Shown: positions 1-64,000 of the stretch, piece by piece
How positions within the stretch are numbered: the first letter of the stretch is position 1
Layout of the letters: each line of letters opens with the position of its first letter
NCBI RefSeq assembly: GCF_030811655.1
Contig: NZ_JAUSRE010000006.1
Coordinates: forward strand, 62,001-126,000
Length of the DNA stretch: 64,000 bases
Origin: Pseudarthrobacter enclensis
Lineage (GTDB): Bacteria > Actinomycetota > Actinomycetes > Actinomycetales > Micrococcaceae
Direction of reading: 5' to 3'
The notes under the pieces: model-generated
What the model saw: the letters and a program-made list of their open reading frames with translations, nothing else
Told to the model about the DNA's origin: nothing
The model's database searches: none
Position numbers and translations under genes: made by a program

Positions 1-1864
1 TCTTGTCCTTGCTGGCGGTGCGGATCTTCTTGGGGAACCGGTCCGAGGAAGTGTCCACCTCGGCGCGGATGCCGGCAGCTTTAAGCTGGTCGACGACGTC
101 GAACATGTACTCGTTGAAGGCCTCCGCCACCGGGATCCCCACCACCTGCACGGGTGCCAGCCAGGCAGGGAATGCTCCGGCGTAGTGCTCGGTGAGGACG
201 CCCATGAACCGCTCCACGGATCCAAACAGTGCACGGTGGATCATGACGGGCCGCTGGCGGCTGCCGTCGGCGGCCTGGAATTCCAGTTCGAAGCGTTCGG
301 GCAGGTTGAAGTCCAGCTGGATGGTGGACATCTGCCAGGTGCGTCCGAGCGCATCCTTGGCCTGCACGGAAATCTTGGGCCCGTAGAACGCGGCTCCGCC
401 CGGATCCGGCACCAGCTCCAGCCCGGACTCCTGTGCCACCTCGGCCAGGGTCCTGGTGGCCTCCTCCCAGGTGGCGTCGTCGCCCACGTACTTTTCCGGG
501 TCCTTGGTGGACAGCTCCAGGTAGAAGTCGTTAAGCCCGTAGTCCTTGAGCAGGTCCAGGACGAAGGTCAGGGTTTTGGTGAGCTCGTCCTTCATCTGCT
601 CGCGGGTGCAGTAGATGTGGGCGTCGTCCTGTGTCATCCCCCGGACGCGGGTGAGTCCGTGCACCACGCCGGACTTCTCGTAGCGGTAGACGGAACCGAA
701 TTCGAACAGCCGCAGGGGCAGTTCACGGTAGGACCGGCCGCGGGAACGGAAGATGAGGTTGTGCATGGGGCAGTTCATCGGCTTCAGGTAATAGTCCTGG
801 CCGGGCTTGCGAACGGTGCCGTCATCATTGAGTTCGGCGTCCACGTGCATGGCGGGGAACATGCCGTCCTTGTACCAGTCCAGGTGCCCGGAGACCTCGT
901 AGAGGTGCCCTTTGGTGATGTGCGGGGTGTAGACGAACTCGTAGCCGGCCTCGACGTGGCGCTGCCGGGAGTAGTCCTCCATCTCCTTGCGGATGATGCC
1001 GCCCTTGGGGTGGAAGACGGGCAGGCCGGAGCCCAGTTCATCCGGGAAGGAGAACAGGTCCAGTTCAGAGCCCAGCTTGCGGTGGTCGCGGCGCTCGGCC
1101 TCGGCGATCCGCTCCTGGTAGGCCTTCAAGGCGTCCTTGGTAGGCCAGGCGGTGCCGTAAATGCGCTGCAGCTGCTGGTTCTTCTGGTTGCCCAGCCAGT
1201 AGGCCGACGACGAGCGGGTCAGTGCGAAGGCGTTGGAGATGAGCTTGGTGTTGGGCAGGTGGGGGCCGCGGCAGAGGTCGCACCAAACGGTGATGCCTTC
1301 CTTGCGCTCCACGTTGTCGTAAATCGTGATGTCGCCGGCGCCGACCTCAACGTTGACGCCTTCCCCGGCCTCGGCGGCATCGTTCTTCTTCCCCAGGAGC
1401 TCAAGCTTGTAGGGCTCGTTCTTCATGGCTTCGCGGGCCTCATCCTCGCTGACCACGCGGCGGACAAACTTCTGGTTCTGGTTGATGATCTTTTGCATCA
1501 TCTTTTCGAGGGTCTTGAGGTCCTCGGGAGTGAACGGCTCGGCGACGTCGAAGTCGAAGTAGAAGCCATCAGTGATGTAGGGGCCGATCCCAAGTTTGGC
1601 GTCCGGACGCAGCTGCTGCACGGCCTGGGCCATGACGTGGGCGGTGGAGTGGCGCAGGACGTTCAGGCCGTCCGGCGACTCAATGGTGACACCCTCCACT
1701 TCGGCGCCTTCGGGGAGTTCCTGGTCCAGGTCCTTCAGTTCGCCATTAACGCGGGCTACAACGACGTCACGGCGCTCAAAGAAGAGTTCCGCACCGGTGG
1801 TCCCGCTAGTCACCTTGGTCTCTTCGCCGTCGACGAGAAGGGTGATCTGCTGGGCATCTGACAC
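1..1864 (-). CDS. thrS: Threonyl-tRNA synthetase (3' end cut by window edge)
   Basis: Class II aminoacyl-tRNA synthetase that charges tRNA-Thr with threonine in the cytoplasm. The protein starts [20 protein letters not shown], an N-terminal TGS domain (about residues 1-65), followed by the editing domain with its HxxxH motif (HSTAH, residues 72-76). The catalytic core and the beginning of the C-terminal anticodon-binding domain follow. About 621 codons are present; full ThrRS proteins are near 670 residues, so roughly the last 45-50 lie outside the window. I chose the GTG start at 1864 because an AGGAG-like Shine-Dalgarno (gaataggagacaccc) sits just before it and the TGS domain begins at once. 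No T-box-like leader was recognised upstream. Confidence 0.97.
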
Positions 1865-1992
1865 GGGTGTCTCCTATTCAAAGTTGAGGCTTCATAGCTT
1901 GCGGCATACGGGGACCACAGCCAGCCACCGTCAATGCTATCGGTTCGGTTCAGGGCCGACCAACGCGGCACACGGGGTGTGCCGAACGGATG

Positions 1993-4900
1993 TCAGCCGT
2001 TGAAACCGGTGATGGCAAGGGCCCTGCTGATCCCATCCAGGGGATGCGGCACGTCCTCGACGGCGGCAGCGGACTCCGGGAAGGGCAGGGTCTCCGTCCG
2101 GCTCAGGTCCCACGCCATGCTTGCGCTCAGGCTGATGCCCCGGGGCCCGGTCCTCCGGGTAGTCCCGCGGATCAGCAGCAGCCGGGTCCCGAACAGGAGC
2201 GGACCGGCGGTTTCCTGCGCTTCGTGGAAGAAGACCGAATCCACGCAGCCGGTGCCGTCGTCGATACTGATGAAAACCACCCTCCTGCCGCCGCGCATGG
2301 GGGGTGTCTGGGTTGCCACCCGCACGCCTGCCACCAGCACTTCCGTGCCGTTGCGCAGGTTGAGGAGCTGATCCGCGGTGGTGACACCCAGTTTTTCCAG
2401 CAGAGGCCGGTGGCTTTCCATTAGGTGGGTACTGACGTCGACGGCCATGAGATCGAGTTCTGCCCTGACGTTTTCAACCAGCGTGGGGGCGGGCAGGCCG
2501 GGTTTGAGGTTGCGCAGTTCAATGTCCCCCAGGGGCAGGGAGAGTTGTCCGTCAACCACATCAGTACCTTTGCGGGGCCCGGTGGAAGACTGCAGCTGCT
2601 GCAGGTGGTGCACCAGGTCCGCCCGGTTGGCAGGGCCACCTGCTTCGCGGTGCAGGGAGTCGAAGGCACCCAGTTGGGCAAGGCGCCTGATGCTTGGCTT
2701 GCTGAGCCGCGAGCGCGCCCTGAGGTCTGCCAAAGAGTCATAAGGCTGTCCGGCAACGATCCGCTTCAATTCGGCAGCAGACAACCCGTAGATCCCGTTG
2801 AGGCTGAGCCGGATCCCCAGCTTTCCCGCGTCCTGTCCGGACGCTATCCGCTCAACCCGGTATTCGGCTTTGCTCCGGTTGATGTCCAGGGGAAGGATGG
2901 GGATGCCCAGCCGGCGGGCCTCAGCCACCAACAGCCGTTTTGGGTACATGCCGGGGTCGTGTTCCCACAAGCCGGCAAGGAAGGCTTCGGGGTGATGTGC
3001 CTTCAGCCATGCCGACTGGTAGGTGGGGACGGCGAAAGCGGCTCCATGGGCCTTGCAGAAGCCGAAACTGGCGAAGGACTTCAGTGTCCCCCACACCTTG
3101 TCCACCACGTCAGGGGAATATCCCCTCCCTTTGGCGTTCCTGCGGAAGTATTCCTCTACCTGCGCTTCACCGCTCTCGCTTCCCAACGACCGGCGGAATT
3201 CGTCTGCCTTGGCCAGCCCGCAGCCGGTCATGGTGTCCAGGGTTTTGAGGATCTGCTCGTGGAAGACCGTGACGCCATGGGTTTCCTGAAGCACCGGTTT
3301 GAGGTCCGGGTGGGGATAGACCTCAGGAGCGAACCCGTGCCGGTGTTCCAGGAAGGGCCGCACCATGTCCGATTTCATGGGGCCCGGGCGGAACAGCGAG
3401 ATGTCGATGATGAGGTCGTTGAACTCCCTTGGCGCCATCTTGCCGATCAGTTCCCGCTGCCCGGGGGATTCTATCTGGAAGCAGCCAAGGGTGTGGGTGC
3501 TCCGGATCAGCTCATAGGTAGCTTCGTCGTCGAGGGGAACAGCATTGAGGTCAATCCTGCCATCGGCCGCTATGTAGTCGGGCCCGGAGCCGTCAGGGCC
3601 TTGCGGGTGGCCGCCTGCCGCCACCACTTCCTCTTTGCCGGGGTGTATCCGGATAATCTCCCGGACGGCGAACGCCATGGCACTTTGCATCCGGACGCCC
3701 AGCACATCGAGCTTGAGCATTCCCATGGGGTCCATGTCATGTTTATCGAACTGGCTCATGGGCAGTCCCAGGCCGCTTGGCTGGACCGGGGTACGGTCCA
3801 GGAGCGTGGCATCTCCCAGGATCACTCCGCAGGGGTGCATGGAAATATGCCTTGGGAGCCGGTCGAGGCGTTCGGTCAGGTCCACCAGGAGATCCAACTG
3901 CTGGTTCCCATCGGTGTCGCGCCGCTCAACCCGGCCCGCAAATTCCCGCAGCTCGGGTTTTTCCTGCAGCGCCTCACGGAACTTCCGCGCGGAAAACCGC
4001 CACAACTGCTTGGCAATCTCCCCCACTTCGTCGTCGTCCATGCCCAGCGCCAGGCCGGCGTCGCGCACTGCTCCCCGTGCCCGGTATCCGTTCTGCATGC
4101 TCATCAGGGTGACCCGCTCGGATCCAAAGCGTTCAAAAATCCGGCGGTAGACGTTGTGGCGCTCAGCGCTTTCGACGTCGATGTCAATATCGGGAAGGGT
4201 GGCGCGGTCGTTGGAGAGGAAGCGTTCAAAAATCAGGTCATGCTGGAGCGGGTTCACATGGCTGACCTCGATCAGGTAGTTGACCAGGCTGGAGGCCCCC
4301 GACCCCCTGGCAGCAGCCCTGACCCCCATATCCTGGATCATCCGGGAAACCTCAGCCACCGTCAGGAAGTAGGAAGAGAAGCCAAGGTTGTGGATGATCC
4401 CCAGCTCATGGTCCAGCCGGGCAAGTACTGCCTGTTCCGCCATACCGTTGACGCCAGGGAAACGCCTGCCGATTCCTGCCTGGCAGCGCTGGATAAGTTC
4501 GGCGTGGGGATCCTGGTTGATGCCGATGACGGATGCCTCCGGTACCACGGGCTGCTTCCAGCCCATGTCGTTGACGGGATCGATGCGGCAGAGGTCGGCG
4601 AGCGCCTCTGTCTGTGCCATCAGCTGCTTAAGGTCAGCGGCCCCATACCCTGCAGCGGAAATGATTTCCCTGCCCAGCCCCAGCATCTGTTCCCGGGTTT
4701 TCAGCCATCCCTGTCCGGTGGGCTGAAGGAGCGGCTCGCCCGCCAGTTCCGGCAGTGACTTCAGGGTCCGTGCAGAGTCAAGGACGTCGGCTGTGGGTGC
4801 TCCATCCGCCGCGCAGTACCGCACAGCGTTGGTGATGATGGCAGGTATGTGGTGTTCCTCGGCCAACCTGAGCATGCGGACAGCATGCGCAGTGCTGAAT

Positions 4901-5481
4901 GGCGTCCCCGGTGCACTGAGCTGGGAGACGATTTCCGCCACCACCGTTCCTGCCGGCATTGCGTCCACCCATTGTTTGAACAGGGTGCGGGGACGCAGGT
5001 AGCGCCGTCCACCCATGGCCCGTCCCACATCTGAGTCAGGGCCCAGCAGGACGGTCAGCACCGGTTTAAGGGTTTGGGGGTCAAGGGTACGGGAAGCGAG
5101 TTCGGCGCGGGTGACCGCGGCAGGTACCGCTCCCCCTGCTTTCCCTGAGGTCCTGGCATGGGCATCGGACACCAGCCGGCAGAGCGCCCGGTACCCTGCG
5201 CCGTTGTTGTGGCCCCGGGCGAGGACCACTACCCTGCCGGAGACCTGCGTACGGTGATCGCCGTCGTCGTCAAATACTGCAAGGTCCACCCCAACGATGG
5301 GGTCGATGCCCGCAGCCATACAGGCTTTGAGGTGCTTAATGGTTCCGTAGAGGCCGTCCCTGTCTGTGCAGGCAAGGGCGGTAGCGCCGTCCGCGGCGGC
5401 TGCCATGGCAAGTTCCTCTGGCCAGGAGACGCCGTAGTGGGCACTGAACGCAGTGGAGACGTGAAGGTGGGTGAAACTCAT
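1993..5481 (-). CDS. dnaE2: Error-prone DNA polymerase III alpha subunit DnaE2
   Basis: C-family DNA polymerase used in SOS-induced translesion synthesis. The 1162-residue protein has an N-terminal PHP domain (FTHLHVSTAFSAHYG at residues 3-17), a polymerase core with the catalytic aspartate motif LPDIDIDVES, a helix-hairpin-helix region near residue 850 and a C-terminal OB fold (EVLVAGVRVATQTPPMRGG). The length and the start with MSFTHLHVSTAFS fit DnaE2 rather than replicative DnaE1. It starts 12 bases after the stop of the DUF6504 gene, so the two form an operon under the LexA-like palindrome at 5877-5896. No imuA or imuB homologue is adjacent, so any partner Y-family protein must be elsewhere. 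Induction by DNA damage is inferred from the operator. Confidence 0.95.
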   Translation of the reverse strand: MSFTHLHVSTAFSAHYGVSWPEELAMAAAADGATALACTDRDGLYGTIKHLKACMAAGIDPIVGVDLAVFDDDGDHRTQVSGRVVVLARGHNNGAGYRALCRLVSDAHARTSGKAGGAVPAAVTRAELASRTLDPQTLKPVLTVLLGPDSDVGRAMGGRRYLRPRTLFKQWVDAMPAGTVVAEIVSQLSAPGTPFSTAHAVRMLRLAEEHHIPAIITNAVRYCAADGAPTADVLDSARTLKSLPELAGEPLLQPTGQGWLKTREQMLGLGREIISAAGYGAADLKQLMAQTEALADLCRIDPVNDMGWKQPVVPEASVIGINQDPHAELIQRCQAGIGRRFPGVNGMAEQAVLARLDHELGIIHNLGFSSYFLTVAEVSRMIQDMGVRAAARGSGASSLVNYLIEVSHVNPLQHDLIFERFLSNDRATLPDIDIDVESAERHNVYRRIFERFGSERVTLMSMQNGYRARGAVRDAGLALGMDDDEVGEIAKQLWRFSARKFREALQEKPELREFAGRVERRDTDGNQQLDLLVDLTERLDRLPRHISMHPCGVILGDATLLDRTPVQPSGLGLPMSQFDKHDMDPMGMLKLDVLGVRMQSAMAFAVREIIRIHPGKEEVVAAGGHPQGPDGSGPDYIAADGRIDLNAVPLDDEATYELIRSTHTLGCFQIESPGQRELIGKMAPREFNDLIIDISLFRPGPMKSDMVRPFLEHRHGFAPEVYPHPDLKPVLQETHGVTVFHEQILKTLDTMTGCGLAKADEFRRSLGSESGEAQVEEYFRRNAKGRGYSPDVVDKVWGTLKSFASFGFCKAHGAAFAVPTYQSAWLKAHHPEAFLAGLWEHDPGMYPKRLLVAEARRLGIPILPLDINRSKAEYRVERIASGQDAGKLGIRLSLNGIYGLSAAELKRIVAGQPYDSLADLRARSRLSKPSIRRLAQLGAFDSLHREAGGPANRADLVHHLQQLQSSTGPRKGTDVVDGQLSLPLGDIELRNLKPGLPAPTLVENVRAELDLMAVDVSTHLMESHRPLLEKLGVTTADQLLNLRNGTEVLVAGVRVATQTPPMRGGRRVVFISIDDGTGCVDSVFFHEAQETAGPLLFGTRLLLIRGTTRRTGPRGISLSASMAWDLSRTETLPFPESAAAVEDVPHPLDGISRALAITGFNG

Positions 5482-5493
5482 ACTGTTCCGCGT

Positions 5494-5844
5494 TCAAGCA
5501 GTTCTGTGGCGTAAACCGTCATGGATCCGCAGCAGGCGCCAGCGGCCGCTTCGGATATGGCGGGTCAGGTCAAGGGTGAGGGGTTCCACTCCGGCGGCGT
5601 CTTCCGGAGCTCCGGGGCGGGATGTCCTGCCGACAGGCAGGACCTGGACCCGCCAGATTTCGTGGTCCACCACACCTGCCCCGCTTCCCAGTGGTGCCCT
5701 GCTGTCCTCAGCCCACCACTGCCGGCGTTCGTACCAGCGCACGGGTTCTGCGCAGAGAGCGTAGGGCCTGCCAGCCCATGTCAAAGATTCAGGCTGACCG
5801 GAAGCGGAACACACCACGTCAACGGATTCGCTGAACATGCCCAT
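5494..5844 (-). CDS. DUF6504 family protein, first gene of SOS operon
   Basis: Small protein of 116 residues resembling the DUF6504 family found beside actinobacterial dnaE2/imuB cassettes; its biochemical function is unknown. Visible motifs are a Trp/Arg-rich core (RPYALCAEPVRWYERRQWW) and a C-terminal region ending in WRLLRIHDGLRHRTA. The ATG at 5844 has a GGGAGG Shine-Dalgarno 5 bases upstream; a second in-frame ATG at 5838 is possible. The stop lies 12 bases before dnaE2, and the LexA-like palindrome is 33 bases upstream of the start. Context suggests an accessory role in mutagenic repair; this is inferred from position only. Confidence 0.8.
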   Translation of the reverse strand: MGMFSESVDVVCSASGQPESLTWAGRPYALCAEPVRWYERRQWWAEDSRAPLGSGAGVVDHEIWRVQVLPVGRTSRPGAPEDAAGVEPLTLDLTRHIRSGRWRLLRIHDGLRHRTA

Positions 5845-5876
5845 GCACACCTCCCGGACGAGCTTCCTGTACTGGC

Positions 5877-5896
5877 ATTCGAATATGTATTCGAAT
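5877..5896. promoter_or_regulatory. LexA/SOS-box-like palindrome
   Basis: The 20-bp palindrome ATTCGAATATGTATTCGAAT contains TCGAAT-N4-ATTCGA. It has the same half-site spacing as the mycobacterial/actinobacterial LexA box TCGAAC-N4-GTTCGA, with T for C at one position per arm. It lies 33 bases upstream of the DUF6504-dnaE2 operon, where a LexA operator is expected, and 79 bases upstream of the divergent gene at 5975. Confidence 0.75.
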
Positions 5897-5974
5897 AAAG
5901 CCAGTCTACGCCGGGTGGGAAGTAAAAAATAGCCGGGGGTGGACGGGGCGTGCGGCAGGGAGCAGGATGATGGC

Positions 5975-6364
5975 ATGAGTACCGATGACGCACTCCTGAA
6001 GCAGGCAAGCATCAAGACCCAGGACTCCACGCTGGTAGCCACATTCGATATCGATGGCGCCATTCCGGGATCCGGCGCCTACGTGGTGGGCCTGATGGGA
6101 GCCTCACCGGACTATTCCTTACAGCGCCGGCTGTGCATCGAGTTCATGAACGGGGAGGCCATCGCCTGCTACTCGTTCAACCGTGACCAGGGAATCGAGG
6201 AAGACTACGACCTGGCAGGAGTTTCCCATTCGGAAAACAGCATCACTGGAAGCTTTCCCCTGACAGCCTTGAACGGGCTCGGACAGAGCCATGTGCTGTC
6301 CGCATTCAGCGAGGCGGACGGACGGGAGTTCCAGCATGGAGTGCCGGTGGAGGAAGCCCTTTAG
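5975..6364 (+). CDS. Hypothetical protein (129 aa)
   Basis: No family recognised. The protein is soluble and moderately acidic, with no signal peptide or membrane segment. It begins MSTDDALLKQASIKTQDSTL and looks beta-rich in the middle (GAYVVGLMGASPDYSLQRRL). The ATG at 5975 follows GGGAGCAGG at a suitable distance; an upstream in-frame ATG at 5939 lacks a site. It is divergent from the SOS operon and shares its intergenic region, so co-regulation by the LexA-like site is possible but unproven. A strong hairpin overlaps its stop codon. Confidence 0.75.
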   Translation: MSTDDALLKQASIKTQDSTLVATFDIDGAIPGSGAYVVGLMGASPDYSLQRRLCIEFMNGEAIACYSFNRDQGIEEDYDLAGVSHSENSITGSFPLTALNGLGQSHVLSAFSEADGREFQHGVPVEEAL

Positions 6365-6377
6365 GGCCTCCTCCACC
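6346..6377. terminator. Hairpin terminator, probably bidirectional
   Basis: Arms GGTGGAGGAAGCCC and GGGCCTCCTCCACC flank a TTTA loop, giving 13 paired positions with one A/C mismatch. The hairpin overlaps the stop codon of the gene at 5975-6364 and separates it from the convergent chorismate mutase gene. Confidence 0.7.
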
Positions 6378-6383
6378 CATCTG

Positions 6384-6707
6384 CTAGCTGTTTTCTTTGT
6401 GGATCTTCAGTTCAAGTTCGATGAACGCTGAGATCATCGCCCGGTAGGTTGACTCCACAATGTCCGGGTCGATGTCCTTTTTTTCGGCCGCGGAGCGGAC
6501 ATGTTCGATGATGCGTTCCACCCGGCCAGGGGCCCGTACTTCAGCGTCATCACCCTTGAGCGTCCCGGCAATCCTGATCAGCCGTTCGCGGCGCGCGATG
6601 AGGGTGACAATCTGCTCGTCCACCTCGTCAACGGCAACCCGGACGGCAGCGAGCTGTTCCCTGTCGGCCCGGGCATCCCTATCGTTTCCTTGAATTGTCG
6701 CCATCAT
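6384..6707 (-). CDS. Chorismate mutase, AroQ type
   Basis: Predicted all-helical AroQ-class enzyme converting chorismate to prephenate for phenylalanine and tyrosine synthesis. The protein (about 107 residues) shows the family pattern: a long first helix with DEVDEQIVTLIARRERLIR, then LKGDDAEVRAPGRVERIIEHV and YRAMISAFIELELKIH. The start is uncertain. Adjacent ATGs lie at 6707 and 6704, neither with a clear Shine-Dalgarno, and a more distal start at 6725 would overlap the divergent VOC gene that starts at 6724. Leaderless transcription would fit such tight divergence. Confidence 0.88.
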   Translation of the reverse strand: MMATIQGNDRDARADREQLAAVRVAVDEVDEQIVTLIARRERLIRIAGTLKGDDAEVRAPGRVERIIEHVRSAAEKKDIDPDIVESTYRAMISAFIELELKIHKENS

Positions 6708-6723
6708 CTGACAGTATCGAAGC

Positions 6724-7146
6724 ATGCAGCCCAGAGTCGACTTTATCTCCCTCGGTGTCCGCAGCGTCCAGGATTCCCGCGCCTTCTATGTCGATGGCCT
6801 TGGCTGGCCCGTCCACCGCGAAGTTACCGGGGAGGTGCTCTTCATCCAGGTGAACCATGGTCTGGTGCTTTCACTGTGGGACGCGCGCCAGATGCAGGCG
6901 GAGGCCCTCACCAACGCACCCGCCGGCGTTCCCTGCATCACCCTCAGCCATAACTGTCAAAGCCCTGCAGAGGTGGACACGGTCATGGAAGAGGCGGCGG
7001 CAGCAGGCGCTGCCATCATTGCGGAGCCGGTCACCCAGCCGTGGGGCGGCTACACGGGGTACTTCGCAGATCCCGACGGCTTCCGCTGGGAAGTGGCGTA
7101 CAACCCCGCGTGGGCAGTGGACGACGCCGGCACGGTCACCGTGTGA
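6724..7146 (+). CDS. VOC family protein (glyoxalase/bleomycin-resistance fold)
   Basis: A 140-residue protein of the vicinal oxygen chelate superfamily. It starts with RVDFISLGVRSVQDSRAFYV and ends with the typical second half, including GYTGYFADPDGFRWEVAYNP, where the E of WEVAYNP is the usual metal ligand. Substrate unknown; the class includes dioxygenases, glyoxalases and resistance proteins. It diverges from the chorismate mutase gene with about 16 bases between starts, so promoters must overlap or transcripts be leaderless. Confidence 0.88.
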   Translation: MQPRVDFISLGVRSVQDSRAFYVDGLGWPVHREVTGEVLFIQVNHGLVLSLWDARQMQAEALTNAPAGVPCITLSHNCQSPAEVDTVMEEAAAAGAAIIAEPVTQPWGGYTGYFADPDGFRWEVAYNPAWAVDDAGTVTV

Positions 7147-7300
7147 TGACCGGCCCCGCCGGGCGGGGCTGCTTGAACGGTGCTGCTTGGACAGGGCTGC
7201 CATACAGGCACCTCCGCGGCGCAACAACACCAGGGAATACCGAAAGCCGCGCTACCGTTGACCGTAAGGAAACCTTTCAAGCGACATTTAGGAGATCCCT

Positions 7301-7558
7301 GTGGACTTCACTCCCGAATCCGGCACCATCACCATGTTTTCCACCACCTGGTGCGGCTACTGCAACCGGCTGAAGAAGCAGCTGGATGCGCAGGGCATCG
7401 GGTACACCGAAATCAACATCGAAGAGGTTGACGGCACCGCCGAACTCGTGGAGCAGCTCAACGGCGGCAACCGCACCGTTCCCACGGTTCTCTTCCCGGA
7501 CGGCACCGCGGCCACGAACCCGTCGGCTGCCGAGGTCAAGAGCCGCCTGGCCGCCTAG
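7301..7558 (+). CDS. Mycoredoxin-like glutaredoxin
   Basis: Thioredoxin-fold protein of 85 residues with a CGYC active site (TTWCGYCNRLKKQL) near residues 14-17 and the cis-proline motif TVPTV. Length and sequence fit actinobacterial mycoredoxin 1, which reduces mycothiol-protein mixed disulfides in the cytoplasm. The GTG at 7301 has an AGGAG site 6 bases upstream, so I prefer it to the ATG a dozen codons later. The 154-base gap upstream may hold its promoter, but no sigma factor signature was convincing. Confidence 0.92.
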   Translation: MDFTPESGTITMFSTTWCGYCNRLKKQLDAQGIGYTEINIEEVDGTAELVEQLNGGNRTVPTVLFPDGTAATNPSAAEVKSRLAA

Positions 7559-7596
7559 GCACTCCACCGGCGGCGCTGCCGCAGGACTGATGCGGG

Positions 7597-8346
7597 TCAT
7601 GCCCCCAGGCTGCTGAACGAAGCAGTTTCCAGGGTGGCATGGCCCGCATACGTTTCCAGGAGGGCCTGCTCAACGGCCGCGACATCCACTCCGGGCACCA
7701 GGTCATCCGCGGCGCCGGCGGTGGCGGGGTCCCAGTCCAGGCCCAGGGCCGCATACGTGTCTGTGAGGACTTTGCGGATGGGGGCGGAATTTTCCACCAC
7801 GATGACTGAGCTGAAGAGCCAGCCGCCGGACACCACCCGTTGGGCAGTTCCCACCAATTTCACCTGCCGCGAGCTGTCCGCCGGGTCGGTGCCGTGTACG
7901 CTGAATTCGCCGGGACAGTACTCCCCCGGAATTTCCCCCACCGCCGCCTGAACACCGACGCGCTGCAGGGCCCGCGCAAAGAGCTCCCCGAAGTAACCGA
8001 ACCGCGCTTTGGACCCGGCAACGGCGTCCGCATCCGGTTCGACGTGGTCCACTACCAGGGTGCCCTGGTGGTAGGCCGCTGCGCGCCCCCCGGCCCTGCG
8101 GACCAGTGGTTCAAAGCCATTGTCCCGGCAGGCCTGCGCTGCCGCATCAAAGCCGGGCAGCCGGGTGTCCCGCTGTCCGAATGCCACGGTGGGGGCCGGG
8201 CGGTACAGCCGCAGGGTGGGGCCTACGCTTCCACTCCTTGCCCTGGCCAGCAGCTCGAGTCCGAACTCCAGGTCCCGGCCGGCGCCGAGCGACAGGTCCT
8301 GGCGGACCACGGTGAGCGTGCGGAGTCCGGTTCCCGTGTGGTGCAT
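7597..8346 (-). CDS. Lipoate-protein ligase family protein
   Basis: A 249-residue protein of the biotin/lipoate A-B ligase fold, predicted to act on lipoate or octanoate transfer to E2 or GcvH domains. The diagnostic segment RRAGGRAAAYHQGTLVVDHV corresponds to the RRxGGGxxxHxxG motif of LplA, and VKLVGTAQRVV carries the lysine usually lining the acyl-AMP site. GRAAAYH in place of GGGTVYH is a divergent version, so lipoyltransferase or amidotransferase (LipL/LipM-like) activity is also possible. Start at ATG 8346 with GGGAG about 10 bases upstream. It converges with the mycoredoxin gene. Confidence 0.85.
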   Translation of the reverse strand: MHHTGTGLRTLTVVRQDLSLGAGRDLEFGLELLARARSGSVGPTLRLYRPAPTVAFGQRDTRLPGFDAAAQACRDNGFEPLVRRAGGRAAAYHQGTLVVDHVEPDADAVAGSKARFGYFGELFARALQRVGVQAAVGEIPGEYCPGEFSVHGTDPADSSRQVKLVGTAQRVVSGGWLFSSVIVVENSAPIRKVLTDTYAALGLDWDPATAGAADDLVPGVDVAAVEQALLETYAGHATLETASFSSLGA

Positions 8347-8455
8347 CGTGGTGAAACTCCCTTGGGCTCAGGCGTCGGCAAGTTCAGTGCCGGCAGGTTC
8401 GACGGTGGCGGCCGGAGAGGCCTCACCTAGGTTACGCCCGACGGCGGCAGCAGCC

Positions 8456-10165
8456 TTAACGCCGGCGCCCTACCCACAGCGCATGCAGTAAAGGGACTGC
8501 GGAGACAGCCATCAGCACATTGCCCAGCACCAGGTCATCGGCGCGCACGATGGCACCGGCGACCAGCAGGGAACCGAAGACAACGGCGGAAGCGGAGCGT
8601 CGTACGGCCTTTTCCACGCGGGCGGCCTGGCGCTCCAGCCGCGGGACGGCCACCTGCAGTGACCCCTCCTCCATACGGGCGGCAAGGGCGTCAAGCCTTC
8701 CCGGCAGGCGCAGGGCAACACCTGCAGCGTCGAGGGCCTGGCGCGCCACATCCTGCACCAGGTTGCCGCGTTCGTCGCGCAGCAATTGCGCCGCATACGG
8801 TTCCACCGAATCCCAAAGGTTGAACCGCTCGTCCAGGGCACTGCAAACGCCGGACGTCAGCGACATGGCCCGGATGATGAGCAGGAAGTTCTCGGGAAGC
8901 TGGAATGGCAGGGAGCGGACCACGTCACCGAACTCCACCGCAAAGTCGCGGAACTCCCGCGGGTCCACTTCGCGCAGTTCGGCGAAGCCCATGCCGCCAA
9001 AACGGGCAAAGAGCTGCGTCATGGCCCGCTCCAGCGCCGCACTGTCAGCCGACGGCATCAGCACGCCTACGTCATTGATGGCCGCCACGAGTCCCTTGCC
9101 GTCGCGGGCGGCTGCAGCAATCACCAGCTTCCGCAGGCCGCTGCGGGTGGAGGCGGTCACCTCGCCCATCATGCCGAAATCGATGAACGTCAGTTTCCAG
9201 GGCAGTTCCCCTGTTCCTGCCGTGGCCGGGGTGACGAAGATGTTCCCGGGGTGCGGGTCGGCATGGAAGAAGCCGTTGGTGAAGAGCTGGTCGAACATGA
9301 TGGCCGCGAACGCGGGGGCAACCTGCGCAGGGTCGATGCCGGCGGCACGCAGTGCGTGGACGTCGGTGATCTTGATGGCCGTGACGTCTTCGAGGGTGAG
9401 TACCCGGCGCGTGGTTCGTTCCCAGACCACGGACGGTACCGCCACGCGCCCGTCGCCGGCGAAGTCCGCCGCGAAACGCTCTGCGTTGACGGCCTCCTGG
9501 AGGTAGTCGATTTCCGCAAGGCTGGTTTGGGCAAATTCCTCCACCAGCGCCGGCATGTCGGCGCGGCGGGACACGAGCCGGACGTGGCTGAGCCAGCCTG
9601 CGACCTTCCGGAGGGCAGCGAGGTCGACGTCGACGACGGCGCCGATGCCCGGCCGCTGAACCTTGACCACCACCGCCCCAAGTCCCGTGTCAGCGGCGTC
9701 CATTGGATTCAGGTGGGCCCGATGGGCCTGGCCCAGCGAAGCTGCCGCGATGGGCGTCTGGTCCACGGAGTCGAAGACGCGCGCCAGTGGAGTCCCAAGT
9801 TCCTGCGCCGCCAGTGCGGAGATCGCCGGAAAAGCCACCGGGGGGACCTCGTCCTGCAGCCCTTCGAGTTCCTTGGTGATCTCCGGCGGGAGGACATCGA
9901 GCCTCGAGGACAGGAACTGGCCCACCTTGATCATCAGGCCGCCAAGTTCCACCGCGAGGTCGTGGAACCTCTGGGCGAAACGCCGCATCCTCCGGGAGCG
10001 GGTCTGCGCGGCTATCCGGCCCAGTCCAATCCGGGGCAGGAACAGCTCGAACCACCAGGTGGTGGCGAGGTGCCAGGCTGCGAACCGCAGGATCCGCCGG
10101 TAGCGCCCACGGTGCTCCCGCACGGGGATCGGCCGCTCATTCCCCTCCTGGACGGTCGACGCCAC
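8456..10165 (-). CDS. ABC1/AarF (UbiB) family atypical kinase
   Basis: Membrane-associated atypical kinase of the UbiB/ADCK superfamily, about 569 residues. Family motifs in order are the KxGQ segment (LGGLMIKVGQFLSSRLDVLP), the Ala-rich loop (AAASLGQAHRAHL), the lysine VVKVQRPG, the catalytic loop ADPHPGNIFV and the metal motif FIDFGMMGEV. Two C-terminal hydrophobic helices form a membrane anchor. The GTG at 10165 is the likely start because it lies 6 bases after the PadR stop; longer forms would run back through that gene. The operon with PadR suggests control by it. The substrate is unknown; in other bacteria these proteins support isoprenoid quinone biology. Confidence 0.9.
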   Translation of the reverse strand: MASTVQEGNERPIPVREHRGRYRRILRFAAWHLATTWWFELFLPRIGLGRIAAQTRSRRMRRFAQRFHDLAVELGGLMIKVGQFLSSRLDVLPPEITKELEGLQDEVPPVAFPAISALAAQELGTPLARVFDSVDQTPIAAASLGQAHRAHLNPMDAADTGLGAVVVKVQRPGIGAVVDVDLAALRKVAGWLSHVRLVSRRADMPALVEEFAQTSLAEIDYLQEAVNAERFAADFAGDGRVAVPSVVWERTTRRVLTLEDVTAIKITDVHALRAAGIDPAQVAPAFAAIMFDQLFTNGFFHADPHPGNIFVTPATAGTGELPWKLTFIDFGMMGEVTASTRSGLRKLVIAAAARDGKGLVAAINDVGVLMPSADSAALERAMTQLFARFGGMGFAELREVDPREFRDFAVEFGDVVRSLPFQLPENFLLIIRAMSLTSGVCSALDERFNLWDSVEPYAAQLLRDERGNLVQDVARQALDAAGVALRLPGRLDALAARMEEGSLQVAVPRLERQAARVEKAVRRSASAVVFGSLLVAGAIVRADDLVLGNVLMAVSAVPLLHALWVGRRR

Positions 10166-10170
10166 CCGCT

Positions 10171-10707
10171 TCAGTCCTGGGCAAGGATGCCATACAGCCG
10201 GCGGCGGGCCTCGTCCAGCACCGCCACCGCCTGCCGCACCTGGTCCGGTGACCCGGTACGGCCAACCTGCGCCGCGGCCTGCGCCAGCTCCATTCCGGCC
10301 CTTGGGAGGGAAGCAGTGCCGGCCGTCGTAGTTTCCGGATCCCAAGGGGCAGCACCATGGTGGGCAGCCACCTCCTCGCGTCCGGCTTCGGTCAGCGAGT
10401 AGATCTTGCGGCCGTTGGATTCCTCGGCGCTGATGGTTCCTTCATCGGCGAGCAGCTGCAGCGTGGGATAGACGGAGCCCGCGCTTGGCTTCCAGCTGCC
10501 GCCGCTGCGCTTCTCGATCTCCCGGATGACCTGGTACCCGTGCATGGGCCGTTCAGCAAGCAGGGCCAGCACTGCGGCCCGGACCTCGCCTTTCCCGGCC
10601 CGGGTACCGGCCCGCTTCTCGAAGCGCGAACGCAGCTCTTCGACGGCCTGCCACATTCCTTCGAGGTTGCTTCCGCCAAAAGCACCTGCAGGGTGTGAAG
10701 CACGCAT
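10171..10707 (-). CDS. PadR family transcriptional regulator
   Basis: A 178-residue repressor-type regulator. A winged-helix domain at about residues 42-120 contains HGYQVIREIEKRSGG and the PadR signature SAGSVYPTLQLLADEG, followed by a helical Vir_act_alpha_C-like dimerisation region. The start is ATG 10707, preceded by AAGGAG at 6 bases. It lies directly upstream of the AarF-family gene, so it probably regulates itself and that kinase. Three 10-bp repeats immediately upstream (10731-10760) are good operator candidates. Confidence 0.92.
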   Translation of the reverse strand: MRASHPAGAFGGSNLEGMWQAVEELRSRFEKRAGTRAGKGEVRAAVLALLAERPMHGYQVIREIEKRSGGSWKPSAGSVYPTLQLLADEGTISAEESNGRKIYSLTEAGREEVAAHHGAAPWDPETTTAGTASLPRAGMELAQAAAQVGRTGSPDQVRQAVAVLDEARRRLYGILAQD

Positions 10708-10730
10708 GATGAACTCCTTCGTCAATCGCG

Positions 10731-10760
10731 AACGATATACAACGATACTCAGCGATACAG
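10731..10760. promoter_or_regulatory. Triple 10-bp direct repeat, candidate PadR operator
   Basis: Three consecutive decamers, AACGATATAC, AACGATACTC and AGCGATACAG, share the core RRCGATAY at a 10-base period, about one helical turn. They lie 24-53 bases upstream of the padR-like start, overlapping the expected promoter. Confidence 0.55.
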
Positions 10761-10857
10761 GACGGCACCAGAGCCGGAAGGGGACCGGGAGACCTGCAGC
10801 AGGCGCGGTAACTGCCGGCGCGGCCGGCTGCCGCGAAGTGCAGGATTCCCCGAAGCC

Positions 10858-11661
10858 TCAGGTCCTGCGCAGGGTGAGGATCTGTTCCGCGCGGCCGAAC
10901 GGACCCTGCCGGTCGTGCAGCACAGTCGAGGTGAGGCCGATCCCGTCGCTGCCGAACGACACTGCGTTGTCCAGTCCCAGCCACTCCCCCTGGGGGCGGC
11001 GGTACATGTGGACCTGGAGGTCCAGGTTGGGAAATGCGTAGCTGTCTTTGCCCGGAGGGACCCGCGCGGCGATGCCGTTGGCGGTGTCCACCAGGCCCAT
11101 CAGGCGGGCAAAGTCGCCGCTGTCCGCGGTGCTGGTCAGCGGGTGTTCGGTGCGGAGCCACACTTTTCCCGCACCCGGCCGGTGCCCTTCGGCCACCCGC
11201 ATCTCGAGGGACCGGATGTAGCCGCCGGGCCAGACGGCGGAACCGTCATAGGGCTTGCATTCGTCAGGGCCGGGTATCGCTGCGTCCTCGACGGCGGCAA
11301 CCTCACTGGTGTCGCTCGTGAGCATGCGCCAGCCGGTGGCACGGATCGCCGTCCTCCCGCCCGCCACCAGCTCGGCCTGCACCAGTTCGATGGTGCGGCC
11401 GGCCCGCAGTGTGGCGGTGTCGATCCGGAAGTCGCCGCCGGGGATCAGGCCAAGGATTTCGTAGCTGATGCGGGCCATCCGCATGTCATCCCTGGGCTGG
11501 TGCCGTTCCAAAAGGTCTGCCAGGAGGCCGGATGCCGGAGCCATGTGCTGCTCGTGGACATTCCAGGCGCCCTGCGCGTGGATGGTGGACCGGAACCGGC
11601 CGCCACCCAGGTCCTGGTAGTAGAAGTTGCCCTCGGCGAGTTCGGGCAGGTCTGCGGTCAA
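10858..11661 (-). CDS. Thioesterase family protein (TesB-like double hotdog)
   Basis: A 267-residue protein resembling acyl-CoA thioesterases of the double-hotdog, TesB-like class. Visible features are the N-terminal hotdog segment (FRSTIHAQGAWNVHEQHMAPASGLLADLLE), the central PGGDFRIDTATLRAGRTIEL strand/turn pattern and a C-terminal hotdog half with LDLQVHMYRRP and GSDGIGL. It is predicted to hydrolyse acyl-CoA; chain length is unknown. The TTG start at 11661 is preferred because AAGGGG lies 8 bases before it and the similarity begins there. Upstream extension to 11799 has no similarity and no ribosome site. Confidence 0.82.
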   Translation of the reverse strand: MTADLPELAEGNFYYQDLGGGRFRSTIHAQGAWNVHEQHMAPASGLLADLLERHQPRDDMRMARISYEILGLIPGGDFRIDTATLRAGRTIELVQAELVAGGRTAIRATGWRMLTSDTSEVAAVEDAAIPGPDECKPYDGSAVWPGGYIRSLEMRVAEGHRPGAGKVWLRTEHPLTSTADSGDFARLMGLVDTANGIAARVPPGKDSYAFPNLDLQVHMYRRPQGEWLGLDNAVSFGSDGIGLTSTVLHDRQGPFGRAEQILTLRRT

Positions 11662-11818
11662 AGCTGGCCCCTTACGGAAGTTCAGTGAATTGCCACTAAC
11701 TCTATCCTTCGCGGTGGACGGCACGCCGGGACGGCACACGAAATGTTGGAGGGTGCGGGTGGCAATCGGACTAGAGTAAGGAACTGGTCCTGTCGGCAAC
11801 CCTCAAAAGAGGTGTTTC

Positions 11819-12496
11819 ATGCGCGTCATCAGCTACAACCTACGCAAGCACAAGGCCAGCGGCGAGCTTCTCGCCCTGGCCCGGAACCATGACATCGATG
11901 CGCTGTGCCTCCAGGAGGTGGATGCCAGCGACCTCCCGGAAACCCTGGGCCCGCTTCACCTGGCGGACGCCACCAAGGGCAACCGGCTGGGATTGGCCAT
12001 CTACTACCGGACCAGCCGGTTCACGGCGCTGGACACGCAGTCCTTTGCCCTGAAGAAATCCATGCATGACCGGGTGCTGGCCCCGGCCCACGAGCGGCTT
12101 ATCGGCACCAGGGTGGTGGACAATGAAACCCAGCATGAGCTGGTTATCGGTTCATTCCATGCCGCGCCGCTGACGGCCTCCAACTCGCTGCGGCGCAAGC
12201 AGATCCATGCAGCGCACGCAGAACTGCTCAGCATGGGCAGGGGCCTGATGACCCTCATGGTGGGCGACTTCAACTACCCGTTCTTCACCAAGAACCTCGA
12301 TATGCACATGAAGAACTCCGGCTATGCCCTCTCCCTGAGCAACCGCCGCACCTATACGCGGTACAAGGTGTTCAAGGGCCACTTCGACTTCGCCACCTCG
12401 CTGGGCCTCGACATTGCGAGCGTGGAAACCCTGCCGCGCGGCAACTCAGACCACCTGCCCATCCTGGTGAGCGCCGAATACGGCGAGGGCTACTAG
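11819..12496 (+). CDS. Endonuclease/exonuclease/phosphatase family protein
   Basis: A 225-residue single-domain member of the DNase I-like superfamily. Motifs appear in order: MRVISYNLRKH at the N-terminus, CLQEVD (metal-binding Glu), GDFNYP and the C-terminal SDHLPI with the catalytic His. It could be a nuclease or a phosphoesterase; the substrate cannot be told from sequence. No signal peptide. Its stop overlaps that of the convergent Nudix gene by a few bases. Confidence 0.9.
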   Translation: MRVISYNLRKHKASGELLALARNHDIDALCLQEVDASDLPETLGPLHLADATKGNRLGLAIYYRTSRFTALDTQSFALKKSMHDRVLAPAHERLIGTRVVDNETQHELVIGSFHAAPLTASNSLRRKQIHAAHAELLSMGRGLMTLMVGDFNYPFFTKNLDMHMKNSGYALSLSNRRTYTRYKVFKGHFDFATSLGLDIASVETLPRGNSDHLPILVSAEYGEGY

Positions 12497-13011
12497 CGGG
12501 GCTCCGCCAGCCCGTCCAGCGCCACCAGCAGGTCCGGCCACGCTGCCGCGAAACCGGGATGCAGGTCCAGGGAATCCACCTCGGCAACCGGAACCCAGAG
12601 CAGGGCGATACTCTCGGGATCGCTGATGACGGGGTCGAAGGATTCCTGCACCTGAACCACCACCGTGGTGTAGGACCAGTAACCATGGTCCAGCACCGAG
12701 GTGAACAGCACCTCCACGCTCTCCGACGGGACGGCAGCCTCCTCCCGGGCTTCCCGGAGGGCGCCCTCAACCGCTTCCTCACCTTCGTGCAGCGCACCGC
12801 CGGGCAGGCCCCAGGTTCCGCCGTTATGGCTCCATACGGCGCGGTGCTGCAGGAGGACTCCCCTGGCCGGATCCCAGGCCAGGACGCCGGCCGCGCCAAA
12901 CCTGCCCCAGAACCGGCCGCGCTCGCCTTCCACCCAGGCGTCGCCGGGATCGCGGGGGCCGGTCCGCTGCGGCGGAGTGGAAGACAGGCTGGAGGTAGGG
13001 AAATGGTCCAT
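12493..13011 (-). CDS. NUDIX hydrolase
   Basis: A 172-residue nucleoside-diphosphate-linked pyrophosphatase. The Nudix box is clear: GALHEGE, seven residues, then REAREEAAV, matching GX5EX7REUXEEXGU except that the last Gly is Ala. Such proteins clean up oxidised or non-canonical nucleotides or NDP-sugars using Mg2+; the substrate is unknown. The N-terminal 25 residues are Pro/Ser-rich and may be linker. ATG start at 13011, tail-to-tail with the EEP-family gene. Confidence 0.92.
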   Translation of the reverse strand: MDHFPTSSLSSTPPQRTGPRDPGDAWVEGERGRFWGRFGAAGVLAWDPARGVLLQHRAVWSHNGGTWGLPGGALHEGEEAVEGALREAREEAAVPSESVEVLFTSVLDHGYWSYTTVVVQVQESFDPVISDPESIALLWVPVAEVDSLDLHPGFAAAWPDLLVALDGLAEPR

Positions 13012-13043
13012 TGCCCCAGTTTGACAGGTGAAGCGGCGGGACG

Positions 13044-13235
13044 TCAGGTGCCCTGCCCGTGGTCGACGGCGAAATCACCGCCGGGATACATGACAGTTTC
13101 GTGGCCGTCGTCGAACCGGACAAGATAGGGCGGCCCACCACCCGGACCCCGCACCTCCAGGATCACCCCGTGCCGGTCTGCGGACCCCACATTCCTGCCG
13201 CGCACCACGATCCGGTCACCTTGGGCTGCCTCCAT
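13044..13235 (-). CDS. DUF1918 domain-containing protein
   Basis: Small protein of 63 residues made only of the DUF1918 fold, an SH3-like barrel widespread in Actinobacteria. It contains GDRIVVRGRNVG, HGVILEVRGPGGGPPYLVRF and DDGHETVMYPGGDF. Function unknown. Start ATG 13235 with GGAGGTGATTGCC as ribosome site. It reads away from the metallophosphoesterase gene at 13309, sharing a 73-base divergent region. Confidence 0.85.
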   Translation of the reverse strand: MEAAQGDRIVVRGRNVGSADRHGVILEVRGPGGGPPYLVRFDDGHETVMYPGGDFAVDHGQGT

Positions 13236-13308
13236 GGCAATCACCTCCACGCCCCAAGGGTACGGCTCGCGGACGCGCCGGAAAAGGGCCGCATGGCAGG
13301 ATTCCGGT

Positions 13309-13815
13309 ATGCCGTTGAACCTCCTGCTGCTCGCCGACACCCATGTACCCAAACGCGCCCGGGACCTGCCGGAACAGGTGTGGTCCGCCGTCGAAAAGGC
13401 CGACGTGGTCTTCCACGCCGGCGACTGGGTGGAGGCAGCGCTGCTGGACCAATTCGAACGCCGGAGCAAGCGGCTGCTGGCCGTCCATGGCAATAACGAC
13501 GGCCCTGAATTACGCCGGCGCCTGCCCGAAACGGCAACCGTCACTCTGGCCGGAGTCCGCTTTGCGATGGTCCATGAGACCGGCCAGGCCAAGGGCCGCG
13601 AACTTCGGTGCGAAGCACTCTATCCCGATGCCGATGTGTTGGTGTTCGGCCATAGCCACATCCCCTGGGACACGGTCTCGCCGCGCGGCCTGCGCTTGCT
13701 GAACCCGGGTTCCCCCACGGACCGCCGCCGCCAGCCCTCCTGCACGTTCATGGAGGGTGTGGTAGACGCCGGCCGGTTGACTGACGTCAGGCTGGTGGGA
13801 GTCCGGCAGGGCTGA
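13309..13815 (+). CDS. YfcE/MJ0936-type metallophosphoesterase
   Basis: A 168-residue calcineurin-like phosphodiesterase. All five metal-site motifs are visible: LLADTH, FHAGDW, VHGNND, MVHETG (in place of the usual HG) and FGHSHIP, followed by LNPGSPTDRR typical of the YfcE group. Probably a small cytoplasmic phosphodiesterase with Mn2+; natural substrate unknown. Start ATG 13309 has only a weak GCAGG site. Confidence 0.9.
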   Translation: MPLNLLLLADTHVPKRARDLPEQVWSAVEKADVVFHAGDWVEAALLDQFERRSKRLLAVHGNNDGPELRRRLPETATVTLAGVRFAMVHETGQAKGRELRCEALYPDADVLVFGHSHIPWDTVSPRGLRLLNPGSPTDRRRQPSCTFMEGVVDAGRLTDVRLVGVRQG

Positions 13816-13873
13816 CGCGCCAGTGCCCGCGGCCGCTTGGCAGGGCGGTATCCATTGCCTAGGCTGGGAACCG

Positions 13874-13885
13874 TAAGCATGCTTA
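13874..13885. promoter_or_regulatory. 12-bp perfect palindrome TAAGCATGCTTA
   Basis: A perfect inverted repeat 87 bases upstream of the SDR start and in its presumed promoter. A looser relative, AGTACGCATACT (21013-21024), sits between the divergent DUF5709 and AI-2E permease genes. Binding protein unknown. Confidence 0.4.
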
Positions 13886-13971
13886 GCTTCCAGCTGTGGC
13901 GTTTTGACCGCAGGATGCTTCAGTTCCGGGGCGACGAAGAAGCCCGAGTCCGCACGAACAGGAGGAGCACC

Positions 13972-14865
13972 ATGACTGACCAGTACACCTTCCGCAATCC
14001 CGTAACTGCCTACGAAAAGATCTCCCCGCCCAAGCAGCACCAGCCCGAACCGGGCCTCGACGCGGGACTGCAACCCAAGGCCGACCTGGGCGAAGAAACC
14101 TACCGCGGCACCGGCCGGCTGGAAGGCCGCCGCGCCATTGTGACCGGCGCGGACTCCGGGATCGGCGCCGCAACGGCCATTGCCTTCGCCAGGGAAGGCG
14201 CCGACGTCGTGCTTTCCTACCTGCCGCAGGAAGAGGAGGACGCCTCGCGCATTGCCGGGCTCATCGAGGCGGCCGGCCGCAAGGCCGTCAAGGCGCCGGG
14301 CGACCTCAAGGACCCTGCGGCGTGCCGGGACCTGGTGGACACCGCTGTGGCCGTCCTGGGCGGGGTGGACATCCTGGTCAACAATGCCGGCAAGCAGGTA
14401 GCCCAGGAGGATCTGCAGGATATTACCGACGAGCAGTTCGACCACACCCTGAAGACAAATGTCTACGCCATGTTCTGGGTGACCAAGGCCGCCGTCCCGC
14501 ACATGCCGGCTGGCTCGACCATAATCAACACGACGTCCATCCAGGCATACAACCCCTCGCCCACGCTGGTGGATTACGCCACCACCAAGGCCAGCATCAA
14601 CAACTTCACGAAGGGCCTGGCCCAGCAGCTGGCGCCCAAGGGAATCCGGGTGAACGCAGTGGCTCCGGGGCCGATCTGGACACCGCTGCAGGTCAGCAGC
14701 GGGCAGCCAAAGGAGGAACTGCCGGAGTTTGGGCAGTCCACTCCCCTGGGCCGTGCAGGCCAGCCGGCCGAACTGGCACCCGCGTACGTCTTCCTGGCCT
14801 CGCCTGAGTCAAGCTACGTGGTGGGCGAGACGCTGAACGTCAACGGCGGCAGCCCCACGCCCTAG
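13972..14865 (+). CDS. SDR family oxidoreductase, general-stress type
   Basis: A 297-residue classical-type short-chain dehydrogenase with an N-terminal extension of about 45 residues (NPVTAYEKISPPKQHQPEPG), as in YghA/YhdF/GSP39-like stress SDRs. Motifs seen are the nucleotide-binding TGADSGIG, NNAGKQ, the catalytic Ser in NTTSIQAYNP, the YATTK catalytic Tyr/Lys pair and PGPIWTPL. The natural carbonyl substrate is unknown; a role in stress physiology is inferred from the subfamily. Start ATG 13972 is preceded by GGAGGAG. Confidence 0.92.
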   Translation: MTDQYTFRNPVTAYEKISPPKQHQPEPGLDAGLQPKADLGEETYRGTGRLEGRRAIVTGADSGIGAATAIAFAREGADVVLSYLPQEEEDASRIAGLIEAAGRKAVKAPGDLKDPAACRDLVDTAVAVLGGVDILVNNAGKQVAQEDLQDITDEQFDHTLKTNVYAMFWVTKAAVPHMPAGSTIINTTSIQAYNPSPTLVDYATTKASINNFTKGLAQQLAPKGIRVNAVAPGPIWTPLQVSSGQPKEELPEFGQSTPLGRAGQPAELAPAYVFLASPESSYVVGETLNVNGGSPTP

Positions 14866-14902
14866 CAACACCCACGGGCCCGGCTGGCCCCGCCGGCAGG
14901 CG

Positions 14903-15346
14903 TCACCCGGCTTCCTGGCCGGCCAGGAGCTCGTCGGTGGAAGGGTCCGGCTCGCCGTCGAAGAACTGGGCCAGGACGGTCTTGAACACTGTTTCTCCGG
15001 GCGCGGCCCGGAGGAACAGTGTCATGGACGACCGCAGCTTCTTGGCGTCGATGCCGCCAAAAATCTCGTCGGCCGACTGTTCAGCGTGGTTGGCCAGGAC
15101 CAGCGCGCATTCCAGGAGTCGCGGCCCCAGGACTTCATGGTCCAGGTAGGCGCGGGCCTCGGCCAGCGAGGAGATGGCGTATTTGCGGGAGGTGGCACTC
15201 TGCCCCAGCCCGGCGATCTGCGGAAAGATGAACCACATCCAGTGCCCGGACTTGCGGCCGACTTGAAGCTCCCCCAGCGCCTGCTCATAGGTTCCGCCGC
15301 TGTTTTGGGCGGCGACAAAACGTTCAAGGTCAAAGGGCTCATGCAT
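14903..15346 (-). CDS. DUF1810 domain-containing protein
   Basis: A 147-residue cytoplasmic protein of the DUF1810 family, recognised from FDLERFVAAQNSGGTYEQAL, GRKSGHWMWFIFPQIAGLG and SRKYAISSLAEARAYLDH. The family has calpastatin-like annotations but no settled function. ATG at 15346 with an AGGAGAT ribosome site. It follows the AlkD-like gene by 21 bases in the same direction, so it may end a four-gene run with the DksA-like gene. Confidence 0.88.
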   Translation of the reverse strand: MHEPFDLERFVAAQNSGGTYEQALGELQVGRKSGHWMWFIFPQIAGLGQSATSRKYAISSLAEARAYLDHEVLGPRLLECALVLANHAEQSADEIFGGIDAKKLRSSMTLFLRAAPGETVFKTVLAQFFDGEPDPSTDELLAGQEAG

Positions 15347-15367
15347 AGGGATCTCCTGGGTTCATTG

Positions 15368-15895
15368 TTAAAGCGCCAAATCTTTTTCAAGGGCAGCGGC
15401 CGCTGCCTGCAGCTGGGGGTCGGGATCGCCGCGCCACCGGGCCAGGACAACGCCGGCCCGCTGGCGGTCCCGCTCCCCGAGCCCGGCCAGCAGCGGAGCC
15501 AGGACATCGGCAAGCAAGGGCTCCGTCAGGTCGGTTGCCTGGGCGGACCGAAGGAACCCTTCCAGCCGGGTCAAATCCGAATGCCGGAGCAGCCGCACCC
15601 TTGACTGCAGCAGCACCACGGCGGCCAGGCGCCGCTCGAACACGGGACGGGAGCCTGGTCGCGGCTGCCCCCACAGGGCGGAGGCCAGCATCACCGTTCC
15701 ATCGTGGTCAAGGTCCTTGAACTTGCGCAGCGCGTCCCGAACCGTGCCGCGGACGGCCCCCACGGAAGATCCGTAGGAGGCCAGCACCCCGCCCAGCCGG
15801 GCTCCGACGTCGTCCGCCCGATACCAGGCGCCCTCGTTCCGAAGGGTCCGGTCAACAAACTCCGCCGCCGCGGAAACGACGTCCGCAGCGGTCAT
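15368..15895 (-). CDS. HEAT-repeat-like / possible DNA alkylation repair protein
   Basis: An all-helical protein of 175 residues with repeated helix pairs (DALRKFKDLDHDGTVMLASALW; RRLAAVVLLQSRVRLL; LADVLAPLLAGLGERDR), reminiscent of AlkD-type HEAT-like glycosylases. The assignment is a resemblance only; catalytic residues are not obvious. The ATG at 15895 overlaps the stop of the DksA-like gene in an ATGA, giving translational coupling. Longer in-frame starts would run through that gene and are less likely. Confidence 0.6.
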   Translation of the reverse strand: MTAADVVSAAAEFVDRTLRNEGAWYRADDVGARLGGVLASYGSSVGAVRGTVRDALRKFKDLDHDGTVMLASALWGQPRPGSRPVFERRLAAVVLLQSRVRLLRHSDLTRLEGFLRSAQATDLTEPLLADVLAPLLAGLGERDRQRAGVVLARWRGDPDPQLQAAAAALEKDLAL

Positions 15896-16251
15896 CGCCC
15901 GCGCCCTGAGGAGGCATGCCGGATGCAAAACGGAGTCCACGGCCGGGCCTCCAGCCTGCCTTCCGCGATGGGCTCCCCGCACTCGGCGCAGGTTCCGTAG
16001 GTGCCCGCGGCCAACCGGGCCAGGGCCGCCTCGATCTGGTCAAGGCCAGCTGAGCTTTGCTTCAGGAGCGCCGCGGCCTGCGACAACTCGAAGGCTATCG
16101 TGGCGCCTTCCGGATCGTGTTCGTCGTCCACATTGGAGTCCTGGCGGGCTGAATTAGCCGCCTCGATGTCGGCCCGCAGCGCCGGCAGCAGCGCCATCCG
16201 CCGCTCCCGCTCCTCCTCGAGCAGCGCGTGGAACCGGTCGAAATCTGGCAT
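15892..16251 (-). CDS. TraR/DksA family zinc-finger protein
   Basis: A 119-residue protein with an N-terminal coiled coil (DFDRFHALLEEERERRMALL to about residue 75) and a C-terminal C4-type finger, YGTCAECGEPI...PFCIRH. The usual CxxC-x17-CxxC of DksA is here CxxC-x17-CxxH, so a CCCH site is likely. DksA-like proteins bind the RNA polymerase secondary channel; the actinobacterial relatives (RbpA-unrelated) are poorly characterised. It is translationally coupled to the downstream HEAT-like gene. Confidence 0.88.
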   Translation of the reverse strand: MPDFDRFHALLEEERERRMALLPALRADIEAANSARQDSNVDDEHDPEGATIAFELSQAAALLKQSSAGLDQIEAALARLAAGTYGTCAECGEPIAEGRLEARPWTPFCIRHASSGRGR

Positions 16252-16389
16252 GGGGAAAGCCTAGCGCGTCCGTCAGTGCCGGTTCAGGCGTACACGCCAT
16301 CCATACGATTGCTCAATCCGAGAGGAGAAACTCGTATGTTATCCAAATGTGACAATTACTCCGAGCGCGGGTTATGGTCTTTTGGTGTC
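16252..16389 (+). other. Intergenic leader and promoter of the LysM gene
   Basis: First part of a 359-base gene-free stretch between the divergent DksA-like gene and the LysM gene. A possible promoter is TTGCTC near 16309 with TATGTT near 16335. The remainder is covered by the riboswitch entry. Confidence 0.4.
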
Positions 16390-16525
16390 CCTCTCAGACG
16401 GGACATTCCCGTCAGCATGCCGAGCCCTGCCGCTGACCATGGGATTCAACCGCTCCAGCTGGCAGGGACGGGGGAACCAAGTTTCCACGGCCACTTGCGG
16501 CCTTGGGGTTAAGTCGACAGCGCCT
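16390..16525 (+). promoter_or_regulatory. Probable c-di-AMP riboswitch (ydaO-yuaA type)
   Basis: The leader of the LysM/NlpC-type gene carries segments characteristic of ydaO-yuaA RNAs: CCGAGCCCTGCCGCTGACC, then GACGGGGGAACCA, then TTGGGGTTAAGTCGAC, in the right order and spacing. Such riboswitches bind c-di-AMP and commonly control actinobacterial cell-wall hydrolase (RPF, NlpC/P60, LysM) genes, which matches the downstream gene. Boundaries are approximate; no folding was run. Confidence 0.65.
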
Positions 16526-16610
16526 CCGTCCATCGCGGAGTCACTCCGGCCGGGTATCTCCAGCCCGAACCCGACAGCTCACCCCGCAGGCATGGGAGAG
16601 GCGATCAACC

Positions 16611-17429
16611 GTGTCAAAAAATTCCACTACCGCCCGTCACCGCGCGACTCCGGCCCGCTCCATTGCGCTCGAAGGCATCGCCGTGACAGCCAGGTCCCAG
16701 GCCCGCTCGCTGGGCCGTCCCGCACTCGCCGTTGCAGCAGCCTCCGGCATTGCCTTCGGCGTCGGCGCCCCGGCCCACGCCGGTGTGACCGGTCCGGACA
16801 CCACTGAGAAGACCAATGTCCAGGCATACTCCGCGCCCGCTGCCCCCGCCGCGGCCACGGGCACCATCCACACTGTTGTTTCCGGAGACACCCTGGGTGC
16901 CATCGCGACGGCCTACGGCGTCAGCCTGAACGACGTCCTGTCCGCCAACGGACTGGGACTGTCCTCGATCATCTACCCGGGCGACCAGATCCGGATTCCC
17001 GGCGCCGGTTACACCGCCGCACCGGCTCCCGCCCCGGCAGCAGCTCCCGTCCAGGCTGCGGCAGCCACGGCCCCCGCGAACACCGGCATGAACATGTCCT
17101 ACGCGTCCGCCACCACCGGAACCGGAACCGGCGCTGCCATCCTGGCGTCCGCTTACAGCCAGATCGGTGTGAACCAGGACTGCACCGCCATGGTGGAAAA
17201 GGCCCTGCGTTCGGTCGGCAAGAGCGTTGGCGACCTCGCCCCCACGCAGTTCTTCCAATACGGCACCGTGGTAGGCAGCCCGGCGCCCGGCGACTTGATC
17301 ATCACCTCCGGCCACGTTGGTGTCTACGCTGGTGCCGGCCAGGTTGTCAGCGGCGGCGTCAACGGCTACACCACGCAGGTCCACCCCATCAGCTGGCTCA
17401 GCGGCTACTCCGTGGTCCGCGTAGCCTAA
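16611..17429 (+). CDS. Secreted LysM protein with NlpC/P60-like C-terminal domain
   Basis: A 272-residue exported cell-wall protein. It has a long signal peptide with a hydrophobic core ALAVAAASGIAFGVGAPAHA and predicted cleavage after A57. One LysM domain for peptidoglycan binding follows (about residues 86-131, HTVVSGDTLGAIATAYGVS to IYPGDQIRIPG), then an Ala/Pro linker and a C-terminal NlpC/P60-like domain with Cys191 (NQDCTAMVEKAL) and His235 (SGHVGVYAG), a plausible Cys-His pair of an endopeptidase. The GTG at 16611 has GGGAGAGG upstream. Expression is probably set by the c-di-AMP riboswitch in the leader. Confidence 0.88.
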   Translation: MSKNSTTARHRATPARSIALEGIAVTARSQARSLGRPALAVAAASGIAFGVGAPAHAGVTGPDTTEKTNVQAYSAPAAPAAATGTIHTVVSGDTLGAIATAYGVSLNDVLSANGLGLSSIIYPGDQIRIPGAGYTAAPAPAPAAAPVQAAAATAPANTGMNMSYASATTGTGTGAAILASAYSQIGVNQDCTAMVEKALRSVGKSVGDLAPTQFFQYGTVVGSPAPGDLIITSGHVGVYAGAGQVVSGGVNGYTTQVHPISWLSGYSVVRVA

Positions 17430-17471
17430 CCTGCGGGCAGGCGGCCGCCTCCCAGGAGGTCCGGCCAGAGC

Positions 17472-17510
17472 AGGAGGGCGGCGTCCGGTGTATCCGGCCG
17501 CCGCCCTCCT
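17472..17510. terminator. Hairpin terminator
   Basis: Perfect 12-bp arms AGGAGGGCGGCG and CGCCGCCCTCCT around a 15-base loop, followed by GTCGTTT. It lies between the convergent LysM and selO genes. Confidence 0.75.
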
Positions 17511-17569
17511 GTCGTTTGCCATCCGGCCGCCACCTGCAGCCAGGCCTCAAGGCAGGTGCGCGGCGAACC

Positions 17570-19039
17570 TCAGGTTCCGCAGAACGTCATGTATTTGCCA
17601 AAGTCTTCCGGCGGCCCTTCCATGTAGTGTTCCAGCCCGGGCCGCTCGGTGAAGGGATTGCTGACGGCATCCAGCAGCTGCTGCAGGGGTGCCAGGTCTC
17701 CGGCAGTGGCGGCGGACAAAGCCTCCTCCACGAGATGGTTCCTGGGGATGTAAGCGGGGTTTACGCTGTCCATCAACCCGGCGTCGGGCCTGAGCTCCTG
17801 CCACCTTTGCGCCCACGCGTCGAAGGCTGCCAGGTCAAGCACCATGCCGCGGACCGGACGGAGATCGCCCCTTGCCGCGTTGCCAAGGTTCCGGAAGAAG
17901 CTGGTGTAGTCCACCGGGCCGTCCTGGAGGATGGCAATGGCGTCATCAATGAGTCCCGAGACGGCGTCCGGGTGGCCCTCCCTGGCGTGCTCCAGGCCCA
18001 GCTTCTTCCCCATGCCGCTGGACCACGCCTTGCTGTAGTGTCCGCGGAAACCGCCCAGTACCTCGACGGCCGGGGCCACCGCCTTTTCCTGGTCCTCGTC
18101 GATGAGCGGCAGCATTGCCTCGGCAAGCCTGGCAAGGTTCCATTCGGCCAGCACAGGCTGGTTGGCGTAGGCGTAGCGGCCGCTGACGTCGATGGAACTG
18201 TAGACGGCTGCGGGATTGAAGGTGTCCATGAAGGCGCAGGGGCCGTAGTCGATGGTCTCCCCGGAGATGGTCATGTTGTCCGTGTTCATGACGCCGTGGA
18301 CGAATCCGGCCAGCATCCACTGTGCCACCAGTTCAGCCTGCGCTGAGACGACGGAACCGAACAATGCCAGGTAGGGATTTTCCGCGTGGGCGGCGCGCGG
18401 GTAGTGCCGGCTGATGGCGTGGTCGGCCAGCCTCTTCAGGAGGTCCAGGTTTTCCGTGGCCCGGGCGTACTGGAAGCTGCCCACGCGCAGGTGGCTGGCT
18501 GCGACCCGGGCCAGCACGGCGCCGGGCAGCATGCCCTCGCGCCGTACCTGGCGCCCGGTGGCCACGACGGCGAGCGAGCGGGTGGTGGGAATGTGCAGTG
18601 CGTGCATGGCCTCACTGACCAGGTACTCACGCAGCATGGGTCCGACGACGGCCCGGCCGTCCCCGGCGCGGGCGAAAGGCGTGCGCCCCGAACCTTTGAG
18701 ATGGATGTCGAGGAGACGGCCGCTGCGGTCCGTGAGCTCACCCAGGAGGAGTGCGCGTCCGTCACCGAGCAGGGGCGAGTAACCGCCGAATTGGTGCCCG
18801 GCGTAGGCTTGCGCGACGGGGGTGGCACCGGGCGGTACATGGTTGCCGACCAGGAGCCGCACGCCCTCGGGACTGCGCAGGTATTCCGGGTCCAGGCCCA
18901 GGTCATGGGCGAGCGTCTCATTCAGGACCAGGAGCTCGGGGCCGGGCGCTTCCTCGGCCTGCCAGGGAACGGCCAGCTCCGTCAGTTCCCGGGCGAAGCG
19001 GCCGTCAAAAGCCACGGTGGATTCAGCTGCTGCCGTCAT
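17570..19039 (-). CDS. selO: SelO (YdiU) family protein AMPylase
   Basis: A 489-residue pseudokinase-fold protein of the SelO family, which transfers AMP to protein Ser/Thr/Tyr in redox homeostasis. Family blocks visible are [58 protein letters not shown], the active-site [21 protein letters not shown] and NPAYIPRN. It ends TFCGT: the conserved C-terminal Cys replaces the selenocysteine found in some eukaryotic members. The start (ATG 19039) overlaps the end of the RNase Z gene by 17 bases, so the DinB, RNase Z and SelO genes form a tight operon. Confidence 0.95.
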
Positions 19040-19970
19040 GCTTTAACCCTATCGCCGTCGCTGGTCGCGCAGACTCCCCAACTGGTTGCCGCCGCCGGGG
19101 AACGGGAATGCGGTCCAGGTCCTTGGCGGCAATGACCGTCGTGCCGGGGGCACGGGCCCTTGCCTGCCCTGCAAGAAAAGTGGCGTCGTCGCCGTACCGT
19201 GACGAGAAATGCGTGAGCACCAGGGTCCGCGACTTCCCGGACGCCGCGAGCTCCCCTGCCTGCCCGGCCGTAAGGTGCAGGTATTGCTGCGCCAGCCCGC
19301 CGTCGTCGTCGCTGAACGTTGACTCAGTGACCAGCAGGTCGGTGCCGTCTGCCAGTTCCTCTGCGCCCGGGCAGGGCGCGGTGTCCATGATGAAGCCAAA
19401 GCGCTGGCCCGGCCTGGGGATGCTCACGTCGGCCACGCTGACCGCACCCATCGTGCCCTGGCGCTGCAGCCGTCCAACGTCCCGCCCCTGGATTCCTGCC
19501 GCCTTGAGCCGGTCAGGCAGGAAGGTGCGGCCGTCCGGCTCGGTGAGCAGGTAGCCATATGTCTCGATCCGGTGTTTCAGGGGCCGGATCTCCAGGCCCT
19601 CGGCGACAGGCCCGCTCCCGGCATGCGGGTGCAGCCGGAGGTCGACGCCGGGCGCACTGACGGCTATGAGGGCCCGGACCACTTGGTCCCCGGTGGCCGG
19701 ATAGTGCAGGTGGACGGGGTGTTCCACGCCATCCAGTGCCATCCGCGAGAGGACGCCGGGCAGGCCGAAACAGTGGTCCCCGTGCACGTGGGTAAGGCAG
19801 ATCCGGGTGATGTCGCCGGCGGCCACCCCCGCGTGGATCATCTGGCGCTGGGTTCCCTCGCCGGGGTCGAACAGCAGCCCCTGGCCGTCCCAGCCCAGGA
19901 AGTAACCGTTGTGGTTCCGGGTCCGGGTGGGAACCTGGGACGCGGTGCCCAGGACCACGAGTTCACGCAC
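19023..19970 (-). CDS. rnz: Ribonuclease Z
   Basis: A 315-residue metallo-beta-lactamase-fold endonuclease that trims the 3' ends of tRNA precursors. Motifs are [19 protein letters not shown] at the N-terminus, the [10 protein letters not shown] segment, the Zn site [33 protein letters not shown] and LTHFSSRYG. The GTG at 19970 overlaps the end of the DinB-family gene by 8 bases and aligns with the beginning of similarity; longer forms read through that gene. Middle gene of a three-gene operon. Confidence 0.93.
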
Positions 19971-20487
19971 CGCCGGCGCCCGCCGTTCCGGCGTGCAGCC
20001 CTTTGACGTAGGCGGCCTGGCCGAGATGCTGGAGGCAGTCCCCCAGAATGCTGACCAGCCGCACGCCAAGGGTGACCGGTGGATCCCAATGCCTGTCGAT
20101 GACCCGGTCGAGGTCCGGATCATCCGTCCCCTCCAGGACCCCGGCGGTCTGCCGGTGGACCGCCTGGTAATACTCCAGCAGGAGTTCCGCGGGGGCGCGG
20201 ACAGCGTCCACCTGGCGGCTCGAGTGCCCGTAACCGGTGTCACTGTCACCCAGGGGAAGGTCGAAGCGGGATTGGAACCCGCCGGCTTTCCATACCTGTT
20301 CCATCCCTGCAGCGGAGGCAACCTGGGCATCTTCCACCCGGGCCGTATGCCATATCAGCCACGCGATGGAGTTGCCGTTGCCGGCGGGGCGACGCTGCAG
20401 GTCCGCCTCGTTGAGCCCCTCCAGAGTATGCCGGACAAGCCCGGGGAGCCGGCCGAAGGCTTCCAGCAGCAGTTCCTTGGAGTGCAT
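19963..20487 (-). CDS. DinB family / mycothiol-dependent protein (DUF664-like)
   Basis: A 174-residue four-helix-bundle protein of the DinB superfamily. The N-terminus LLLEAFGRLPGLVRHTLEGL, the block GNGNSIAWLIWHTARVEDAQ with its metal-ligand His, and the C-terminal HLGQAAYVKGLH give the three-His metal pattern. Relatives include mycothiol- and bacillithiol-dependent transferases and maleylpyruvate isomerase. The substrate is unknown; mycothiol use is inferred from the actinobacterial host. First gene of the operon, ATG 20487, with GGGAGGACG as ribosome site. Confidence 0.85.
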   Translation of the reverse strand: MHSKELLLEAFGRLPGLVRHTLEGLNEADLQRRPAGNGNSIAWLIWHTARVEDAQVASAAGMEQVWKAGGFQSRFDLPLGDSDTGYGHSSRQVDAVRAPAELLLEYYQAVHRQTAGVLEGTDDPDLDRVIDRHWDPPVTLGVRLVSILGDCLQHLGQAAYVKGLHAGTAGAGGA

Positions 20488-20544
20488 GTGCGTCCTCCCA
20501 CGGCCTCCGCGGCCGCCTCGTGCCCGCGTCCCCTGACTGGGCCG

Positions 20545-20976
20545 CTAGTGTTCCAGATCGTCAGGCTCGAACTCGCTGAGCGGAGAGCCGCCGAAGTTTT
20601 CCTCGTCGTCGCTGGCATCCGCTCCCAGGCCTGCCGGCGCTTCACCAAAGTCGACGTCGGCCGCTGCTTCCCCCAGCGTGGGGGCGTCCGGCGGCACCTG
20701 TTCATCGCCTGAGCGGTAACGGGCCCGGACTGTTCCGTCCCGCAGCGTCTGGTCGCTCAGGAAATCCTCCTCTTCACCCGAAATGCCCTCGTCCTGCAGC
20801 AGCGGGTCTTCCTGCCAGTGGTCGGGGTTGTTCTCGGCAGCGCCGGGGTAGTTGTCAGGTTCGCCGGATACAGGGTCAAGTTCGAAGGAGGACGCGGCGC
20901 CCGGAGTTTCATCGAGAAGCACGTCGTTTTCCTGCACAACTTCGAGGTCATCGTCGGGAACGTTCTGTTCAGTCAT
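20545..20976 (-). CDS. DUF5709 domain-containing acidic protein
   Basis: A 143-residue, very acidic and probably largely disordered protein (Asp/Glu about one quarter), starting MTEQNVPDDDLEVVQEND. It contains DPVSGEPDNYPGAAENNPDHW and QDEGISGEEEDFLSDQTLRD, which match the actinobacterial DUF5709 family. Function unknown. An AAAGG site precedes two adjacent ATGs at 20979 and 20976; spacing favours the second. The promoter region is shared with the divergent permease gene. Confidence 0.8.
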   Translation of the reverse strand: MTEQNVPDDDLEVVQENDVLLDETPGAASSFELDPVSGEPDNYPGAAENNPDHWQEDPLLQDEGISGEEEDFLSDQTLRDGTVRARYRSGDEQVPPDAPTLGEAAADVDFGEAPAGLGADASDDEENFGGSPLSEFEPDDLEH

Positions 20977-21107
20977 CATGCTGCCTTTCTGGTTGACCGT
21001 AAGGCTGACAATAGTACGCATACTGACCAATGGGGATGGATGGGAATCACTGGGGTAAGAAAGGAAGGAAGCTGATTCGACGCTCACAGGCAACTAAGGA
21101 GAACACC

Positions 21108-22253
21108 ATGGAACGAAACGCTGCACCGGACGGCCCCGCGGCGGAGCCGTCCGTGCCCCGGTCTGTCGCTGCCCGGATGTCCGGCCTCTGGCTGGACGGC
21201 CTGGGGCGGGCGAGCATCCGCGCGATCCAGACGCTCAGCGTGCTGGCGCTTGCCTGGGTAGTGGTGGTGGCAGCCACGCGGGTTCCGCTGGTCACCATCC
21301 CTGTCCTGGTCGCCCTGATCCTGGCCTCGGCAATGGCTCCCGCGGTCCGGTGGCTGTCGACGCACGGATGGCCGCGGGCGCTCGCCGTACTGTCGTCCTT
21401 CCTGGTGATCGTGGCCGTTGCCTCCGGCGTGGTGGGCGGCATCGTCGCCCTGGTAAGGCAGCAGGCTTCCGTCCTCGCCGCCCGGGCAGAAGCAGGGATC
21501 GCCCAGTTGCAGCAATTCATCACCACCGGACCCGTCGCCCTGACGAATGCCCAGATAGACGCCGCCCGCAGCGAGTTCCAGAAGTTCCTCGCCGGAGGTA
21601 CTTTGGGTGCCGACGCCCTGACCGGGCTGCGGACTGCCGGTGAAATCGTTGCTGGATCCATCCTGACGGCAGTGATCCTTTTCTTCTTCCTCAAGGACGG
21701 CGAAAAGATCCGGTCCTTCCTGTTTGGTTTCCTGCCCGGGAGCCGCCAGGGCAAGGCCCACCTGGCCGCCGAACGCAGCATCGTGGTGCTGGGCGGCTAC
21801 GTCCGCGGGACCCTCATCATTGCCGCCATTGACGCCGTGATCATCCTGGTGGGCCTCCTGATCCTGCAGGTCCCGCTTGCGGTCCCCCTGGCCGCAGTGG
21901 TCTTCCTGGGCGGGTTCATACCCATCATTGGTGCCACCTCTGCGGGGAGCCTCGCAGTGCTGGTGGCTCTTGTGGAGAACGGACCTGTTCCCGCGCTTAT
22001 TGTCTTGGTGCTCCTGGTGGCCGCCAACCAGTTCGAGCACCACATCCTCCAACCGCTCTTCATGGGCAGGGTCCTGCGGATCCACGGGCTGGTCATCATC
22101 CTTGCCCTGGCGGCGGGGGCAACGCTGGCCGGCGTCATCGGGGCGCTGCTGGCGGTCCCCCTGGCCGCCGTCGGGTGGACCATCTTCAAGACCATTGCCG
22201 AAAAGGACACGCCCGGCCCGGAGCCCATCGCACCGGCAATGCCCGGGGAATAG
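21108..22253 (+). CDS. AI-2E family transporter
   Basis: A 381-residue integral membrane protein with about eight hydrophobic helices, of the AI-2E/PerM superfamily. Typical features are two early helices around LALAWVVVVAATRV, a periplasmic-type loop (QQFITTGPVALTNAQID...), a helix ILTAVILFFFLKDGEKI, the GLLILQVPLAVPLAAVVFLGGFIPIIGATSAG region and LQPLFMGRVLRIHGL. Substrate unknown; members export autoinducer-2 or act as Na+/H+ antiporters. Start ATG 21108 follows AAGGAG. No DosR-like box lies upstream, so I place it just outside the island. Confidence 0.9.
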   Translation: MERNAAPDGPAAEPSVPRSVAARMSGLWLDGLGRASIRAIQTLSVLALAWVVVVAATRVPLVTIPVLVALILASAMAPAVRWLSTHGWPRALAVLSSFLVIVAVASGVVGGIVALVRQQASVLAARAEAGIAQLQQFITTGPVALTNAQIDAARSEFQKFLAGGTLGADALTGLRTAGEIVAGSILTAVILFFFLKDGEKIRSFLFGFLPGSRQGKAHLAAERSIVVLGGYVRGTLIIAAIDAVIILVGLLILQVPLAVPLAAVVFLGGFIPIIGATSAGSLAVLVALVENGPVPALIVLVLLVAANQFEHHILQPLFMGRVLRIHGLVIILALAAGATLAGVIGALLAVPLAAVGWTIFKTIAEKDTPGPEPIAPAMPGE

Positions 22254-22271
22254 AGCCTGAACAGCGCTTCT

Positions 22272-22285
22272 GTGACCTTTGGCCC
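22272..22285 (+). promoter_or_regulatory. DosR-like box 1 (GTGACCTTTGGCCC)
   Basis: Element of the family described in the findings, 74 bases upstream of the universal stress protein gene at 22360. Confidence 0.75.
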
Positions 22286-22359
22286 TACAGTCCCCTAGTC
22301 CCGGGGGCCACTCTTGAAAGGCAGGAAGCCAGTTCCCCAAACGAGCAGGAAGTGCGGCC

Positions 22360-23226
22360 ATGACATCCCGGAAACCCATCGCTGTTGGCACCGACGACTC
22401 AGCACCGAGCCAGGCCGCCGTCCTCTGGGCAGCCCGCCGCGCACACCGCGCGGGGCTGCCGCTGGTGATCCTCCACGTGGTGGACAACCGGTGGGTTTCT
22501 GAACCGTACCCCTGGTTCGGAACCCTCCAGCAGGCCGGTGAAGAACTCCTCAAGACCGCCGCCGGCCGCCTCGAAGGGACCGTGCCCATCACGCCTGACA
22601 CAGAACTGCTGACCGGCAGTGTGGGAGGGTCGCTGGCAAAATACTCCAAGAAGACCTCGATGATGGTCATTGGCTCCGGCAGCGGGCACTTCGGGGGTAC
22701 CCTCGCCGACCGTGCGCTCCAGGTGGCCACGGCTGCCAAGGTGCCGGTCGCCGTCGTTGGCACCCAGGACCTGGAAGGCCGGACCGGGGTTGTGGTGGGC
22801 GTTGACGGGTCCGCCGAGGCCACGCAAGCCGTCGCCTTCGCGGCCGCTGAAGCGGACCGGGAAGGCGATGAACTCACCGTTGTCTACGCCGTGAATGCCC
22901 CGAATCCCATAGTCGACGCCGGCCTGACACCTGGCGCCCTCGCGGAGGCCATCGTGGACGAGGAACGGGTGGTGCTCTCCGAGACTGTCGCCGGGCTCAA
23001 GGAAGACTACCCGGACCTGACCGTGCACCAGCGGCTTGAAACCGAACGAGGCGCGGTGGACGCGCTCGTCCAGGCTGCTGCCGGGGCGCGGTTGCTGGTG
23101 GTGGGCAGCCGCGGCAGGGGGGCCTTCAAGCGCCTGCTGCTCGGTTCCACTGCACACGGGGTCCTGAGGCACCTTCCCTGCCCCACCGTCATCACGCGGA
23201 CTGACGAAGCACTCAACACCATCTAG
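22360..23226 (+). CDS. Universal stress protein, tandem domains
   Basis: A 288-residue protein with two UspA domains. The N-terminal one (residues 1-140, PIAVGTDDSAPSQAAVLWAA) has a degenerate nucleotide loop (IGSGSGHFGG). The C-terminal one (residues 145-285, VVVGVDGSAEATQAVAFAAA) has an intact ATP motif, GSRG-x9-GST. Two-domain Usps of this type (Rv1996, Rv2005c, Rv2623 class) are core members of the mycobacterial DosR regulon. ATG at 22360, with box 1 upstream. Followed after 65 bases by the DUF4389 gene, probably the same transcript. Role in growth arrest or energy stress is inferred from family and context. Confidence 0.92.
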   Translation: MTSRKPIAVGTDDSAPSQAAVLWAARRAHRAGLPLVILHVVDNRWVSEPYPWFGTLQQAGEELLKTAAGRLEGTVPITPDTELLTGSVGGSLAKYSKKTSMMVIGSGSGHFGGTLADRALQVATAAKVPVAVVGTQDLEGRTGVVVGVDGSAEATQAVAFAAAEADREGDELTVVYAVNAPNPIVDAGLTPGALAEAIVDEERVVLSETVAGLKEDYPDLTVHQRLETERGAVDALVQAAAGARLLVVGSRGRGAFKRLLLGSTAHGVLRHLPCPTVITRTDEALNTI

Positions 23227-23291
23227 GCCGGTCCGCCTGCCGTTCCCGTTGCCACGCCTTTGCGAACTCCGCCGCGGAAGGTCAGGACGCC

Positions 23292-24953
23292 ATGAAGAAA
23301 CCCGCCGCCATCATCATGCTGATCCTCGGGATCCTCATCACGCTTCCCGGGCTGGCCGCTTTGGCGGGCGGTGCCGTGGCATCCGCGGTGGGGTCGGTCC
23401 AGGGTGACGGTTACCTGACCTCCGGCACGTCACGCTTCTCCGTCAACTCCTTTGCCCTGACGTCGCCGCGGGCCGGCGCCATGGGCGAGGACGTCCCGGG
23501 AAGGGTCCCGTTCGATATCGGCACCCTCAGGCTGCGGGTTGCGCCGGTGGTGCCGGACAAACCAGTGTTCGTCGGCATCGGCCGGCAGTCCGACGTCGAA
23601 CAGTACCTGTCCGGCGTGCACCACTCGGAATTGCTCAATATCCGGCAGCGGCCTTTCCGCGCTGACTACCGCGACGTGCCGGGCGGCAACCCGCCGGGGC
23701 CACCGGCCGGCCAGGGCTTCTGGACGGCATCCGTCTCAGGTACCGGGGAACAGGAGCTTACCTGGAGTATCACCCCCGGCGCGTGGGAAGTGGTGGTCAT
23801 GAACGCAGACGCTTCTCCCGGCATTGACGTCCAGGCGCAGGCAGGCTTCCGTTCCGACCTCATCCGCCCTGCAGCAATTGCCCTGCTGGTGGGCGGGGCC
23901 ATTGCCCTGGTGGTTGGCATACCGCTCATCATTGTCGGCGCGGCAGGACTGGGCAGGCACACACAGCCTCCCGTTGGGGGACCGCCAACGGGAGGCCCAA
24001 CCTATCCGGGCGCAACGTATCCTGATCCGGCGTATCCGGCTCCGGCGTATCCGGCTCCGGCGTATCCGGCTCCGGGACATCAGCAGCGAGCACCGGCAGG
24101 CGGGTGGGACCAGTCGGAGTCAACGCCCGGGACCGCGCCCATCCCGCCGCCCCAGCCCTTTATCCCTGTCCCCGGCGGCCCTGCACCGTACCCTGCGAGG
24201 CTTTTCGGTGAGCTCGACCCAGGACTCTCACGGTGGATGTGGCTGGTCAAATGGTTCCTGGCGATACCGCATTTCATCCTCCTGTTCTTCCTTTGGTTCG
24301 CGTTCGTCATCACAACCATCGTGGCCGGGTTCGCCGTCCTGTTTACGGGCCGGTATCCAAGGGCGCTCTTTGACTTCAACGTAGGCGTGATGCGGTGGAA
24401 CTGGCGGGTGGCGTTCTACGCGTACGCTGCCGTGGGCACCGACCTGTACCCGCCCTTCACCCTCAAACGCACCGCCTACCCCGCAGATTTTGATGTGGAC
24501 TATCCGGAGCGGCTCTCCCGCGGCCTGGTCCTGGTGAAATGGTGGCTGCTGTCCATTCCACACCTTCTGCTGATCGCAGCGTTTACCAACACCACGTGGA
24601 GGTGGCGCGCGGACACGAACGTCGACGGAACAACCTATGTCCAGGACGCCGGGCCGTCCCTGCTGGGACTCCTGGTCCTGATCGCGGCAGTCATCCTGCT
24701 GTTCACCGGCCGCTACCAGCGGCCGCTGTTCGACTTCATCCTTGGCATCGACCGCTGGATCTACCGGGTGCTGGTGTATACAGCGCTGATGCGGGATGAG
24801 TATCCGCCGTTCCGGCTCGACCAGGGGCCGGCCGAACCCGTGTGGCCGGCGGAGGCCGCTCCCCCGGCGGCTCCCCCGGCGGCTGCCCGGCCCGCAAGTG
24901 CCCCGCCCACAGGGTCACCGCCGGGCGGCACCCCTCCCGCAGGTGCCCCGTGA
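23292..24953 (+). CDS. DUF4389 domain-containing membrane protein
   Basis: A 553-residue membrane protein. The N-terminal helix IIMLILGILITLPGLAALAGG is followed by an extracytoplasmic domain of about 170 residues and a second helix (AIALLVGGAIALVVGIPLIIVGAAGL). A Pro/Ala/Tyr linker encoded by tandem 15-bp repeats comes next, then two DUF4389 modules, each starting with a helix pair: WLVKWFLAIPHFILLFFLW and LVKWWLLSIPHLLLIAAF. Both carry the paired TGRYPRALFDFNVGVMRWNWRV and TGRYQRPLFDFILGIDRWIYRV motifs. The Pro/Ala-rich tail is disordered. Function unknown. Its stop codon lies inside DosR-like box 2. Confidence 0.85.
   Translation: MKKPAAIIMLILGILITLPGLAALAGGAVASAVGSVQGDGYLTSGTSRFSVNSFALTSPRAGAMGEDVPGRVPFDIGTLRLRVAPVVPDKPVFVGIGRQSDVEQYLSGVHHSELLNIRQRPFRADYRDVPGGNPPGPPAGQGFWTASVSGTGEQELTWSITPGAWEVVVMNADASPGIDVQAQAGFRSDLIRPAAIALLVGGAIALVVGIPLIIVGAAGLGRHTQPPVGGPPTGGPTYPGATYPDPAYPAPAYPAPAYPAPGHQQRAPAGGWDQSESTPGTAPIPPPQPFIPVPGGPAPYPARLFGELDPGLSRWMWLVKWFLAIPHFILLFFLWFAFVITTIVAGFAVLFTGRYPRALFDFNVGVMRWNWRVAFYAYAAVGTDLYPPFTLKRTAYPADFDVDYPERLSRGLVLVKWWLLSIPHLLLIAAFTNTTWRWRADTNVDGTTYVQDAGPSLLGLLVLIAAVILLFTGRYQRPLFDFILGIDRWIYRVLVYTALMRDEYPPFRLDQGPAEPVWPAEAAPPAAPPAAARPASAPPTGSPPGGTPPAGAP
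24031..24075 (+). repeat. Three perfect 15-bp tandem repeats
   Basis: The unit CGTATCCGGCTCCGG occurs three times in a row within the DUF4389 gene and encodes a Tyr-Pro-Ala-Pro-Ala linker repeat. A diverged copy precedes it. Such repeats can vary in number by slippage. Confidence 0.85.
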
Positions 24954-24963
24954 CCTTCGGCCC
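24950..24963 (+). promoter_or_regulatory. DosR-like box 2 (GTGACCTTCGGCCC)
   Basis: 66 bases upstream of the single-domain stress protein gene at 25029. The box contains the TGA stop codon of the preceding DUF4389 gene. Confidence 0.75.
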
Positions 24964-25028
24964 TAGCCCGGCTGCGGGCACCCGGGCATGATGGGCCCTG
25001 ACAGCGCGGTCCTACCGAGGGAGCAGAC

Positions 25029-25496
25029 ATGAGCATCGCCGGGGCACCAATAGCCAGGATCGTGGTGGGCGTGGACGGATCCGAAGCATCGGTGGAGGCA
25101 CTCCGCCAGGCCCAACGGCTTGCCACTCCGCTGGGGGCCAAGGTGCAGGCGGTTGCCTGCTGGGAGTACCCGCAGATGTACAGCGGCTACGTCATGATGG
25201 GCATCGAGGGCTTCGAAGAAGGTGCCAGGAAGGTCCTGGAAGAGGCCGTCGCGCAGGCTTTCGGAGCCGAGACGCCGGCCAACGTCACCTCCACGCTCAT
25301 CCGCAGCCATCCCCGTGAGGCCCTGATCGACGCCAGCCGCGAGGCAGACATGATCGTGGTGGGGCGCCGCGGGCACGGTGGATTCGGTGGCCTGCTCCTG
25401 GGCTCGGTGAGCTCCGCCATCGTCGCGCACGCCCACTGCCCCGTCCTGGTGGTGCACACCCCCGAGGACGGTTTCGAACCGGCCAGGGGTTCCTAA
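25029..25496 (+). CDS. Universal stress protein, single domain
   Basis: A 155-residue UspA-fold protein starting ARIVVGVDGSEASVEALRQAQ, with a complete ATP-binding loop (VVGRRGHGGFGGLLLGSVS, G-x2-G-x9-GS). Probably a cytoplasmic ATP-binding dimer acting in stress survival. Start ATG 25029 with GGGAGCAG at suitable distance. Close relative of the stress protein encoded on the other strand at 30697-31176, suggesting duplication within the island. Confidence 0.93.
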   Translation: MSIAGAPIARIVVGVDGSEASVEALRQAQRLATPLGAKVQAVACWEYPQMYSGYVMMGIEGFEEGARKVLEEAVAQAFGAETPANVTSTLIRSHPREALIDASREADMIVVGRRGHGGFGGLLLGSVSSAIVAHAHCPVLVVHTPEDGFEPARGS

Positions 25497-25535
25497 GCGG
25501 CCCCAGGCGGCAAGAGCTACCGATGTCCGGGGCAG

Positions 25536-26522
25536 GTGAGCACGGTGCCGGCCAGTGATGGACGACGGCGGGCGGCAGCCCTCGCGCTCGCTGGCGCCCT
25601 GGTGGTGGTCGCCGTTGCCCTCGCCCTGCTGCTTCCGGGACGGACTGCCGGTCCGCCGTCGGGCGCGCCGTCTCCATCCGCCGTTTCACCCTCAGCACGG
25701 GGCGGCCAGACCACCACTCCCAGCCCCGGTGCTTCCGTGCCGGTGCAGGTTACGGACACTCCCGAAGCAGGGGAAACCCCCGTCCAGCCCCCGGTTACGG
25801 TGCCGCCCCTTACGGAACCGGAGCCCACAGATATTCCGCCCCAGCCGCCGGCGCCGGGCACTCCCCCGCAACCGGCACCGTTTCCGGAATCCCTCCGCGG
25901 CCAGGACCTGACCGCCATTCCGGCGGCCGGCCGCGTGGTTGCACTGACCTTTGATGCCGGCGCGAATGCGGCAGGACTGCCAAAAATCCTCTCCACCCTC
26001 TCCGCCAAAGGCGTCACGGGAACTTTCTTCCTGACGGGCAACTGGGTCGCCAACAACCAGGCGGCCGTAGCACAGATCGCCGCAGCGGGGCACCGCGTGG
26101 CCAACCACTCCATGACCCACCCCGGATTCACAGGCTTGAGCAACGACCAGATCGCCCAACAGGTGCGCGGTGCGGAGCAGGCCATCCTTGCGGCCGGCGC
26201 CGATCCCAGGCCGCTGTTCCGCTTCCCGTTCGGTGAGCGGGATGCCCGGACCATCGCCGCAGTGAACAGCCTTGGCTACGTGGCTGTCCGGTGGACCGTG
26301 GACACACTCGGCTGGAAAGGCACCAGTGGAGGGATCAGCGCCCAGGTAGTAGCCGACCGCGTCCGCGCGGGGTTACAGCCGGGGGAAATTGTCCTCATGC
26401 ACATCGGTTCCAACCCGGATGACGGGACCACCCTTGACGCGGATGCCCTCCCCCAGGTGATCGACAACATCCGGACTGCGGGATATGGATTCACTACCCT
26501 CGATGCCCTGCTGGCGCGGTGA
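25536..26522 (+). CDS. Polysaccharide deacetylase (NodB domain)
   Basis: A 328-residue exported or membrane-anchored enzyme. The N-terminal signal-anchor AAALALAGALVVVAVALALLL is followed by a Pro/Thr/Ser-rich spacer of about 80 residues and a NodB domain (about 130-325). Motif 1 is TFDAGANAAG: the catalytic Asp is kept, but the second Asp of TFDDG is Ala, as in some PdaA-like deacetylases. Motif 2, NHSMTHP, has the two metal His; motif 3 is RFPFGERD and motif 5 is LMHIG. Probably removes acetyl groups from peptidoglycan or another glycan. GTG start 25536. It lies between a Usp and a P-type ATPase gene, so it likely belongs to that operon. Confidence 0.88.
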   Translation: MSTVPASDGRRRAAALALAGALVVVAVALALLLPGRTAGPPSGAPSPSAVSPSARGGQTTTPSPGASVPVQVTDTPEAGETPVQPPVTVPPLTEPEPTDIPPQPPAPGTPPQPAPFPESLRGQDLTAIPAAGRVVALTFDAGANAAGLPKILSTLSAKGVTGTFFLTGNWVANNQAAVAQIAAAGHRVANHSMTHPGFTGLSNDQIAQQVRGAEQAILAAGADPRPLFRFPFGERDARTIAAVNSLGYVAVRWTVDTLGWKGTSGGISAQVVADRVRAGLQPGEIVLMHIGSNPDDGTTLDADALPQVIDNIRTAGYGFTTLDALLAR

Positions 26523-26529
26523 GCCAACC

Positions 26530-29307
26530 GTGGCGAAAACCAGGCCCACACGGAACCGCCAGGCGAAAACCAGGCGGGCGGACAATGCCGGTGACACCGC
26601 GCACCACGGGTTGCCAATCCACGAAGTAGTGCTCCTGCTTGGAACCGACGCTGCCCGGGGCCTTGGCCCGGACGAAGTGGCGCGGAGAAGGCCCCAGTTC
26701 GGCGCCAACGAGCTCCCCCGCGCGCACGGACCCGGCATTGCCCGCAAGCTGGGGCGCCAGTTCAACAACCCCCTGGTGTATGTCCTGCTGGCCGCCGGAA
26801 TGGTTACCGTTTTCCTGGGCGAGTTCCTGGACTCCGCCGTCATCCTGGCAGTGGTCCTGGTCAACACACTGATCGGTTTCATCCAGGAGGTACGGGCGGA
26901 AGCTGCGCTGGATGCCCTCCATTCACTGGTCCGCACGCGGGCCGCGGTCATGCGCGGCGGTGAGCGGAAGCAGGTTCCCTCCGAAGACCTGGTCCCCGGC
27001 GACCTCGTCCTGCTTGGGGCCGGCGACAAGGTCCCCGCCGACCTCCGCCTGGTTCGCCTGTCCGCGCTCCGGGTGGACGAATCGGCGCTGACCGGAGAGT
27101 CGGACCCCGTGTCCAAGGACGAAGTAGTGCTGCCCCGGCTCACAGCCGTGGCCGACCGCAGGAACATGCTCTACAGCGGAACCCTGGTAACAGCCGGCAG
27201 CGGTGCAGGCATCGTCGTGGCCATCGGCGGGGAAACCGAACTTGGCGAAATCCACCGGCTCATGGGCACCGTGCAGCCTGCGGCCACGCCACTGACCCTG
27301 AAACTCGCGCGGTTCAGTAGCACGCTCACCGTGGCCATCCTGGCCCTCGCTGCCGTGGCCTTCCTTGCCGGCGTGGCACGCGGCGAACAGCCGGGACAAA
27401 TGTTCACGGCCGCCGTCGCCCTGGCAGTTGGAGCCATCCCCGAAGGACTGCCCGCCGCGGTGACGGTGACGCTTGCAATCGGCGTCCGACGCATGGCGCG
27501 GCGCCGGGCCGTGGTGCGCCGCCTTCCGGTAGTGGAAACACTGGGCAGCACCACAGTGATCTGCTCGGACAAGACGGGCACTTTCACCGAGAACCAAATG
27601 ACAGTCCGTTCGGTGTGGACCCCCTCCGGAACATACGACGTAACAGGATCCGGGTACGGGCCGGAAGGACACATCCGGCCCGCAGCAGGCGGCGAACGGC
27701 AAGCGGACACCGCCACCCCGACCCGCGAAATCGAGGACGAGGCCCTCCGCGTGTGCCTGCTTGGCGGCGCGGCCTGCAACGACTCAGCCGTCCGCCGGGA
27801 GGGATCCTCCTGGCAGGTGCGGGGCGACCCTACGGAAGCTGCAATGCTGGTGGCTGCGGGGAAGGGCGGCATCATCGTGTCGGATTTCCTGGCCGCCAAC
27901 CCACGCGGAGCAGAACTGCCGTTTACCTCGGAGCGGCAGTTCATGGCAACCCTGCATGCTTCGACGCATCCGTCCGGCGGCGGCACTGTGTTCGCCAAAG
28001 GGGCCGTGGAACGGGTCCTGGATCTTTGTCGCGGTGAAATGGGCGCGGACGGTGACACGAGGCCACTCCGCAGGCATGTTGTGCTCAATGCCGCACACGC
28101 TTTTGCGGACAGCGGGCTGCGGGTCCTTGCCACTGCCACCATGTCCCTTCCCGTGGCGGGCGGCTCCCTCGCCGCCGCGGAGTTGCGGGGCCGGATGACC
28201 TTTACGGGACTTCAGGCCATGCAGGACCCGCCCAGGCAAGCGGCCGCAGCCTCCGTTCAGGCGTGCCAACAGGCCGGGGTTGCCGTCAAAATGATCACGG
28301 GAGACCATGTGCGGACCGCTGTGACCGTGGCTGCAGCGGTGGGGCTGGCCGCTGACAGCGCCGCCGGGACGGCCCTCACCGGCGAGGAGTTGGACGCCAT
28401 CCCGGCCGGCGAGTTCCCGGATGCGGTGGAGCGGGCCACGGTTTTTGCCCGTGTTTCACCGGAGCAGAAGCTGCGCCTCATCAGGGCCCTGCAGGCCCGT
28501 GGGCACGTGGCCGCCATGACCGGGGACGGTGTGAACGATGCGCCGGCCCTTCGGCAGGCGAACGTAGGCATTTCCATGGGACGCACCGGGACTGAGGTGG
28601 CCAAGGAGGCCTCGGACATTGTCCTGACCGATGATGACTTTGCCACCATCGAGGCAGCCGTCGAGGAAGGCCGCAATGTCTTTGACAACCTGACCAAGTT
28701 CATCGTTTGGACGCTGCCCACCAATATGGCGGAGGGACTGGTGATCCTCGTTGCCATCGTGCTGGGTGCCGCGCTGCCCATCCTGCCCACCCAGATCCTC
28801 TGGATCAACATGACCACAGCGGTGGCGCTCGGCCTGATGCTGGCCTTCGAACCAAAGGAACCCGGCCTGATGTCGCGGCCACCGCGGGCACCGGGCCGCC
28901 CCCTCCTGACCTGGGCCCTCACCGTCCGGATCCTGCTCGTATCGGCCCTCCTGGTCGCCGGCACCTGGTGGCTCTTCGACCACGAACTCAACAATGGAGC
29001 AACAGTGGCAGAGGCGCGCACCTCGTCCGTGAACCTCTTCGTAGCCGTGGAAGTCTTCTACCTCTTCAGCTGCCGGTCGCTGGTCCGGCCCGCATGGCGG
29101 ACAGGACCCTTCGGCAACCGCTGGCTCCTGGCAGGGGTGTTGGTGCAGGGGGCCGGGCAACTGGCCCTTACCTATACACCCCTGATGAACGATCTCTTCC
29201 ATACAGCCCCCATCGGTCCAGACGCATGGCTGCGGATTTTTGGACTGGCACTGGCCGCGTCGCTGGTTGTTGGTGTGGACAAGCGTTTGCGGCGGCAGGG
29301 CTTCTGA
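26530..29307 (+). CDS. P-type cation-transporting ATPase, CtpF-like (P2 type)
   Basis: A 925-residue P-type ATPase. N-terminal cation-ATPase domain, actuator loop with LTGESDPV, M4 motif AIPEGLPAAVTVTLAIG, phosphorylation site SDKTGTFT (Asp347), nucleotide domain with FAKGAVERVL, hinge MTGDGVNDAPAL, and about ten membrane helices. The PEGLP motif and length resemble Mycobacterium CtpF, itself a DosR-regulon Ca2+-type pump, so Ca2+ or a related ion is likely. GTG at 26530 lies 7 bases after the deacetylase stop without a clear ribosome site, which suggests translational coupling. Confidence 0.92.
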   Translation: MAKTRPTRNRQAKTRRADNAGDTAHHGLPIHEVVLLLGTDAARGLGPDEVARRRPQFGANELPRAHGPGIARKLGRQFNNPLVYVLLAAGMVTVFLGEFLDSAVILAVVLVNTLIGFIQEVRAEAALDALHSLVRTRAAVMRGGERKQVPSEDLVPGDLVLLGAGDKVPADLRLVRLSALRVDESALTGESDPVSKDEVVLPRLTAVADRRNMLYSGTLVTAGSGAGIVVAIGGETELGEIHRLMGTVQPAATPLTLKLARFSSTLTVAILALAAVAFLAGVARGEQPGQMFTAAVALAVGAIPEGLPAAVTVTLAIGVRRMARRRAVVRRLPVVETLGSTTVICSDKTGTFTENQMTVRSVWTPSGTYDVTGSGYGPEGHIRPAAGGERQADTATPTREIEDEALRVCLLGGAACNDSAVRREGSSWQVRGDPTEAAMLVAAGKGGIIVSDFLAANPRGAELPFTSERQFMATLHASTHPSGGGTVFAKGAVERVLDLCRGEMGADGDTRPLRRHVVLNAAHAFADSGLRVLATATMSLPVAGGSLAAAELRGRMTFTGLQAMQDPPRQAAAASVQACQQAGVAVKMITGDHVRTAVTVAAAVGLAADSAAGTALTGEELDAIPAGEFPDAVERATVFARVSPEQKLRLIRALQARGHVAAMTGDGVNDAPALRQANVGISMGRTGTEVAKEASDIVLTDDDFATIEAAVEEGRNVFDNLTKFIVWTLPTNMAEGLVILVAIVLGAALPILPTQILWINMTTAVALGLMLAFEPKEPGLMSRPPRAPGRPLLTWALTVRILLVSALLVAGTWWLFDHELNNGATVAEARTSSVNLFVAVEVFYLFSCRSLVRPAWRTGPFGNRWLLAGVLVQGAGQLALTYTPLMNDLFHTAPIGPDAWLRIFGLALAASLVVGVDKRLRRQGF

Positions 29308-29362
29308 GGACCGCGGGCCGCAGCGGCCGCACATTCCGGGTATCCCCGCGGGCCCGGAATCC

Positions 29363-29376
29363 GGGACCAATGACTC
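29363..29376 (+). promoter_or_regulatory. DosR-like box 3 (GGGACCAATGACTC)
   Basis: 83 bases upstream of the SHOCT-protein gene at 29460. The left half is canonical and the right half degenerate (compare box 8, GGGACCTTTGACTC). Confidence 0.6.
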
Positions 29377-29459
29377 TCGCGGCGGCACTCGCCGCATCCA
29401 ATACTGAAAGGGAAAGCAGACGGCTGGCGTCCGCCTTCATTGGACCGGAGGTCGCAAAA

Positions 29460-29714
29460 GTGTACGGCTGGAATGACGGCATGGGCCTGTGGGGCTATGT
29501 CCTGATGAGCATCAGCATGGTGTTGGTCTGGGGCGCGATCATCACCGGTATCGTGCTGCTGGCCCGTTCCCTGCGTGCGCCTTCCCCGCACCCCGCGCCC
29601 CCGCCGCCGCGGGTGGCAGAGGACGTGCTGGCTGAGCGTTTCGCCCGCGGCGAGATCGACACCGCCGAATACCAGAACAGGCTGGCCGTCCTGCGCGGCC
29701 ACCCGGGCACCTGA
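29460..29714 (+). CDS. Small membrane protein with SHOCT domain
   Basis: An 84-residue protein with one membrane helix (YVLMSISMVLVWGAIITGIVLLA), a Pro-rich linker and a C-terminal SHOCT helix pair, DVLAERFARGEIDTAEYQNR. The GTG at 29460 is supported by GGAGG 8 bases upstream. Function unknown; SHOCT is an oligomerisation module. First gene of a three-gene unit with DUF3040 and hemerythrin. Confidence 0.82.
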   Translation: MYGWNDGMGLWGYVLMSISMVLVWGAIITGIVLLARSLRAPSPHPAPPPPRVAEDVLAERFARGEIDTAEYQNRLAVLRGHPGT

Positions 29715-29754
29715 CGCCGTGGCTCCCGCAGGCAACGGACAATGGGGTGCAGCT

Positions 29755-30072
29755 GTGCCACTCTCTGAATTCGAGAAACGCGAACTCGAACTGATCGGCC
29801 ACGGCCTGGAGGACGAAGACCCCAGGCTCGCCTCCCTCCTGAGCCGCGACGCCTTCAGGATTTCGCTCCGGAGCCGGGTCAGGCGCGGACTCGTACTCTT
29901 CGCCACGGGCGTCTGTGTCCTGCTCCTTGGCCTGGCAGCCCGGGCGCCTTACCTGGGCATCGCCGGGTTCGCGGTCATGAACGGAGGAGGCTACTGGGCG
30001 GTCAAGGACCTCCGCTGGTCCCTGCGGCACATGAACCGGCACGCCACCCAACTGGAAGGCAACACCGAATGA
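29755..30072 (+). CDS. DUF3040 domain-containing membrane protein
   Basis: A 105-residue protein starting PLSEFEKRELELIGHGLEDEDP, the hallmark of actinobacterial DUF3040, followed by two membrane helices (LVLFATGVCVLLLGLAA and YLGIAGFAVMNGGGYWAV). Function unknown. The GTG at 29755 follows a GGGG stretch. Its stop overlaps the hemerythrin start by 4 bases (ATGA). Confidence 0.85.
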   Translation: MPLSEFEKRELELIGHGLEDEDPRLASLLSRDAFRISLRSRVRRGLVLFATGVCVLLLGLAARAPYLGIAGFAVMNGGGYWAVKDLRWSLRHMNRHATQLEGNTE

Positions 30073-30599
30073 ACGCGCCAGGCGGGGCCGGCAAGGACGC
30101 CGGAGCCGAGTTGCAGGCGCTGCAGGCGGTTGAAACCCACCATGCCGACATGCTGCGGCAACTGAACGTGCTGGTGGGACTGTTGACAGAGGCCGTGGAG
30201 GCGCAGGACGCCGGCAGCGAGGAAAAGACGCACGCTGCCCTGCTCGATTGGTGTGACACCCACCTTGTGCCGCACGCCCTTGCCGAGGAAGGTTCCCTCT
30301 ACAGCGGTCCGCACGCCATGCCCGGGGCAAAACTGCTGGTGGACGGCATGCTGGCGGAGCACCGGGTGATCGTCGACCTCGTGGAGGAGCTCAGGACGGC
30401 CGGCGGTGTCCCCGCCGCCGTTGCCGCGGGGGCCATCCAGCGCATCTTTGCACTGCACCTGGACAAGGAGAACCGCCTGCTGATGCCGTTCGTCGTCGAA
30501 TCCAAGGATTTGTCCCTCGCCCAGGCTGTGGAAGGGCTCCACGAACTCGTGGGGGAAGGCGCGTCCGGCCACCATGGGCAGGACCGCGAAGGGCGCTAG
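30069..30599 (+). CDS. Hemerythrin domain-containing protein
   Basis: A 176-residue helical-bundle protein with metal-ligand motifs HHADML, HLVPHALAEEGSLY, AEHRVIVDLVEEL and LHLDKENRLLMP, consistent with a di-iron hemerythrin site. Predicted to bind O2, NO or iron, or act in redox or iron stress. The ATGA overlap couples it to DUF3040. Its presence next to a heme-sensor two-component system supports an oxygen/NO theme. Confidence 0.9.
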   Translation: MNAPGGAGKDAGAELQALQAVETHHADMLRQLNVLVGLLTEAVEAQDAGSEEKTHAALLDWCDTHLVPHALAEEGSLYSGPHAMPGAKLLVDGMLAEHRVIVDLVEELRTAGGVPAAVAAGAIQRIFALHLDKENRLLMPFVVESKDLSLAQAVEGLHELVGEGASGHHGQDREGR

Positions 30600-30696
30600 A
30601 AGGCAACGGCAGCAGTACGGCGCCGGGCGACCGGGTTGGCGGGGCCCGTTGCTGATGACGGGGTCTCGTTCCTGGAGACTTGCCGGGGTTGATGGA

Positions 30697-31176
30697 TCAG
30701 GGTGCGACCGCTGCGCCCACCTGGGCGCCCTGGTCCGGGGCTTCGTCGTCCGCCTCGGGTGCATGCACCACCAGCACCGGACAATGCGCGCGGCTGACGC
30801 ATGCTGAACTCACCGAACCGGGGACGAAACTCCCGTGGCCCCTCCTGCCCACGATGAGCAGGGACGCGTTGCGGCTGGCGTCAATCAGTACGGGACCGGG
30901 TTTCCCCCTGACCAGCCGGGGATGAACAAAGGACGGTAGTTCCCCAAAGGCGTCCGCCAGCGCCTGCTGGAGCACCTGCTCTGCCGCATACTTGAAACCC
31001 TCGATTCCCACGGCCAGGTACACCCCGTAACCTGCCGGGACGTCCCAGCAGGCCCAGGCTTCAACTGTCGCGGAGAGTGGCTCCGCCATCACCCGGGCAA
31101 CCCGGAGCGCGGAGATGGAGGAATCAGACCCGTCCACACCGACGATGATCCTGGGGTGCCGTTTGGGGGCGTTCAT
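30697..31176 (-). CDS. Universal stress protein with shortened ATP loop
   Basis: A 159-residue UspA protein (RIIVGVDGSDSSISALRVAR). It is closely related to the stress protein at 25029, but its nucleotide loop reads GRRG-HGSFVP-GS: only six residues lie between the second Gly and GS instead of nine. ATP binding may therefore be lost. The ATG at 31176 follows GGAG at 6 bases; a longer start at 31275 would place box 4 inside the gene. Divergent from devR. Confidence 0.88.
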   Translation of the reverse strand: MNAPKRHPRIIVGVDGSDSSISALRVARVMAEPLSATVEAWACWDVPAGYGVYLAVGIEGFKYAAEQVLQQALADAFGELPSFVHPRLVRGKPGPVLIDASRNASLLIVGRRGHGSFVPGSVSSACVSRAHCPVLVVHAPEADDEAPDQGAQVGAAVAP

Positions 31177-31261
31177 GCCGGGCTCCAATCTCTGCATCGT
31201 CGCTGCGTTCCCACATGCGGCCGTCGGACCCACCTTGGACCAGAACCTCTTTCCGCGCATA

Positions 31262-31275
31262 GGGCCGAAGGTCAT
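31262..31275 (-). promoter_or_regulatory. DosR-like box 4 (ATGACCTTCGGCCC on minus strand)
   Basis: 85 bases upstream of the universal stress protein gene at 31176, in the region shared with devR. It differs from box 2 only at its first position. Confidence 0.7.
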
Positions 31276-31337
31276 CCCGGATCAAGGCAATTGCGAAGCG
31301 GACAACCAGCGCGCGTCCCCCTCGGCGCGCCGGCACG

Positions 31338-31351
31338 CGGACTTTGGTCCC
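31338..31351 (+). promoter_or_regulatory. DosR-like box 5 (CGGACTTTGGTCCC)
   Basis: Nearly symmetric element 102 bases upstream of devR, in the devR/usp divergent region. It suggests autoregulation of devR. A weaker relative, GGGTCCTTTTAATCC, follows near 31418. Confidence 0.7.
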
Positions 31352-31453
31352 TTCCCGCGCACGCCTCCCCGGGGAACAATGGGGGCAGGCCCTCCCGGGC
31401 TGGCCCCGCACCATGCGGGGTCCTTTTAATCCTGAAGACAGTGGGAGCGTTCG

Positions 31454-32134
31454 GTGCACAAGCATGAAGCAGGGACTGGAGAACCAACAGGATCTTCGGG
31501 ACCGGTCCGCGTATTCATCCTCGACGACCATGAGCTGGTCCGCCAAGGGTTGAAGGACCTGCTGGAAGGCGAAGGTTTCCTTGTGGTGGGCGAAAGCGGG
31601 TCCGCTGCCGAAGCCACCAGGCGCATCCCGGCCCTGCACCCCGACATCGCCATCCTCGACGGGCGGCTTCCTGACGGCACGGGTATTGAGGTGTGCCGGG
31701 ACGTACGCTCCCTCGATCCCCGCCTTCGCTGCCTGATCCTCACGAGCTACGACGACGAGCAGGCACTCCGCGGCGCAGTGCTTGCCGGTGCCTCCGGATA
31801 CATCCTGAAACAAATCAGGAGCGATGACCTCCTGGCCGGGATCCGAAGGGCGGCCGCAGGCGAATCCCTGTTCGACCCCGGGGTCGAACAGCAGATCATC
31901 ACCGGACTCTCCACGGCCCCAACGGACCCCCGGCTGGAAGGGCTGAGCGCGCAGGAGAAGAAGGTCCTGACCCTGATCGGCCAGGGGCTGACCAACCGCC
32001 AGATCGGCGATGAACTGTTCCTCGCCGAAAAAACGGTGAAGAACTACGTTTCATCCATCCTGGCCAAACTGGGCTTCGAGCGGCGGACCCAGGCCGCCGT
32101 CTATGTCACCAAGAGTTCAACGGATACTGCCTGA
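31454..32134 (+). CDS. devR: DevR/DosR-like response regulator (NarL family)
   Basis: A 226-residue two-component regulator. The receiver domain (about 17-135) has FILDDHELVRQGLKDLL, phosphoacceptor Asp69 (AILDGRLPDGTG) and LILTSYDDEQA. The C-terminal LuxR-type HTH (about 160-222) reads LTNRQIGDELFLAEKTVKNY and LAKLGFERRTQAAV, almost the DosR sequence. Residues matching DosR base contacts K179, K182 and N183 are K193, K196 and N197. The GTG at 31454 has GGGAG 6 bases upstream. The sensor kinase gene is convergent, not co-transcribed as in mycobacteria. Predicted to activate the island through the repeated 14-bp boxes, one of which is in its own promoter region. Confidence 0.93.
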   Translation: MHKHEAGTGEPTGSSGPVRVFILDDHELVRQGLKDLLEGEGFLVVGESGSAAEATRRIPALHPDIAILDGRLPDGTGIEVCRDVRSLDPRLRCLILTSYDDEQALRGAVLAGASGYILKQIRSDDLLAGIRRAAAGESLFDPGVEQQIITGLSTAPTDPRLEGLSAQEKKVLTLIGQGLTNRQIGDELFLAEKTVKNYVSSILAKLGFERRTQAAVYVTKSSTDTA

Positions 32135-32169
32135 CCACCCGGGAAACCGCAGGGAGCCCGGCCGGGAAT

Positions 32170-34089
<1,920 letters not shown>

Positions 34090-34102
34090 CTAGGCTACGG
34101 CC

Positions 34103-34561
34103 ATGAACAGTGCAGCGGCAGAACCGGAAATCAAGGAACTCGGGGTCCACGATTGCTGGCGGTACCTTCGGTCAACGTCCCTTTGCAGGATCGCGTTCAG
34201 CGACGGGGAATCCGTTGAGAACTATCCGGTGAATTTCGTCGCTACCAACGGCACACTGCTGATCCGGACCGGTGAAGGAACCAAGCTCGCCGCCCTTTCC
34301 GAGCGGAAGACGGTGGCCGTAGAGGCAGACGGAATGAACCAGTACGGGACCATTGCCTGGAGCGTCATCCTTAAGGGGCATGCCGTAGTTGTCACCGATG
34401 CCGAGGAAACCCAGGACGCCATGGACGCGGGCTTGTCCCCGTGGCAGCCCGGCCAGAAGAACGTCCTGATCAGGATCACGCCCGGGGAGATCAGTGGCCG
34501 CCGCTTCGTCATCGCCGCGCCAACCCACTGGTGGCCACCGCGGGAGCCCTCCGCCGACTAA
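34103..34561 (+). CDS. Pyridoxamine 5'-phosphate oxidase (PPOX) family protein
   Basis: A 152-residue split-barrel protein with N-terminal LGVHDCWRYLRSTSLCRIAFSD, core NYPVNFVATNGTLLIRTGEGTKL and VAVEADGMNQYGTIAWSVILKG, as in FMN- or F420-binding PPOX-fold proteins. A similar family member (Rv3129) belongs to the mycobacterial DosR regulon. Cofactor and substrate unknown. ATG 34103. Followed by Usp and P-type ATPase genes with gaps of 69 and 24 bases, probably one operon. Confidence 0.85.
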   Translation: MNSAAAEPEIKELGVHDCWRYLRSTSLCRIAFSDGESVENYPVNFVATNGTLLIRTGEGTKLAALSERKTVAVEADGMNQYGTIAWSVILKGHAVVVTDAEETQDAMDAGLSPWQPGQKNVLIRITPGEISGRRFVIAAPTHWWPPREPSAD

Positions 34562-34630
34562 GCGGGGGCCGGGCAGGCCGACCGCGCCAGAACCGAAACC
34601 TTCACCCCCAGCCACAAAGGATGGTCCCCC

Positions 34631-35497
34631 ATGGCACCTGCCAAGCCAATCGCCGTCGGCATTTCCGACACGCCGGCGTCCCATGCCGCCCTGCTGTGGG
34701 CGGCAGCCCGGGCCAACAGGCTCAAGCTTCCCCTCGCCGTCGTCAACGTTGTGGACGATCGCTGGATGGCAGCGGAGGTGCTTCCCTACCTTGAAGTGCT
34801 GCGCGAATCGGGCCTGGGCCTGCTGAAGGAGGCCGGCGAAAAGGCCACGGCCGCGGAACCCGGACTGCAGGTCACCCTCCAACTGCTCGAAGGAGGCATT
34901 GGGGCAGCCCTGGGCGACTATTCCAAAAATGCTTCGATGCTTGTCCTGGGCACCAGCGGCCGCTCGCGCGGCGCCTTGACGGACCGGGCACTTCAGGCGG
35001 CCGCCACGGCTGAGTGCCCGGTAGCCGTCATCGGAGAGGGCCAGGAGCACGGCCGCGGCATCGTGGTAGGCGTGGATGGATCACGGGAAGCTACTCAGGC
35101 AGTGGCTTTTGCGGCTGCCGAAGCTGACGCGCTTGGAGAGGAACTGACAGTCCTTTACGCCTTCACCGGCCCCAACCGCTGGATCGCGGCCGGCCTGCCG
35201 CAGAGCAGTTTTGCCACCCACGTGGTGGAGGAGGAACGGATCGTACTGTCCGAAACGGAGGCGGGCCTTCGGCAGGACTATCCCGATCTTGTGGTTCACG
35301 CCGTGATGGAGACGGTCCTGGAGCCGGCGGATGCCCTGCTCCGTGCTGCCGCGGACGCGCGGCTGCTTGTCCTGGGCAGCCGTGGCAAGGGTGGCTTCGA
35401 AAGGTTCTTCCTTGGCTCCACGGCTCACGCGGTCCTGACGCAGCCGCCCTGCCCCACGGTGATCACCCGCCTGAACAAACAGCAGCACAGCGACTGA
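34631..35497 (+). CDS. Universal stress protein, tandem domains
   Basis: A 288-residue two-domain Usp, paralogous to the one at 22360. The N-terminal domain (PIAVGISDTPASHAALLWAAA) has a degenerate loop (LGTSGRSRG); the C-terminal domain (IVVGVDGSREATQAVAFAAA) has an intact GSRG-x9-GST motif. Both proteins share the order and the linker of about 10 residues, so the pair arose by duplication. ATG 34631. No box in its own 69-base upstream gap; it is probably read from the PPOX promoter. Confidence 0.92.
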   Translation: MAPAKPIAVGISDTPASHAALLWAAARANRLKLPLAVVNVVDDRWMAAEVLPYLEVLRESGLGLLKEAGEKATAAEPGLQVTLQLLEGGIGAALGDYSKNASMLVLGTSGRSRGALTDRALQAAATAECPVAVIGEGQEHGRGIVVGVDGSREATQAVAFAAAEADALGEELTVLYAFTGPNRWIAAGLPQSSFATHVVEEERIVLSETEAGLRQDYPDLVVHAVMETVLEPADALLRAAADARLLVLGSRGKGGFERFFLGSTAHAVLTQPPCPTVITRLNKQQHSD

Positions 35498-35521
35498 CGG
35501 GGCCAACAGCCAGACCGCGCC

Positions 35522-38041
35522 ATGACCATAGCCGGGGACAACGGGGCACCGGTCCCGGGCCTGGACGTGAACCATGTCCGGGACGGCCTCTCCACCGCCG
35601 AGGTGCGTGAGCGTGCGGATGCCGGCCGTGTCAACAGCGTGCCAACGGCAACCAGCAGGAGCATCGGTGAGATTGTCAGGGCAAACGTCTTCAACCTTTT
35701 CAACAGCGTGGTGGGCGGGTGCTTCATCCTGCTGCTGGTCCTCGGCCAGTGGCGGGATGCGCTCTTCGGGTTGTCCGCAATCAGCAATTCGCTGATTGGC
35801 ATCATCCAGGAATACCGGGCCAAGCGATCGCTGGATCAACTGGCCATTCTCCAGGCTGCCAGCAACACTGTGATCCGGAACGGAGCCCGGGAGACCGTTT
35901 CCTCTGACGAACTGGTGCCGGACGACCTTGTGGTGCTCAATGCGGGAGACCAGGTCACGGCAGACCTGCTGCTCCTGGATGGCGGCCCGCTCGAGGTGGA
36001 CGAGTCCCTGCTGACCGGTGAATCCGAGCCCGTCCCCAAACAGACCGGCGCCATTTTGCTGTCCGGGTCCCTCATCCTTGCAGGCCACGGCCGGGCCACC
36101 GTAAGCCGGGTGGGGCCTGAAACGTTCGCTTACCGCCTGGCGGCCGAAGCCCGGCGCTTTTCCCTGGTCACGTCCGAGATCCGCAGGGGCCTGGAAAAGG
36201 TTTTCACGGTCATAACGTGGCTGCTTCTTCCCACCGCCCTGCTGCTCACGAATGCGCAGATGCAGGACCAGGGCGGCTGGGCCGGTGCCATGGGATCAGG
36301 ACGGTGGATTCCGGCGGTGGTGGGAGCAGTTGCGGGCATCATGGCCATGATCCCCTTGGGGCTGCTGCTGATGACCAGCGTGGCTTTTGCCGTAGGGGGG
36401 CTACGTCTTGCCGGCCAAAAAGTCCTGATCCAGGAACTTGCCGCGGTGGAAGTGCTGGCACGGGTCGATGTCCTCTGCCTGGACAAGACCGGCACGTTGT
36501 CCTCAGGAACCGTGGTCTTCGACGCCCTCCACGACACCGGGAGGGCACCGGTGGCCGGGTGGCGTCACGCGCTGGAATGGTTTGGTACCAATCCGGATGC
36601 CAGCAGCACGGCGGCAGCAATCGGGGCCGCCTTTGCGGTGCAGGCTCCGCTGCACGAGCAGGGCTCCGTGGCGTTCTCGTCCGCGCAAAAATGGAGCTCG
36701 GTAACCTTTGGGGCGGAATCCGCCGCCCCGGGGACCTGGATCATGGGAGCACCGGACGCCGTGCTCGGCGCGCCCGGCTGCGCCGACGCACACGGGAAAG
36801 CCGCGGCCCTTGCCGCCAGCGGCCGCCGGACCCTGGCACTGGCCCATCTGCCGGGTCCGCTGCCGCCGGACGCCGCAGAGGCGGGCATGCCGCCGGGCCT
36901 GGTGCCGGTGACCCTGCTGACCTTCCGGGAATCGATCCGCAAGGATGCCGCCGCCACGCTCGACTACTTCCGGGAGCAGGGGGTAAGCGTGAAGATCATC
37001 TCGGGCGATGATCCCCGGACTGTAGCCGCACTGGCGCGCGGCGTGGGCTTTGGCCCCGGGAGGGCCTATGACGCGCGGACCCTTCCCGGCGATCCGCACC
37101 AACTGGAGGAAACGGTGGAGTCCCACAGCCTCTTTGGAAGCGTGACGCCGTCCCAGAAACGTGACCTGGTCCTGGCCCTGAAGCGGCGCGGACACACCGT
37201 GGCAATGACCGGGGACGGGGTGAATGACGTCCTGGCACTGAAGGAGGCGGACCTGGGCATCGCCATGGACTCGGCCTCCCCCGCCACCAAGGCCGTGGCC
37301 CGCATGGTCCTCCTGGACGGGCGGTTCGAGCGGTTGCCTGCAGTGGTGGACGAAGGACGCCGGGCCATCAGCAACATCGAGCGCGTCTCCCTGGTCTTCC
37401 TCAGCAAGACCGTATACGCCACCGTCATCTCCGTCGTGACCGGCGTCCTGTTGCTGGCCTTTCCGTTCCTGCCGCGGCAGCTGTCCGCCCTGGACGGCCT
37501 GACCATCGGCCTGCCGGCGTTCTTCCTGGCCCTGCAACCCGGGGGGCAGAGGTATGCGCCGGGCTTCCTCCGGCGTTCACTTGCCTTTGCCGTGCCGGCG
37601 GGTATCTGCACCGCCCTGTGCGTCCTGGTGGTCAGCGGCTACGCACAGACCTGGGGCGGACACACCCCGGACTCGGCGCAGTCCGCGGCCACCCTCACCC
37701 TGGGCCTGGTGGCGGCGTGGGTCCTGGTGGTGGCATCCCGCCCCCTTAACCTGACCAAGGGACTGATTCTTGCCGGCATGTATGCGGGGCTTGCCCTGCT
37801 GTTCACCGTTCCGTTGGCGCAGGACTTCTTCCGGGTGGACTGGCCGCCCACCGGCCTGCTGGTCCTGACCGTTGTGGTTTCTGCCGCAGGATGCCTGGCG
37901 GTGGAACTGGCCGGCCGTTATGCCCGCCGTCCTCCCCGGAGTGCCGCGCGAAAGGGGCTGGGACCTTTGACTCTGGAAGCTGCGCCGCCCGAAGCGGATG
38001 GTGGAACTGCCGGGCAACGCGATGGTCCGGCTTCCACATGA
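35522..38041 (+). CDS. P-type ATPase, CtpE-like
   Basis: An 839-residue P-type ATPase. N-terminal domain with GLSTAEVRERADAGRVN, actuator LTGESEPVPKQTG, M4 motif MIPLGLLLMTSVAFAVG (PLGL instead of PEGL), phosphorylation site LDKTGTLSSG (Asp321), hinge TGDGVNDVLALKEAD and about ten membrane helices. Overall pattern and length fit the CtpE class; mycobacterial CtpE imports Ca2+. Ion unproven here. The last 25 codons are Pro/Gly-rich and contain DosR-like box 8, which serves hsp20 downstream. Confidence 0.9.
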   Translation: MTIAGDNGAPVPGLDVNHVRDGLSTAEVRERADAGRVNSVPTATSRSIGEIVRANVFNLFNSVVGGCFILLLVLGQWRDALFGLSAISNSLIGIIQEYRAKRSLDQLAILQAASNTVIRNGARETVSSDELVPDDLVVLNAGDQVTADLLLLDGGPLEVDESLLTGESEPVPKQTGAILLSGSLILAGHGRATVSRVGPETFAYRLAAEARRFSLVTSEIRRGLEKVFTVITWLLLPTALLLTNAQMQDQGGWAGAMGSGRWIPAVVGAVAGIMAMIPLGLLLMTSVAFAVGGLRLAGQKVLIQELAAVEVLARVDVLCLDKTGTLSSGTVVFDALHDTGRAPVAGWRHALEWFGTNPDASSTAAAIGAAFAVQAPLHEQGSVAFSSAQKWSSVTFGAESAAPGTWIMGAPDAVLGAPGCADAHGKAAALAASGRRTLALAHLPGPLPPDAAEAGMPPGLVPVTLLTFRESIRKDAAATLDYFREQGVSVKIISGDDPRTVAALARGVGFGPGRAYDARTLPGDPHQLEETVESHSLFGSVTPSQKRDLVLALKRRGHTVAMTGDGVNDVLALKEADLGIAMDSASPATKAVARMVLLDGRFERLPAVVDEGRRAISNIERVSLVFLSKTVYATVISVVTGVLLLAFPFLPRQLSALDGLTIGLPAFFLALQPGGQRYAPGFLRRSLAFAVPAGICTALCVLVVSGYAQTWGGHTPDSAQSAATLTLGLVAAWVLVVASRPLNLTKGLILAGMYAGLALLFTVPLAQDFFRVDWPPTGLLVLTVVVSAAGCLAVELAGRYARRPPRSAARKGLGPLTLEAAPPEADGGTAGQRDGPAST
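37960..37973 (+). promoter_or_regulatory. DosR-like box 8 (GGGACCTTTGACTC)
   Basis: 81 bases upstream of hsp20 and located inside the 3' end of the CtpE-like gene. Confidence 0.65.
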
Positions 38042-38054
38042 GCAGGAGGCAGGA

Positions 38055-38477
38055 ATGACTGACCTGATGAGATGGTTCGACACGCGCCGTTCCCCCATCG
38101 ATGTCATCGAACGGCTTTTCGAAGGCGATATGGGCAGCTCGGCCATAAAGGTCGAGGAAATGGTGGATGGCAACACGCTGGTGGTGCGGGCAGAGCTGCC
38201 CGGGATAGATCCCGAGAAGGATGTCGATGTGACAGTCACCGACGGCGTGCTGTCCATCAAGGCGGAGCGCCAGGAAAAGAAGGAACAAAAGGACAAGGAC
38301 AGCTACCGGTCCGAGTTCCGTTACGGCTCCTTCATGCGCCGGATTCCGCTCCCCGGCGGGGTGCAGCAGGGCGACATCACCGCCTCCTACAAGGACGGCC
38401 TCCTTGAAGTCCGGGCTCCGATGCCGGACCAGGGGCAGCCATCCGGTGGTTCCAAGATCCCCATCACGAGGGGCTGA
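38055..38477 (+). CDS. Hsp20 family small heat shock protein (Acr/HspX-like)
   Basis: A 140-residue alpha-crystallin-type chaperone. N-terminal TDLMRWFDTRRSPIDVIERLF, an alpha-crystallin domain from about 30 to 125 (IKVEEMVDGNTLVVRAELPGID, VDVTVTDGVLSIKAERQEKK, RIPLPGGV, YKDGLLEVRAPMP) and a C-terminal IPI motif. It resembles mycobacterial HspX, the best-known DosR-regulon product. It prevents protein aggregation without ATP. ATG 38055 follows AGGAGG. A strong terminator follows the gene. Confidence 0.93.
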   Translation: MTDLMRWFDTRRSPIDVIERLFEGDMGSSAIKVEEMVDGNTLVVRAELPGIDPEKDVDVTVTDGVLSIKAERQEKKEQKDKDSYRSEFRYGSFMRRIPLPGGVQQGDITASYKDGLLEVRAPMPDQGQPSGGSKIPITRG

Positions 38478-38499
38478 GGACCGGGACGGTACGACGCCG

Positions 38500-38545
38500 G
38501 TGCCTGGCTCCGTGGGGAACTACCCCTTGGAGCCAGGCACTTTTT
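38500..38545 (+). terminator. Rho-independent terminator after hsp20
   Basis: Perfect 12-bp arms GTGCCTGGCTCC and GGAGCCAGGCAC with a 17-base loop, followed by TTTTT. It separates hsp20 from the convergent ppsA gene. Confidence 0.9.
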
Positions 38546-38560
38546 CGTGGGCGCGCCTGG

Positions 38561-40993
38561 CTAACTCCCCTGGCGCCCCGAAACCGAAGCTGCTTTTGCC
38601 TCCGCTGCAGCTATCACCGGCAGCGTCCGGATGTAGGTATCGGGGTTCAGGGACACGGAATCGATCCCCTGGCTGACCAGGAACTCGGCGAGGTCCGGAT
38701 GGTTGCTGGGCCCCTGGCCGCAGATCCCGATTTTGATGCCGGCAGCATGGGCCTTGCTGATGGCCTGGGCAATCATGGACATCACGGCAGGGTCCCGCTC
38801 ATCGAACAATCCCGCCAGTTCCTCCGAGTCACGGTCCACCCCGAGCACCAGTTGGGTGAGGTCGTTGGAGCCGATGGAGAAACCGTCAAAGCGCTTGGCG
38901 AACTCCTCCGCCAGGACGACGTTGGACGGGATCTCGCACATCATGTAGAGCTGCAGCCCGTCGGCGCCGCGGACCAGTCCCTGCTCCTCCATTGCCTGGA
39001 TGACCTGGTCCGCTTCCCCCACGGTGCGGCAGAAGGGAACCATGACAATGACGTTTCCGAACCCTGCCTTCTCCCGCACGCGTTTGAGGGCCTTGCACTC
39101 CAGGGCAAACGCTTCCCGGTAGTGGCTGCTGTAGTAGCGGGAGGCGCCGCGGAAGCCGATCATGGGATTTTCCTCGGGACGTTCAAAGAACCTGCCGCCC
39201 ACCAGGTGGCTGTATTCGTTGCTCTTGAAATCGCTGAGCCGGACGATCACCGGTTTGGGGTGGAAGGGGGCGGCGATCTTGGCGATCCCTGTCGCCAGCA
39301 TGTCCACGAAGTACTCCTGCGGATCGTCGTAGCCGCTGGTGAGCTGCCTGATGAGATCCGCCTCCTGCGGGTCTGCCACCTTTTCCGGATGGACCAGTGC
39401 CATGGGGTGGACGCGGATCAGGCTGTTGATGATGAACTCCATCCGGGCCAGTCCCACCCCGGCTGCGGGCAGCCGCCACCATTTGAACGCCGCAGCCGGA
39501 CTGGCGATGTTGATCATCACATCGGTGCGGGTGTCGGGAAGGCCAGCCATGTCCACTTCCTCCACTGAGTACTCGAGCAGTCCTTCGTAGACACGCCCCT
39601 CCTCCCCTTCCGCGCAGGACAAGGTGACCGGGACGCCGTCGGCCAATATCTCCGTTGCGTTGCGCGTTCCCACGACGGCGGGCACGCCAAGCTCTCGGCT
39701 GACGATCGCGGCGTGGCTGGTGGTCCCGCCGTGGTCGGTGATGATGCCGGCGGCGCGCTTCATCACCGGCACCCAGTCGGGGTCGGTCATCCGGGTAACC
39801 AGCACTGAACCGTCAACGAAGGACTCGATGTCCTTCGCGTCGCGGATAACGCACGCCGCGCCCTTGGCGATGGCATCACCGATCGCAGCCCCCGTTGCCA
39901 GGACCGGGCCGGGATGCAGGAGATGGTAGGTCCGGAAGGTGGACGTACTTCTGCGCGCCTGGACCGTTTCCGGCCGCGCCTGCACCATGAAGAGGTCACC
40001 TGTCACCCCGTCCTTTGCCCACTCCATGTCCATCGGCCGGCCGTAATGCCTTTCGACGGCGGCGGCCCACCGGGCCAGGAGGACAATTTCCGGGTCGCTC
40101 AGTACCAGCGAGCGCCGCTCCCGTGCGCTGGTATCAACGGTCCGGGTCCGTGCATCACCGCCCTGGCTGTATACCATCTTGCGCTCCTTGGCACCCACGG
40201 CCCGTTCGATCACCGGGCTGAAGTTCGGGTCCGCCAGCAGCGGCTTGAACACCTGGTATTTGTCCGGGTTGATGGTCCCCTGGACCACCGTCTCCCCCAG
40301 CCCCCAGGCGGCGCTGATGACCACAACGTCGGGAAAGCCGGACTCGGTGTCAATCGAAAACATCACCCCGGAGGCGCCGAGGTCGGACCGGACCATCCTC
40401 TGGACGCCCACGGACAGGGCGACGTCCAGGTGGTCGTAGCCCTTCATCTCCCGGTAGCTGATGGCACGGTCGGTAAACAACGATGCGTAGCAGCGCCTGC
40501 AGGCATCAAGGACGCCGCGTTCGCCGGCCACGTTCAGGAAGGTTTCCTGCTGGCCGGCGAAGCTGGCGTCCGGCAGGTCCTCTGCAGTGGCGCTGCTGCG
40601 GACGGCCACCGGCATCTGGGCCTGCCCCGTCCGGCCGCACAGGTCACGGTAATGCTCCTGGATATCGGCGGCGATGGCGTCAGGAAAGCTCGCTTGCAGG
40701 AACAGCTCCCGGATTGCGGCCCCCGTCTGGCGCAGTGTCGCCCTTCCGGCTCGTTGGTCCTCCATGTACGCCTTGATCCGGGGCTCCAGGTCGTTGGCAG
40801 CGAGGAAAGCGCGGTAGGCGGCGGCGGTGGTCGCGAACCCTTCCGGCACTCTCACACCCGCAGATTGCAGTGCACGGCTCAGCTCCCCCAGGGAGGCGTT
40901 CTTCCCGCCCACCGACGGGATGTCCGTGATCCCGGTGTCTTCGAACCACTTGACGTTGGCATTGGTCAGGGAAGTTTCTGCGGCGGCACTCAT
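38561..40993 (-). CDS. ppsA: Phosphoenolpyruvate synthase
   Basis: An 810-residue enzyme converting pyruvate, ATP and water to PEP, AMP and phosphate. The N-terminal ATP-grasp domain (SVGGKNASLGELSRAL, AVRSSATAEDLPDASFAGQQ), central phosphohistidine domain with His427 (DHGGTTSHAAIVSRELG), and C-terminal PEP/pyruvate barrel (FIGSNDLTQ-like FSIGSNDLTQLVLGVDRD, GICGQGPSNHPD) are all present. DosR-like box 9 lies 35 bases upstream, which places gluconeogenic PEP supply under the dormancy system; ppsA is not a classical mycobacterial DosR gene. Confidence 0.95.
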   Translation of the reverse strand: MSAAAETSLTNANVKWFEDTGITDIPSVGGKNASLGELSRALQSAGVRVPEGFATTAAAYRAFLAANDLEPRIKAYMEDQRAGRATLRQTGAAIRELFLQASFPDAIAADIQEHYRDLCGRTGQAQMPVAVRSSATAEDLPDASFAGQQETFLNVAGERGVLDACRRCYASLFTDRAISYREMKGYDHLDVALSVGVQRMVRSDLGASGVMFSIDTESGFPDVVVISAAWGLGETVVQGTINPDKYQVFKPLLADPNFSPVIERAVGAKERKMVYSQGGDARTRTVDTSARERRSLVLSDPEIVLLARWAAAVERHYGRPMDMEWAKDGVTGDLFMVQARPETVQARRSTSTFRTYHLLHPGPVLATGAAIGDAIAKGAACVIRDAKDIESFVDGSVLVTRMTDPDWVPVMKRAAGIITDHGGTTSHAAIVSRELGVPAVVGTRNATEILADGVPVTLSCAEGEEGRVYEGLLEYSVEEVDMAGLPDTRTDVMINIASPAAAFKWWRLPAAGVGLARMEFIINSLIRVHPMALVHPEKVADPQEADLIRQLTSGYDDPQEYFVDMLATGIAKIAAPFHPKPVIVRLSDFKSNEYSHLVGGRFFERPEENPMIGFRGASRYYSSHYREAFALECKALKRVREKAGFGNVIVMVPFCRTVGEADQVIQAMEEQGLVRGADGLQLYMMCEIPSNVVLAEEFAKRFDGFSIGSNDLTQLVLGVDRDSEELAGLFDERDPAVMSMIAQAISKAHAAGIKIGICGQGPSNHPDLAEFLVSQGIDSVSLNPDTYIRTLPVIAAAEAKAASVSGRQGS

Positions 40994-41028
40994 GGCTCGA
41001 TTCTGGTCTCCGGCGGGATGTGCCAGCA

Positions 41029-41042
41029 GAGTCTTTGGTCCC
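41029..41042 (-). promoter_or_regulatory. DosR-like box 9 (GGGACCAAAGACTC on minus strand)
   Basis: Lies 35 bases upstream of ppsA, in the 75-base gap to the P-type ATPase gene. Confidence 0.75.
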
Positions 41043-41068
41043 GGCGCCCGGCTGCGCTGCCGCTCCCG

Positions 41069-43624
41069 TCATGCGCGGCGCAGCCGGGCGCGGACGGCTT
41101 TGTGGATCCAGTCTGCCAACAGGACGGCGGGGGCTGCGAGGAGGGCCAGCAGGAGGCCCAGTGGGGTTGGCGGGGCCTGGCCCAGCAGGGTGGCGAGGTA
41201 GGGCACGTACAGGCATACCGTGAGGACGGCCAGTTCGCCCAGCACGGCCCACACCAGGAGCCTGTTGGTCCCCCAGCCAAGTTTCCAGGGCGGCACTGTG
41301 GCGCTTCGGCAGGCAAAGGCGTTGGCGAGCTGGCCCAGGACGACGGCGGTGAAGGCGGCTCCGGAGGCGGCCATCAGCAGCCCTGCCGCCGGAAGCTGCC
41401 CCCGGGCCCAGCCGCCGCCGGCCAGAACAGCGGAGAACACGGCCATCTCCGTGGCAGCCTCCACGGGGCCCAGGATGCAGAAAACCCGGATGATGAGCTG
41501 CCGGTCCATCAGGTGCCGGCGCTCGGGTGGCCGGGCGAGGACTCGGCGGCCCGGCGGTTCAGCGCCAAGTGCCAGCGCCGGCAGCAGGTCCGTACCGATG
41601 TCCAGGGCAAGGATCTGGAGGACACCCAGGGCAAGCGGGAACCGGCCGCCGGAGAGCGCCCAAATGACGAAGGGGGTCAGCTCCGCCACGTTGTCGGTGA
41701 GGTGGTAGGTCAGGAAGCGGTGGATGTTGGCGTACGTGGCCCTGCCCTGTTCGATGGCGGAGACGATGGTGCCGAAATGGTCGTCCAGGAGGACCAGGTC
41801 CGCGGCTTCGCGGGCAACGTCGGTTCCGCTTCGGCCCATGGCCACGCCGATGTCTGCCTCGCGAAGGGCCGGCCCGTCGTTGACGCCGTCACCGGTCATG
41901 GCCACCACGTGCCCCCTGGTCTGGAGCGCCTTGGCGACACGGAGCTTCTGCTCCGGCGAAACCCTGCTGACCACCACCCCGTCACGGTCCAGCAGTGCAC
42001 CGAGCATCTGCTCATCCTCTGGCAGGTCCGCGCCTTCCAGCACGTATTCGGGGGCTCCAATCAGCCCTATCTGCCGCGCAATGGCGGCCGCCGTGGCCGG
42101 GTGGTCGCCGGTGATCATGGCGACTTTCACTCCCGCTTTTCGCGCAGCACGGATCACGTTTCCCACATCCGGCCGGGGCGGGTCCTGCAGTCCGATCAGG
42201 CCCAACAGCTCCAGTCCTGTTTCGAGTTCAGCCGCGGTGCCGGCGAGCCAGGCTTCCGGATTCCCCCTTAGCCGTCGCCTGGCCACGGCAATGACGCGCA
42301 GGCCGTGCGCGGCCATCTCCTCCACCTGTTCCTTGAGCGGTCCGGGCACGGATTCACAGACCGGCAGCACCGTCTCGGGGGCGCCTTTGCAGAACAGGTC
42401 CGGCCCCACAAGGGCGGATTCGCGGCGCCGTACCGGATCGAACGGCAGGCGCCGCAATGGAACAGAAACCGACTCCGATCCTGTCAGCCGCCGGGCCAGG
42501 GCGTCGATGGCCGCTTCCATCGGGTCACCCTGGGCGCGCCACTGCCCCTTGTGCAGTTCAGCCCTGCCCTGCGAAGCCGTCCGCGCTGCGAGCGCCACCT
42601 GGACGGCCCGTTCCACACCGTTTCCCCGGACATCAGCGGTGGGCGCATACCCCTCGCCGGTGATGCTCACTGTCCCATCGGAGGTGAAGACCTCGACGGC
42701 GTTCATCCGGTTCTGCGTCAGCGTTCCTGTTTTGTCGGTGCAGATGAAAGTGGTCGAGCCCAGGGTTTCCACGGCCTCCAGGTTGCGGACCAGTCCATTC
42801 CGGGTCGCCATTCGCTGGGCTCCCATGGCCAGGGACAGCGTGACGGTAGGCAGGAGTCCTTCCGGGACCAGTGCGACGGCAACGCCGATGGAAAACAGGA
42901 ATGAGTCGCGCCACTGGAAGCCCACCAGCAGTGATGCCAGGAAGAAGACCGCGGCGATGCCCAGGGCCATCCCCGCCGTGACCCTGACGATCCGGCGCAG
43001 TTCCAGTGCGAGCGGGGTGGGGGGCGAAACGGCCCCGCTGGTTAGGGCCGCAATGCCTGCCAGCCTGGTCCTCGCCCCCGTGGCGGTAACAGCGGCTTCT
43101 GCATAGCCGTTGACAAAGAAGGTGCCACCCCACGCCAGGTCCCCCGCGTTTTTGGTCACAGGGTCGCTTTCGCCCGTCAGCATCGACTCATCCACCGCGC
43201 AGGCCGACGCGGAAACAAGGACCACGTCCGCTGGTACGCGGTCACCGGCGGCCAAGAGCACCAGGTCATCAACCACCAGCTCGCTGGCATGGACTTTTCG
43301 AACCGTTCCGTCCCGCCGGACCGCCACATCGGCGGGCAGCAGCCCCCGCAGCCTGGCGGCAGCGTGCTGGGCGCGTTCCTGCTGGATGTGGGCGAAGACC
43401 CCGTTGACGATGATGACGACGACGATCGCCACACCAAGTTGCGGCATGTCAGCGATGAAGGCCAGCGCGGCGGCGCACCACAGCATGAGGGCGAAGAAGT
43501 GCGTCATCTCCCCCCAGAGCTTCCGCCACTGCGGGACGGGTTTCTCCACGGGAAGCTGATTGGGGCCTGCCTGCTTCAGCAGCTGTGCAGCACGCTCGGA
43601 GCTCAGGCCCTCCACAGTCCTCAC
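41069..43624 (-). CDS. P-type cation-transporting ATPase (P2-like)
   Basis: An 851-residue pump. N-terminal domain (GLSSERAAQLLKQAGPNQLP), actuator LTGESDPVTKN, M4 motif VALVPEGLLPTVTLSLAMG, phosphorylation site CTDKTGTLTQ (Asp297), FCKGAPETVLP, hinge MTGDGVNDGPAL and a C-terminal cation-ATPase domain with six helices. PEGLL is shared with Ca2+/Na+-type P2 pumps; the ion is unknown. It starts GTG 43624, overlapping the upstream Usp stop by 4 bases (GTGA), so usp and ATPase are translationally coupled. Confidence 0.92.
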   Translation of the reverse strand: MRTVEGLSSERAAQLLKQAGPNQLPVEKPVPQWRKLWGEMTHFFALMLWCAAALAFIADMPQLGVAIVVVIIVNGVFAHIQQERAQHAAARLRGLLPADVAVRRDGTVRKVHASELVVDDLVLLAAGDRVPADVVLVSASACAVDESMLTGESDPVTKNAGDLAWGGTFFVNGYAEAAVTATGARTRLAGIAALTSGAVSPPTPLALELRRIVRVTAGMALGIAAVFFLASLLVGFQWRDSFLFSIGVAVALVPEGLLPTVTLSLAMGAQRMATRNGLVRNLEAVETLGSTTFICTDKTGTLTQNRMNAVEVFTSDGTVSITGEGYAPTADVRGNGVERAVQVALAARTASQGRAELHKGQWRAQGDPMEAAIDALARRLTGSESVSVPLRRLPFDPVRRRESALVGPDLFCKGAPETVLPVCESVPGPLKEQVEEMAAHGLRVIAVARRRLRGNPEAWLAGTAAELETGLELLGLIGLQDPPRPDVGNVIRAARKAGVKVAMITGDHPATAAAIARQIGLIGAPEYVLEGADLPEDEQMLGALLDRDGVVVSRVSPEQKLRVAKALQTRGHVVAMTGDGVNDGPALREADIGVAMGRSGTDVAREAADLVLLDDHFGTIVSAIEQGRATYANIHRFLTYHLTDNVAELTPFVIWALSGGRFPLALGVLQILALDIGTDLLPALALGAEPPGRRVLARPPERRHLMDRQLIIRVFCILGPVEAATEMAVFSAVLAGGGWARGQLPAAGLLMAASGAAFTAVVLGQLANAFACRSATVPPWKLGWGTNRLLVWAVLGELAVLTVCLYVPYLATLLGQAPPTPLGLLLALLAAPAVLLADWIHKAVRARLRRA

Positions 43625-44082
43625 ACGGCGTCCGCCTCCTGGCCCACCAGGACCACCGGACAGATGGAGTGGGCGGCGCAGGCCTTGCTGACGGAGCCGA
43701 TGGAGGACTTGAGCAGTCCGCCTTCGCCGTGCCTGCCCACCACCAAGGCCTGGGCGCGGCGGCTTTCCTCCACCAGCACCTTCGCCGGCGGCCCGAACTT
43801 GATGGTCACGTCGATGTTCTCCGGGCGTTCCCCGGAGAAGGCGCGGCCCAGCGCATCATCGACAAGGCGCCCGGCAGCATCCTCCAGCCTTGCAGTGAAC
43901 TGCCGGTCCGCTCCTTCAAGGCGCGACATCACCAGGTAGTCCGGCATCCCGACGCATGAGATGACTTCGAGCCGGGTGCCCAGGCGGGATGCGAGCATGC
44001 CCGCGTAGCGGAGGGCTGCGGACGAGTACTCTGAGCCGTCAACTCCCACGATGACAGGTTTGGCCCCTGTGTCTGCATTCAT
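43621..44082 (-). CDS. Universal stress protein, single domain
   Basis: A 153-residue UspA-fold protein (PVIVGVDGSEYSSAALRYAG) with an intact ATP loop, VVGRHGEGGLLKSSIGSVS (G-x2-G-x9-GS). It is coupled to the downstream P-type ATPase through a GTGA overlap; usp-ATPase pairing also occurs elsewhere in the island. The start is ATG 44082, or GTG 44091 with three extra residues; neither has a strong ribosome site. Confidence 0.9.
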   Translation of the reverse strand: MNADTGAKPVIVGVDGSEYSSAALRYAGMLASRLGTRLEVISCVGMPDYLVMSRLEGADRQFTARLEDAAGRLVDDALGRAFSGERPENIDVTIKFGPPAKVLVEESRRAQALVVGRHGEGGLLKSSIGSVSKACAAHSICPVVLVGQEADAV

Positions 44083-44118
44083 GGAGACCACGATCCCGCC
44101 AGGCGCCCGCCACGGGAA

Positions 44119-44132
44119 GGGCCAAAAGTCAT
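44119..44132 (-). promoter_or_regulatory. DosR-like box 10 (ATGACTTTTGGCCC on minus strand)
   Basis: Lies 36 bases upstream of the usp-ATPase pair and overlaps the stop codon of the upstream heavy-metal ATPase gene. Identical in sequence to box 12. Confidence 0.75.
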
Positions 44133-46084
44133 GCCGGCGGCAGCCCCCGGGACTTTAGTTTCGGGTCGGCGCCATGCAGGGCACGCAGGCCGTTCAGGAT
44201 TGTTGCCAGGTCCACCAGCTCCTGCAGGAGGGCTCCGGCCACGGCTGGAATGTACCCGGTCATGGCGATGGCCATCAGGACGACGCTCAGCCCTATGCCG
44301 GTCCAAATGCTCACCAGCGCTACGGCCATGGTCCGCTTTCCGATGGCCACTGCCTGGGCCACCTTGGACAGGTCATCAAGCATGATCACGACGTCGGCAG
44401 ATTCGCTTGCCGCCGTGGCCCCTTTGGCCCCCATCGCAATCCCCACGTCTGCCGCTGCCAGGACAGGAGCATCGTTGACACCGTCACCCACCATGAGGAC
44501 CGGCCGTTCCCGAATCGCGGCCACTGTGTTGACCTTGTCCTCGGGAAGGCATTCAGCCTGGACATGGTCGATGCCGGATTCTTCGGCGATGTGCGCGGCT
44601 GTGGCGCTCGCATCCCCGGTCAGCAGCATGGTGTTGTGCACGCCAAGGCGTCGCAGGCTGGCGAGGGTGTCCACGGCATTGCCGCGCAATGGATCCTTCA
44701 TGATCAGGGCGCCTGCGTACCGGCCGTCTACCGCGACGTGGACGGCCAGCTGACCGCTGTGGACTGCTGCTTCCCTGAATCCGCTGGAGGAGCTTCGGAC
44801 CAGACCGGCCTTTCCCACCACCACCTGCCGGCCCCCGCAGACAGCCTCCACACCGTGGGTTGCGCTCTCGGTGGCCTGCTGCACCGGCAGAAGATCTAGG
44901 TTGGCTGCCGCAGCGGCTTCGATCACCGAGGCTGCCAGAACATGTGACGAGTACTGCTCCGCCGAGGCAGCCAGCTGCAGGACCTTCCGGCTGCCCAGCG
45001 TTTCGCCCTGGCCGGGGGCCAGACGGATCTCGTCCAGGACGGGGCGGCCGGAGGTGAGCGTTCCGGTCTTGTCGAAGACCGCTGACTGTGCCTTCGCAAG
45101 CTGCTCAAGGGTCCTGGTGTTCTTGATAATGATGCCCTTGTGTGCTGCCTGGCTGGTACCCGCCAGGAACGCCACCGGGGCGGCGATCAGGAGCGGGCAG
45201 GGCGTGGCCACCACCAGCACCTCGGCGAAGCGGAGCGCCTCGCCGGACAGGAACCAGGCCATAACGGCCATGGCCAGCGCCAGGGCGGTAAAGGGAACAG
45301 CGTAGCGGTCAGCAAGCCGGACCACCGGCGCCCGGCTGTTGGATGCCTCCTCGACCAGCGCAATGATGCGGCTGTACTGTGAGTCCGCGGCGGAAGCGGC
45401 TGCCCGCAGCCGGATGGCCGCCACGCCGTTTACCGCGCCGCTGAGCAGCTGTTGGCCCCTGGTGCGCTCGACGGGAAGGCTCTCTCCCGTCAGCGACGAT
45501 TCGTCCAGGCTCGCTGAGTCCGAGAGGAGTTCGCCATCCACGGGTACCAGCTCGGAGGGGCGGACCACCAGCACGTCCCCTGGAACAACGTCACCGATGG
45601 GCGTTTCCTCGAGTACTCCGCTGGCTCCTTCACGGTGCGCGAAGCGCGGGGCCCGGTCCAGCAGGGACCGGAGTTCACGGGCAGCACGGCCCTGGGCAAA
45701 GTTCTCCAGCGCTTCCCCGCCGGTGAGCATCAGGATGACCACCAGGGCAGCCAGGTACTCACCCACGGCAACGGTGCTCGCTATCGCCATCAGGGCCAGC
45801 AGGTCGATACCCCAGCGTCCTTCCCGCAGGGCGCGCAGCATCCCCGCCGCACGGACCACCACGATCACGGCGGCGTAGGCCGAGGCGAGGACGCGCGCTT
45901 CCTCGCCCAGGCCGGATTGCAGCAGCACCAGCGCAGCCACCAGCATCAGACACGTCAGGGCGACAACGGGATACCGCCTGACGAAGTTCCGGCCCTTTTC
46001 GAGGGGCGACGCAGCGGGCCCCTGGCCATCAGAATTGCCGGGGCTTCCGCTCGCAGCCGCGGGCGGAGCGGGTTGCCTCCTCAT
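44129..46084 (-). CDS. Heavy-metal-type (P1B) P-type ATPase without N-terminal metal domain
   Basis: A 651-residue pump: two leading helix pairs, actuator with SLTGESLPVERTRG, intramembrane motif VATPCPLLIAAPVAFLAG (Thr294-Pro-Cys-Pro297), phosphorylation site FDKTGTLTSG (Asp338), hinge MVGDGVNDAPVLAAADVG and two terminal helices. TPCP replaces the CPC or SPC motif of most P1B pumps, and there is no N-terminal HMA or CxxC domain, so the metal cannot be assigned. ATG 46084. Divergent from the flavodoxin gene; three DosR-like boxes lie between them. Confidence 0.9.
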   Translation of the reverse strand: MRRQPAPPAAASGSPGNSDGQGPAASPLEKGRNFVRRYPVVALTCLMLVAALVLLQSGLGEEARVLASAYAAVIVVVRAAGMLRALREGRWGIDLLALMAIASTVAVGEYLAALVVILMLTGGEALENFAQGRAARELRSLLDRAPRFAHREGASGVLEETPIGDVVPGDVLVVRPSELVPVDGELLSDSASLDESSLTGESLPVERTRGQQLLSGAVNGVAAIRLRAAASAADSQYSRIIALVEEASNSRAPVVRLADRYAVPFTALALAMAVMAWFLSGEALRFAEVLVVATPCPLLIAAPVAFLAGTSQAAHKGIIIKNTRTLEQLAKAQSAVFDKTGTLTSGRPVLDEIRLAPGQGETLGSRKVLQLAASAEQYSSHVLAASVIEAAAAANLDLLPVQQATESATHGVEAVCGGRQVVVGKAGLVRSSSSGFREAAVHSGQLAVHVAVDGRYAGALIMKDPLRGNAVDTLASLRRLGVHNTMLLTGDASATAAHIAEESGIDHVQAECLPEDKVNTVAAIRERPVLMVGDGVNDAPVLAAADVGIAMGAKGATAASESADVVIMLDDLSKVAQAVAIGKRTMAVALVSIWTGIGLSVVLMAIAMTGYIPAVAGALLQELVDLATILNGLRALHGADPKLKSRGLPPA

Positions 46085-46161
46085 TCAGCCCCACATCCAG
46101 GGGGATGGTGACGGTCGTGGCGCATGGATCCGAACCTACCCGGGTCCTGGCAGCCGGGCTA

Positions 46162-46175
46162 GGGCATTTGGCCCC
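46162..46175 (-). promoter_or_regulatory. DosR-like box 11 (GGGGCCAAATGCCC on minus strand)
   Basis: 77 bases upstream of the heavy-metal ATPase gene; first of three boxes in the 199-base divergent region. Confidence 0.6.
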
Positions 46176-46200
46176 GCCTTGTGCCAGCCGCCGGCCAAGG

Positions 46201-46214
46201 ATGACTTTTGGCCC
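46201..46214 (+). promoter_or_regulatory. DosR-like box 12 (ATGACTTTTGGCCC)
   Basis: 69 bases upstream of the flavodoxin gene; same 14-mer as box 10. Confidence 0.75.
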
Positions 46215-46233
46215 TGCCCCCGCGGCCGGATCC

Positions 46234-46247
46234 GGGACCAAGGTTGA
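46234..46247 (+). promoter_or_regulatory. DosR-like box 13 (GGGACCAAGGTTGA)
   Basis: 36 bases upstream of the flavodoxin gene. Left half canonical, right half poor. Confidence 0.5.
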
Positions 46248-46283
46248 GGCATCAAAACATTCGCAGACAAACCGGAGCCCCTC

Positions 46284-46736
46284 ATGAAAGCCGTCATCCT
46301 TTATGACACCGCGTATGGGAACACCAGAACCATCGCCGAAGCCGTGGCGGCCAATCTCGGGCGAAGCGCGGCCGCTGTTCCAGTTGACGGTTTTGATGCT
46401 GCCGCGCTGCACCCGGGGGACCTGCTCGTCGTCGGGAGCCCCATCAACGGCTGGAAGCCAACCGCCAGGATCAGTGAAACGCTGGCTGGCCTAGCCCGCC
46501 ACGGGCTCTCCGGAGTGAAAGCCGCCGCCTTCGACACAAGGGTAAAGCTGTTCATTCATGGTGATGCCGCGAAAAAGATGACCAGAGCCCTCGCGGACGC
46601 GGGCGCCAGCATCGTGGGCGGCCCCATGGCTTTCTATGTCAAAGGCAGCGAAGGCCCGCTGATCGATGGGGAGAAAGAGCGGGCGGCAGCGTGGGCCGCC
46701 GACCTTGCGGCGTCGCTGGACATCCGGAAGGCATGA
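46284..46736 (+). CDS. Flavodoxin domain-containing protein
   Basis: A 150-residue flavodoxin-fold protein with an FMN phosphate-binding loop (YDTAYGNTRTIAEAVA, normally T/SxTGxT) and VVGSPINGWKPTARISETL. Ends with an alpha/beta half, KLFIHGDAAKKMTRALADAG. Probably an electron carrier or quinone reductase-like protein. ATG 46284 with CGGAG upstream. Two boxes in front suggest strong DevR control. Confidence 0.88.
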   Translation: MKAVILYDTAYGNTRTIAEAVAANLGRSAAAVPVDGFDAAALHPGDLLVVGSPINGWKPTARISETLAGLARHGLSGVKAAAFDTRVKLFIHGDAAKKMTRALADAGASIVGGPMAFYVKGSEGPLIDGEKERAAAWAADLAASLDIRKA

Positions 46737-46910
46737 GCAAGCTGCCTCCGGGTGCACCACCTGGAGCTCACGGAAACTTCACAGCTCGACGCCGAGGTGC
46801 GGGGCTGGCTCGATGCTGGAAGCGTACGACGCCGCCGCCTGATCAACCTGCGTTCCTTCCAGGGTCCTATGGCCCTGTCAGCCGCCAGGCAGCACGTCCA
46901 CGCTGGTGCC

Positions 46911-47378
46911 ATGACTGAAAATGACCAGCCCCAAAAGATCCATATCACCGAACAACCAGTCGCTGTGGTCCGTGAACGGGTTCCCATGGATGCGCTGACG
47001 GGTTTCTTCGGCCGGGCCTTTGGTGCCGTCATGGCGGCGGTCCAGACGCAAGGCGCCAGCCCTGCCGGTCCGCCGTTCGCGCGCTACCACGGAATGCCGG
47101 GCGAAACCGTTGACGTCGAGGCGGGGTTTCCCGTCGCGGGAAACTTCCACGGTACCGGCGACGTGGCCAGCGGCACACTTCCCGACACGGATGCCTTCGA
47201 AGCCGTCCACGTGGGGCCGTACGACACTTTGGGCACCACATACGACGCCATCCGGGAACGCATGGCGGTCGAAGGGGCGGCGCCTGCCGACAGCATGTGG
47301 GAGTACTACCTGACCGACCCCGAACAGCAGCCGGATCCTGCTACATGGCAGACCCGGGTTGTCTGGCCCGTCGCTTAA
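46911..47378 (+). CDS. GyrI-like small-molecule-binding domain protein
   Basis: A 155-residue protein of the AraC effector-binding/GyrI-like fold: KIHITEQPVAVVRERVPMDAL, GPPFARYHGMPGETVDVEAGFPV, AFEAVHVGPYDTLGTTYDAI and MWEYYLTDPEQQPDPATWQTRVVWPV. No DNA-binding domain is attached; such stand-alone domains bind small hydrophobic molecules. The frame is open back to GTG 46752 (53 more codons of unknown similarity), so the start is uncertain. I chose ATG 46911 because the fold begins there. Confidence 0.78.
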   Translation: MTENDQPQKIHITEQPVAVVRERVPMDALTGFFGRAFGAVMAAVQTQGASPAGPPFARYHGMPGETVDVEAGFPVAGNFHGTGDVASGTLPDTDAFEAVHVGPYDTLGTTYDAIRERMAVEGAAPADSMWEYYLTDPEQQPDPATWQTRVVWPVA

Positions 47379-47420
47379 CGGGGGTCCCGGGTGACCGGGG
47401 TCCGGGGCCTGGGCCCGGTG

Positions 47421-47774
47421 CTATGACGTCCTGCGGCGGCTAAACGTGAGTTCCCAAGGCTGCGTGCCTTGGCTTGTCTCCTGCCATCCGTCGCGGGCAA
47501 TTTCCTGCCGCAACTGCTTGAGGCTGGCCTCCAGGCCAGGAGCCCAGGCCTCTTGCGGAGGGGTCCGGTCCAGGGGTGGCCCGGGGAAGGTGTCGCTGGC
47601 GTAAAGCCGCGTGCCGTCCTCCGTCCTCCCCACGAACTGCAGCTGCGTCCGCCCGTATTGGGACCCGAGGGTGTAGAAGATGCGGGCCCACCATTTCCGC
47701 GATGCGGCATCCTCGAGCTCAATCCGGAGCCGTTCCTCCGCGCCGTGGCTTGGCTGCCGGGCAGTTGTGGACAT
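47421..47774 (-). CDS. Hypothetical protein (117 aa) under a DosR-like box
   Basis: Not recognised. A soluble, Arg/Glu-rich protein with RLRIELEDAASRKWWARIFY, GRTQLQFVGRTEDGTRLYAS and a C-terminal WELTFSRRR. No membrane segment or signal peptide. The ATG at 47774 has GGGAGGAAG just upstream; a longer form to 47930 would include the box region and is unlikely. DosR-like box 14 lies 69 bases upstream. Confidence 0.75.
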   Translation of the reverse strand: MSTTARQPSHGAEERLRIELEDAASRKWWARIFYTLGSQYGRTQLQFVGRTEDGTRLYASDTFPGPPLDRTPPQEAWAPGLEASLKQLRQEIARDGWQETSQGTQPWELTFSRRRTS

Positions 47775-47843
47775 TTCTTCCTCCCGGCGGACCGCAAACA
47801 TCTTCCAACGTGGCATTCTGCCAAGGACCGGGACCGCGGGCCA

Positions 47844-47857
47844 GGGCCTTTGGTCAC
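47844..47857 (-). promoter_or_regulatory. DosR-like box 14 (GTGACCAAAGGCCC on minus strand)
   Basis: 69 bases upstream of the hypothetical gene at 47774; both half-sites good. Confidence 0.7.
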
Positions 47858-47992
47858 CGGCTGCCTGACGCCGGCGCCAGCCCGCACAAACCTCGGGACT
47901 GGCAACGACGGCGAAGGCCCTGTTGTCCATTGATCCGCCTGCGCCGGCCGGACGCCTGACGCCCGGTCGAACTCATGGGCCGGCGGCGATCA

Positions 47993-48006
47993 GGGACTTT
48001 GGTCCC
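47993..48006 (+). promoter_or_regulatory. DosR-like box 15 (GGGACTTTGGTCCC), best match
   Basis: Almost perfect palindrome, GGGAC-TTTG-GTCCC, within CAGGGACTTTGGTCCCTAAA; it is the closest match to the mycobacterial DosR consensus. 154 bases upstream of the YegP-like gene. Confidence 0.8.
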
Positions 48007-48160
48007 TAAAAGCGGGGCGGCGTGGTTTGAGAGGGTGGTGGGGCCGGAAGATGCACCGTGGCTGGGGTTGTGCGTCCCGGATTGCTGGACGGGAAGTCGG
48101 CCAGCCCGCCGCCGACAATGAAGTCGGCGGCGGCAGGATCGCGAAGGAGAGAACAGGCAT

Positions 48161-48433
48161 ATGGCAGGTACGTTCGAACTGTTTATTGATGAAGAATCCA
48201 AGATCCGGTTCCGGCTGGTCATGCCGGATGGGCATGTCCTGGCGGTTTCCGGGCAGTTCACTGATAAGCAGGCAGCGGCCGCAGCCATAGCCGAGGTACG
48301 GGAATGTGCCGGGACGGGACTGATCCGTGACGTTGCCCCGCCGCCTCCCGGAATTATCCTGGCTCCGGCACCCCACCCGCGGTATGCAGTGCGCCGGGCC
48401 TCCCGCCGTCTGGGGGCCCTTGGGGCGGCCTGA
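48161..48433 (+). CDS. YegP/DUF1508-like small protein
   Basis: A 90-residue protein with one DUF1508-type unit, FELFIDEESKIRFRLVMPDGHVLAVSGQFTDKQAA, and an Ala/Arg/Pro-rich tail. Family function unknown. The second half-repeat common in YegP proteins is missing. ATG 48161 with AAGGAGAG at suitable distance. Confidence 0.8.
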   Translation: MAGTFELFIDEESKIRFRLVMPDGHVLAVSGQFTDKQAAAAAIAEVRECAGTGLIRDVAPPPPGIILAPAPHPRYAVRRASRRLGALGAA

Positions 48434-48454
48434 CACTGCGCAGCCGGGGAGGGG

Positions 48455-49912
48455 CTAAAAGCCCGAGGAACTGCCGGAGCCGGAGAAGCTTCCACCGCTG
48501 CTGCCGTATCCGGTGGTGCTGCCACCGCCTCTGGCTGAGTTGACGCTGCTCACTCCGGTGTTAAAACCGGAGCTGAACGTGGCTACCGTGAAAAACTGGT
48601 ACGACGGATACACGGTGCCCAGGATGCTCGGTTCGTAGGTCCTTCCCCTGCGGTGGTCCAGTCCCTCATGGGCGGTATCCATCTGTTCGCGCATCAGGCG
48701 TGCCTCGCGCTCATTCCTGGCAAACCCCTGAATCACGGTTTCAGCGTGGTTCTCCAGCAATCCTGAGAGCCGGGTCCGTGCCTCGTAGAGCCGGTCCAGG
48801 GCCTTTTCCGGTGTGATCCGGCCGTCGGCAAGTTCCGCCGTCCACTGTTCTATCTCCCGCAGGCTCCCGTCCCGGAAGGACCGCAGGGCCGTGGCCGTGG
48901 CGGAATCCCCTTGCCCGTGGCGTTTGGCCAGGAGCTGTTCCAGTCCGGCCAGGTCCTTCCGGAAGGGGGCGAGTTGACGGTCCCAGGCGGTTGGCCACGT
49001 GGCGGCGCGGTTAAGCAGCGCGTTGCTGTCCGCGATGACGTCATCCAGCGCGTCAAGTTCGGCGGCACTGTCCGCAAACTGCCGGGCAAGCCTGAGGTTC
49101 TTCCGGCTGCTCAATGATCGTTTGCCAAGTGCATGCACCTGGTTGGACAGCTCGGTGGCAGCGGCATACCGGCTGAGGAAGGTCCTGTGCTTCTCCAGGA
49201 CCTGGCTGCCGTAGCGGGATTCTTCAGGGATGGTGGCGGCATTGAGTTCCGTCACGTCCAGGTCCATGCTGACATTGGAATAGCTTCGGTCCCCGCGTTC
49301 GATCTGTTTGCGGCAGGCCGCCCGGGTCACCGCGCGCACAACAAGCCACGCGGCCGCCGCCAGGACAACGAGTCCGAAGGAAACCCACGCTGTGATCAGG
49401 AACGCTGCCGACCTGTACCACGGCTGGTTGATCAGCTCCGCCGCGCGGCGGATTCCGGCCACCGTGCCGTCGGTCCACTGTGCATCCCGGAACAGTTCCT
49501 TGGACGCATCCTGGATGTCGCTGCGCTGCTCCAGCGACACCTTCCGGTCCTCGCCCATGTACGTCCCCACATGCCGGCCAACCGGGTCAAGCGCGAAAAT
49601 GAACAGCCCGTCCGCCCATTTCTGACCGTCTGCGCTGATCCACTCCGGATGCCGGGACCGCGCGAACTTCAGGACCTCTTCATTCAGGTTGTCCTCCGCC
49701 GTTCCGTTGTAGGTGAAGACGGCAACCTTGGTGGGTTCGTAGAACTGTATGCGTTCGACGGCGGGCAGCAGGGTTTTTTGGTCGAGCACCCCGGCCGTGT
49801 CCTCCACCACAACAGCGACGGGTGCCACGGCCGCGCCTGGCGCCGCCAACCCCAGGAGAAGGGCCGCGACGGCAAGCATCATTGCGGCGATCCGGCTGAC
49901 CACGCTGCCCAT
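48455..49912 (-). CDS. DUF5129/TPM-like exported membrane protein
   Basis: A 485-residue protein with a signal peptide (MMLAVAALLLGLAAPGAAVAP), an extracytoplasmic domain of TPM-like pattern (VVVEDTAGVLDQKTLLPAVER, TKVAVFTYNGTAEDN, WADGLFIFALDP), a membrane helix (AAFLITAWVSFGLVVLAAAAWLVV), a long coiled coil (about 230-425) and a Gly/Ser-rich tail. It matches DUF5129 of Actinobacteria; function unknown. ATG 49912 with GGGGAGGG close upstream. Box 16 lies between it and the divergent Usp. Confidence 0.82.
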   Translation of the reverse strand: MGSVVSRIAAMMLAVAALLLGLAAPGAAVAPVAVVVEDTAGVLDQKTLLPAVERIQFYEPTKVAVFTYNGTAEDNLNEEVLKFARSRHPEWISADGQKWADGLFIFALDPVGRHVGTYMGEDRKVSLEQRSDIQDASKELFRDAQWTDGTVAGIRRAAELINQPWYRSAAFLITAWVSFGLVVLAAAAWLVVRAVTRAACRKQIERGDRSYSNVSMDLDVTELNAATIPEESRYGSQVLEKHRTFLSRYAAATELSNQVHALGKRSLSSRKNLRLARQFADSAAELDALDDVIADSNALLNRAATWPTAWDRQLAPFRKDLAGLEQLLAKRHGQGDSATATALRSFRDGSLREIEQWTAELADGRITPEKALDRLYEARTRLSGLLENHAETVIQGFARNEREARLMREQMDTAHEGLDHRRGRTYEPSILGTVYPSYQFFTVATFSSGFNTGVSSVNSARGGGSTTGYGSSGGSFSGSGSSSGF

Positions 49913-49965
49913 GTCCCTCCCCAATACTTAGAATCAGGATGGAACCAGGGAGCGGGGCCGCCAAA

Positions 49966-49979
49966 GGGCCGAAGGTCCC
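49966..49979 (+). promoter_or_regulatory. DosR-like box 16 (GGGCCGAAGGTCCC)
   Basis: 36 bases upstream of the Usp gene at 50016 and 53 bases upstream of the divergent DUF5129 gene at 49912. Confidence 0.75.
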
Positions 49980-50015
49980 GCTGGTGAAGCCCGGCCCTAG
50001 CGGGAGCGCAGTCGT

Positions 50016-50867
50016 ATGAGGCAGGACCCAGGTGCCATCGTAGTCGGCTACGACGGCTCGGATGAGGCTGCAGCCGCCGTTCGCTGGGCGGCGCGGCATG
50101 CGCGTGCCACTGGCTCGGCCCTGAATGTGGTGCATTGTTCCCTGTGGCCGCTGCTGACCAGGCATCTCGGTCCGGTTCCGGGCGTGTCGAACAGCGGCCT
50201 GGAACAGTCGGCCCGGTCCGTCCTTGAGGAAGGGGTGGCGCATGCGGCCACGGAAGCAGAGGGCCTTCAGATCAAAAGCACCCTGCTCCACGGCTTGCCC
50301 GCGAAGCTGCTGGTTGAAATTTCCGCCGGGGAAAAGCTGCTGGTGGTGGGAAGCCGCGGCCTGGGCGGCTTCCTTGGGCTCCTGGTAGGCTCCGTGAGCC
50401 TGGAACTTGCAGCTGCTGCTGCCTGCCCTGTAGCCGTGATCCGGCAGGACCTCTACCCGGACGGCCCCGTCGTCGCCGCCGTCGACGCGGAAGGTTCGCC
50501 CACGGTGCTGGAAGACGCCTGCGGGTTGGCTTCGGCGCTGAAGGCGCCCCTCACGGTGGTCCACGTCCGGCACCTCCCTCCCGGCTACTCCCGGCGCGGC
50601 CCGCACGAAGCAGGGACGGAGGCCCGGAAGGTCCTTGAAGCCGCCCTTAACCAGGCCCGTGCCAGGGCGCCCGGGCTTCGCGTTGACGGCAGGGTACTGA
50701 CAAACACGTCCATCCCGCGTGCCATCCTGGAAGCCTCGAAGGAAGCGCGGATGGTGGTGGTGGGTTCCCAAGGCAGCGGCGTCCTCAAGGAGACCATCGG
50801 TTCCACTGCGCACGCCGTTCTGCACCACGCCCAGGGACCTGTGCTCGTCTCCCGCAGGGGCAGCTGA
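50016..50867 (+). CDS. Universal stress protein, tandem domains
   Basis: A 283-residue two-domain Usp. The N-terminal domain (AIVVGYDGSDEAAAAVRWAARHA) has a complete loop GSRGLGGFLGLLVGSVS; the C-terminal domain starts VVAAVDAEGSPTVLEDACGL and has GSQG-x8-GST, one residue short. Unlike the paralogues at 22360 and 34631, the intact loop is in the first domain. ATG 50016. Right-hand edge of the island. Confidence 0.92.
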   Translation: MRQDPGAIVVGYDGSDEAAAAVRWAARHARATGSALNVVHCSLWPLLTRHLGPVPGVSNSGLEQSARSVLEEGVAHAATEAEGLQIKSTLLHGLPAKLLVEISAGEKLLVVGSRGLGGFLGLLVGSVSLELAAAAACPVAVIRQDLYPDGPVVAAVDAEGSPTVLEDACGLASALKAPLTVVHVRHLPPGYSRRGPHEAGTEARKVLEAALNQARARAPGLRVDGRVLTNTSIPRAILEASKEARMVVVGSQGSGVLKETIGSTAHAVLHHAQGPVLVSRRGS

Positions 50868-51031
50868 TCCCGGAGCGGAATGGTGGGTCCACCAGGAACC
50901 CGCATTCGTGGACGGTGATGACAACGTAGGCAAGAATGAAACGACGCATGAAGTCACTGCCAAGGAGGTTGGACCATGGGCGCCACGCCGCCTGAACACC
51001 GGTTTGTCCACTCTCCACGGAACGCTGCTCA

Positions 51032-51901
51032 ATGACTGCGGTAATTCTTGGCTGCGATACAAACGCCCTGCTCCGCTGGGGCTACCCTGCCGCCGTCGGG
51101 CACGTTGCCTTACACGGCGGGATACTGAAGCGCTGGCCCCTCTACTCCTGCCCCGATGTGGAGGAGGGGACCGAAGCCTGGCTCCTGGTGCACGGCAGCA
51201 ATGACGCGGGCAGCGGCCTGATGGGCCACGGGTTGGTGATGTCGCAGCCCTGCCGGGTTGACCCGGGCGGCGATCACGAAGCCGCCGGCTGGTTCGTCGC
51301 CGTCGCCTTCGACGCCCTGCTCCCGCTGGGCGAACAAATACGTGCCGGCACCGTTGGCAACGTTATCCCTAAGGACCTCTGGGCCCAGGCGGCCGGGCCC
51401 GCCCTGGTGACCTTGCCGCCGTCGTACGTACCTGTCCTGCGCCGGCTCTGGCGCGAGCTGGGACCGACCACGGCGGATCCGGCCGAGGTGGTTGGCGGAA
51501 GCCTTCCACCTGCGGCAGTCAGCAATATCCAGGTGAACCGGTATGAGAGGGACCCCGACGCGCGGCGGGCTTGCCTTGCGTTCCATGGCACGAGATGCGC
51601 CGCCTGCGGCTTTTCCTTCGAATCCACTTACGGCGAAACCGGCACAGGAGCACTTGCCGTGCACCATGTGGTACCGCCGGCGATGCTTGAGGGCGGGTAT
51701 GAATTGGATCCCATCGCCGACCTCGTTCCGCTCTGCCGCAACTGCCACGCGGTGGCGCATGGCGCCACTCCGCCATTGAGCGTCACCGAACTCCAAAGCA
51801 TGATCTCCGGCGCGGGCCACCTTAGGGGCGACGTGGTAGCCGCCCCGGTCCTCCAGGCACAGGAGGATGCACGGCGGATCCTCGAAGCCGGCCAGGCGTA
51901 A
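51032..51901 (+). CDS. HNH endonuclease domain protein
   Basis: A 289-residue protein. The N-terminal region, about 170 residues, is unrecognised (LGCDTNALLRWGYPAAVGHV...). The C-terminal HNH nuclease has a CAACGF zinc knuckle, LAVHHVVPP as the ββα-Me core, and LCRNCHAVAH. Target unknown; restriction or DNA-repair roles are both possible. ATG 51032 without a clear ribosome site. Confidence 0.85.
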   Translation: MTAVILGCDTNALLRWGYPAAVGHVALHGGILKRWPLYSCPDVEEGTEAWLLVHGSNDAGSGLMGHGLVMSQPCRVDPGGDHEAAGWFVAVAFDALLPLGEQIRAGTVGNVIPKDLWAQAAGPALVTLPPSYVPVLRRLWRELGPTTADPAEVVGGSLPPAAVSNIQVNRYERDPDARRACLAFHGTRCAACGFSFESTYGETGTGALAVHHVVPPAMLEGGYELDPIADLVPLCRNCHAVAHGATPPLSVTELQSMISGAGHLRGDVVAAPVLQAQEDARRILEAGQA

Positions 51902-51932
51902 GGTTTCCGTAACCGGCGGTAAAATTGCAGGG

Positions 51933-53015
51933 ATGACATTGGCCGCACGCACCGGCAGGGCCTTCCCCTTCGCACGAAGCGCCCGGAATGCGCTGCGCCG
52001 CGTCCCCGTGTGGACCTGGCGGCTCCTGATGCATTCTGTCAGTGCACGCGAGCAGGCGCGGTTCAATACAGATCCGATAACCGAGGTGGCCTACACCCAC
52101 GACATCGACTACGTGGGCGACGGACTCCGCGCCCACCGCCTAGACGTCCTGGCGCCGCTGGGTGCGGCACCCGACTCCCCCCGCGGAGGGGTCAGTCCCG
52201 GGGCGCCGCTTCCCGTCTACGTCTACTTCCACGGCGGAGGCTGGACATCCGGCGACAAGGCTGCGTTGACCAAGTACTGCGCCAGCCAGGTGCTGGGCGG
52301 CATGGTTGTGGTCAACGTCAATTACCGGCACGCACCCCGGTTCCAAATGGGACACGTGCTTGAGGATGCGAACGCCGCCCTGGCCTGGGTTGCCGCCAAT
52401 ATCGGCAGGTACGGCGGAGATCCCCGGCGTCTGGTCCTGGGCGGGGACTCGGCCGGCGGGCAGATTGCTGCGTTGCTCACCGCTGCCAGCCTGCGTCCCG
52501 AACTGGCGGCGCACTACTCGCTGGAGCCCGCTGTTCCGGCAGCGCAGCTCAGAGGGCTTGTCCAGCACTGCAGCGTGGTGGACTTTTCCGTGTTCTTCGA
52601 GGCAGGGTTTGTCCTCAGCCTCAATTTCGTCCGGATGCTCCTGCCAGCGGCCGCTCCGGTACCATACCTTTCCGCGCCCGGCAGCCGCAGGCGGGCCCCG
52701 GCAGGCACGACGGCCGCCCGGCTCAGGGCCGCGGCGGGCTTCCTGTCCCCGATTGAGTGGCTGGACGGGAACCATCCGCCGGTGTTTGTCAGTACGTCGG
52801 AGCGTGACTACTTCTATCAGGCGAACGTCAATTTCATTGAGCGGCTTCAACAGCACAGCGTACCGGTGGATGCCGTGATCTATCCGTGGGACAGCGCCAA
52901 CACCGAACACACCTGGCAACAGGATTATCATTACCCGGAATCCCAGGAAGTGTATCGGCGCTTGCACGCCTTCGTCCGGGATGTGGCGCAACCACCCGCA
53001 TCCGCCTCTGACTAA
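51933..53015 (+). CDS. Alpha/beta hydrolase (HSL/esterase-like)
   Basis: A 360-residue hydrolase with oxyanion motif YFHGGGWTSGDK, RHAPRFQMGHVLEDANAAL and nucleophile GGDSAGGQ, and a C-terminal EHTW with the likely His. Probably a carboxylesterase. ATG 51933 with weak GCAGGG site. The first 40 residues are Arg-rich (ARTGRAFPFARSARNALRR) without a signal peptide. Confidence 0.85.
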   Translation: MTLAARTGRAFPFARSARNALRRVPVWTWRLLMHSVSAREQARFNTDPITEVAYTHDIDYVGDGLRAHRLDVLAPLGAAPDSPRGGVSPGAPLPVYVYFHGGGWTSGDKAALTKYCASQVLGGMVVVNVNYRHAPRFQMGHVLEDANAALAWVAANIGRYGGDPRRLVLGGDSAGGQIAALLTAASLRPELAAHYSLEPAVPAAQLRGLVQHCSVVDFSVFFEAGFVLSLNFVRMLLPAAAPVPYLSAPGSRRRAPAGTTAARLRAAAGFLSPIEWLDGNHPPVFVSTSERDYFYQANVNFIERLQQHSVPVDAVIYPWDSANTEHTWQQDYHYPESQEVYRRLHAFVRDVAQPPASASD

Positions 53016-53044
53016 GCGTGGTGGGCGTGGACTATCTTGGGTAC

Positions 53045-53992
53045 ATGGCGGTACCGGACCAGAGAGAAGATGGGGTCAACCCTGAGGAGTTCGGGTCGGC
53101 CCGTGTTGACGCCGCTGCGCTGCTGGATGCTGATCTGGGCGACGTCGACTGGTTCGTTCCCCCGGCTGGAGCTGTCCTCCGCACCCTCGACGTTCCCAGC
53201 GGCAAGCTGGCCGCCATGGCCCTGGGAAACCCTGATGATCCTTCTGTTGTGCTGGTGCCCGGCGCCACCGGCTCCAAAGAGGACTTTTCACTCATGATGC
53301 CGGAGCTCGCCAGCGCCGGCTACTTTACCCTCTCCTACGACCTGGCAGGCCAGTACCAGTCGGCGGCAGCAGGCCCGGAGAACCTTGTGCCGCCCCGGAA
53401 GCATTACGACTACCGGCTCTTCGTAGACGACTTCGTTGCGGTGCTGGAGAGCACCAATACCCCTGCCCATGTTGTGGCCTATTCCTTCGCGGGGATCGTC
53501 GCCCAGCTCGCTTATGTGGAGCGCCCCGAACTTTTCAGGTCCCTTACCCTGCTCAGCTGCCCGCCTGAGACGGGCCAGAGCTTCAGGGGCGTCAGCCGCA
53601 TCGGCGGGTTCAGCACGTGGGTCAATGGGCGGGCCGGTGCGGCCCTGCTGATCTGGGGCATCCGCAGCGGCAGGGCGGTCCACGTTCCTCCTCGACGGCA
53701 GAAGTTTGTGGATTCCCGTTTCCGCTTCACCCGCCGCGACTCGGTCCGGGACATCTACACACTCATGCAGAACGTTCCGGATGTCCGGCAGCGGCTGGCC
53801 GAGGCTTCCCTTCCCAAGTTCGTGGCGGTAGGCGAACACGACCTGTGGCCGCTCCAGCTCCACCGCCTGTTTGCCCAGGCCATCCGCGCCAGGATCGGTG
53901 TCTACCGGGGCGGGCACAGCCCCTGTGAAACGTCGCCGCACCAGCTCAGCCGCGACCTGCTGGCCCTTTATGCCAAGGCGGACGAGGGGTGA
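53045..53992 (+). CDS. Alpha/beta hydrolase fold protein with non-canonical nucleophile elbow
   Basis: A 315-residue protein. LVPGATGSKEDFSLMMPELASAG and SYDLAGQ are typical of the fold. The nucleophile elbow is AYSFAG rather than GxSxG. C-terminal GEHDLWPLQ and GGHSPCETSP supply the acid and His. Immediately follows the esterase gene (gap under 30 bases), so probably co-transcribed. Start could be GTG 53018 instead of ATG 53045. Confidence 0.8.
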   Translation: MAVPDQREDGVNPEEFGSARVDAAALLDADLGDVDWFVPPAGAVLRTLDVPSGKLAAMALGNPDDPSVVLVPGATGSKEDFSLMMPELASAGYFTLSYDLAGQYQSAAAGPENLVPPRKHYDYRLFVDDFVAVLESTNTPAHVVAYSFAGIVAQLAYVERPELFRSLTLLSCPPETGQSFRGVSRIGGFSTWVNGRAGAALLIWGIRSGRAVHVPPRRQKFVDSRFRFTRRDSVRDIYTLMQNVPDVRQRLAEASLPKFVAVGEHDLWPLQLHRLFAQAIRARIGVYRGGHSPCETSPHQLSRDLLALYAKADEG

Positions 53993-54749
53993 TCCCCGCC
54001 TGCCGGTGACCATGCCGGCGGCGGGAGCGCTCCAGCCGCCGACGCAGCGGATGCTGGTACCGGAACTCGACGCGGAAAGTTTCGACGGACAGGACCATCC
54101 GTTTGCGGAACGCTGCCCACGTGGCAAACGGACGGGCGGATACGCCCACCTTCAATGTGGGATCGTAAATGACATCCGTGTCCGGGGGCAGCCGGTAGGA
54201 GATGTCCAGGTCGTCATGGACCATGGCGTTGTCCCGGACCACCGTGGTTTGGATGGCCGCCCAGACCTCACGCCGAAGCGCAAAGTTGGATCCGTAGACG
54301 GGGGGGTGGCCCAGCATGAAGCGGATGACCCCGAAGTAGCCGCCCCGGAGCAGCAGCAGCCCCACCAGGCGGACCAGGACGTTGCTCCCATAGAATTCCC
54401 CGGGGCCCGTGACGGCGGTCAGGGGCGGTGAGGCATCCAGGGTCCGCCCAATGCGCTCCAGCCAGTCCCGGGGCGGCCGCGAGTCAGTGTCCATCCTGGC
54501 GATGATGGATCCGGCTGCGGCATCAAACCCGGCAGCCGCCGTCGCCGGTATGCCGGGCAGGTCCACCGGCAACCGCCTCACCCCGGCGGCTGCGCAGACG
54601 GCGGCTGTGTCATCGCTGCTGGAGTTGTCCACCACGATGATCTCGTCTGCAGGCCTGGTCTGCACGGACAGCAGGGCCAGGCACGTCTCCAGCTGGGCGG
54701 CGTCATTCCGTGCGGGAATGACCACCGACATCAAAGTGGCGGCATCCAT
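53946..54749 (-). CDS. Family 2 glycosyltransferase
   Basis: A 267-residue GT-A fold enzyme (SVVIPARNDAAQLETCLALL, VDNSSSDDTAAV, ARMDTDSRPPRDW with the DxD, HPPVYGSNFALRREVW and AMVHDDLDISYRL). Uses a nucleotide sugar; acceptor unknown. No multi-span membrane domain. The C-terminus overlaps the convergent hydrolase gene by 47 bases. ATG 54749 or internal ATG 54731; neither has a strong ribosome site. Confidence 0.85.
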   Translation of the reverse strand: MDAATLMSVVIPARNDAAQLETCLALLSVQTRPADEIIVVDNSSSDDTAAVCAAAGVRRLPVDLPGIPATAAAGFDAAAGSIIARMDTDSRPPRDWLERIGRTLDASPPLTAVTGPGEFYGSNVLVRLVGLLLLRGGYFGVIRFMLGHPPVYGSNFALRREVWAAIQTTVVRDNAMVHDDLDISYRLPPDTDVIYDPTLKVGVSARPFATWAAFRKRMVLSVETFRVEFRYQHPLRRRLERSRRRHGHRQAGITPRPPWHKGPAGRG

Positions 54750-54956
54750 ACCGCGCAGCCTACCGGCCCTTGGCCCGGTCCGGGCGGAAGGCCGGCTGTG
54801 GTGGGGGAAAACCGGCGGTAGCGTGAACGGACCCGGCTGATGAGCCTGGTCAAGCTGTTGTTGGTCCGCTCGAGCTGCCACTGGCTCGTCCTGCTCATCA
54901 CTGGAGCAACGGGCTCCCTGAGCTTTGGCGGAGTGCAGTGCAGTAGCTTAGACGGC

Positions 54957-55442
54957 ATGAGCGAGTCGTCACATGCGGAGCCGGAAGGGTCGAAGAAGGG
55001 GGCGGTCGCGTTCGGCGCGGTGGCCCTGTTGTGTGTTGTGGGCGGCGGCCTCGTTGCGGCAGTAACCAGCCCGCTGCATCTGGAGCATGGATCCTGGACA
55101 GCAGCGTACCTTGTGTTGGTCGGTGGAGTGGCACAAGGCGCCCTGGGCATAAGCCAATACTTCCTGGCGCCACGACGCTTCGTGGACCGGAAGGCCGTTG
55201 CGGAGCTGGTGGCGTGGAACAGCGCATCCGCGGCTGTGATCGGCGGGACTTTGGCCGGCAACCCCTGGGTTGTTGATGCCGGCGGTGCGCTGCTGGTTGC
55301 AGCGCTCGTAATGATGTTTCAGACTGTTGGCCGCCCCGGCCCAAAACAGGATTGGGCTCTTTGGGGTTACCGGGTCCTGGTGGCTGTGGTGGCCGTCAGC
55401 ATTCCCGTGGGACTGGTGCTGGCCCACCTGCGTGCTGCCTGA
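54957..55442 (+). CDS. Hypothetical integral membrane protein (161 aa)
   Basis: Four to five hydrophobic helices (AVAFGAVALLCVVGGGLVA, AYLVLVGGVAQGALGISQYF, GGALLVAALVMMFQTV, YRVLVAVVAVSIPVGLVLA) after a charged N-terminus. No family recognised. The ATG at 54957 is preferred; a longer start at 54840 has no ribosome site and would add a Cys-rich segment of doubtful coding quality. Confidence 0.7.
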   Translation: MSESSHAEPEGSKKGAVAFGAVALLCVVGGGLVAAVTSPLHLEHGSWTAAYLVLVGGVAQGALGISQYFLAPRRFVDRKAVAELVAWNSASAAVIGGTLAGNPWVVDAGGALLVAALVMMFQTVGRPGPKQDWALWGYRVLVAVVAVSIPVGLVLAHLRAA

Positions 55443-55502
55443 GTTTTGCGGTGCGGGCACGGCGGACGGTGCCCTGAGGCTCGTCCTGCCTAAAATACTG
55501 AC

Positions 55503-56057
55503 ATGCCTACACTTGTTCACGAGTTTGCTTGGCCGGACCGCGTCGTCATTGGCACCATCGGTATTCCCGGGGCGCGCACGTTCTACTTGCAGGTGCGCGC
55601 AGGGACGCAGCTCGTGAGCATAGCTCTCGAGAAGCAGCAATCGGCTCTGCTCGCCGACAAAATAGACGACATTCTCGACCAGCTCATCGCCCTTGAGGGC
55701 AACCCCTTCAGCGTTCCCACCGGTACACCCATCGAATTGGTCGACAACGATCCGCTTGAAGACGTGCAGGAACAGTTTCGGACCGGTGCAATGAGCCTGG
55801 GCTGGGACCCGACGACGGCGCAGGTGGTCATTGAGGCATACCCGCTCACCGAGGTCGAGGCTGACACCGATGACGATCCCCTTGACCAGGACAACGATGA
55901 GGTACCCGAAATGCTTTTGGTGCGGATGCCGGTGGGCACTGCCCGGGCATTCACCAAGCGCACGCGCGAGGTGGTGGGCGCCGGGCGGCCCCTGTGCCCG
56001 CTCTGCGGATACCCCATGGACGCCGACGGACACGTCTGCGCTGCTCCCGAGGTGTGA
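55503..56057 (+). CDS. DUF3090 family protein
   Basis: A 184-residue protein recognised by HEFAWPDRVVIGTIGIPGARTFYLQVRAG, VSIALEKQQSALLADKIDD and the C-terminal zinc ribbon CPLCGYPMDADGHVC. Widespread in Actinobacteria, often near histidine phosphatase and SCO1664-like genes (not present here); function unknown. ATG 55503; a TAAAAT -10-like hexamer lies close upstream. Confidence 0.92.
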   Translation: MPTLVHEFAWPDRVVIGTIGIPGARTFYLQVRAGTQLVSIALEKQQSALLADKIDDILDQLIALEGNPFSVPTGTPIELVDNDPLEDVQEQFRTGAMSLGWDPTTAQVVIEAYPLTEVEADTDDDPLDQDNDEVPEMLLVRMPVGTARAFTKRTREVVGAGRPLCPLCGYPMDADGHVCAAPEV

Positions 56058-56366
56058 TGCTGCCTCCCGACCCGGCTTCCGCCGGGCCGGGACTCCCGGT
56101 GGGCCCAAGCCGCGGGGCAGTCTTGATCCAATTTTGCGGCGAACGTGGGCCGGCATTTGGGAACGGGACCTACCTTGGAGGCAAGATCCTGCCGCTGGGG
56201 CAGGGGCTTACCAATGAGGACAGGGCCGGCGGCCACCGCATCCGGAAGAGTATGGATGCCGCCCCCCAAACCGCCGCCGACCCGTCCTCCTGTACCAGGC
56301 AGATCGCCCCTGCTTCCAGCACAGCTACTGGTTGCTTCGAAGCGCGGGCATGGCGACCATGGAAAC
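56058..56366. other. Gene-free stretch before the lipoprotein gene
   Basis: About 309 bases with open frames on both strands but no ribosome site, known motif or clear hairpin. Probably leader and promoter of the lipoprotein gene. Nothing further seen. Confidence 0.4.
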
Positions 56367-56954
56367 GTGGGTACGAAAGGCATCCGGCGTCTCGGCGTTC
56401 TTTTGTGCCTGCTGTTCCCCCTCACGGGAACAGCAGGTTGCTCCTATGACTACCCGGACGCAGAGCAAACTGCCCCGCCCACACCTAACGCGACGGCCGG
56501 AACGGAACCGCAACGGGTCACCGTATCCGCTGCAGCACCTGATGATCCTTCGGTGCTTGAGCGCGGCCGGCGGAACTATCAGGACCTGAATGAGCTACTG
56601 ACGTCAGTGCCCGGTCCGGTCCTCCTCTTTCAAGAGGGCCCGCTGGACGGTCCTGCCAAAGGCTTTGGCACGAAAGAACAGGTTTCCGTGGCGGGTCGAT
56701 ACACGGTTACTGCCGCCTGCGTAGGTGCTCCCAACGCCACCATCTTCATACGGCAGGAGAATCCGAAGGTCACGCTCTGGCCGGTCGAGGTCATGGTGGA
56801 CTGCCCCGGGTCCGCATCGGAGGTCATCACGCTTCAGCAGGGCTATGTTTCGGCACACCTCTCCTTGCCAGCCATTGGCGATACTCCCTGGACGGGAGCC
56901 GTGGGCGGAGTGCGGGTAACCGGTGACCAGGCATGGGCGGGTACGCCGGGTTGA
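56367..56954 (+). CDS. Putative lipoprotein
   Basis: A 195-residue secreted protein with a lipoprotein signal: RRLGVLLCLLFPLTGTAGC, lipobox ending at the Cys (TAGC), followed by a Pro/Thr/Ala linker (EQTAPPTPNATAGTEPQ) and a folded beta-rich domain (GRYTVTAACVGAPNATIFIRQE). No known family. GTG 56367 chosen because it precedes the signal peptide; a longer in-frame start at 56145 lacks coding character. Confidence 0.7.
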   Translation: MGTKGIRRLGVLLCLLFPLTGTAGCSYDYPDAEQTAPPTPNATAGTEPQRVTVSAAAPDDPSVLERGRRNYQDLNELLTSVPGPVLLFQEGPLDGPAKGFGTKEQVSVAGRYTVTAACVGAPNATIFIRQENPKVTLWPVEVMVDCPGSASEVITLQQGYVSAHLSLPAIGDTPWTGAVGGVRVTGDQAWAGTPG

Positions 56955-57014
56955 ACGTTTCTCGAAGACCTTGGGTGTACCGGACCTCGTTTGCCTGCGG
57001 CTTGATGGTGAGGG

Positions 57015-57560
57015 CTATGGGGAAGCCGAGCCCACGGCATGCTGGATCTGTTGGAGCGTGTCCCGCCGTGCCGCGATTTCAATGACGCCACTGTCCGAGT
57101 CCATAATGATGATCCAGAAATCCAGCGGCACGTCCTGTTGATGGTCATGGCGGTTGGCCTTCCGCGCCGGGACGCCGGTGGCCCCCAGCCCGGTAAAAGC
57201 CCTGCTGCGGCCGCTGGGTATCAAACTACGTTCCGTGGTCGGCTGGAAATCGATGCGGGCCGGCCCGGCGCTGGCGATCCCCATCTGCCAGATGCTGCCC
57301 AACGAGCCTGGCGGTGAGTCGCGGAACCGCAGGAAGATGACAGGCTTGCCGCTCCCATTCAGCGTGGGGCCTGCCGCCGGAAACTGGCTGGTCATAAAAA
57401 ACAGGCCACCACCGATCAACAACGCGTAGAAGACCGCATTGGAGATTGCGTCGTCGGGACTGGCCCCGGCGAAGAAACCCGCCGCCAAAATGACGGCGCA
57501 GGCAAGGACGCCCACCAAAACGGCACGGAGCGCAGGATGCATCCCGCCCCACTTCCTCAT
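57015..57560 (-). CDS. Hypothetical membrane protein (181 aa)
   Basis: Two N-terminal membrane helices (LRAVLVGVLACAVILAAGFFAG and NAVFYALLIGGGLFFM), then a soluble domain of about 120 residues (PVIFLRFRDSPPGSLGSIWQMG, DFWIIIMDSDSGVIEI). No family recognised. ATG 57560 preceded by AGGAT at suitable distance; ATG 57542 is an alternative. Converges with the lipoprotein gene. Confidence 0.7.
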   Translation of the reverse strand: MRKWGGMHPALRAVLVGVLACAVILAAGFFAGASPDDAISNAVFYALLIGGGLFFMTSQFPAAGPTLNGSGKPVIFLRFRDSPPGSLGSIWQMGIASAGPARIDFQPTTERSLIPSGRSRAFTGLGATGVPARKANRHDHQQDVPLDFWIIIMDSDSGVIEIAARRDTLQQIQHAVGSASP

Positions 57561-57699
57561 GGCGCCATCCTAGGCACGGACCCTTCCCTCCGCTACGTCC
57601 TGTCCGTATGCAGCGCCGCGGCCTTCCATCCCTGGCAGCGTTCGCGTTCTCCCTGCGAAACTATGGGGACAGGGACCTGACCCGACGGCCCCGGGGAAA

Positions 57700-58650
57700 T
57701 CAGCTCAGGACCTTGGCCACGGCAGACGTAATGTCGTGAATCATCGCGGTCCGCTGCGGGACATCCGTGAGGTCATCGCTTTTGGTGTAAATCACCAGGA
57801 CCACACTATGGGTAGGAGTGGTCAGGATCGCGGCGTCATGCAGTTCACCATCGAGCAGCCCGTATTTGTGGTACACAGTCACCCCTGCGGGCAGGGCCGC
57901 CGGGATCAGATCCTCGTTGTTGGTGTTCTGCATATAGGAGAGCAGCTGTTGCGTATGTTCCGGGTTGAGCAGCTTCCCGTCGTAGAGGTCGCCCAGAATT
58001 TGTGCCATGCCGGCGGTGGCAAGGGTGTTGCCCGCCGAATCGTAGGTCACGCCGATAGCCGCTGCATCCGCTTCAAGAGTGGCATTGCCCACGGCGTTCG
58101 CCAGCAGCGTCCAGGAATCATTGTCGCTGTCCTGGATCATCTCCCGCAGCTGGAAACCGGACGTGTAATCACCCATCGGATCGTCGAGGGATGCCTGTCC
58201 TGCCTCCACCATCTCGTAATAAGCCACAGCCGTCAGAACCTTGGCGGTGCTTGCGGCTTCGAAAGGAGCTTCAACGCCGTACTGCTTCAGGGCACCGGTG
58301 TTCAGATCGAGGAGGGCAACCCCAACCTGATACTGGCTGTTGGCCTGGATGACAGCGTTAATGCTTGCGTCCGGGGTTTCATCACCCGCCACCGGGGCAG
58401 CGGTGCTGGAAGCGTTGGCCCCGGAACCGGCGGTACTTTTATTCCGGCCCGGGGCACTACCGGCAGATGCCCCCGCGCCCCCTGTGTTTCTGCTGCCGAC
58501 TGCCGCGCCCGCCTTGACTGCCGCTCCCGGCTGAGGGACGAGCTGGAGCAGGAAAATGACCACAGTGGCCAGGGCGGCGGCGAGGATCAGAGCTCTGGCA
58601 CGGCGGTAGGAGCGGGTCCGGTGGCGGGTAGGATTCACGATCGAGAACAT
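57700..58650 (-). CDS. Class A beta-lactamase-like serine hydrolase
   Basis: A 316-residue protein: N-terminal membrane anchor (ARALILAAALATVVIFLLQLV), Ala/Gly/Ser-rich linker, then a serine-hydrolase domain with ASTAKVLTAVAYYEM (SxxK, here [12 protein letters not shown]), DSDNDSW (SDN motif) and HKYGLLDGELHDAA (KYG in place of KTG). Ser/SxxK enzymes of this type include beta-lactamases and DD-peptidases; KYG makes classical lactamase activity less certain. ATG 58650, weak ribosome site. Confidence 0.8.
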   Translation of the reverse strand: MFSIVNPTRHRTRSYRRARALILAAALATVVIFLLQLVPQPGAAVKAGAAVGSRNTGGAGASAGSAPGRNKSTAGSGANASSTAAPVAGDETPDASINAVIQANSQYQVGVALLDLNTGALKQYGVEAPFEAASTAKVLTAVAYYEMVEAGQASLDDPMGDYTSGFQLREMIQDSDNDSWTLLANAVGNATLEADAAAIGVTYDSAGNTLATAGMAQILGDLYDGKLLNPEHTQQLLSYMQNTNNEDLIPAALPAGVTVYHKYGLLDGELHDAAILTTPTHSVVLVIYTKSDDLTDVPQRTAMIHDITSAVAKVLS

Positions 58651-58908
58651 AACAAGGGCTGCTATGAATCCACTGTGAACAGCCGCTTGACACGCCACCG
58701 GAACACCGCGGGTCCCGTCAGCGGCAATCATGCCGCCTTGACCGCGAGGACGCCCTTGAGTGCTGTGGCATTGGTTACGTTCCCGCTGCGGTTGGCCGGA
58801 ACTCCCAGGTACGCATGGAACCCTTAGGGTGAAGCGCGACGCAGCCGGCGTACCTGACAGCAGGCCGGCCGCCCCGCCTGAAACCGTGCACAGACATAAC
58901 CGGGAACC

Positions 58909-59760
58909 ATGAATAAGAACGTCACATCCGAAGCAACCGCCGTGAACGCCCCCAAGACGAAGCGTGGCCTTGATTTGAGCCCAATCCAAGTTATTGCGGG
59001 TGGGGGTGCGGCCGCCGTAGCGTCCGTCATCGGCGGCCAGCTCGGGCTTGGCGGGACAGTGGTTGGGGCTTTCATCCTCAGCGTCGTGTCCGCCGTTGCA
59101 GTCCCCCTGTTCCGCGCCTCCCTGGAGAAGAGTCACGAGCAGCTCAAACGCGTTGTGCCCCGCCGCGGCCCGGAGGAAACCAAGGCCAGTCCGCAAATGG
59201 CCGCAGACACTGCCGGCATCATCCGGGCAAACTCCAGCAAAGTGTCCGCAAGCCCCCTGCCCGGGGAAGGGAATGAAGCTGCTCCAGGTACCCAACAACG
59301 CCGGTCCGTGACCAACCGGGCCCGAATGGCAGCCGCAGGAACAGCAGCCATCTTCGCCATCTTCGTGGTCGGCCTGGGATCCGTTCTCGGCGTTCAGGCG
59401 GCAACCGGCATGAGCCTCTCGAGCGGCACCGCCGCCCTTCAAACGGGCATCTCGCAAGTGGCCTCGAATGGGGCGAACACCCGCTCCACCCCGGTGCCGG
59501 GCGCGCAGCCCAGCTCCAAGGCCGCCGACGCCGGCACCACTCCGACTCCGGAGTCCACCAGCCCCGTTACAGCCTCAGCCACTCCCACGAGCAAGGCCAG
59601 CCCGAAACAGACAACCCCTGCAGGCACAGCGTTATCGCAGCCCTCAGTTGGTCCAACCCAGGCCGCCCCTTCGCCCACCGCAAGCAGCGCCGCTTACGGA
59701 AGCGATATACCGGCAGGCCCCGGCCTCACGACGGCGAGCGCCGGCGGTGCTGCCAAGTAA
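58909..59760 (+). CDS. Hypothetical membrane protein with long Thr/Ser/Pro/Ala tail
   Basis: A 283-residue protein. Two glycine-rich helices near the N-terminus (VIAGGGAAAVASVIGGQLGL and VVGAFILSVVSAVAVPLF), another helix at about 145-170 (AGTAAIFAIFVVGLGSVLGV) and a low-complexity C-terminal third rich in T/S/P/A (TPTPESTSPVTASATPTSKA), likely surface-exposed. No family known. ATG 58909 with weak ribosome site. Confidence 0.72.
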   Translation: MNKNVTSEATAVNAPKTKRGLDLSPIQVIAGGGAAAVASVIGGQLGLGGTVVGAFILSVVSAVAVPLFRASLEKSHEQLKRVVPRRGPEETKASPQMAADTAGIIRANSSKVSASPLPGEGNEAAPGTQQRRSVTNRARMAAAGTAAIFAIFVVGLGSVLGVQAATGMSLSSGTAALQTGISQVASNGANTRSTPVPGAQPSSKAADAGTTPTPESTSPVTASATPTSKASPKQTTPAGTALSQPSVGPTQAAPSPTASSAAYGSDIPAGPGLTTASAGGAAK

Positions 59761-59972
59761 GCCAGTCTGCCATGCCGGCGGCACCAATACCTGTGTGAGG
59801 GCTTGCGCACCTGCTGGTTCGCTCTTGGGGAGTTGGTACACAGTGGAGCAACTTCAGGGAGGGGCTGCTTTGGCGACGCCCGAAGGATCAGTGCAGAATT
59901 CAGCTGCGGACGCCGCAGGTCCCCGGCCCCCGGATAATGTCGGCTGCCCATCGGGCTGCATCGTGCAACGAT

Positions 59973-60000
59973 AAGGCCCAGCGGGTGAGCGCCGGGCCTT
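59973..60000. terminator. Hairpin terminator between convergent genes
   Basis: Arms AAGGCCCAGCG and CGCCGGGCCTT pair with one mismatch and enclose a six-base loop. It lies between the membrane-protein gene ending at 59760 and the secreted-protein gene ending at 60023. Confidence 0.65.
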
Positions 60001-60022
60001 CTCGAAATACCTTCCCTTACCG

Positions 60023-60532
60023 TTAGCGGACTACGCGGGTTCCCCCACTGAAGGTGCCGCTGATGGCCAGGGATGCCCCGCTGGTATTGTCAGTGACAAC
60101 CACATTGGTGTAGGACCATGCGGTCAGTGTGGCGGTCTGGCCTGACGGGCAATCCAGGACAGTGGCAGGCGCCGCAGGGGTCAGTGTCAGCGACCCGACG
60201 ATGTTGCCGTTCTTGTCCGCCGTGAAATATCCGCTCGCGTACACGGGGACGTCGGTGACTGTCTTCTTGATGTCGGACGGGTTGTGCCCTGCCTTATTGA
60301 GACACTGGTAGGTCCCACTGAAGTCGGCTGAGGCAGTAACGTACTCCGAAGCCCCAGAAGGCAAGCCGGTCTCCTTGAAGGAAACGACGAGGCTTGAGCC
60401 GGATAAGGACGCGCTGGTCGCGTTCTTAATGAAGTGCGGGTTGCCGTTGGGTGGTGCGGCCTGGGCCGGGGCACCGAAGAGGAGGATTGCCGTAAAGACG
60501 GCGGCGAGAATCGCCAGAATGCGCTTGAACAA
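60023..60532 (-). CDS. Secreted protein of unknown function
   Basis: A 169-residue exported protein: signal peptide LFKRILAILAAVFTAILLFGAPAQAA, then a beta-rich domain with NPHFIKNATSASLSGSSLVV, two cysteines (YQCLNKAG and VLDCPSGQ) that could form a disulfide, and a C-terminal SGASLAISGTFSGG. No family recognised. The TTG at 60532 is supported by AGGAG at 6 bases, better than the ATG at 60619. Confidence 0.75.
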   Translation of the reverse strand: MFKRILAILAAVFTAILLFGAPAQAAPPNGNPHFIKNATSASLSGSSLVVSFKETGLPSGASEYVTASADFSGTYQCLNKAGHNPSDIKKTVTDVPVYASGYFTADKNGNIVGSLTLTPAAPATVLDCPSGQTATLTAWSYTNVVVTDNTSGASLAISGTFSGGTRVVR

Positions 60533-60931
60533 GGTTGTCTCCTGAATAGGACACGAGGTGAAGCAAAATCGCCGACAGATTGCGGCGCTGAGGGGAGGGC
60601 TCCCAGCCAGTCCCTGCATCTTGGGGCAACCCGCTAAGCGGAGGCTCCCGTACTCTCCAACCTACGCCCGTGCCGGGCTGTTGGGGTCAGCGCGCCCTAC
60701 CCTATCTTGGCAAAGAGCCCCTTCCTACAGGTCAACCGTCCGCGGCTTCGACCTCGGGAACCGGAATCGACGCAATCCGCTTCGCCGTCCCACGAGATCA
60801 CCTGAATGAACAGCGCCTCCCACAAGGAGGACAAGCGGGCAGCCATTAACTATCCTGCCTGCAGGAATTCAGGCGCTGACCGCACGGAGTTTCGCCCGCC
60901 CATGCCCGTCCTCCAGTCCTAGACTTTCGCC
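60533..60931. other. Gene-free stretch
   Basis: About 399 bases with no convincing gene. It should hold the promoter of the secreted protein gene. Two imperfect GC-rich inverted repeats are visible, but no known motif. Confidence 0.4.
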
Positions 60932-61105
60932 ATGCACCCCTTAGTGGCAATCAGCTTGGTGTTCCTCACCGGGCTTGCCTGGATGGGCACCATCCTGACC
61001 CTTTTGGTGTCCCTGACGACAGCCCGACGGGGGCGCGGACGCAAGCTGCAGGAACCGTCCAGGACGGGGAGATCCGATTCCGGCTTGGATGAGAACGGCG
61101 CCTAG
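60932..61105 (+). CDS. Candidate small membrane protein (57 aa)
   Basis: A short frame beginning MHPLVAISLVFLTGLAWMG, with one strongly hydrophobic segment (residues 4-28) and a basic tail (ARRGRGRKLQEPSRTGRSD). No strong ribosome site. It ends by overlapping the convergent STAS-like gene by 4 bases. Real gene status uncertain. Confidence 0.4.
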   Translation: MHPLVAISLVFLTGLAWMGTILTLLVSLTTARRGRGRKLQEPSRTGRSDSGLDENGA

Positions 61106-61500
61106 TGGTTGTTGCCCGGCTCCGTATCCGACTCCCCCGAGGCCTCCAGCAGCCACGCCAGCGCGCTGTCCGCAGATGTGAAGTATCTGATCGGGAACCC
61201 GGCTGGCACTAGGGGCAAGCGGAACATGGCAACCGCCCGATCAACAGGAGAGGAACCCAAAAGCGCCATGCGAGAAACGCTGGACGAGTCGGGGAAGACT
61301 TTTCGAGCGGCCGCGGAATGGGTCACTCCCTGAATGTCGACCAACATCGGCAACCTGGCGCCATGGCCCAGAGTGGCGATGGCCTCCAGGGCGGCCGTGG
61401 CTACGTCGATGCCTATGCATGCCCCTCGCTTCCAGCGCAAGCGAAGGACTCCACCTGACAACTCCAACGTGCCTTTGCCTTTGATGTCCACTTTGCTCAT
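61102..61500 (-). CDS. STAS/SpoIIAA-like domain protein
   Basis: A 132-residue protein resembling the STAS/DUF7793-type fold: GTLELSGGVLRLRWKRGACIGIDVATAALEAI, LPMLVDIQGVTHSAAARKVF, VSRMALLGSSPVDRAVAMF and FTSADSALAWL at the end. Such proteins are often anti-anti-sigma-like or phospholipid-binding; function here unknown. ATG 61500 with AGGGG nearby. Confidence 0.75.
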   Translation of the reverse strand: MSKVDIKGKGTLELSGGVLRLRWKRGACIGIDVATAALEAIATLGHGARLPMLVDIQGVTHSAAARKVFPDSSSVSRMALLGSSPVDRAVAMFRLPLVPAGFPIRYFTSADSALAWLLEASGESDTEPGNNH

Positions 61501-61804
61501 GCCGTCCCCTGCCCTTGGCTCCCGACCCATTATCGACCGTAGCCCTTTGGCGCACTTAGGTCGACGTCGCACACCAGCCGCATCCCTGTGCGAGCACCAG
61601 CGGATCACCACCAGCCAGCATGTAGATTGCCACGCATCTTGGTTCTCGGAACCAACGCGCGAACTGCGTCACGGTGCGGGTTAGGTCGCGCCGCAGCGGT
61701 TCAGCTCTGTGATCGAAGCTGGTCCCTTCCGGTCGCAGCCGTCGAAATGCGGACGGGACTTCCGCGCTTGGCGTTCGAGTTGCCGCTGGTGGAGGTTGAT
61801 CGGC
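61501..61804. other. Gene-free stretch
   Basis: About 304 bases between two minus-strand genes, with no convincing gene, motif or hairpin. Base composition is slightly less GC-rich than the flanks. Confidence 0.4.
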
Positions 61805-63040
61805 TCAGGATGGGGTGTGCTGAACGTCGACCTGGGGATATGGCGGGTGGCCAGTCAGCAGCGGTTCGGGCCGCCCCTGGGCGACGTGGTCGACGAATGC
61901 GCTCAGGTAAGCGTTGGTGATGGTGAGCGCTTCGACGCCGTCAATAGGACCGAGGGGGACTTGGGACCGGATAGGTGCGGCGAGGTAGTAGCTGCCGTAG
62001 TCGCTGAAATTAAAGTGCTGGGCTCCGGTTATCGTGTAGCACCAGGCGCCCCCGGTGCTGGCGGCCAGCAGCGTCCGTGCGGTGTCCCGACTGGTCTGGC
62101 TGCCGACGTCCGCCGGTTGGCAGGCGCCGGTTATGCAGGAGTTCTGGCTGCCGATGAGCATCATTGGCTTGGCGAGCCCGGCATCGACGACCGCGCCGTA
62201 CTGGGTGCCGTCGAGGTCGGCCGCGCCGGCGCAGTGTGGGTCCGTGCGGCACGCCTCCAACGCGGCGGCACCGCCGAAGGAGTGGCCGGCATAGACGATC
62301 GTGCCGACGGTGATGTGCCCGGCGAAGCGGCCACTGGCGTTTAGTGCCGCAAGGCGCGTAGCGGCGAACTGGTCGTCGGCCGCCCAGACGGCGACCAGCC
62401 GGTCGCCAGCGGCCTGAGCTTCGCCCGCGTGTTCGTTCGCGGTGCCGGTCGTCGGTGGTTGACCCGCATCCGTGGCGGATACCGTCTGTCCGTTCAGGAC
62501 GGTTAGGTTCGCACTGTAGGTAGGGGTGACGCCGGCGACCAGGTAGCCATGGCTGGCCAAGTCTTCCGCGAGCGTCGTGTATTGTGGCGCGGCCAAGCCC
62601 ATGCCCGGTTCAAGCACGACAACGGGGAACCTGCCCGGGGCGACCGGAACGTCGGCGTATGAGTGGTCGCGAACGTCGGCGAAGCTGGTTTCGCCAAGAC
62701 CGGCCGCCCCGCCCACATGCAATCCTGCCCAAGCGCCCGGCGTGTAGGGAGCGTGCTGCGCACCGGGGCCGGGGACACCCGGATACCAGAGCCAGACGGA
62801 CAGCTCCCGTGGCTTACCCGGTTGCGCGGCGAGCAGATCCGTGCGGGTGCTGTCGGTCCATTCAAAAAGGGTCCGACCGACCTCGTAGGGGCCAGTCGGA
62901 ACAGGCAGTGTGACCGGCTGCGCGGCCCGGATCGCGACGTAACCAGAGTAGCCGCTGACTACGACAACGAGGATGAGCGCGATCAAGAGAACCCACCGCA
63001 CCCACCGGCGTTGCTGCCTACTTCTTGCGACTTCTCCCAT
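61805..63040 (-). CDS. Platelet-activating-factor-acetylhydrolase-like alpha/beta hydrolase
   Basis: A 411-residue exported or membrane-anchored hydrolase. N-terminal helix WVLLIALILVVVVSGYSGYVAI, then a hydrolase domain with ELSVWLWYPGVPGPGAQ, VVVLEPGMGLAAPQYTTLAEDLA, nucleophile YAGHSFGGAAALEAC (GHSFG) and DLDGTQYG; the conserved His is in ITGAQHFNFSDYG. Probably hydrolyses ester or short acyl substrates. ATG 63040, no strong ribosome site. Confidence 0.85.
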   Translation of the reverse strand: MGEVARSRQQRRWVRWVLLIALILVVVVSGYSGYVAIRAAQPVTLPVPTGPYEVGRTLFEWTDSTRTDLLAAQPGKPRELSVWLWYPGVPGPGAQHAPYTPGAWAGLHVGGAAGLGETSFADVRDHSYADVPVAPGRFPVVVLEPGMGLAAPQYTTLAEDLASHGYLVAGVTPTYSANLTVLNGQTVSATDAGQPPTTGTANEHAGEAQAAGDRLVAVWAADDQFAATRLAALNASGRFAGHITVGTIVYAGHSFGGAAALEACRTDPHCAGAADLDGTQYGAVVDAGLAKPMMLIGSQNSCITGACQPADVGSQTSRDTARTLLAASTGGAWCYTITGAQHFNFSDYGSYYLAAPIRSQVPLGPIDGVEALTITNAYLSAFVDHVAQGRPEPLLTGHPPYPQVDVQHTPS

Positions 63041-63252
63041 GCCAGGATCCTAAGGGACGCGGGGTCCGGTCCCGATCACCCGACGGGGCATCACCCAGGC
63101 GCAGGACTGCGCGGCTGCGCCGTCCTGATGTTCCGAGTCCAGAGGGTTCGAACGCCACCTCACCATGCACGCGACGGGCAGGCGGCCGCCGCTCGACGTC
63201 CACCTCGAGTGCGGGCGGTCCTGCGGCTGGGTACTTCTTCATGACCTGCCGC

Positions 63253-63462
63253 CTAATAAAGGAAGTCGAGCTGGCCGACCTCGCGGCGCCTCTGGGCGAC
63301 TTTCATGGCCACCCGAACCGCTTTAACCCGTATGTAGTCAAACGTCCTCACGACTTGTCCCGGCGACGCGTTGGATTTCTCCAGGGACCACGCGACTAGG
63401 GCGTCGTACTCCTGGCGCCCCTCAATGTCCGCGGTTAGGACACTGTCGGCCAGAGAAGCCAT
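63253..63462 (-). CDS. Candidate small hypothetical protein (69 aa)
   Basis: Frame begins MASLADSVLTADIEGRQEYD, continues with SPGQVVRTFDYIRVKAVRVA and ends REVGQLDFLY. It looks helical and basic. No ribosome site is obvious. Real gene status uncertain. Confidence 0.3.
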   Translation of the reverse strand: MASLADSVLTADIEGRQEYDALVAWSLEKSNASPGQVVRTFDYIRVKAVRVAMKVAQRRREVGQLDFLY

Positions 63463-63903
63463 TCAGGCGTCGGCAAGGCTATGGCAGTCTTCGCCTGTGT
63501 GGCGGTTCTTTATGAAGCCAGCCCCCGTAGACCAGGGCATGGGCCTGGTCCTGGTCAAGGACTTTCCCGTGAATATCAGCGAGGGCCACGCCGAAGACAG
63601 AGACCGGACTGTCCTCCGACGGCAACCCGGCAACAGTGGGATTGCCTGACGCCCAGCTCGCCAAGCCCAACCTGAACCACGACCGATCCTATGTTTTCAG
63701 CCAAAATCGTGGTGTAGTCGATGCGATTTCAGATGCAATCGAACCTCCTCAACAGGCGCAATTCATCAAACTCGGCGAGGCGAAGATGACCGCTGCTGCG
63801 GAGGAATCGGAGCTGCGGACGCAAGGCCAGTGAGAACACCAAGGTTATGGTGACTGGCATGTTCAGCTCACCTGGACTGAAAACCACGTTCCTTTAACAG
63901 AAA

Positions 63904-63935
63904 ATGATCCCGCACGCTTCAGCGCGCGGGATCAT
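63904..63935 (-). terminator. Hairpin terminator
   Basis: Perfect 10-bp arms ATGATCCCGC and GCGGGATCAT around a 12-base loop. On the minus strand it is followed by TTTTCTGTT, so it most likely ends a minus-strand gene that lies mostly beyond the right edge. Confidence 0.65.
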
Positions 63936-64000
63936 CATTCTTGCTTAACAGCAGATTCTTACGCAGGCAGCTGCAGAAGAGAAAATGCTAGAAGTCCCAG

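What the first reader, a model, noticed from the sequence alone, without database searches (positions are those of the whole stretch)
22272..49979. Sixteen copies of a DosR-like 14-bp box across a 28-kb island
Reading both strands by eye I find one element before almost every transcription unit from 22.2 to 50.0 kb: 22272 GTGACCTTTGGCCC, 24950 GTGACCTTCGGCCC, 29363 GGGACCAATGACTC, 31262(-) ATGACCTTCGGCCC, 31338 CGGACTTTGGTCCC, 34013(-) GAGCATTTTGGCCC, 34054 GGGACCTTCTTCCC, 37960 GGGACCTTTGACTC, 41029(-) GGGACCAAAGACTC, 44119(-) ATGACTTTTGGCCC, 46162(-) GGGGCCAAATGCCC, 46201 ATGACTTTTGGCCC, 46234 GGGACCAAGGTTGA, 47844(-) GTGACCAAAGGCCC, 47993 GGGACTTTGGTCCC, 49966 GGGCCGAAGGTCCC. Pattern: NKGACYWWNGGYCC. 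The mycobacterial DosR box core is GGGACTWWAGTCCC. I noticed none in the flanking 22 and 13 kb. This looks like a whole dormancy-type regulon packed in one place in a non-mycobacterial actinobacterium.
Basis: partly seen in the sequence, partly recalled or inferred. Interest (0 to 1): 0.93.

Follow-up and report, generated by a model that had tools for sequence, protein, structure and literature searches.

The report
Oxygen-sensor regulon packed in one island
A relative of Arthrobacter carries thirteen conserved copies of a DevR-type switch sequence, each set 23 or 24 bases before a promoter-like hexamer facing the next gene in one 28-kb cluster around its devR and devS genes, so the cluster is likely a stress and dormancy regulon turned on when oxygen falls, of a kind already known from tuberculosis bacteria and Streptomyces.

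Summary
All 16 sequences lie where stated. Thirteen are supported by conservation and position; 34013, 46234 and 47993 are not, and 49966 faces DUF5129 on the other strand. The island holds a DevR response regulator with the DNA-reading residues of tuberculosis DevR, a DevS kinase with the heme histidine, and stress genes. Each of the 13 boxes is followed by T and, 23-24 bp on, by an ANNNT hexamer facing the gene (13 of 13; 1 of 13 the other way). The rule held in 34 of 36 boxes from 11 genomes not used to find it, and +25 was the top offset in five of five actinobacterial groups. A strict box occurs 96 times in 25 devR-positive genomes and twice in 10 without a close devR. Best reading: a class II DevR regulon, a new member of a known kind (OsdR of Streptomyces, DevR of M. 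tuberculosis). Two paralogues stand out: DevR2 lacks the DNA-reading residues; DevR3 keeps them but has a degraded receiver. Binding and oxygen response are untested.

The parts
22272..22285 (+). DevR box GTGACCTTTGGCCC before USP1; -10 CACTCT at 22309-22314
24950..24963 (+). DevR box before USP2, polysaccharide deacetylase and P-type ATPase 1; -10 CATGAT at 24987-24992
29363..29376 (+). DevR box before a short reading frame and DUF3040; -10 AATACT at 29400-29405
31262..31275 (-). DevR box before USP3; ANNNT at +26 (hexamer 31232-31237); the listed USP3 start lies inside the box, so the true start is probably downstream
31338..31351 (+). DevR box before devR itself (predicted autoregulation); -10 AACAAT at 31375-31380
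34054..34067 (+). DevR box before the Pyridox_ox_2 gene, USP4 and P-type ATPase 2; -10 TAGGCT at 34091-34096; ATG at the predicted start of transcription
   Evidence: (0.99 conserved)
37960..37973 (+). DevR box before Hsp20, inside the end of the ATPase 2 gene; -10 GATGGT at 37997-38002
41029..41042 (-). DevR box before PEP synthase; -10 CAGAAT at 41000-41005; ATG at the predicted start of transcription
44119..44132 (-). DevR box before USP5 and P-type ATPase 3; -10 GATCGT at 44090-44095
46162..46175 (-). DevR box before P-type ATPase 4; -10 TAGGTT at 46133-46138
46201..46214 (+). DevR box before flavodoxin and GyrI-like gene; ANNNT at +26 (hexamer 46239-46244)
47844..47857 (-). DevR box before a small gene of unknown function (start about 47774); -10 CAGAAT at 47815-47820
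49966..49979 (-). DevR box GGGACCTTCGGCCC facing DUF5129 (the finding lists it on the plus strand); ANNNT at +26 (hexamer 49936-49941)
47993..48006 (.). near-perfect palindrome GGGACTTTGGTCCC without a -10 at +25 or +26 on either side; kept in 3 of 9; not counted as a promoter box
34013..34026 (-). listed site before devS; not conserved; rejected
46234..46247 (+). listed site; box letters not conserved; rejected
31454..32134 (+). devR: NarL-type response regulator, receiver plus LuxR-type DNA-binding domain, KTVKN reading helix
32170..33924 (-). devS: GAF sensor histidine kinase, heme His kept, glycine at the place of DosT Gly85; convergent with devR
22360..23226 (+). universal stress protein (USP1)
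23292..24953 (+). DUF4389 protein
25029..25496 (+). universal stress protein (USP2)
25536..26522 (+). polysaccharide deacetylase
26485..29307 (+). P-type cation ATPase 1
29575..30072 (+). DUF3040 protein
30697..31275 (-). universal stress protein (USP3)
34103..34561 (+). pyridoxamine 5'-phosphate oxidase-like protein
34631..35497 (+). universal stress protein (USP4)
35522..38041 (+). P-type ATPase 2
37998..38477 (+). Hsp20 small heat-shock protein (true start probably further in)
38561..40993 (-). phosphoenolpyruvate synthase
41069..43624 (-). P-type cation ATPase 3
43621..44091 (-). universal stress protein (USP5)
44129..46084 (-). heavy-metal P-type ATPase 4
46284..46736 (+). flavodoxin
46752..47378 (+). 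GyrI-like protein
48455..49924 (-). DUF5129 protein
50016..50867 (+). universal stress protein (USP6); no supported box of its own

Best explanation
The island carries 13 conserved DevR-type boxes, each followed 23-24 bp on by an ANNNT -10-like hexamer facing the next gene, and it most likely works as a DevR/DevS regulon in which phosphorylated DevR would bind beside the -35 position and recruit RNA polymerase when oxygen is low. Predicted steps: DevS, a heme GAF kinase with a glycine at the DosT oxygen-pocket site, would lose oxygen and phosphorylate DevR at its receiver aspartate. DevR dimers would bind single boxes whose 3' end lies about 35 bp before the start of transcription (class II activation). 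The box before devR would give positive feedback, while devS, convergent and without a conserved box, would stay outside that loop. Shown: the boxes, their conservation, orientation, spacing, tracking with devR, and the residues kept in DevR and DevS. Inferred: binding, phosphorylation, the oxygen signal and the direction of control.
For: Regulator: best solved match M. tuberculosis DevR 3c3w, KTVKN kept; Lys179, Lys182 and Asn183 are the base contacts (PMC4082495, passages). Kinase: best matches are DevS-type GAF domains (2vzw, 2y8h, 2y79), HPPM kept, glycine at the aligned Glu87/Gly85 place (residue roles from passages of PMC4082495; that 2vzw is DosT, that 2y79/2y8h are Glu87 mutants and that the HPPM histidine is His149/His147 is recalled). 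Boxes: 12 of 15 aligned sites conserved above flanks, the 13th in 7 of 8 relatives with its gene. Geometry: T follows and ANNNT lies at +25 or +26 toward the gene in 13 of 13, away in 1 of 13; in relatives 96 at +25 and 12 at +26 only of 112. Genomes not used to find the rule: 23 of 36 at +25 and 11 more at +26 only; other offsets 0.72 on average, 5 at most. Five actinobacterial groups, box-only matrix: +25 is the top offset in 5 of 5. Box tracks devR: 96 strict boxes in 25 devR-positive genomes, 2 in 10 negative; reversed pattern 8 and 8. Core gene order of the island kept in the 11 relatives fetched.
Against: No binding, phosphorylation or expression data exist here. Three of 16 listed sites fail. 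The plain consensus with one mismatch is not significant by shuffling. No conserved second box lies within 100 bp upstream in 12 box families, whereas M. tuberculosis promoters are described as bound cooperatively at two or more sites (PMC3029386 and PMC5360333, passages). In PMC5360333 itself the DrrS construct with the box was not more active than the core promoter without it, so the class II position does not guarantee activation through the box. devS is not in an operon with devR. DevR3 might act at the same boxes. In the Nocardioidaceae group the +25 peak (0.141) is barely above +47 (0.125).
Confidence: 0.85

Rival explanations
1. The boxes are read by another NarL-type regulator of the same genome, chiefly the paralogue DevR3, which keeps the reading helix but seems unable to take phosphate; DevR itself would be secondary and the regulon would not be gated by oxygen.
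For: DevR3 keeps KTVKN in 7 of 7 orthologues and has lost the acidic pair and lysine of the receiver in 5 of 7.
Against: DevR3 orthologues (58% or more) are found in 7 of 35 genomes, whereas strict boxes are found in all 25 devR-positive genomes; devR itself sits inside the island with a box before it.
Confidence: 0.07
2. The boxes are DevR sites but mostly repressing ones: DevR would shut these promoters in air rather than activate them in hypoxia.
For: The osdR null mutant of Streptomyces showed up- and down-regulated genes (PMC5069765, passages). The box lies against the -35 position, where a repressor could also act. In PMC5360333 (passages) a box-containing construct was less active than the core promoter when DosR was supplied.
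Against: The geometry matches the class II activator position described for M. tuberculosis DosR (same paper), and apart from the T no strong column stands between box and -10, so the promoters look weak without help.
Confidence: 0.06
3. Chance palindromes in GC-rich DNA picked out by eye.
For: The stated formula with one mismatch is not above shuffles, and 3 of 16 sites fail.
Against: Conservation, tracking with devR, and a fixed -10 distance in genomes not used to find it.
Confidence: 0.01

Closest known systems
OsdK/OsdR regulon of Streptomyces coelicolor (SCO0167-SCO0219), PMC5069765
   Same: DevR/DevS-type pair in a cluster with many universal stress proteins and boxes before most nearby units; a pyruvate phosphate dikinase gene and an alcohol dehydrogenase among predicted targets; 16-nt palindrome AGGGCCGATCGGCCCT (abstract and passages).
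   Different: Here the box is AT-rich in the middle (GACYWWNGGCCC), devR and devS are convergent rather than an osdR-osdK operon, no nitrate reductase gene is among the proteins annotated, and four P-type ATPases are present.
DevR(DosR)/DevS/DosT regulon of Mycobacterium tuberculosis
   Same: DevR reading residues, heme GAF kinase, GGGAC/GTCCC half-sites, proximal site by the -35 position at a near-constant distance to the start (PMC5360333, PMC3029386, PMC4082495, passages); universal stress proteins among targets (passage); Hsp20 among targets (recalled).
   Different: No conserved second box per promoter instead of two or more; most boxes in one 28-kb block; one DosT-like kinase next to devR; a second pair whose DevR2 lacks the DNA-contact residues.
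DosR motif of M. smegmatis, PMC6448022
   Same: The stringent input consensus GGGACTTNNGNCCCT includes the trailing T, and ANNNT is the common -10 there (passages).
   Different: TGAC is nearly as common as GGAC in the upstream half here (0.42 and 0.56).

Membership tests
DevR/DosR-type regulon | NarL-family response regulator with DevR DNA-contact residues Lys179, Lys182, Asn183 | tested here: met
   Alignment with 3c3w keeps KTVKN; residues from PMC4082495 (passage)
DevR/DosR-type regulon | Receiver aspartate for phosphorylation (Asp54 in M. tuberculosis) | tested here: met
   Aligned D kept in the ILDGRLPDG stretch; phosphorylation itself not testable
DevR/DosR-type regulon | GAF heme sensor kinase with proximal histidine | tested here: met
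   HPPM kept in the alignment with the DevS-type GAF domains; heme binding not testable
DevR/DosR-type regulon | Palindromic GGGAC/GTCCC-type box before target genes, more often than chance | tested here: met
DevR/DosR-type regulon | Proximal box overlapping or touching the -35 position at a constant distance | tested here: met
   Predicted -10 at +25/+26 in 13 of 13 and 34 of 36 further boxes; transcription starts not mapped
DevR/DosR-type regulon | Induction by hypoxia or NO through the kinase | not testable with these tools
   No expression data
M. tuberculosis-style DevR promoter with two or more boxes (not the family filed under) | A second box close upstream of the proximal one | tested here: not met
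   No conserved second box within 100 bp upstream in 12 families; the test uses the strong-box matrix and could miss weak secondary sites. Single-box promoters are described too (DrrS, passage)

The most novel reading that the evidence does not exclude
DevR has been split in three in this clade: DevR reads both signal and DNA, DevR2 takes the signal but has lost all three DNA-reading residues in 11 of 11 orthologues, and DevR3 reads the same boxes without phosphorylation. The dormancy regulon would then be tuned by a built-in phosphate sink or dominant-negative partner and by a constitutive reader, on promoters that obey one geometry (box, T, 23-24 bp, ANNNT) across the actinobacteria.
Probability: 0.3. 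Interest if true: 0.75.

Novelty: new member of a known kind. Interest (0 to 1): 0.5.

Why it matters
The island gives a large and compact non-mycobacterial model of the dormancy switch studied in tuberculosis: one sensor, one regulator and 13 promoters with one box each, whose geometry can be tested directly. The fixed box to -10 distance seen in five actinobacterial groups gives a simple rule for predicting DevR targets in GC-rich genomes, where the box alone is too weak, and it points to likely off-island targets here. The two complementary degenerate paralogues would let one ask how a two-component switch is damped by its own duplicates.

Tried and rejected
Rejected: the formula NKGACYWWNGGYCC as a description of all 16 sites; sites 34013 and 46234 and 47993 as a promoter box; the plus strand for 49966; PPDK as the name of 38561-40993 (the PEP synthase model passes its cut-off with 1128 bits, the PPDK model has 112 against a cut-off of 843); a conserved strong second upstream box; the off-island match on contig 36 (L165), which has no ANNNT at +25 and runs into a long coding frame. 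Led nowhere: four paper searches for this system in Arthrobacter or Micrococcaceae (listings only: 5, 0, 2 and 121 papers, of the last 12 listed, none with a title on DevR regulation). Structure prediction was not used.

Rows dropped before counts: 7 of 145 orthologous boxes (core letters missing). In the 112: families 47993 and 49966, the window's own boxes, and 47844, for which the file held only the window. In the 13: the three rejected sites; the strand of 49966 was set after seeing the pattern. In one search: 36 of the 41 strict boxes that one search lists in the 13 devR-positive genomes outside the 12 used; those of G022 (3), G031 (1) and one of G012 were not fetched. In one search: G026 and G029 (both without a close devR) were not given. 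In one search: 11 of the 25 positive genomes and 8 of the 10 negative ones (G003 and G035, each with one strict hit, were left out), and its listing was cut. In one search: of five own off-island stretches fetched, L166 did not match the pattern used, so 4 were tested. In one search: two further paralogue loci (L204, 44%; L211, 62%, with two copies, one of which keeps KTVKN) are not counted as DevR2 orthologues. In one search the G008 rows of USP1 and USP2 are edge artefacts. In one search, 5 of 12 genomes do not match the pattern before DUF5129, and 3 of 11 relatives gave no match to the small gene behind 47844.
Full report
What was claimed.

The observation. All sixteen sequences are where stated. 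The M. tuberculosis core with up to three mismatches gives 14 against 5.7, with 0 of 100 shuffles reaching it, but several of those matches lie outside the listed sites. A leave-one-out oriented matrix puts 12 of 16 sites at 12 bits or more, a score reached 21 times in 359 kb sampled from the same genome and never in the 34 kb of flanks. Over the whole 4.74-Mb genome the exact pattern KGACYWWNGGYCCT occurs 11 times, 7 of them in the island, against 10 for the reversed pattern; the pattern was drawn from these sites, so the count is a check on concentration, not an independent discovery.

Conservation. The core gene order of the island is kept in the 11 same-genus relatives fetched, two stretches each; single genes are missing or moved in some (the flodoxin-like gene, for example, was not found in G010, G016, G020, G025 and G034; G020 and G036 have inserts), and G008 is cut by a contig end. 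Aligned upstream regions keep 12 of 15 sites well above the 60 bp on either side, for example 0.99 against 0.62 before the oxidase-like gene and 0.92 against 0.38 before USP3. The sixteenth, 47844, was outside that alignment and is kept in 7 of the 8 relatives where its gene was found. 34013 is less conserved than its flanks, 46234 does not keep the box letters, and 47993 is kept in 3 of 9.

Promoter geometry. Anchoring 138 orthologous boxes (7 of 145 dropped) shows, outside the box, three strong columns in the 60 bp downstream: T at +1 (0.89), A at +25 (0.79) and T at +29 (0.76). In the window 10 of the 16 listed sites have ANNNT with A at exactly +25, against 0.44 on average at other offsets. 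After dropping the three failed sites and turning 49966 to face DUF5129, 13 of 13 have it at +25 or +26 toward the gene and 1 of 13 in the other direction; in relatives 96 at +25 and 12 at +26 only of 112. For 49966 the strand was reassigned after seeing the pattern; 7 of 12 genomes, the window included, match the pattern there, with ANNNT at +26 in 6 and +25 in 1. On 36 strict boxes in 33 stretches from 11 genomes that were not used to find the rule, 23 are at +25 and 11 at +26 only; other offsets average 0.72 with a maximum of 5. These 36 are 36 of the 41 strict boxes that one search lists in the 13 devR-positive genomes outside the training set, and some are orthologous to each other. With a box-only matrix on 80 named loci in five groups (Micrococcaceae and kin, Nocardioidaceae and kin, Micromonosporaceae, Streptomycetaceae, others), +25 is the top offset in each (z 3.8 to 6.4; the Streptomycetaceae set is small, 20 oriented hits, and in the Nocardioidaceae set +47 comes close, 0.125 against 0.141). 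ANNNT is the common -10 of M. smegmatis promoters (PMC6448022, passages). A box ending about 35 bp before the start is the class II position described for DosR (PMC5360333, passages), although in that paper the box did not raise the activity of the construct tested. The genes at 34103 and 40993 have their ATG at +36, so leaderless messages are predicted there.

The box tracks devR. TGACYTTNGGCCCT occurs 96 times in 25 same-genus genomes with a close devR (E 1e-60 or better) and twice in 10 without (reversed pattern 8 and 8). The looser RKGACYWWNGRCYCT gives 146 in 11 positive genomes and 13 in 8 of the 10 negative ones (reversed pattern 63 and 43; sums made by hand; G003 and G035 not included). 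In the near relatives the strict boxes sit mostly in the island; in others (G013, G017, G018, G023, G030) they are scattered. By the look of the first residues the genes behind the scattered boxes are of the same sorts, universal stress proteins and P-type ATPases, plus a metallo-beta-lactamase/beta-CASP-fold protein (only the last, L171, was tested). So packing is a trait of this lineage, not of the system.

The regulators. DevR matches M. tuberculosis DevR best among solved structures and keeps the reading helix. DevS matches DevS-type GAF domains best, keeps the heme-ligand histidine and has glycine where DosT has Gly85 (PMC4082495, passages; which chains are DosT or Glu87 mutants is recalled), which would favour a stable oxygen complex. 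devR and devS are convergent here, as in 39 of 80 named loci (14 of the 80 showed no DevS).

Beyond the island. Four exact off-island boxes of the own genome were tested; three have ANNNT at +25. They stand before a zinc alcohol dehydrogenase, whose frame is interrupted near its start in this assembly, a glyoxalase-fold protein and a small secreted-looking protein. An alcohol dehydrogenase is also among the predicted OsdR targets. A second pair on contig 8 (DevS2 60%, DevR2 52%) has lost all three DNA-contact residues in DevR2 in 11 of 11 orthologues (own and 10 relatives, 66% identity or more), receiver aspartate kept; DevS2 keeps the heme histidine in 10 of 10 relatives but has arginine in this genome. 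DevR3 on contig 5 keeps KTVKN in 7 of 7 orthologues and has lost the receiver's acidic pair and lysine in 5 of 7 (that these residues serve phosphorylation is recalled knowledge).

Judgement. This is a DevR-type regulon by every sequence test made, a new member of a known kind. Searches for it in print (listings only) showed nothing on such a regulon in Arthrobacter or Micrococcaceae; the library lacks most subscription journals, so that is no proof of absence. Binding, phosphorylation and the oxygen signal are inferred from the families and were not tested.

Noticed in passing
L160:9648-10424 (own contig 8): DevR2, a DevR paralogue with intact receiver aspartate but all three DNA-contact residues lost, in 11 of 11 orthologues; likely a sink or partner rather than a DNA binder.
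   Followed up: partly
L160:7913-9619 (own contig 8): DevS2 has arginine in place of the heme histidine in this genome, while 10 of 10 relatives keep histidine.
   Followed up: partly
L161:9904-10548 (own contig 5): DevR3 keeps the DNA-reading helix but has a receiver without the acidic pair and lysine in this genome and four relatives.
   Followed up: partly
L160 around 2726, 3592, 11505, 11572, 14484: Five composite box hits of 11 bits or more near devRS2, where about 1.3 are expected from the control rate; the pair may itself belong to the regulon.
   Followed up: no
L163:2031-3173: Zinc alcohol dehydrogenase behind an off-island DevR box; the frame from the likely ATG is interrupted after 27 codons in this assembly.
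   Followed up: no
window 46862-46875 (+): A further composite hit (17.9 bits) inside the GyrI-like gene; probably chance.
   Followed up: no
L171:1540-2967 (relative G017): In relatives with a scattered regulon a metallo-beta-lactamase/beta-CASP-fold protein follows a DevR box; no such gene is among those annotated in this island.
   Followed up: no
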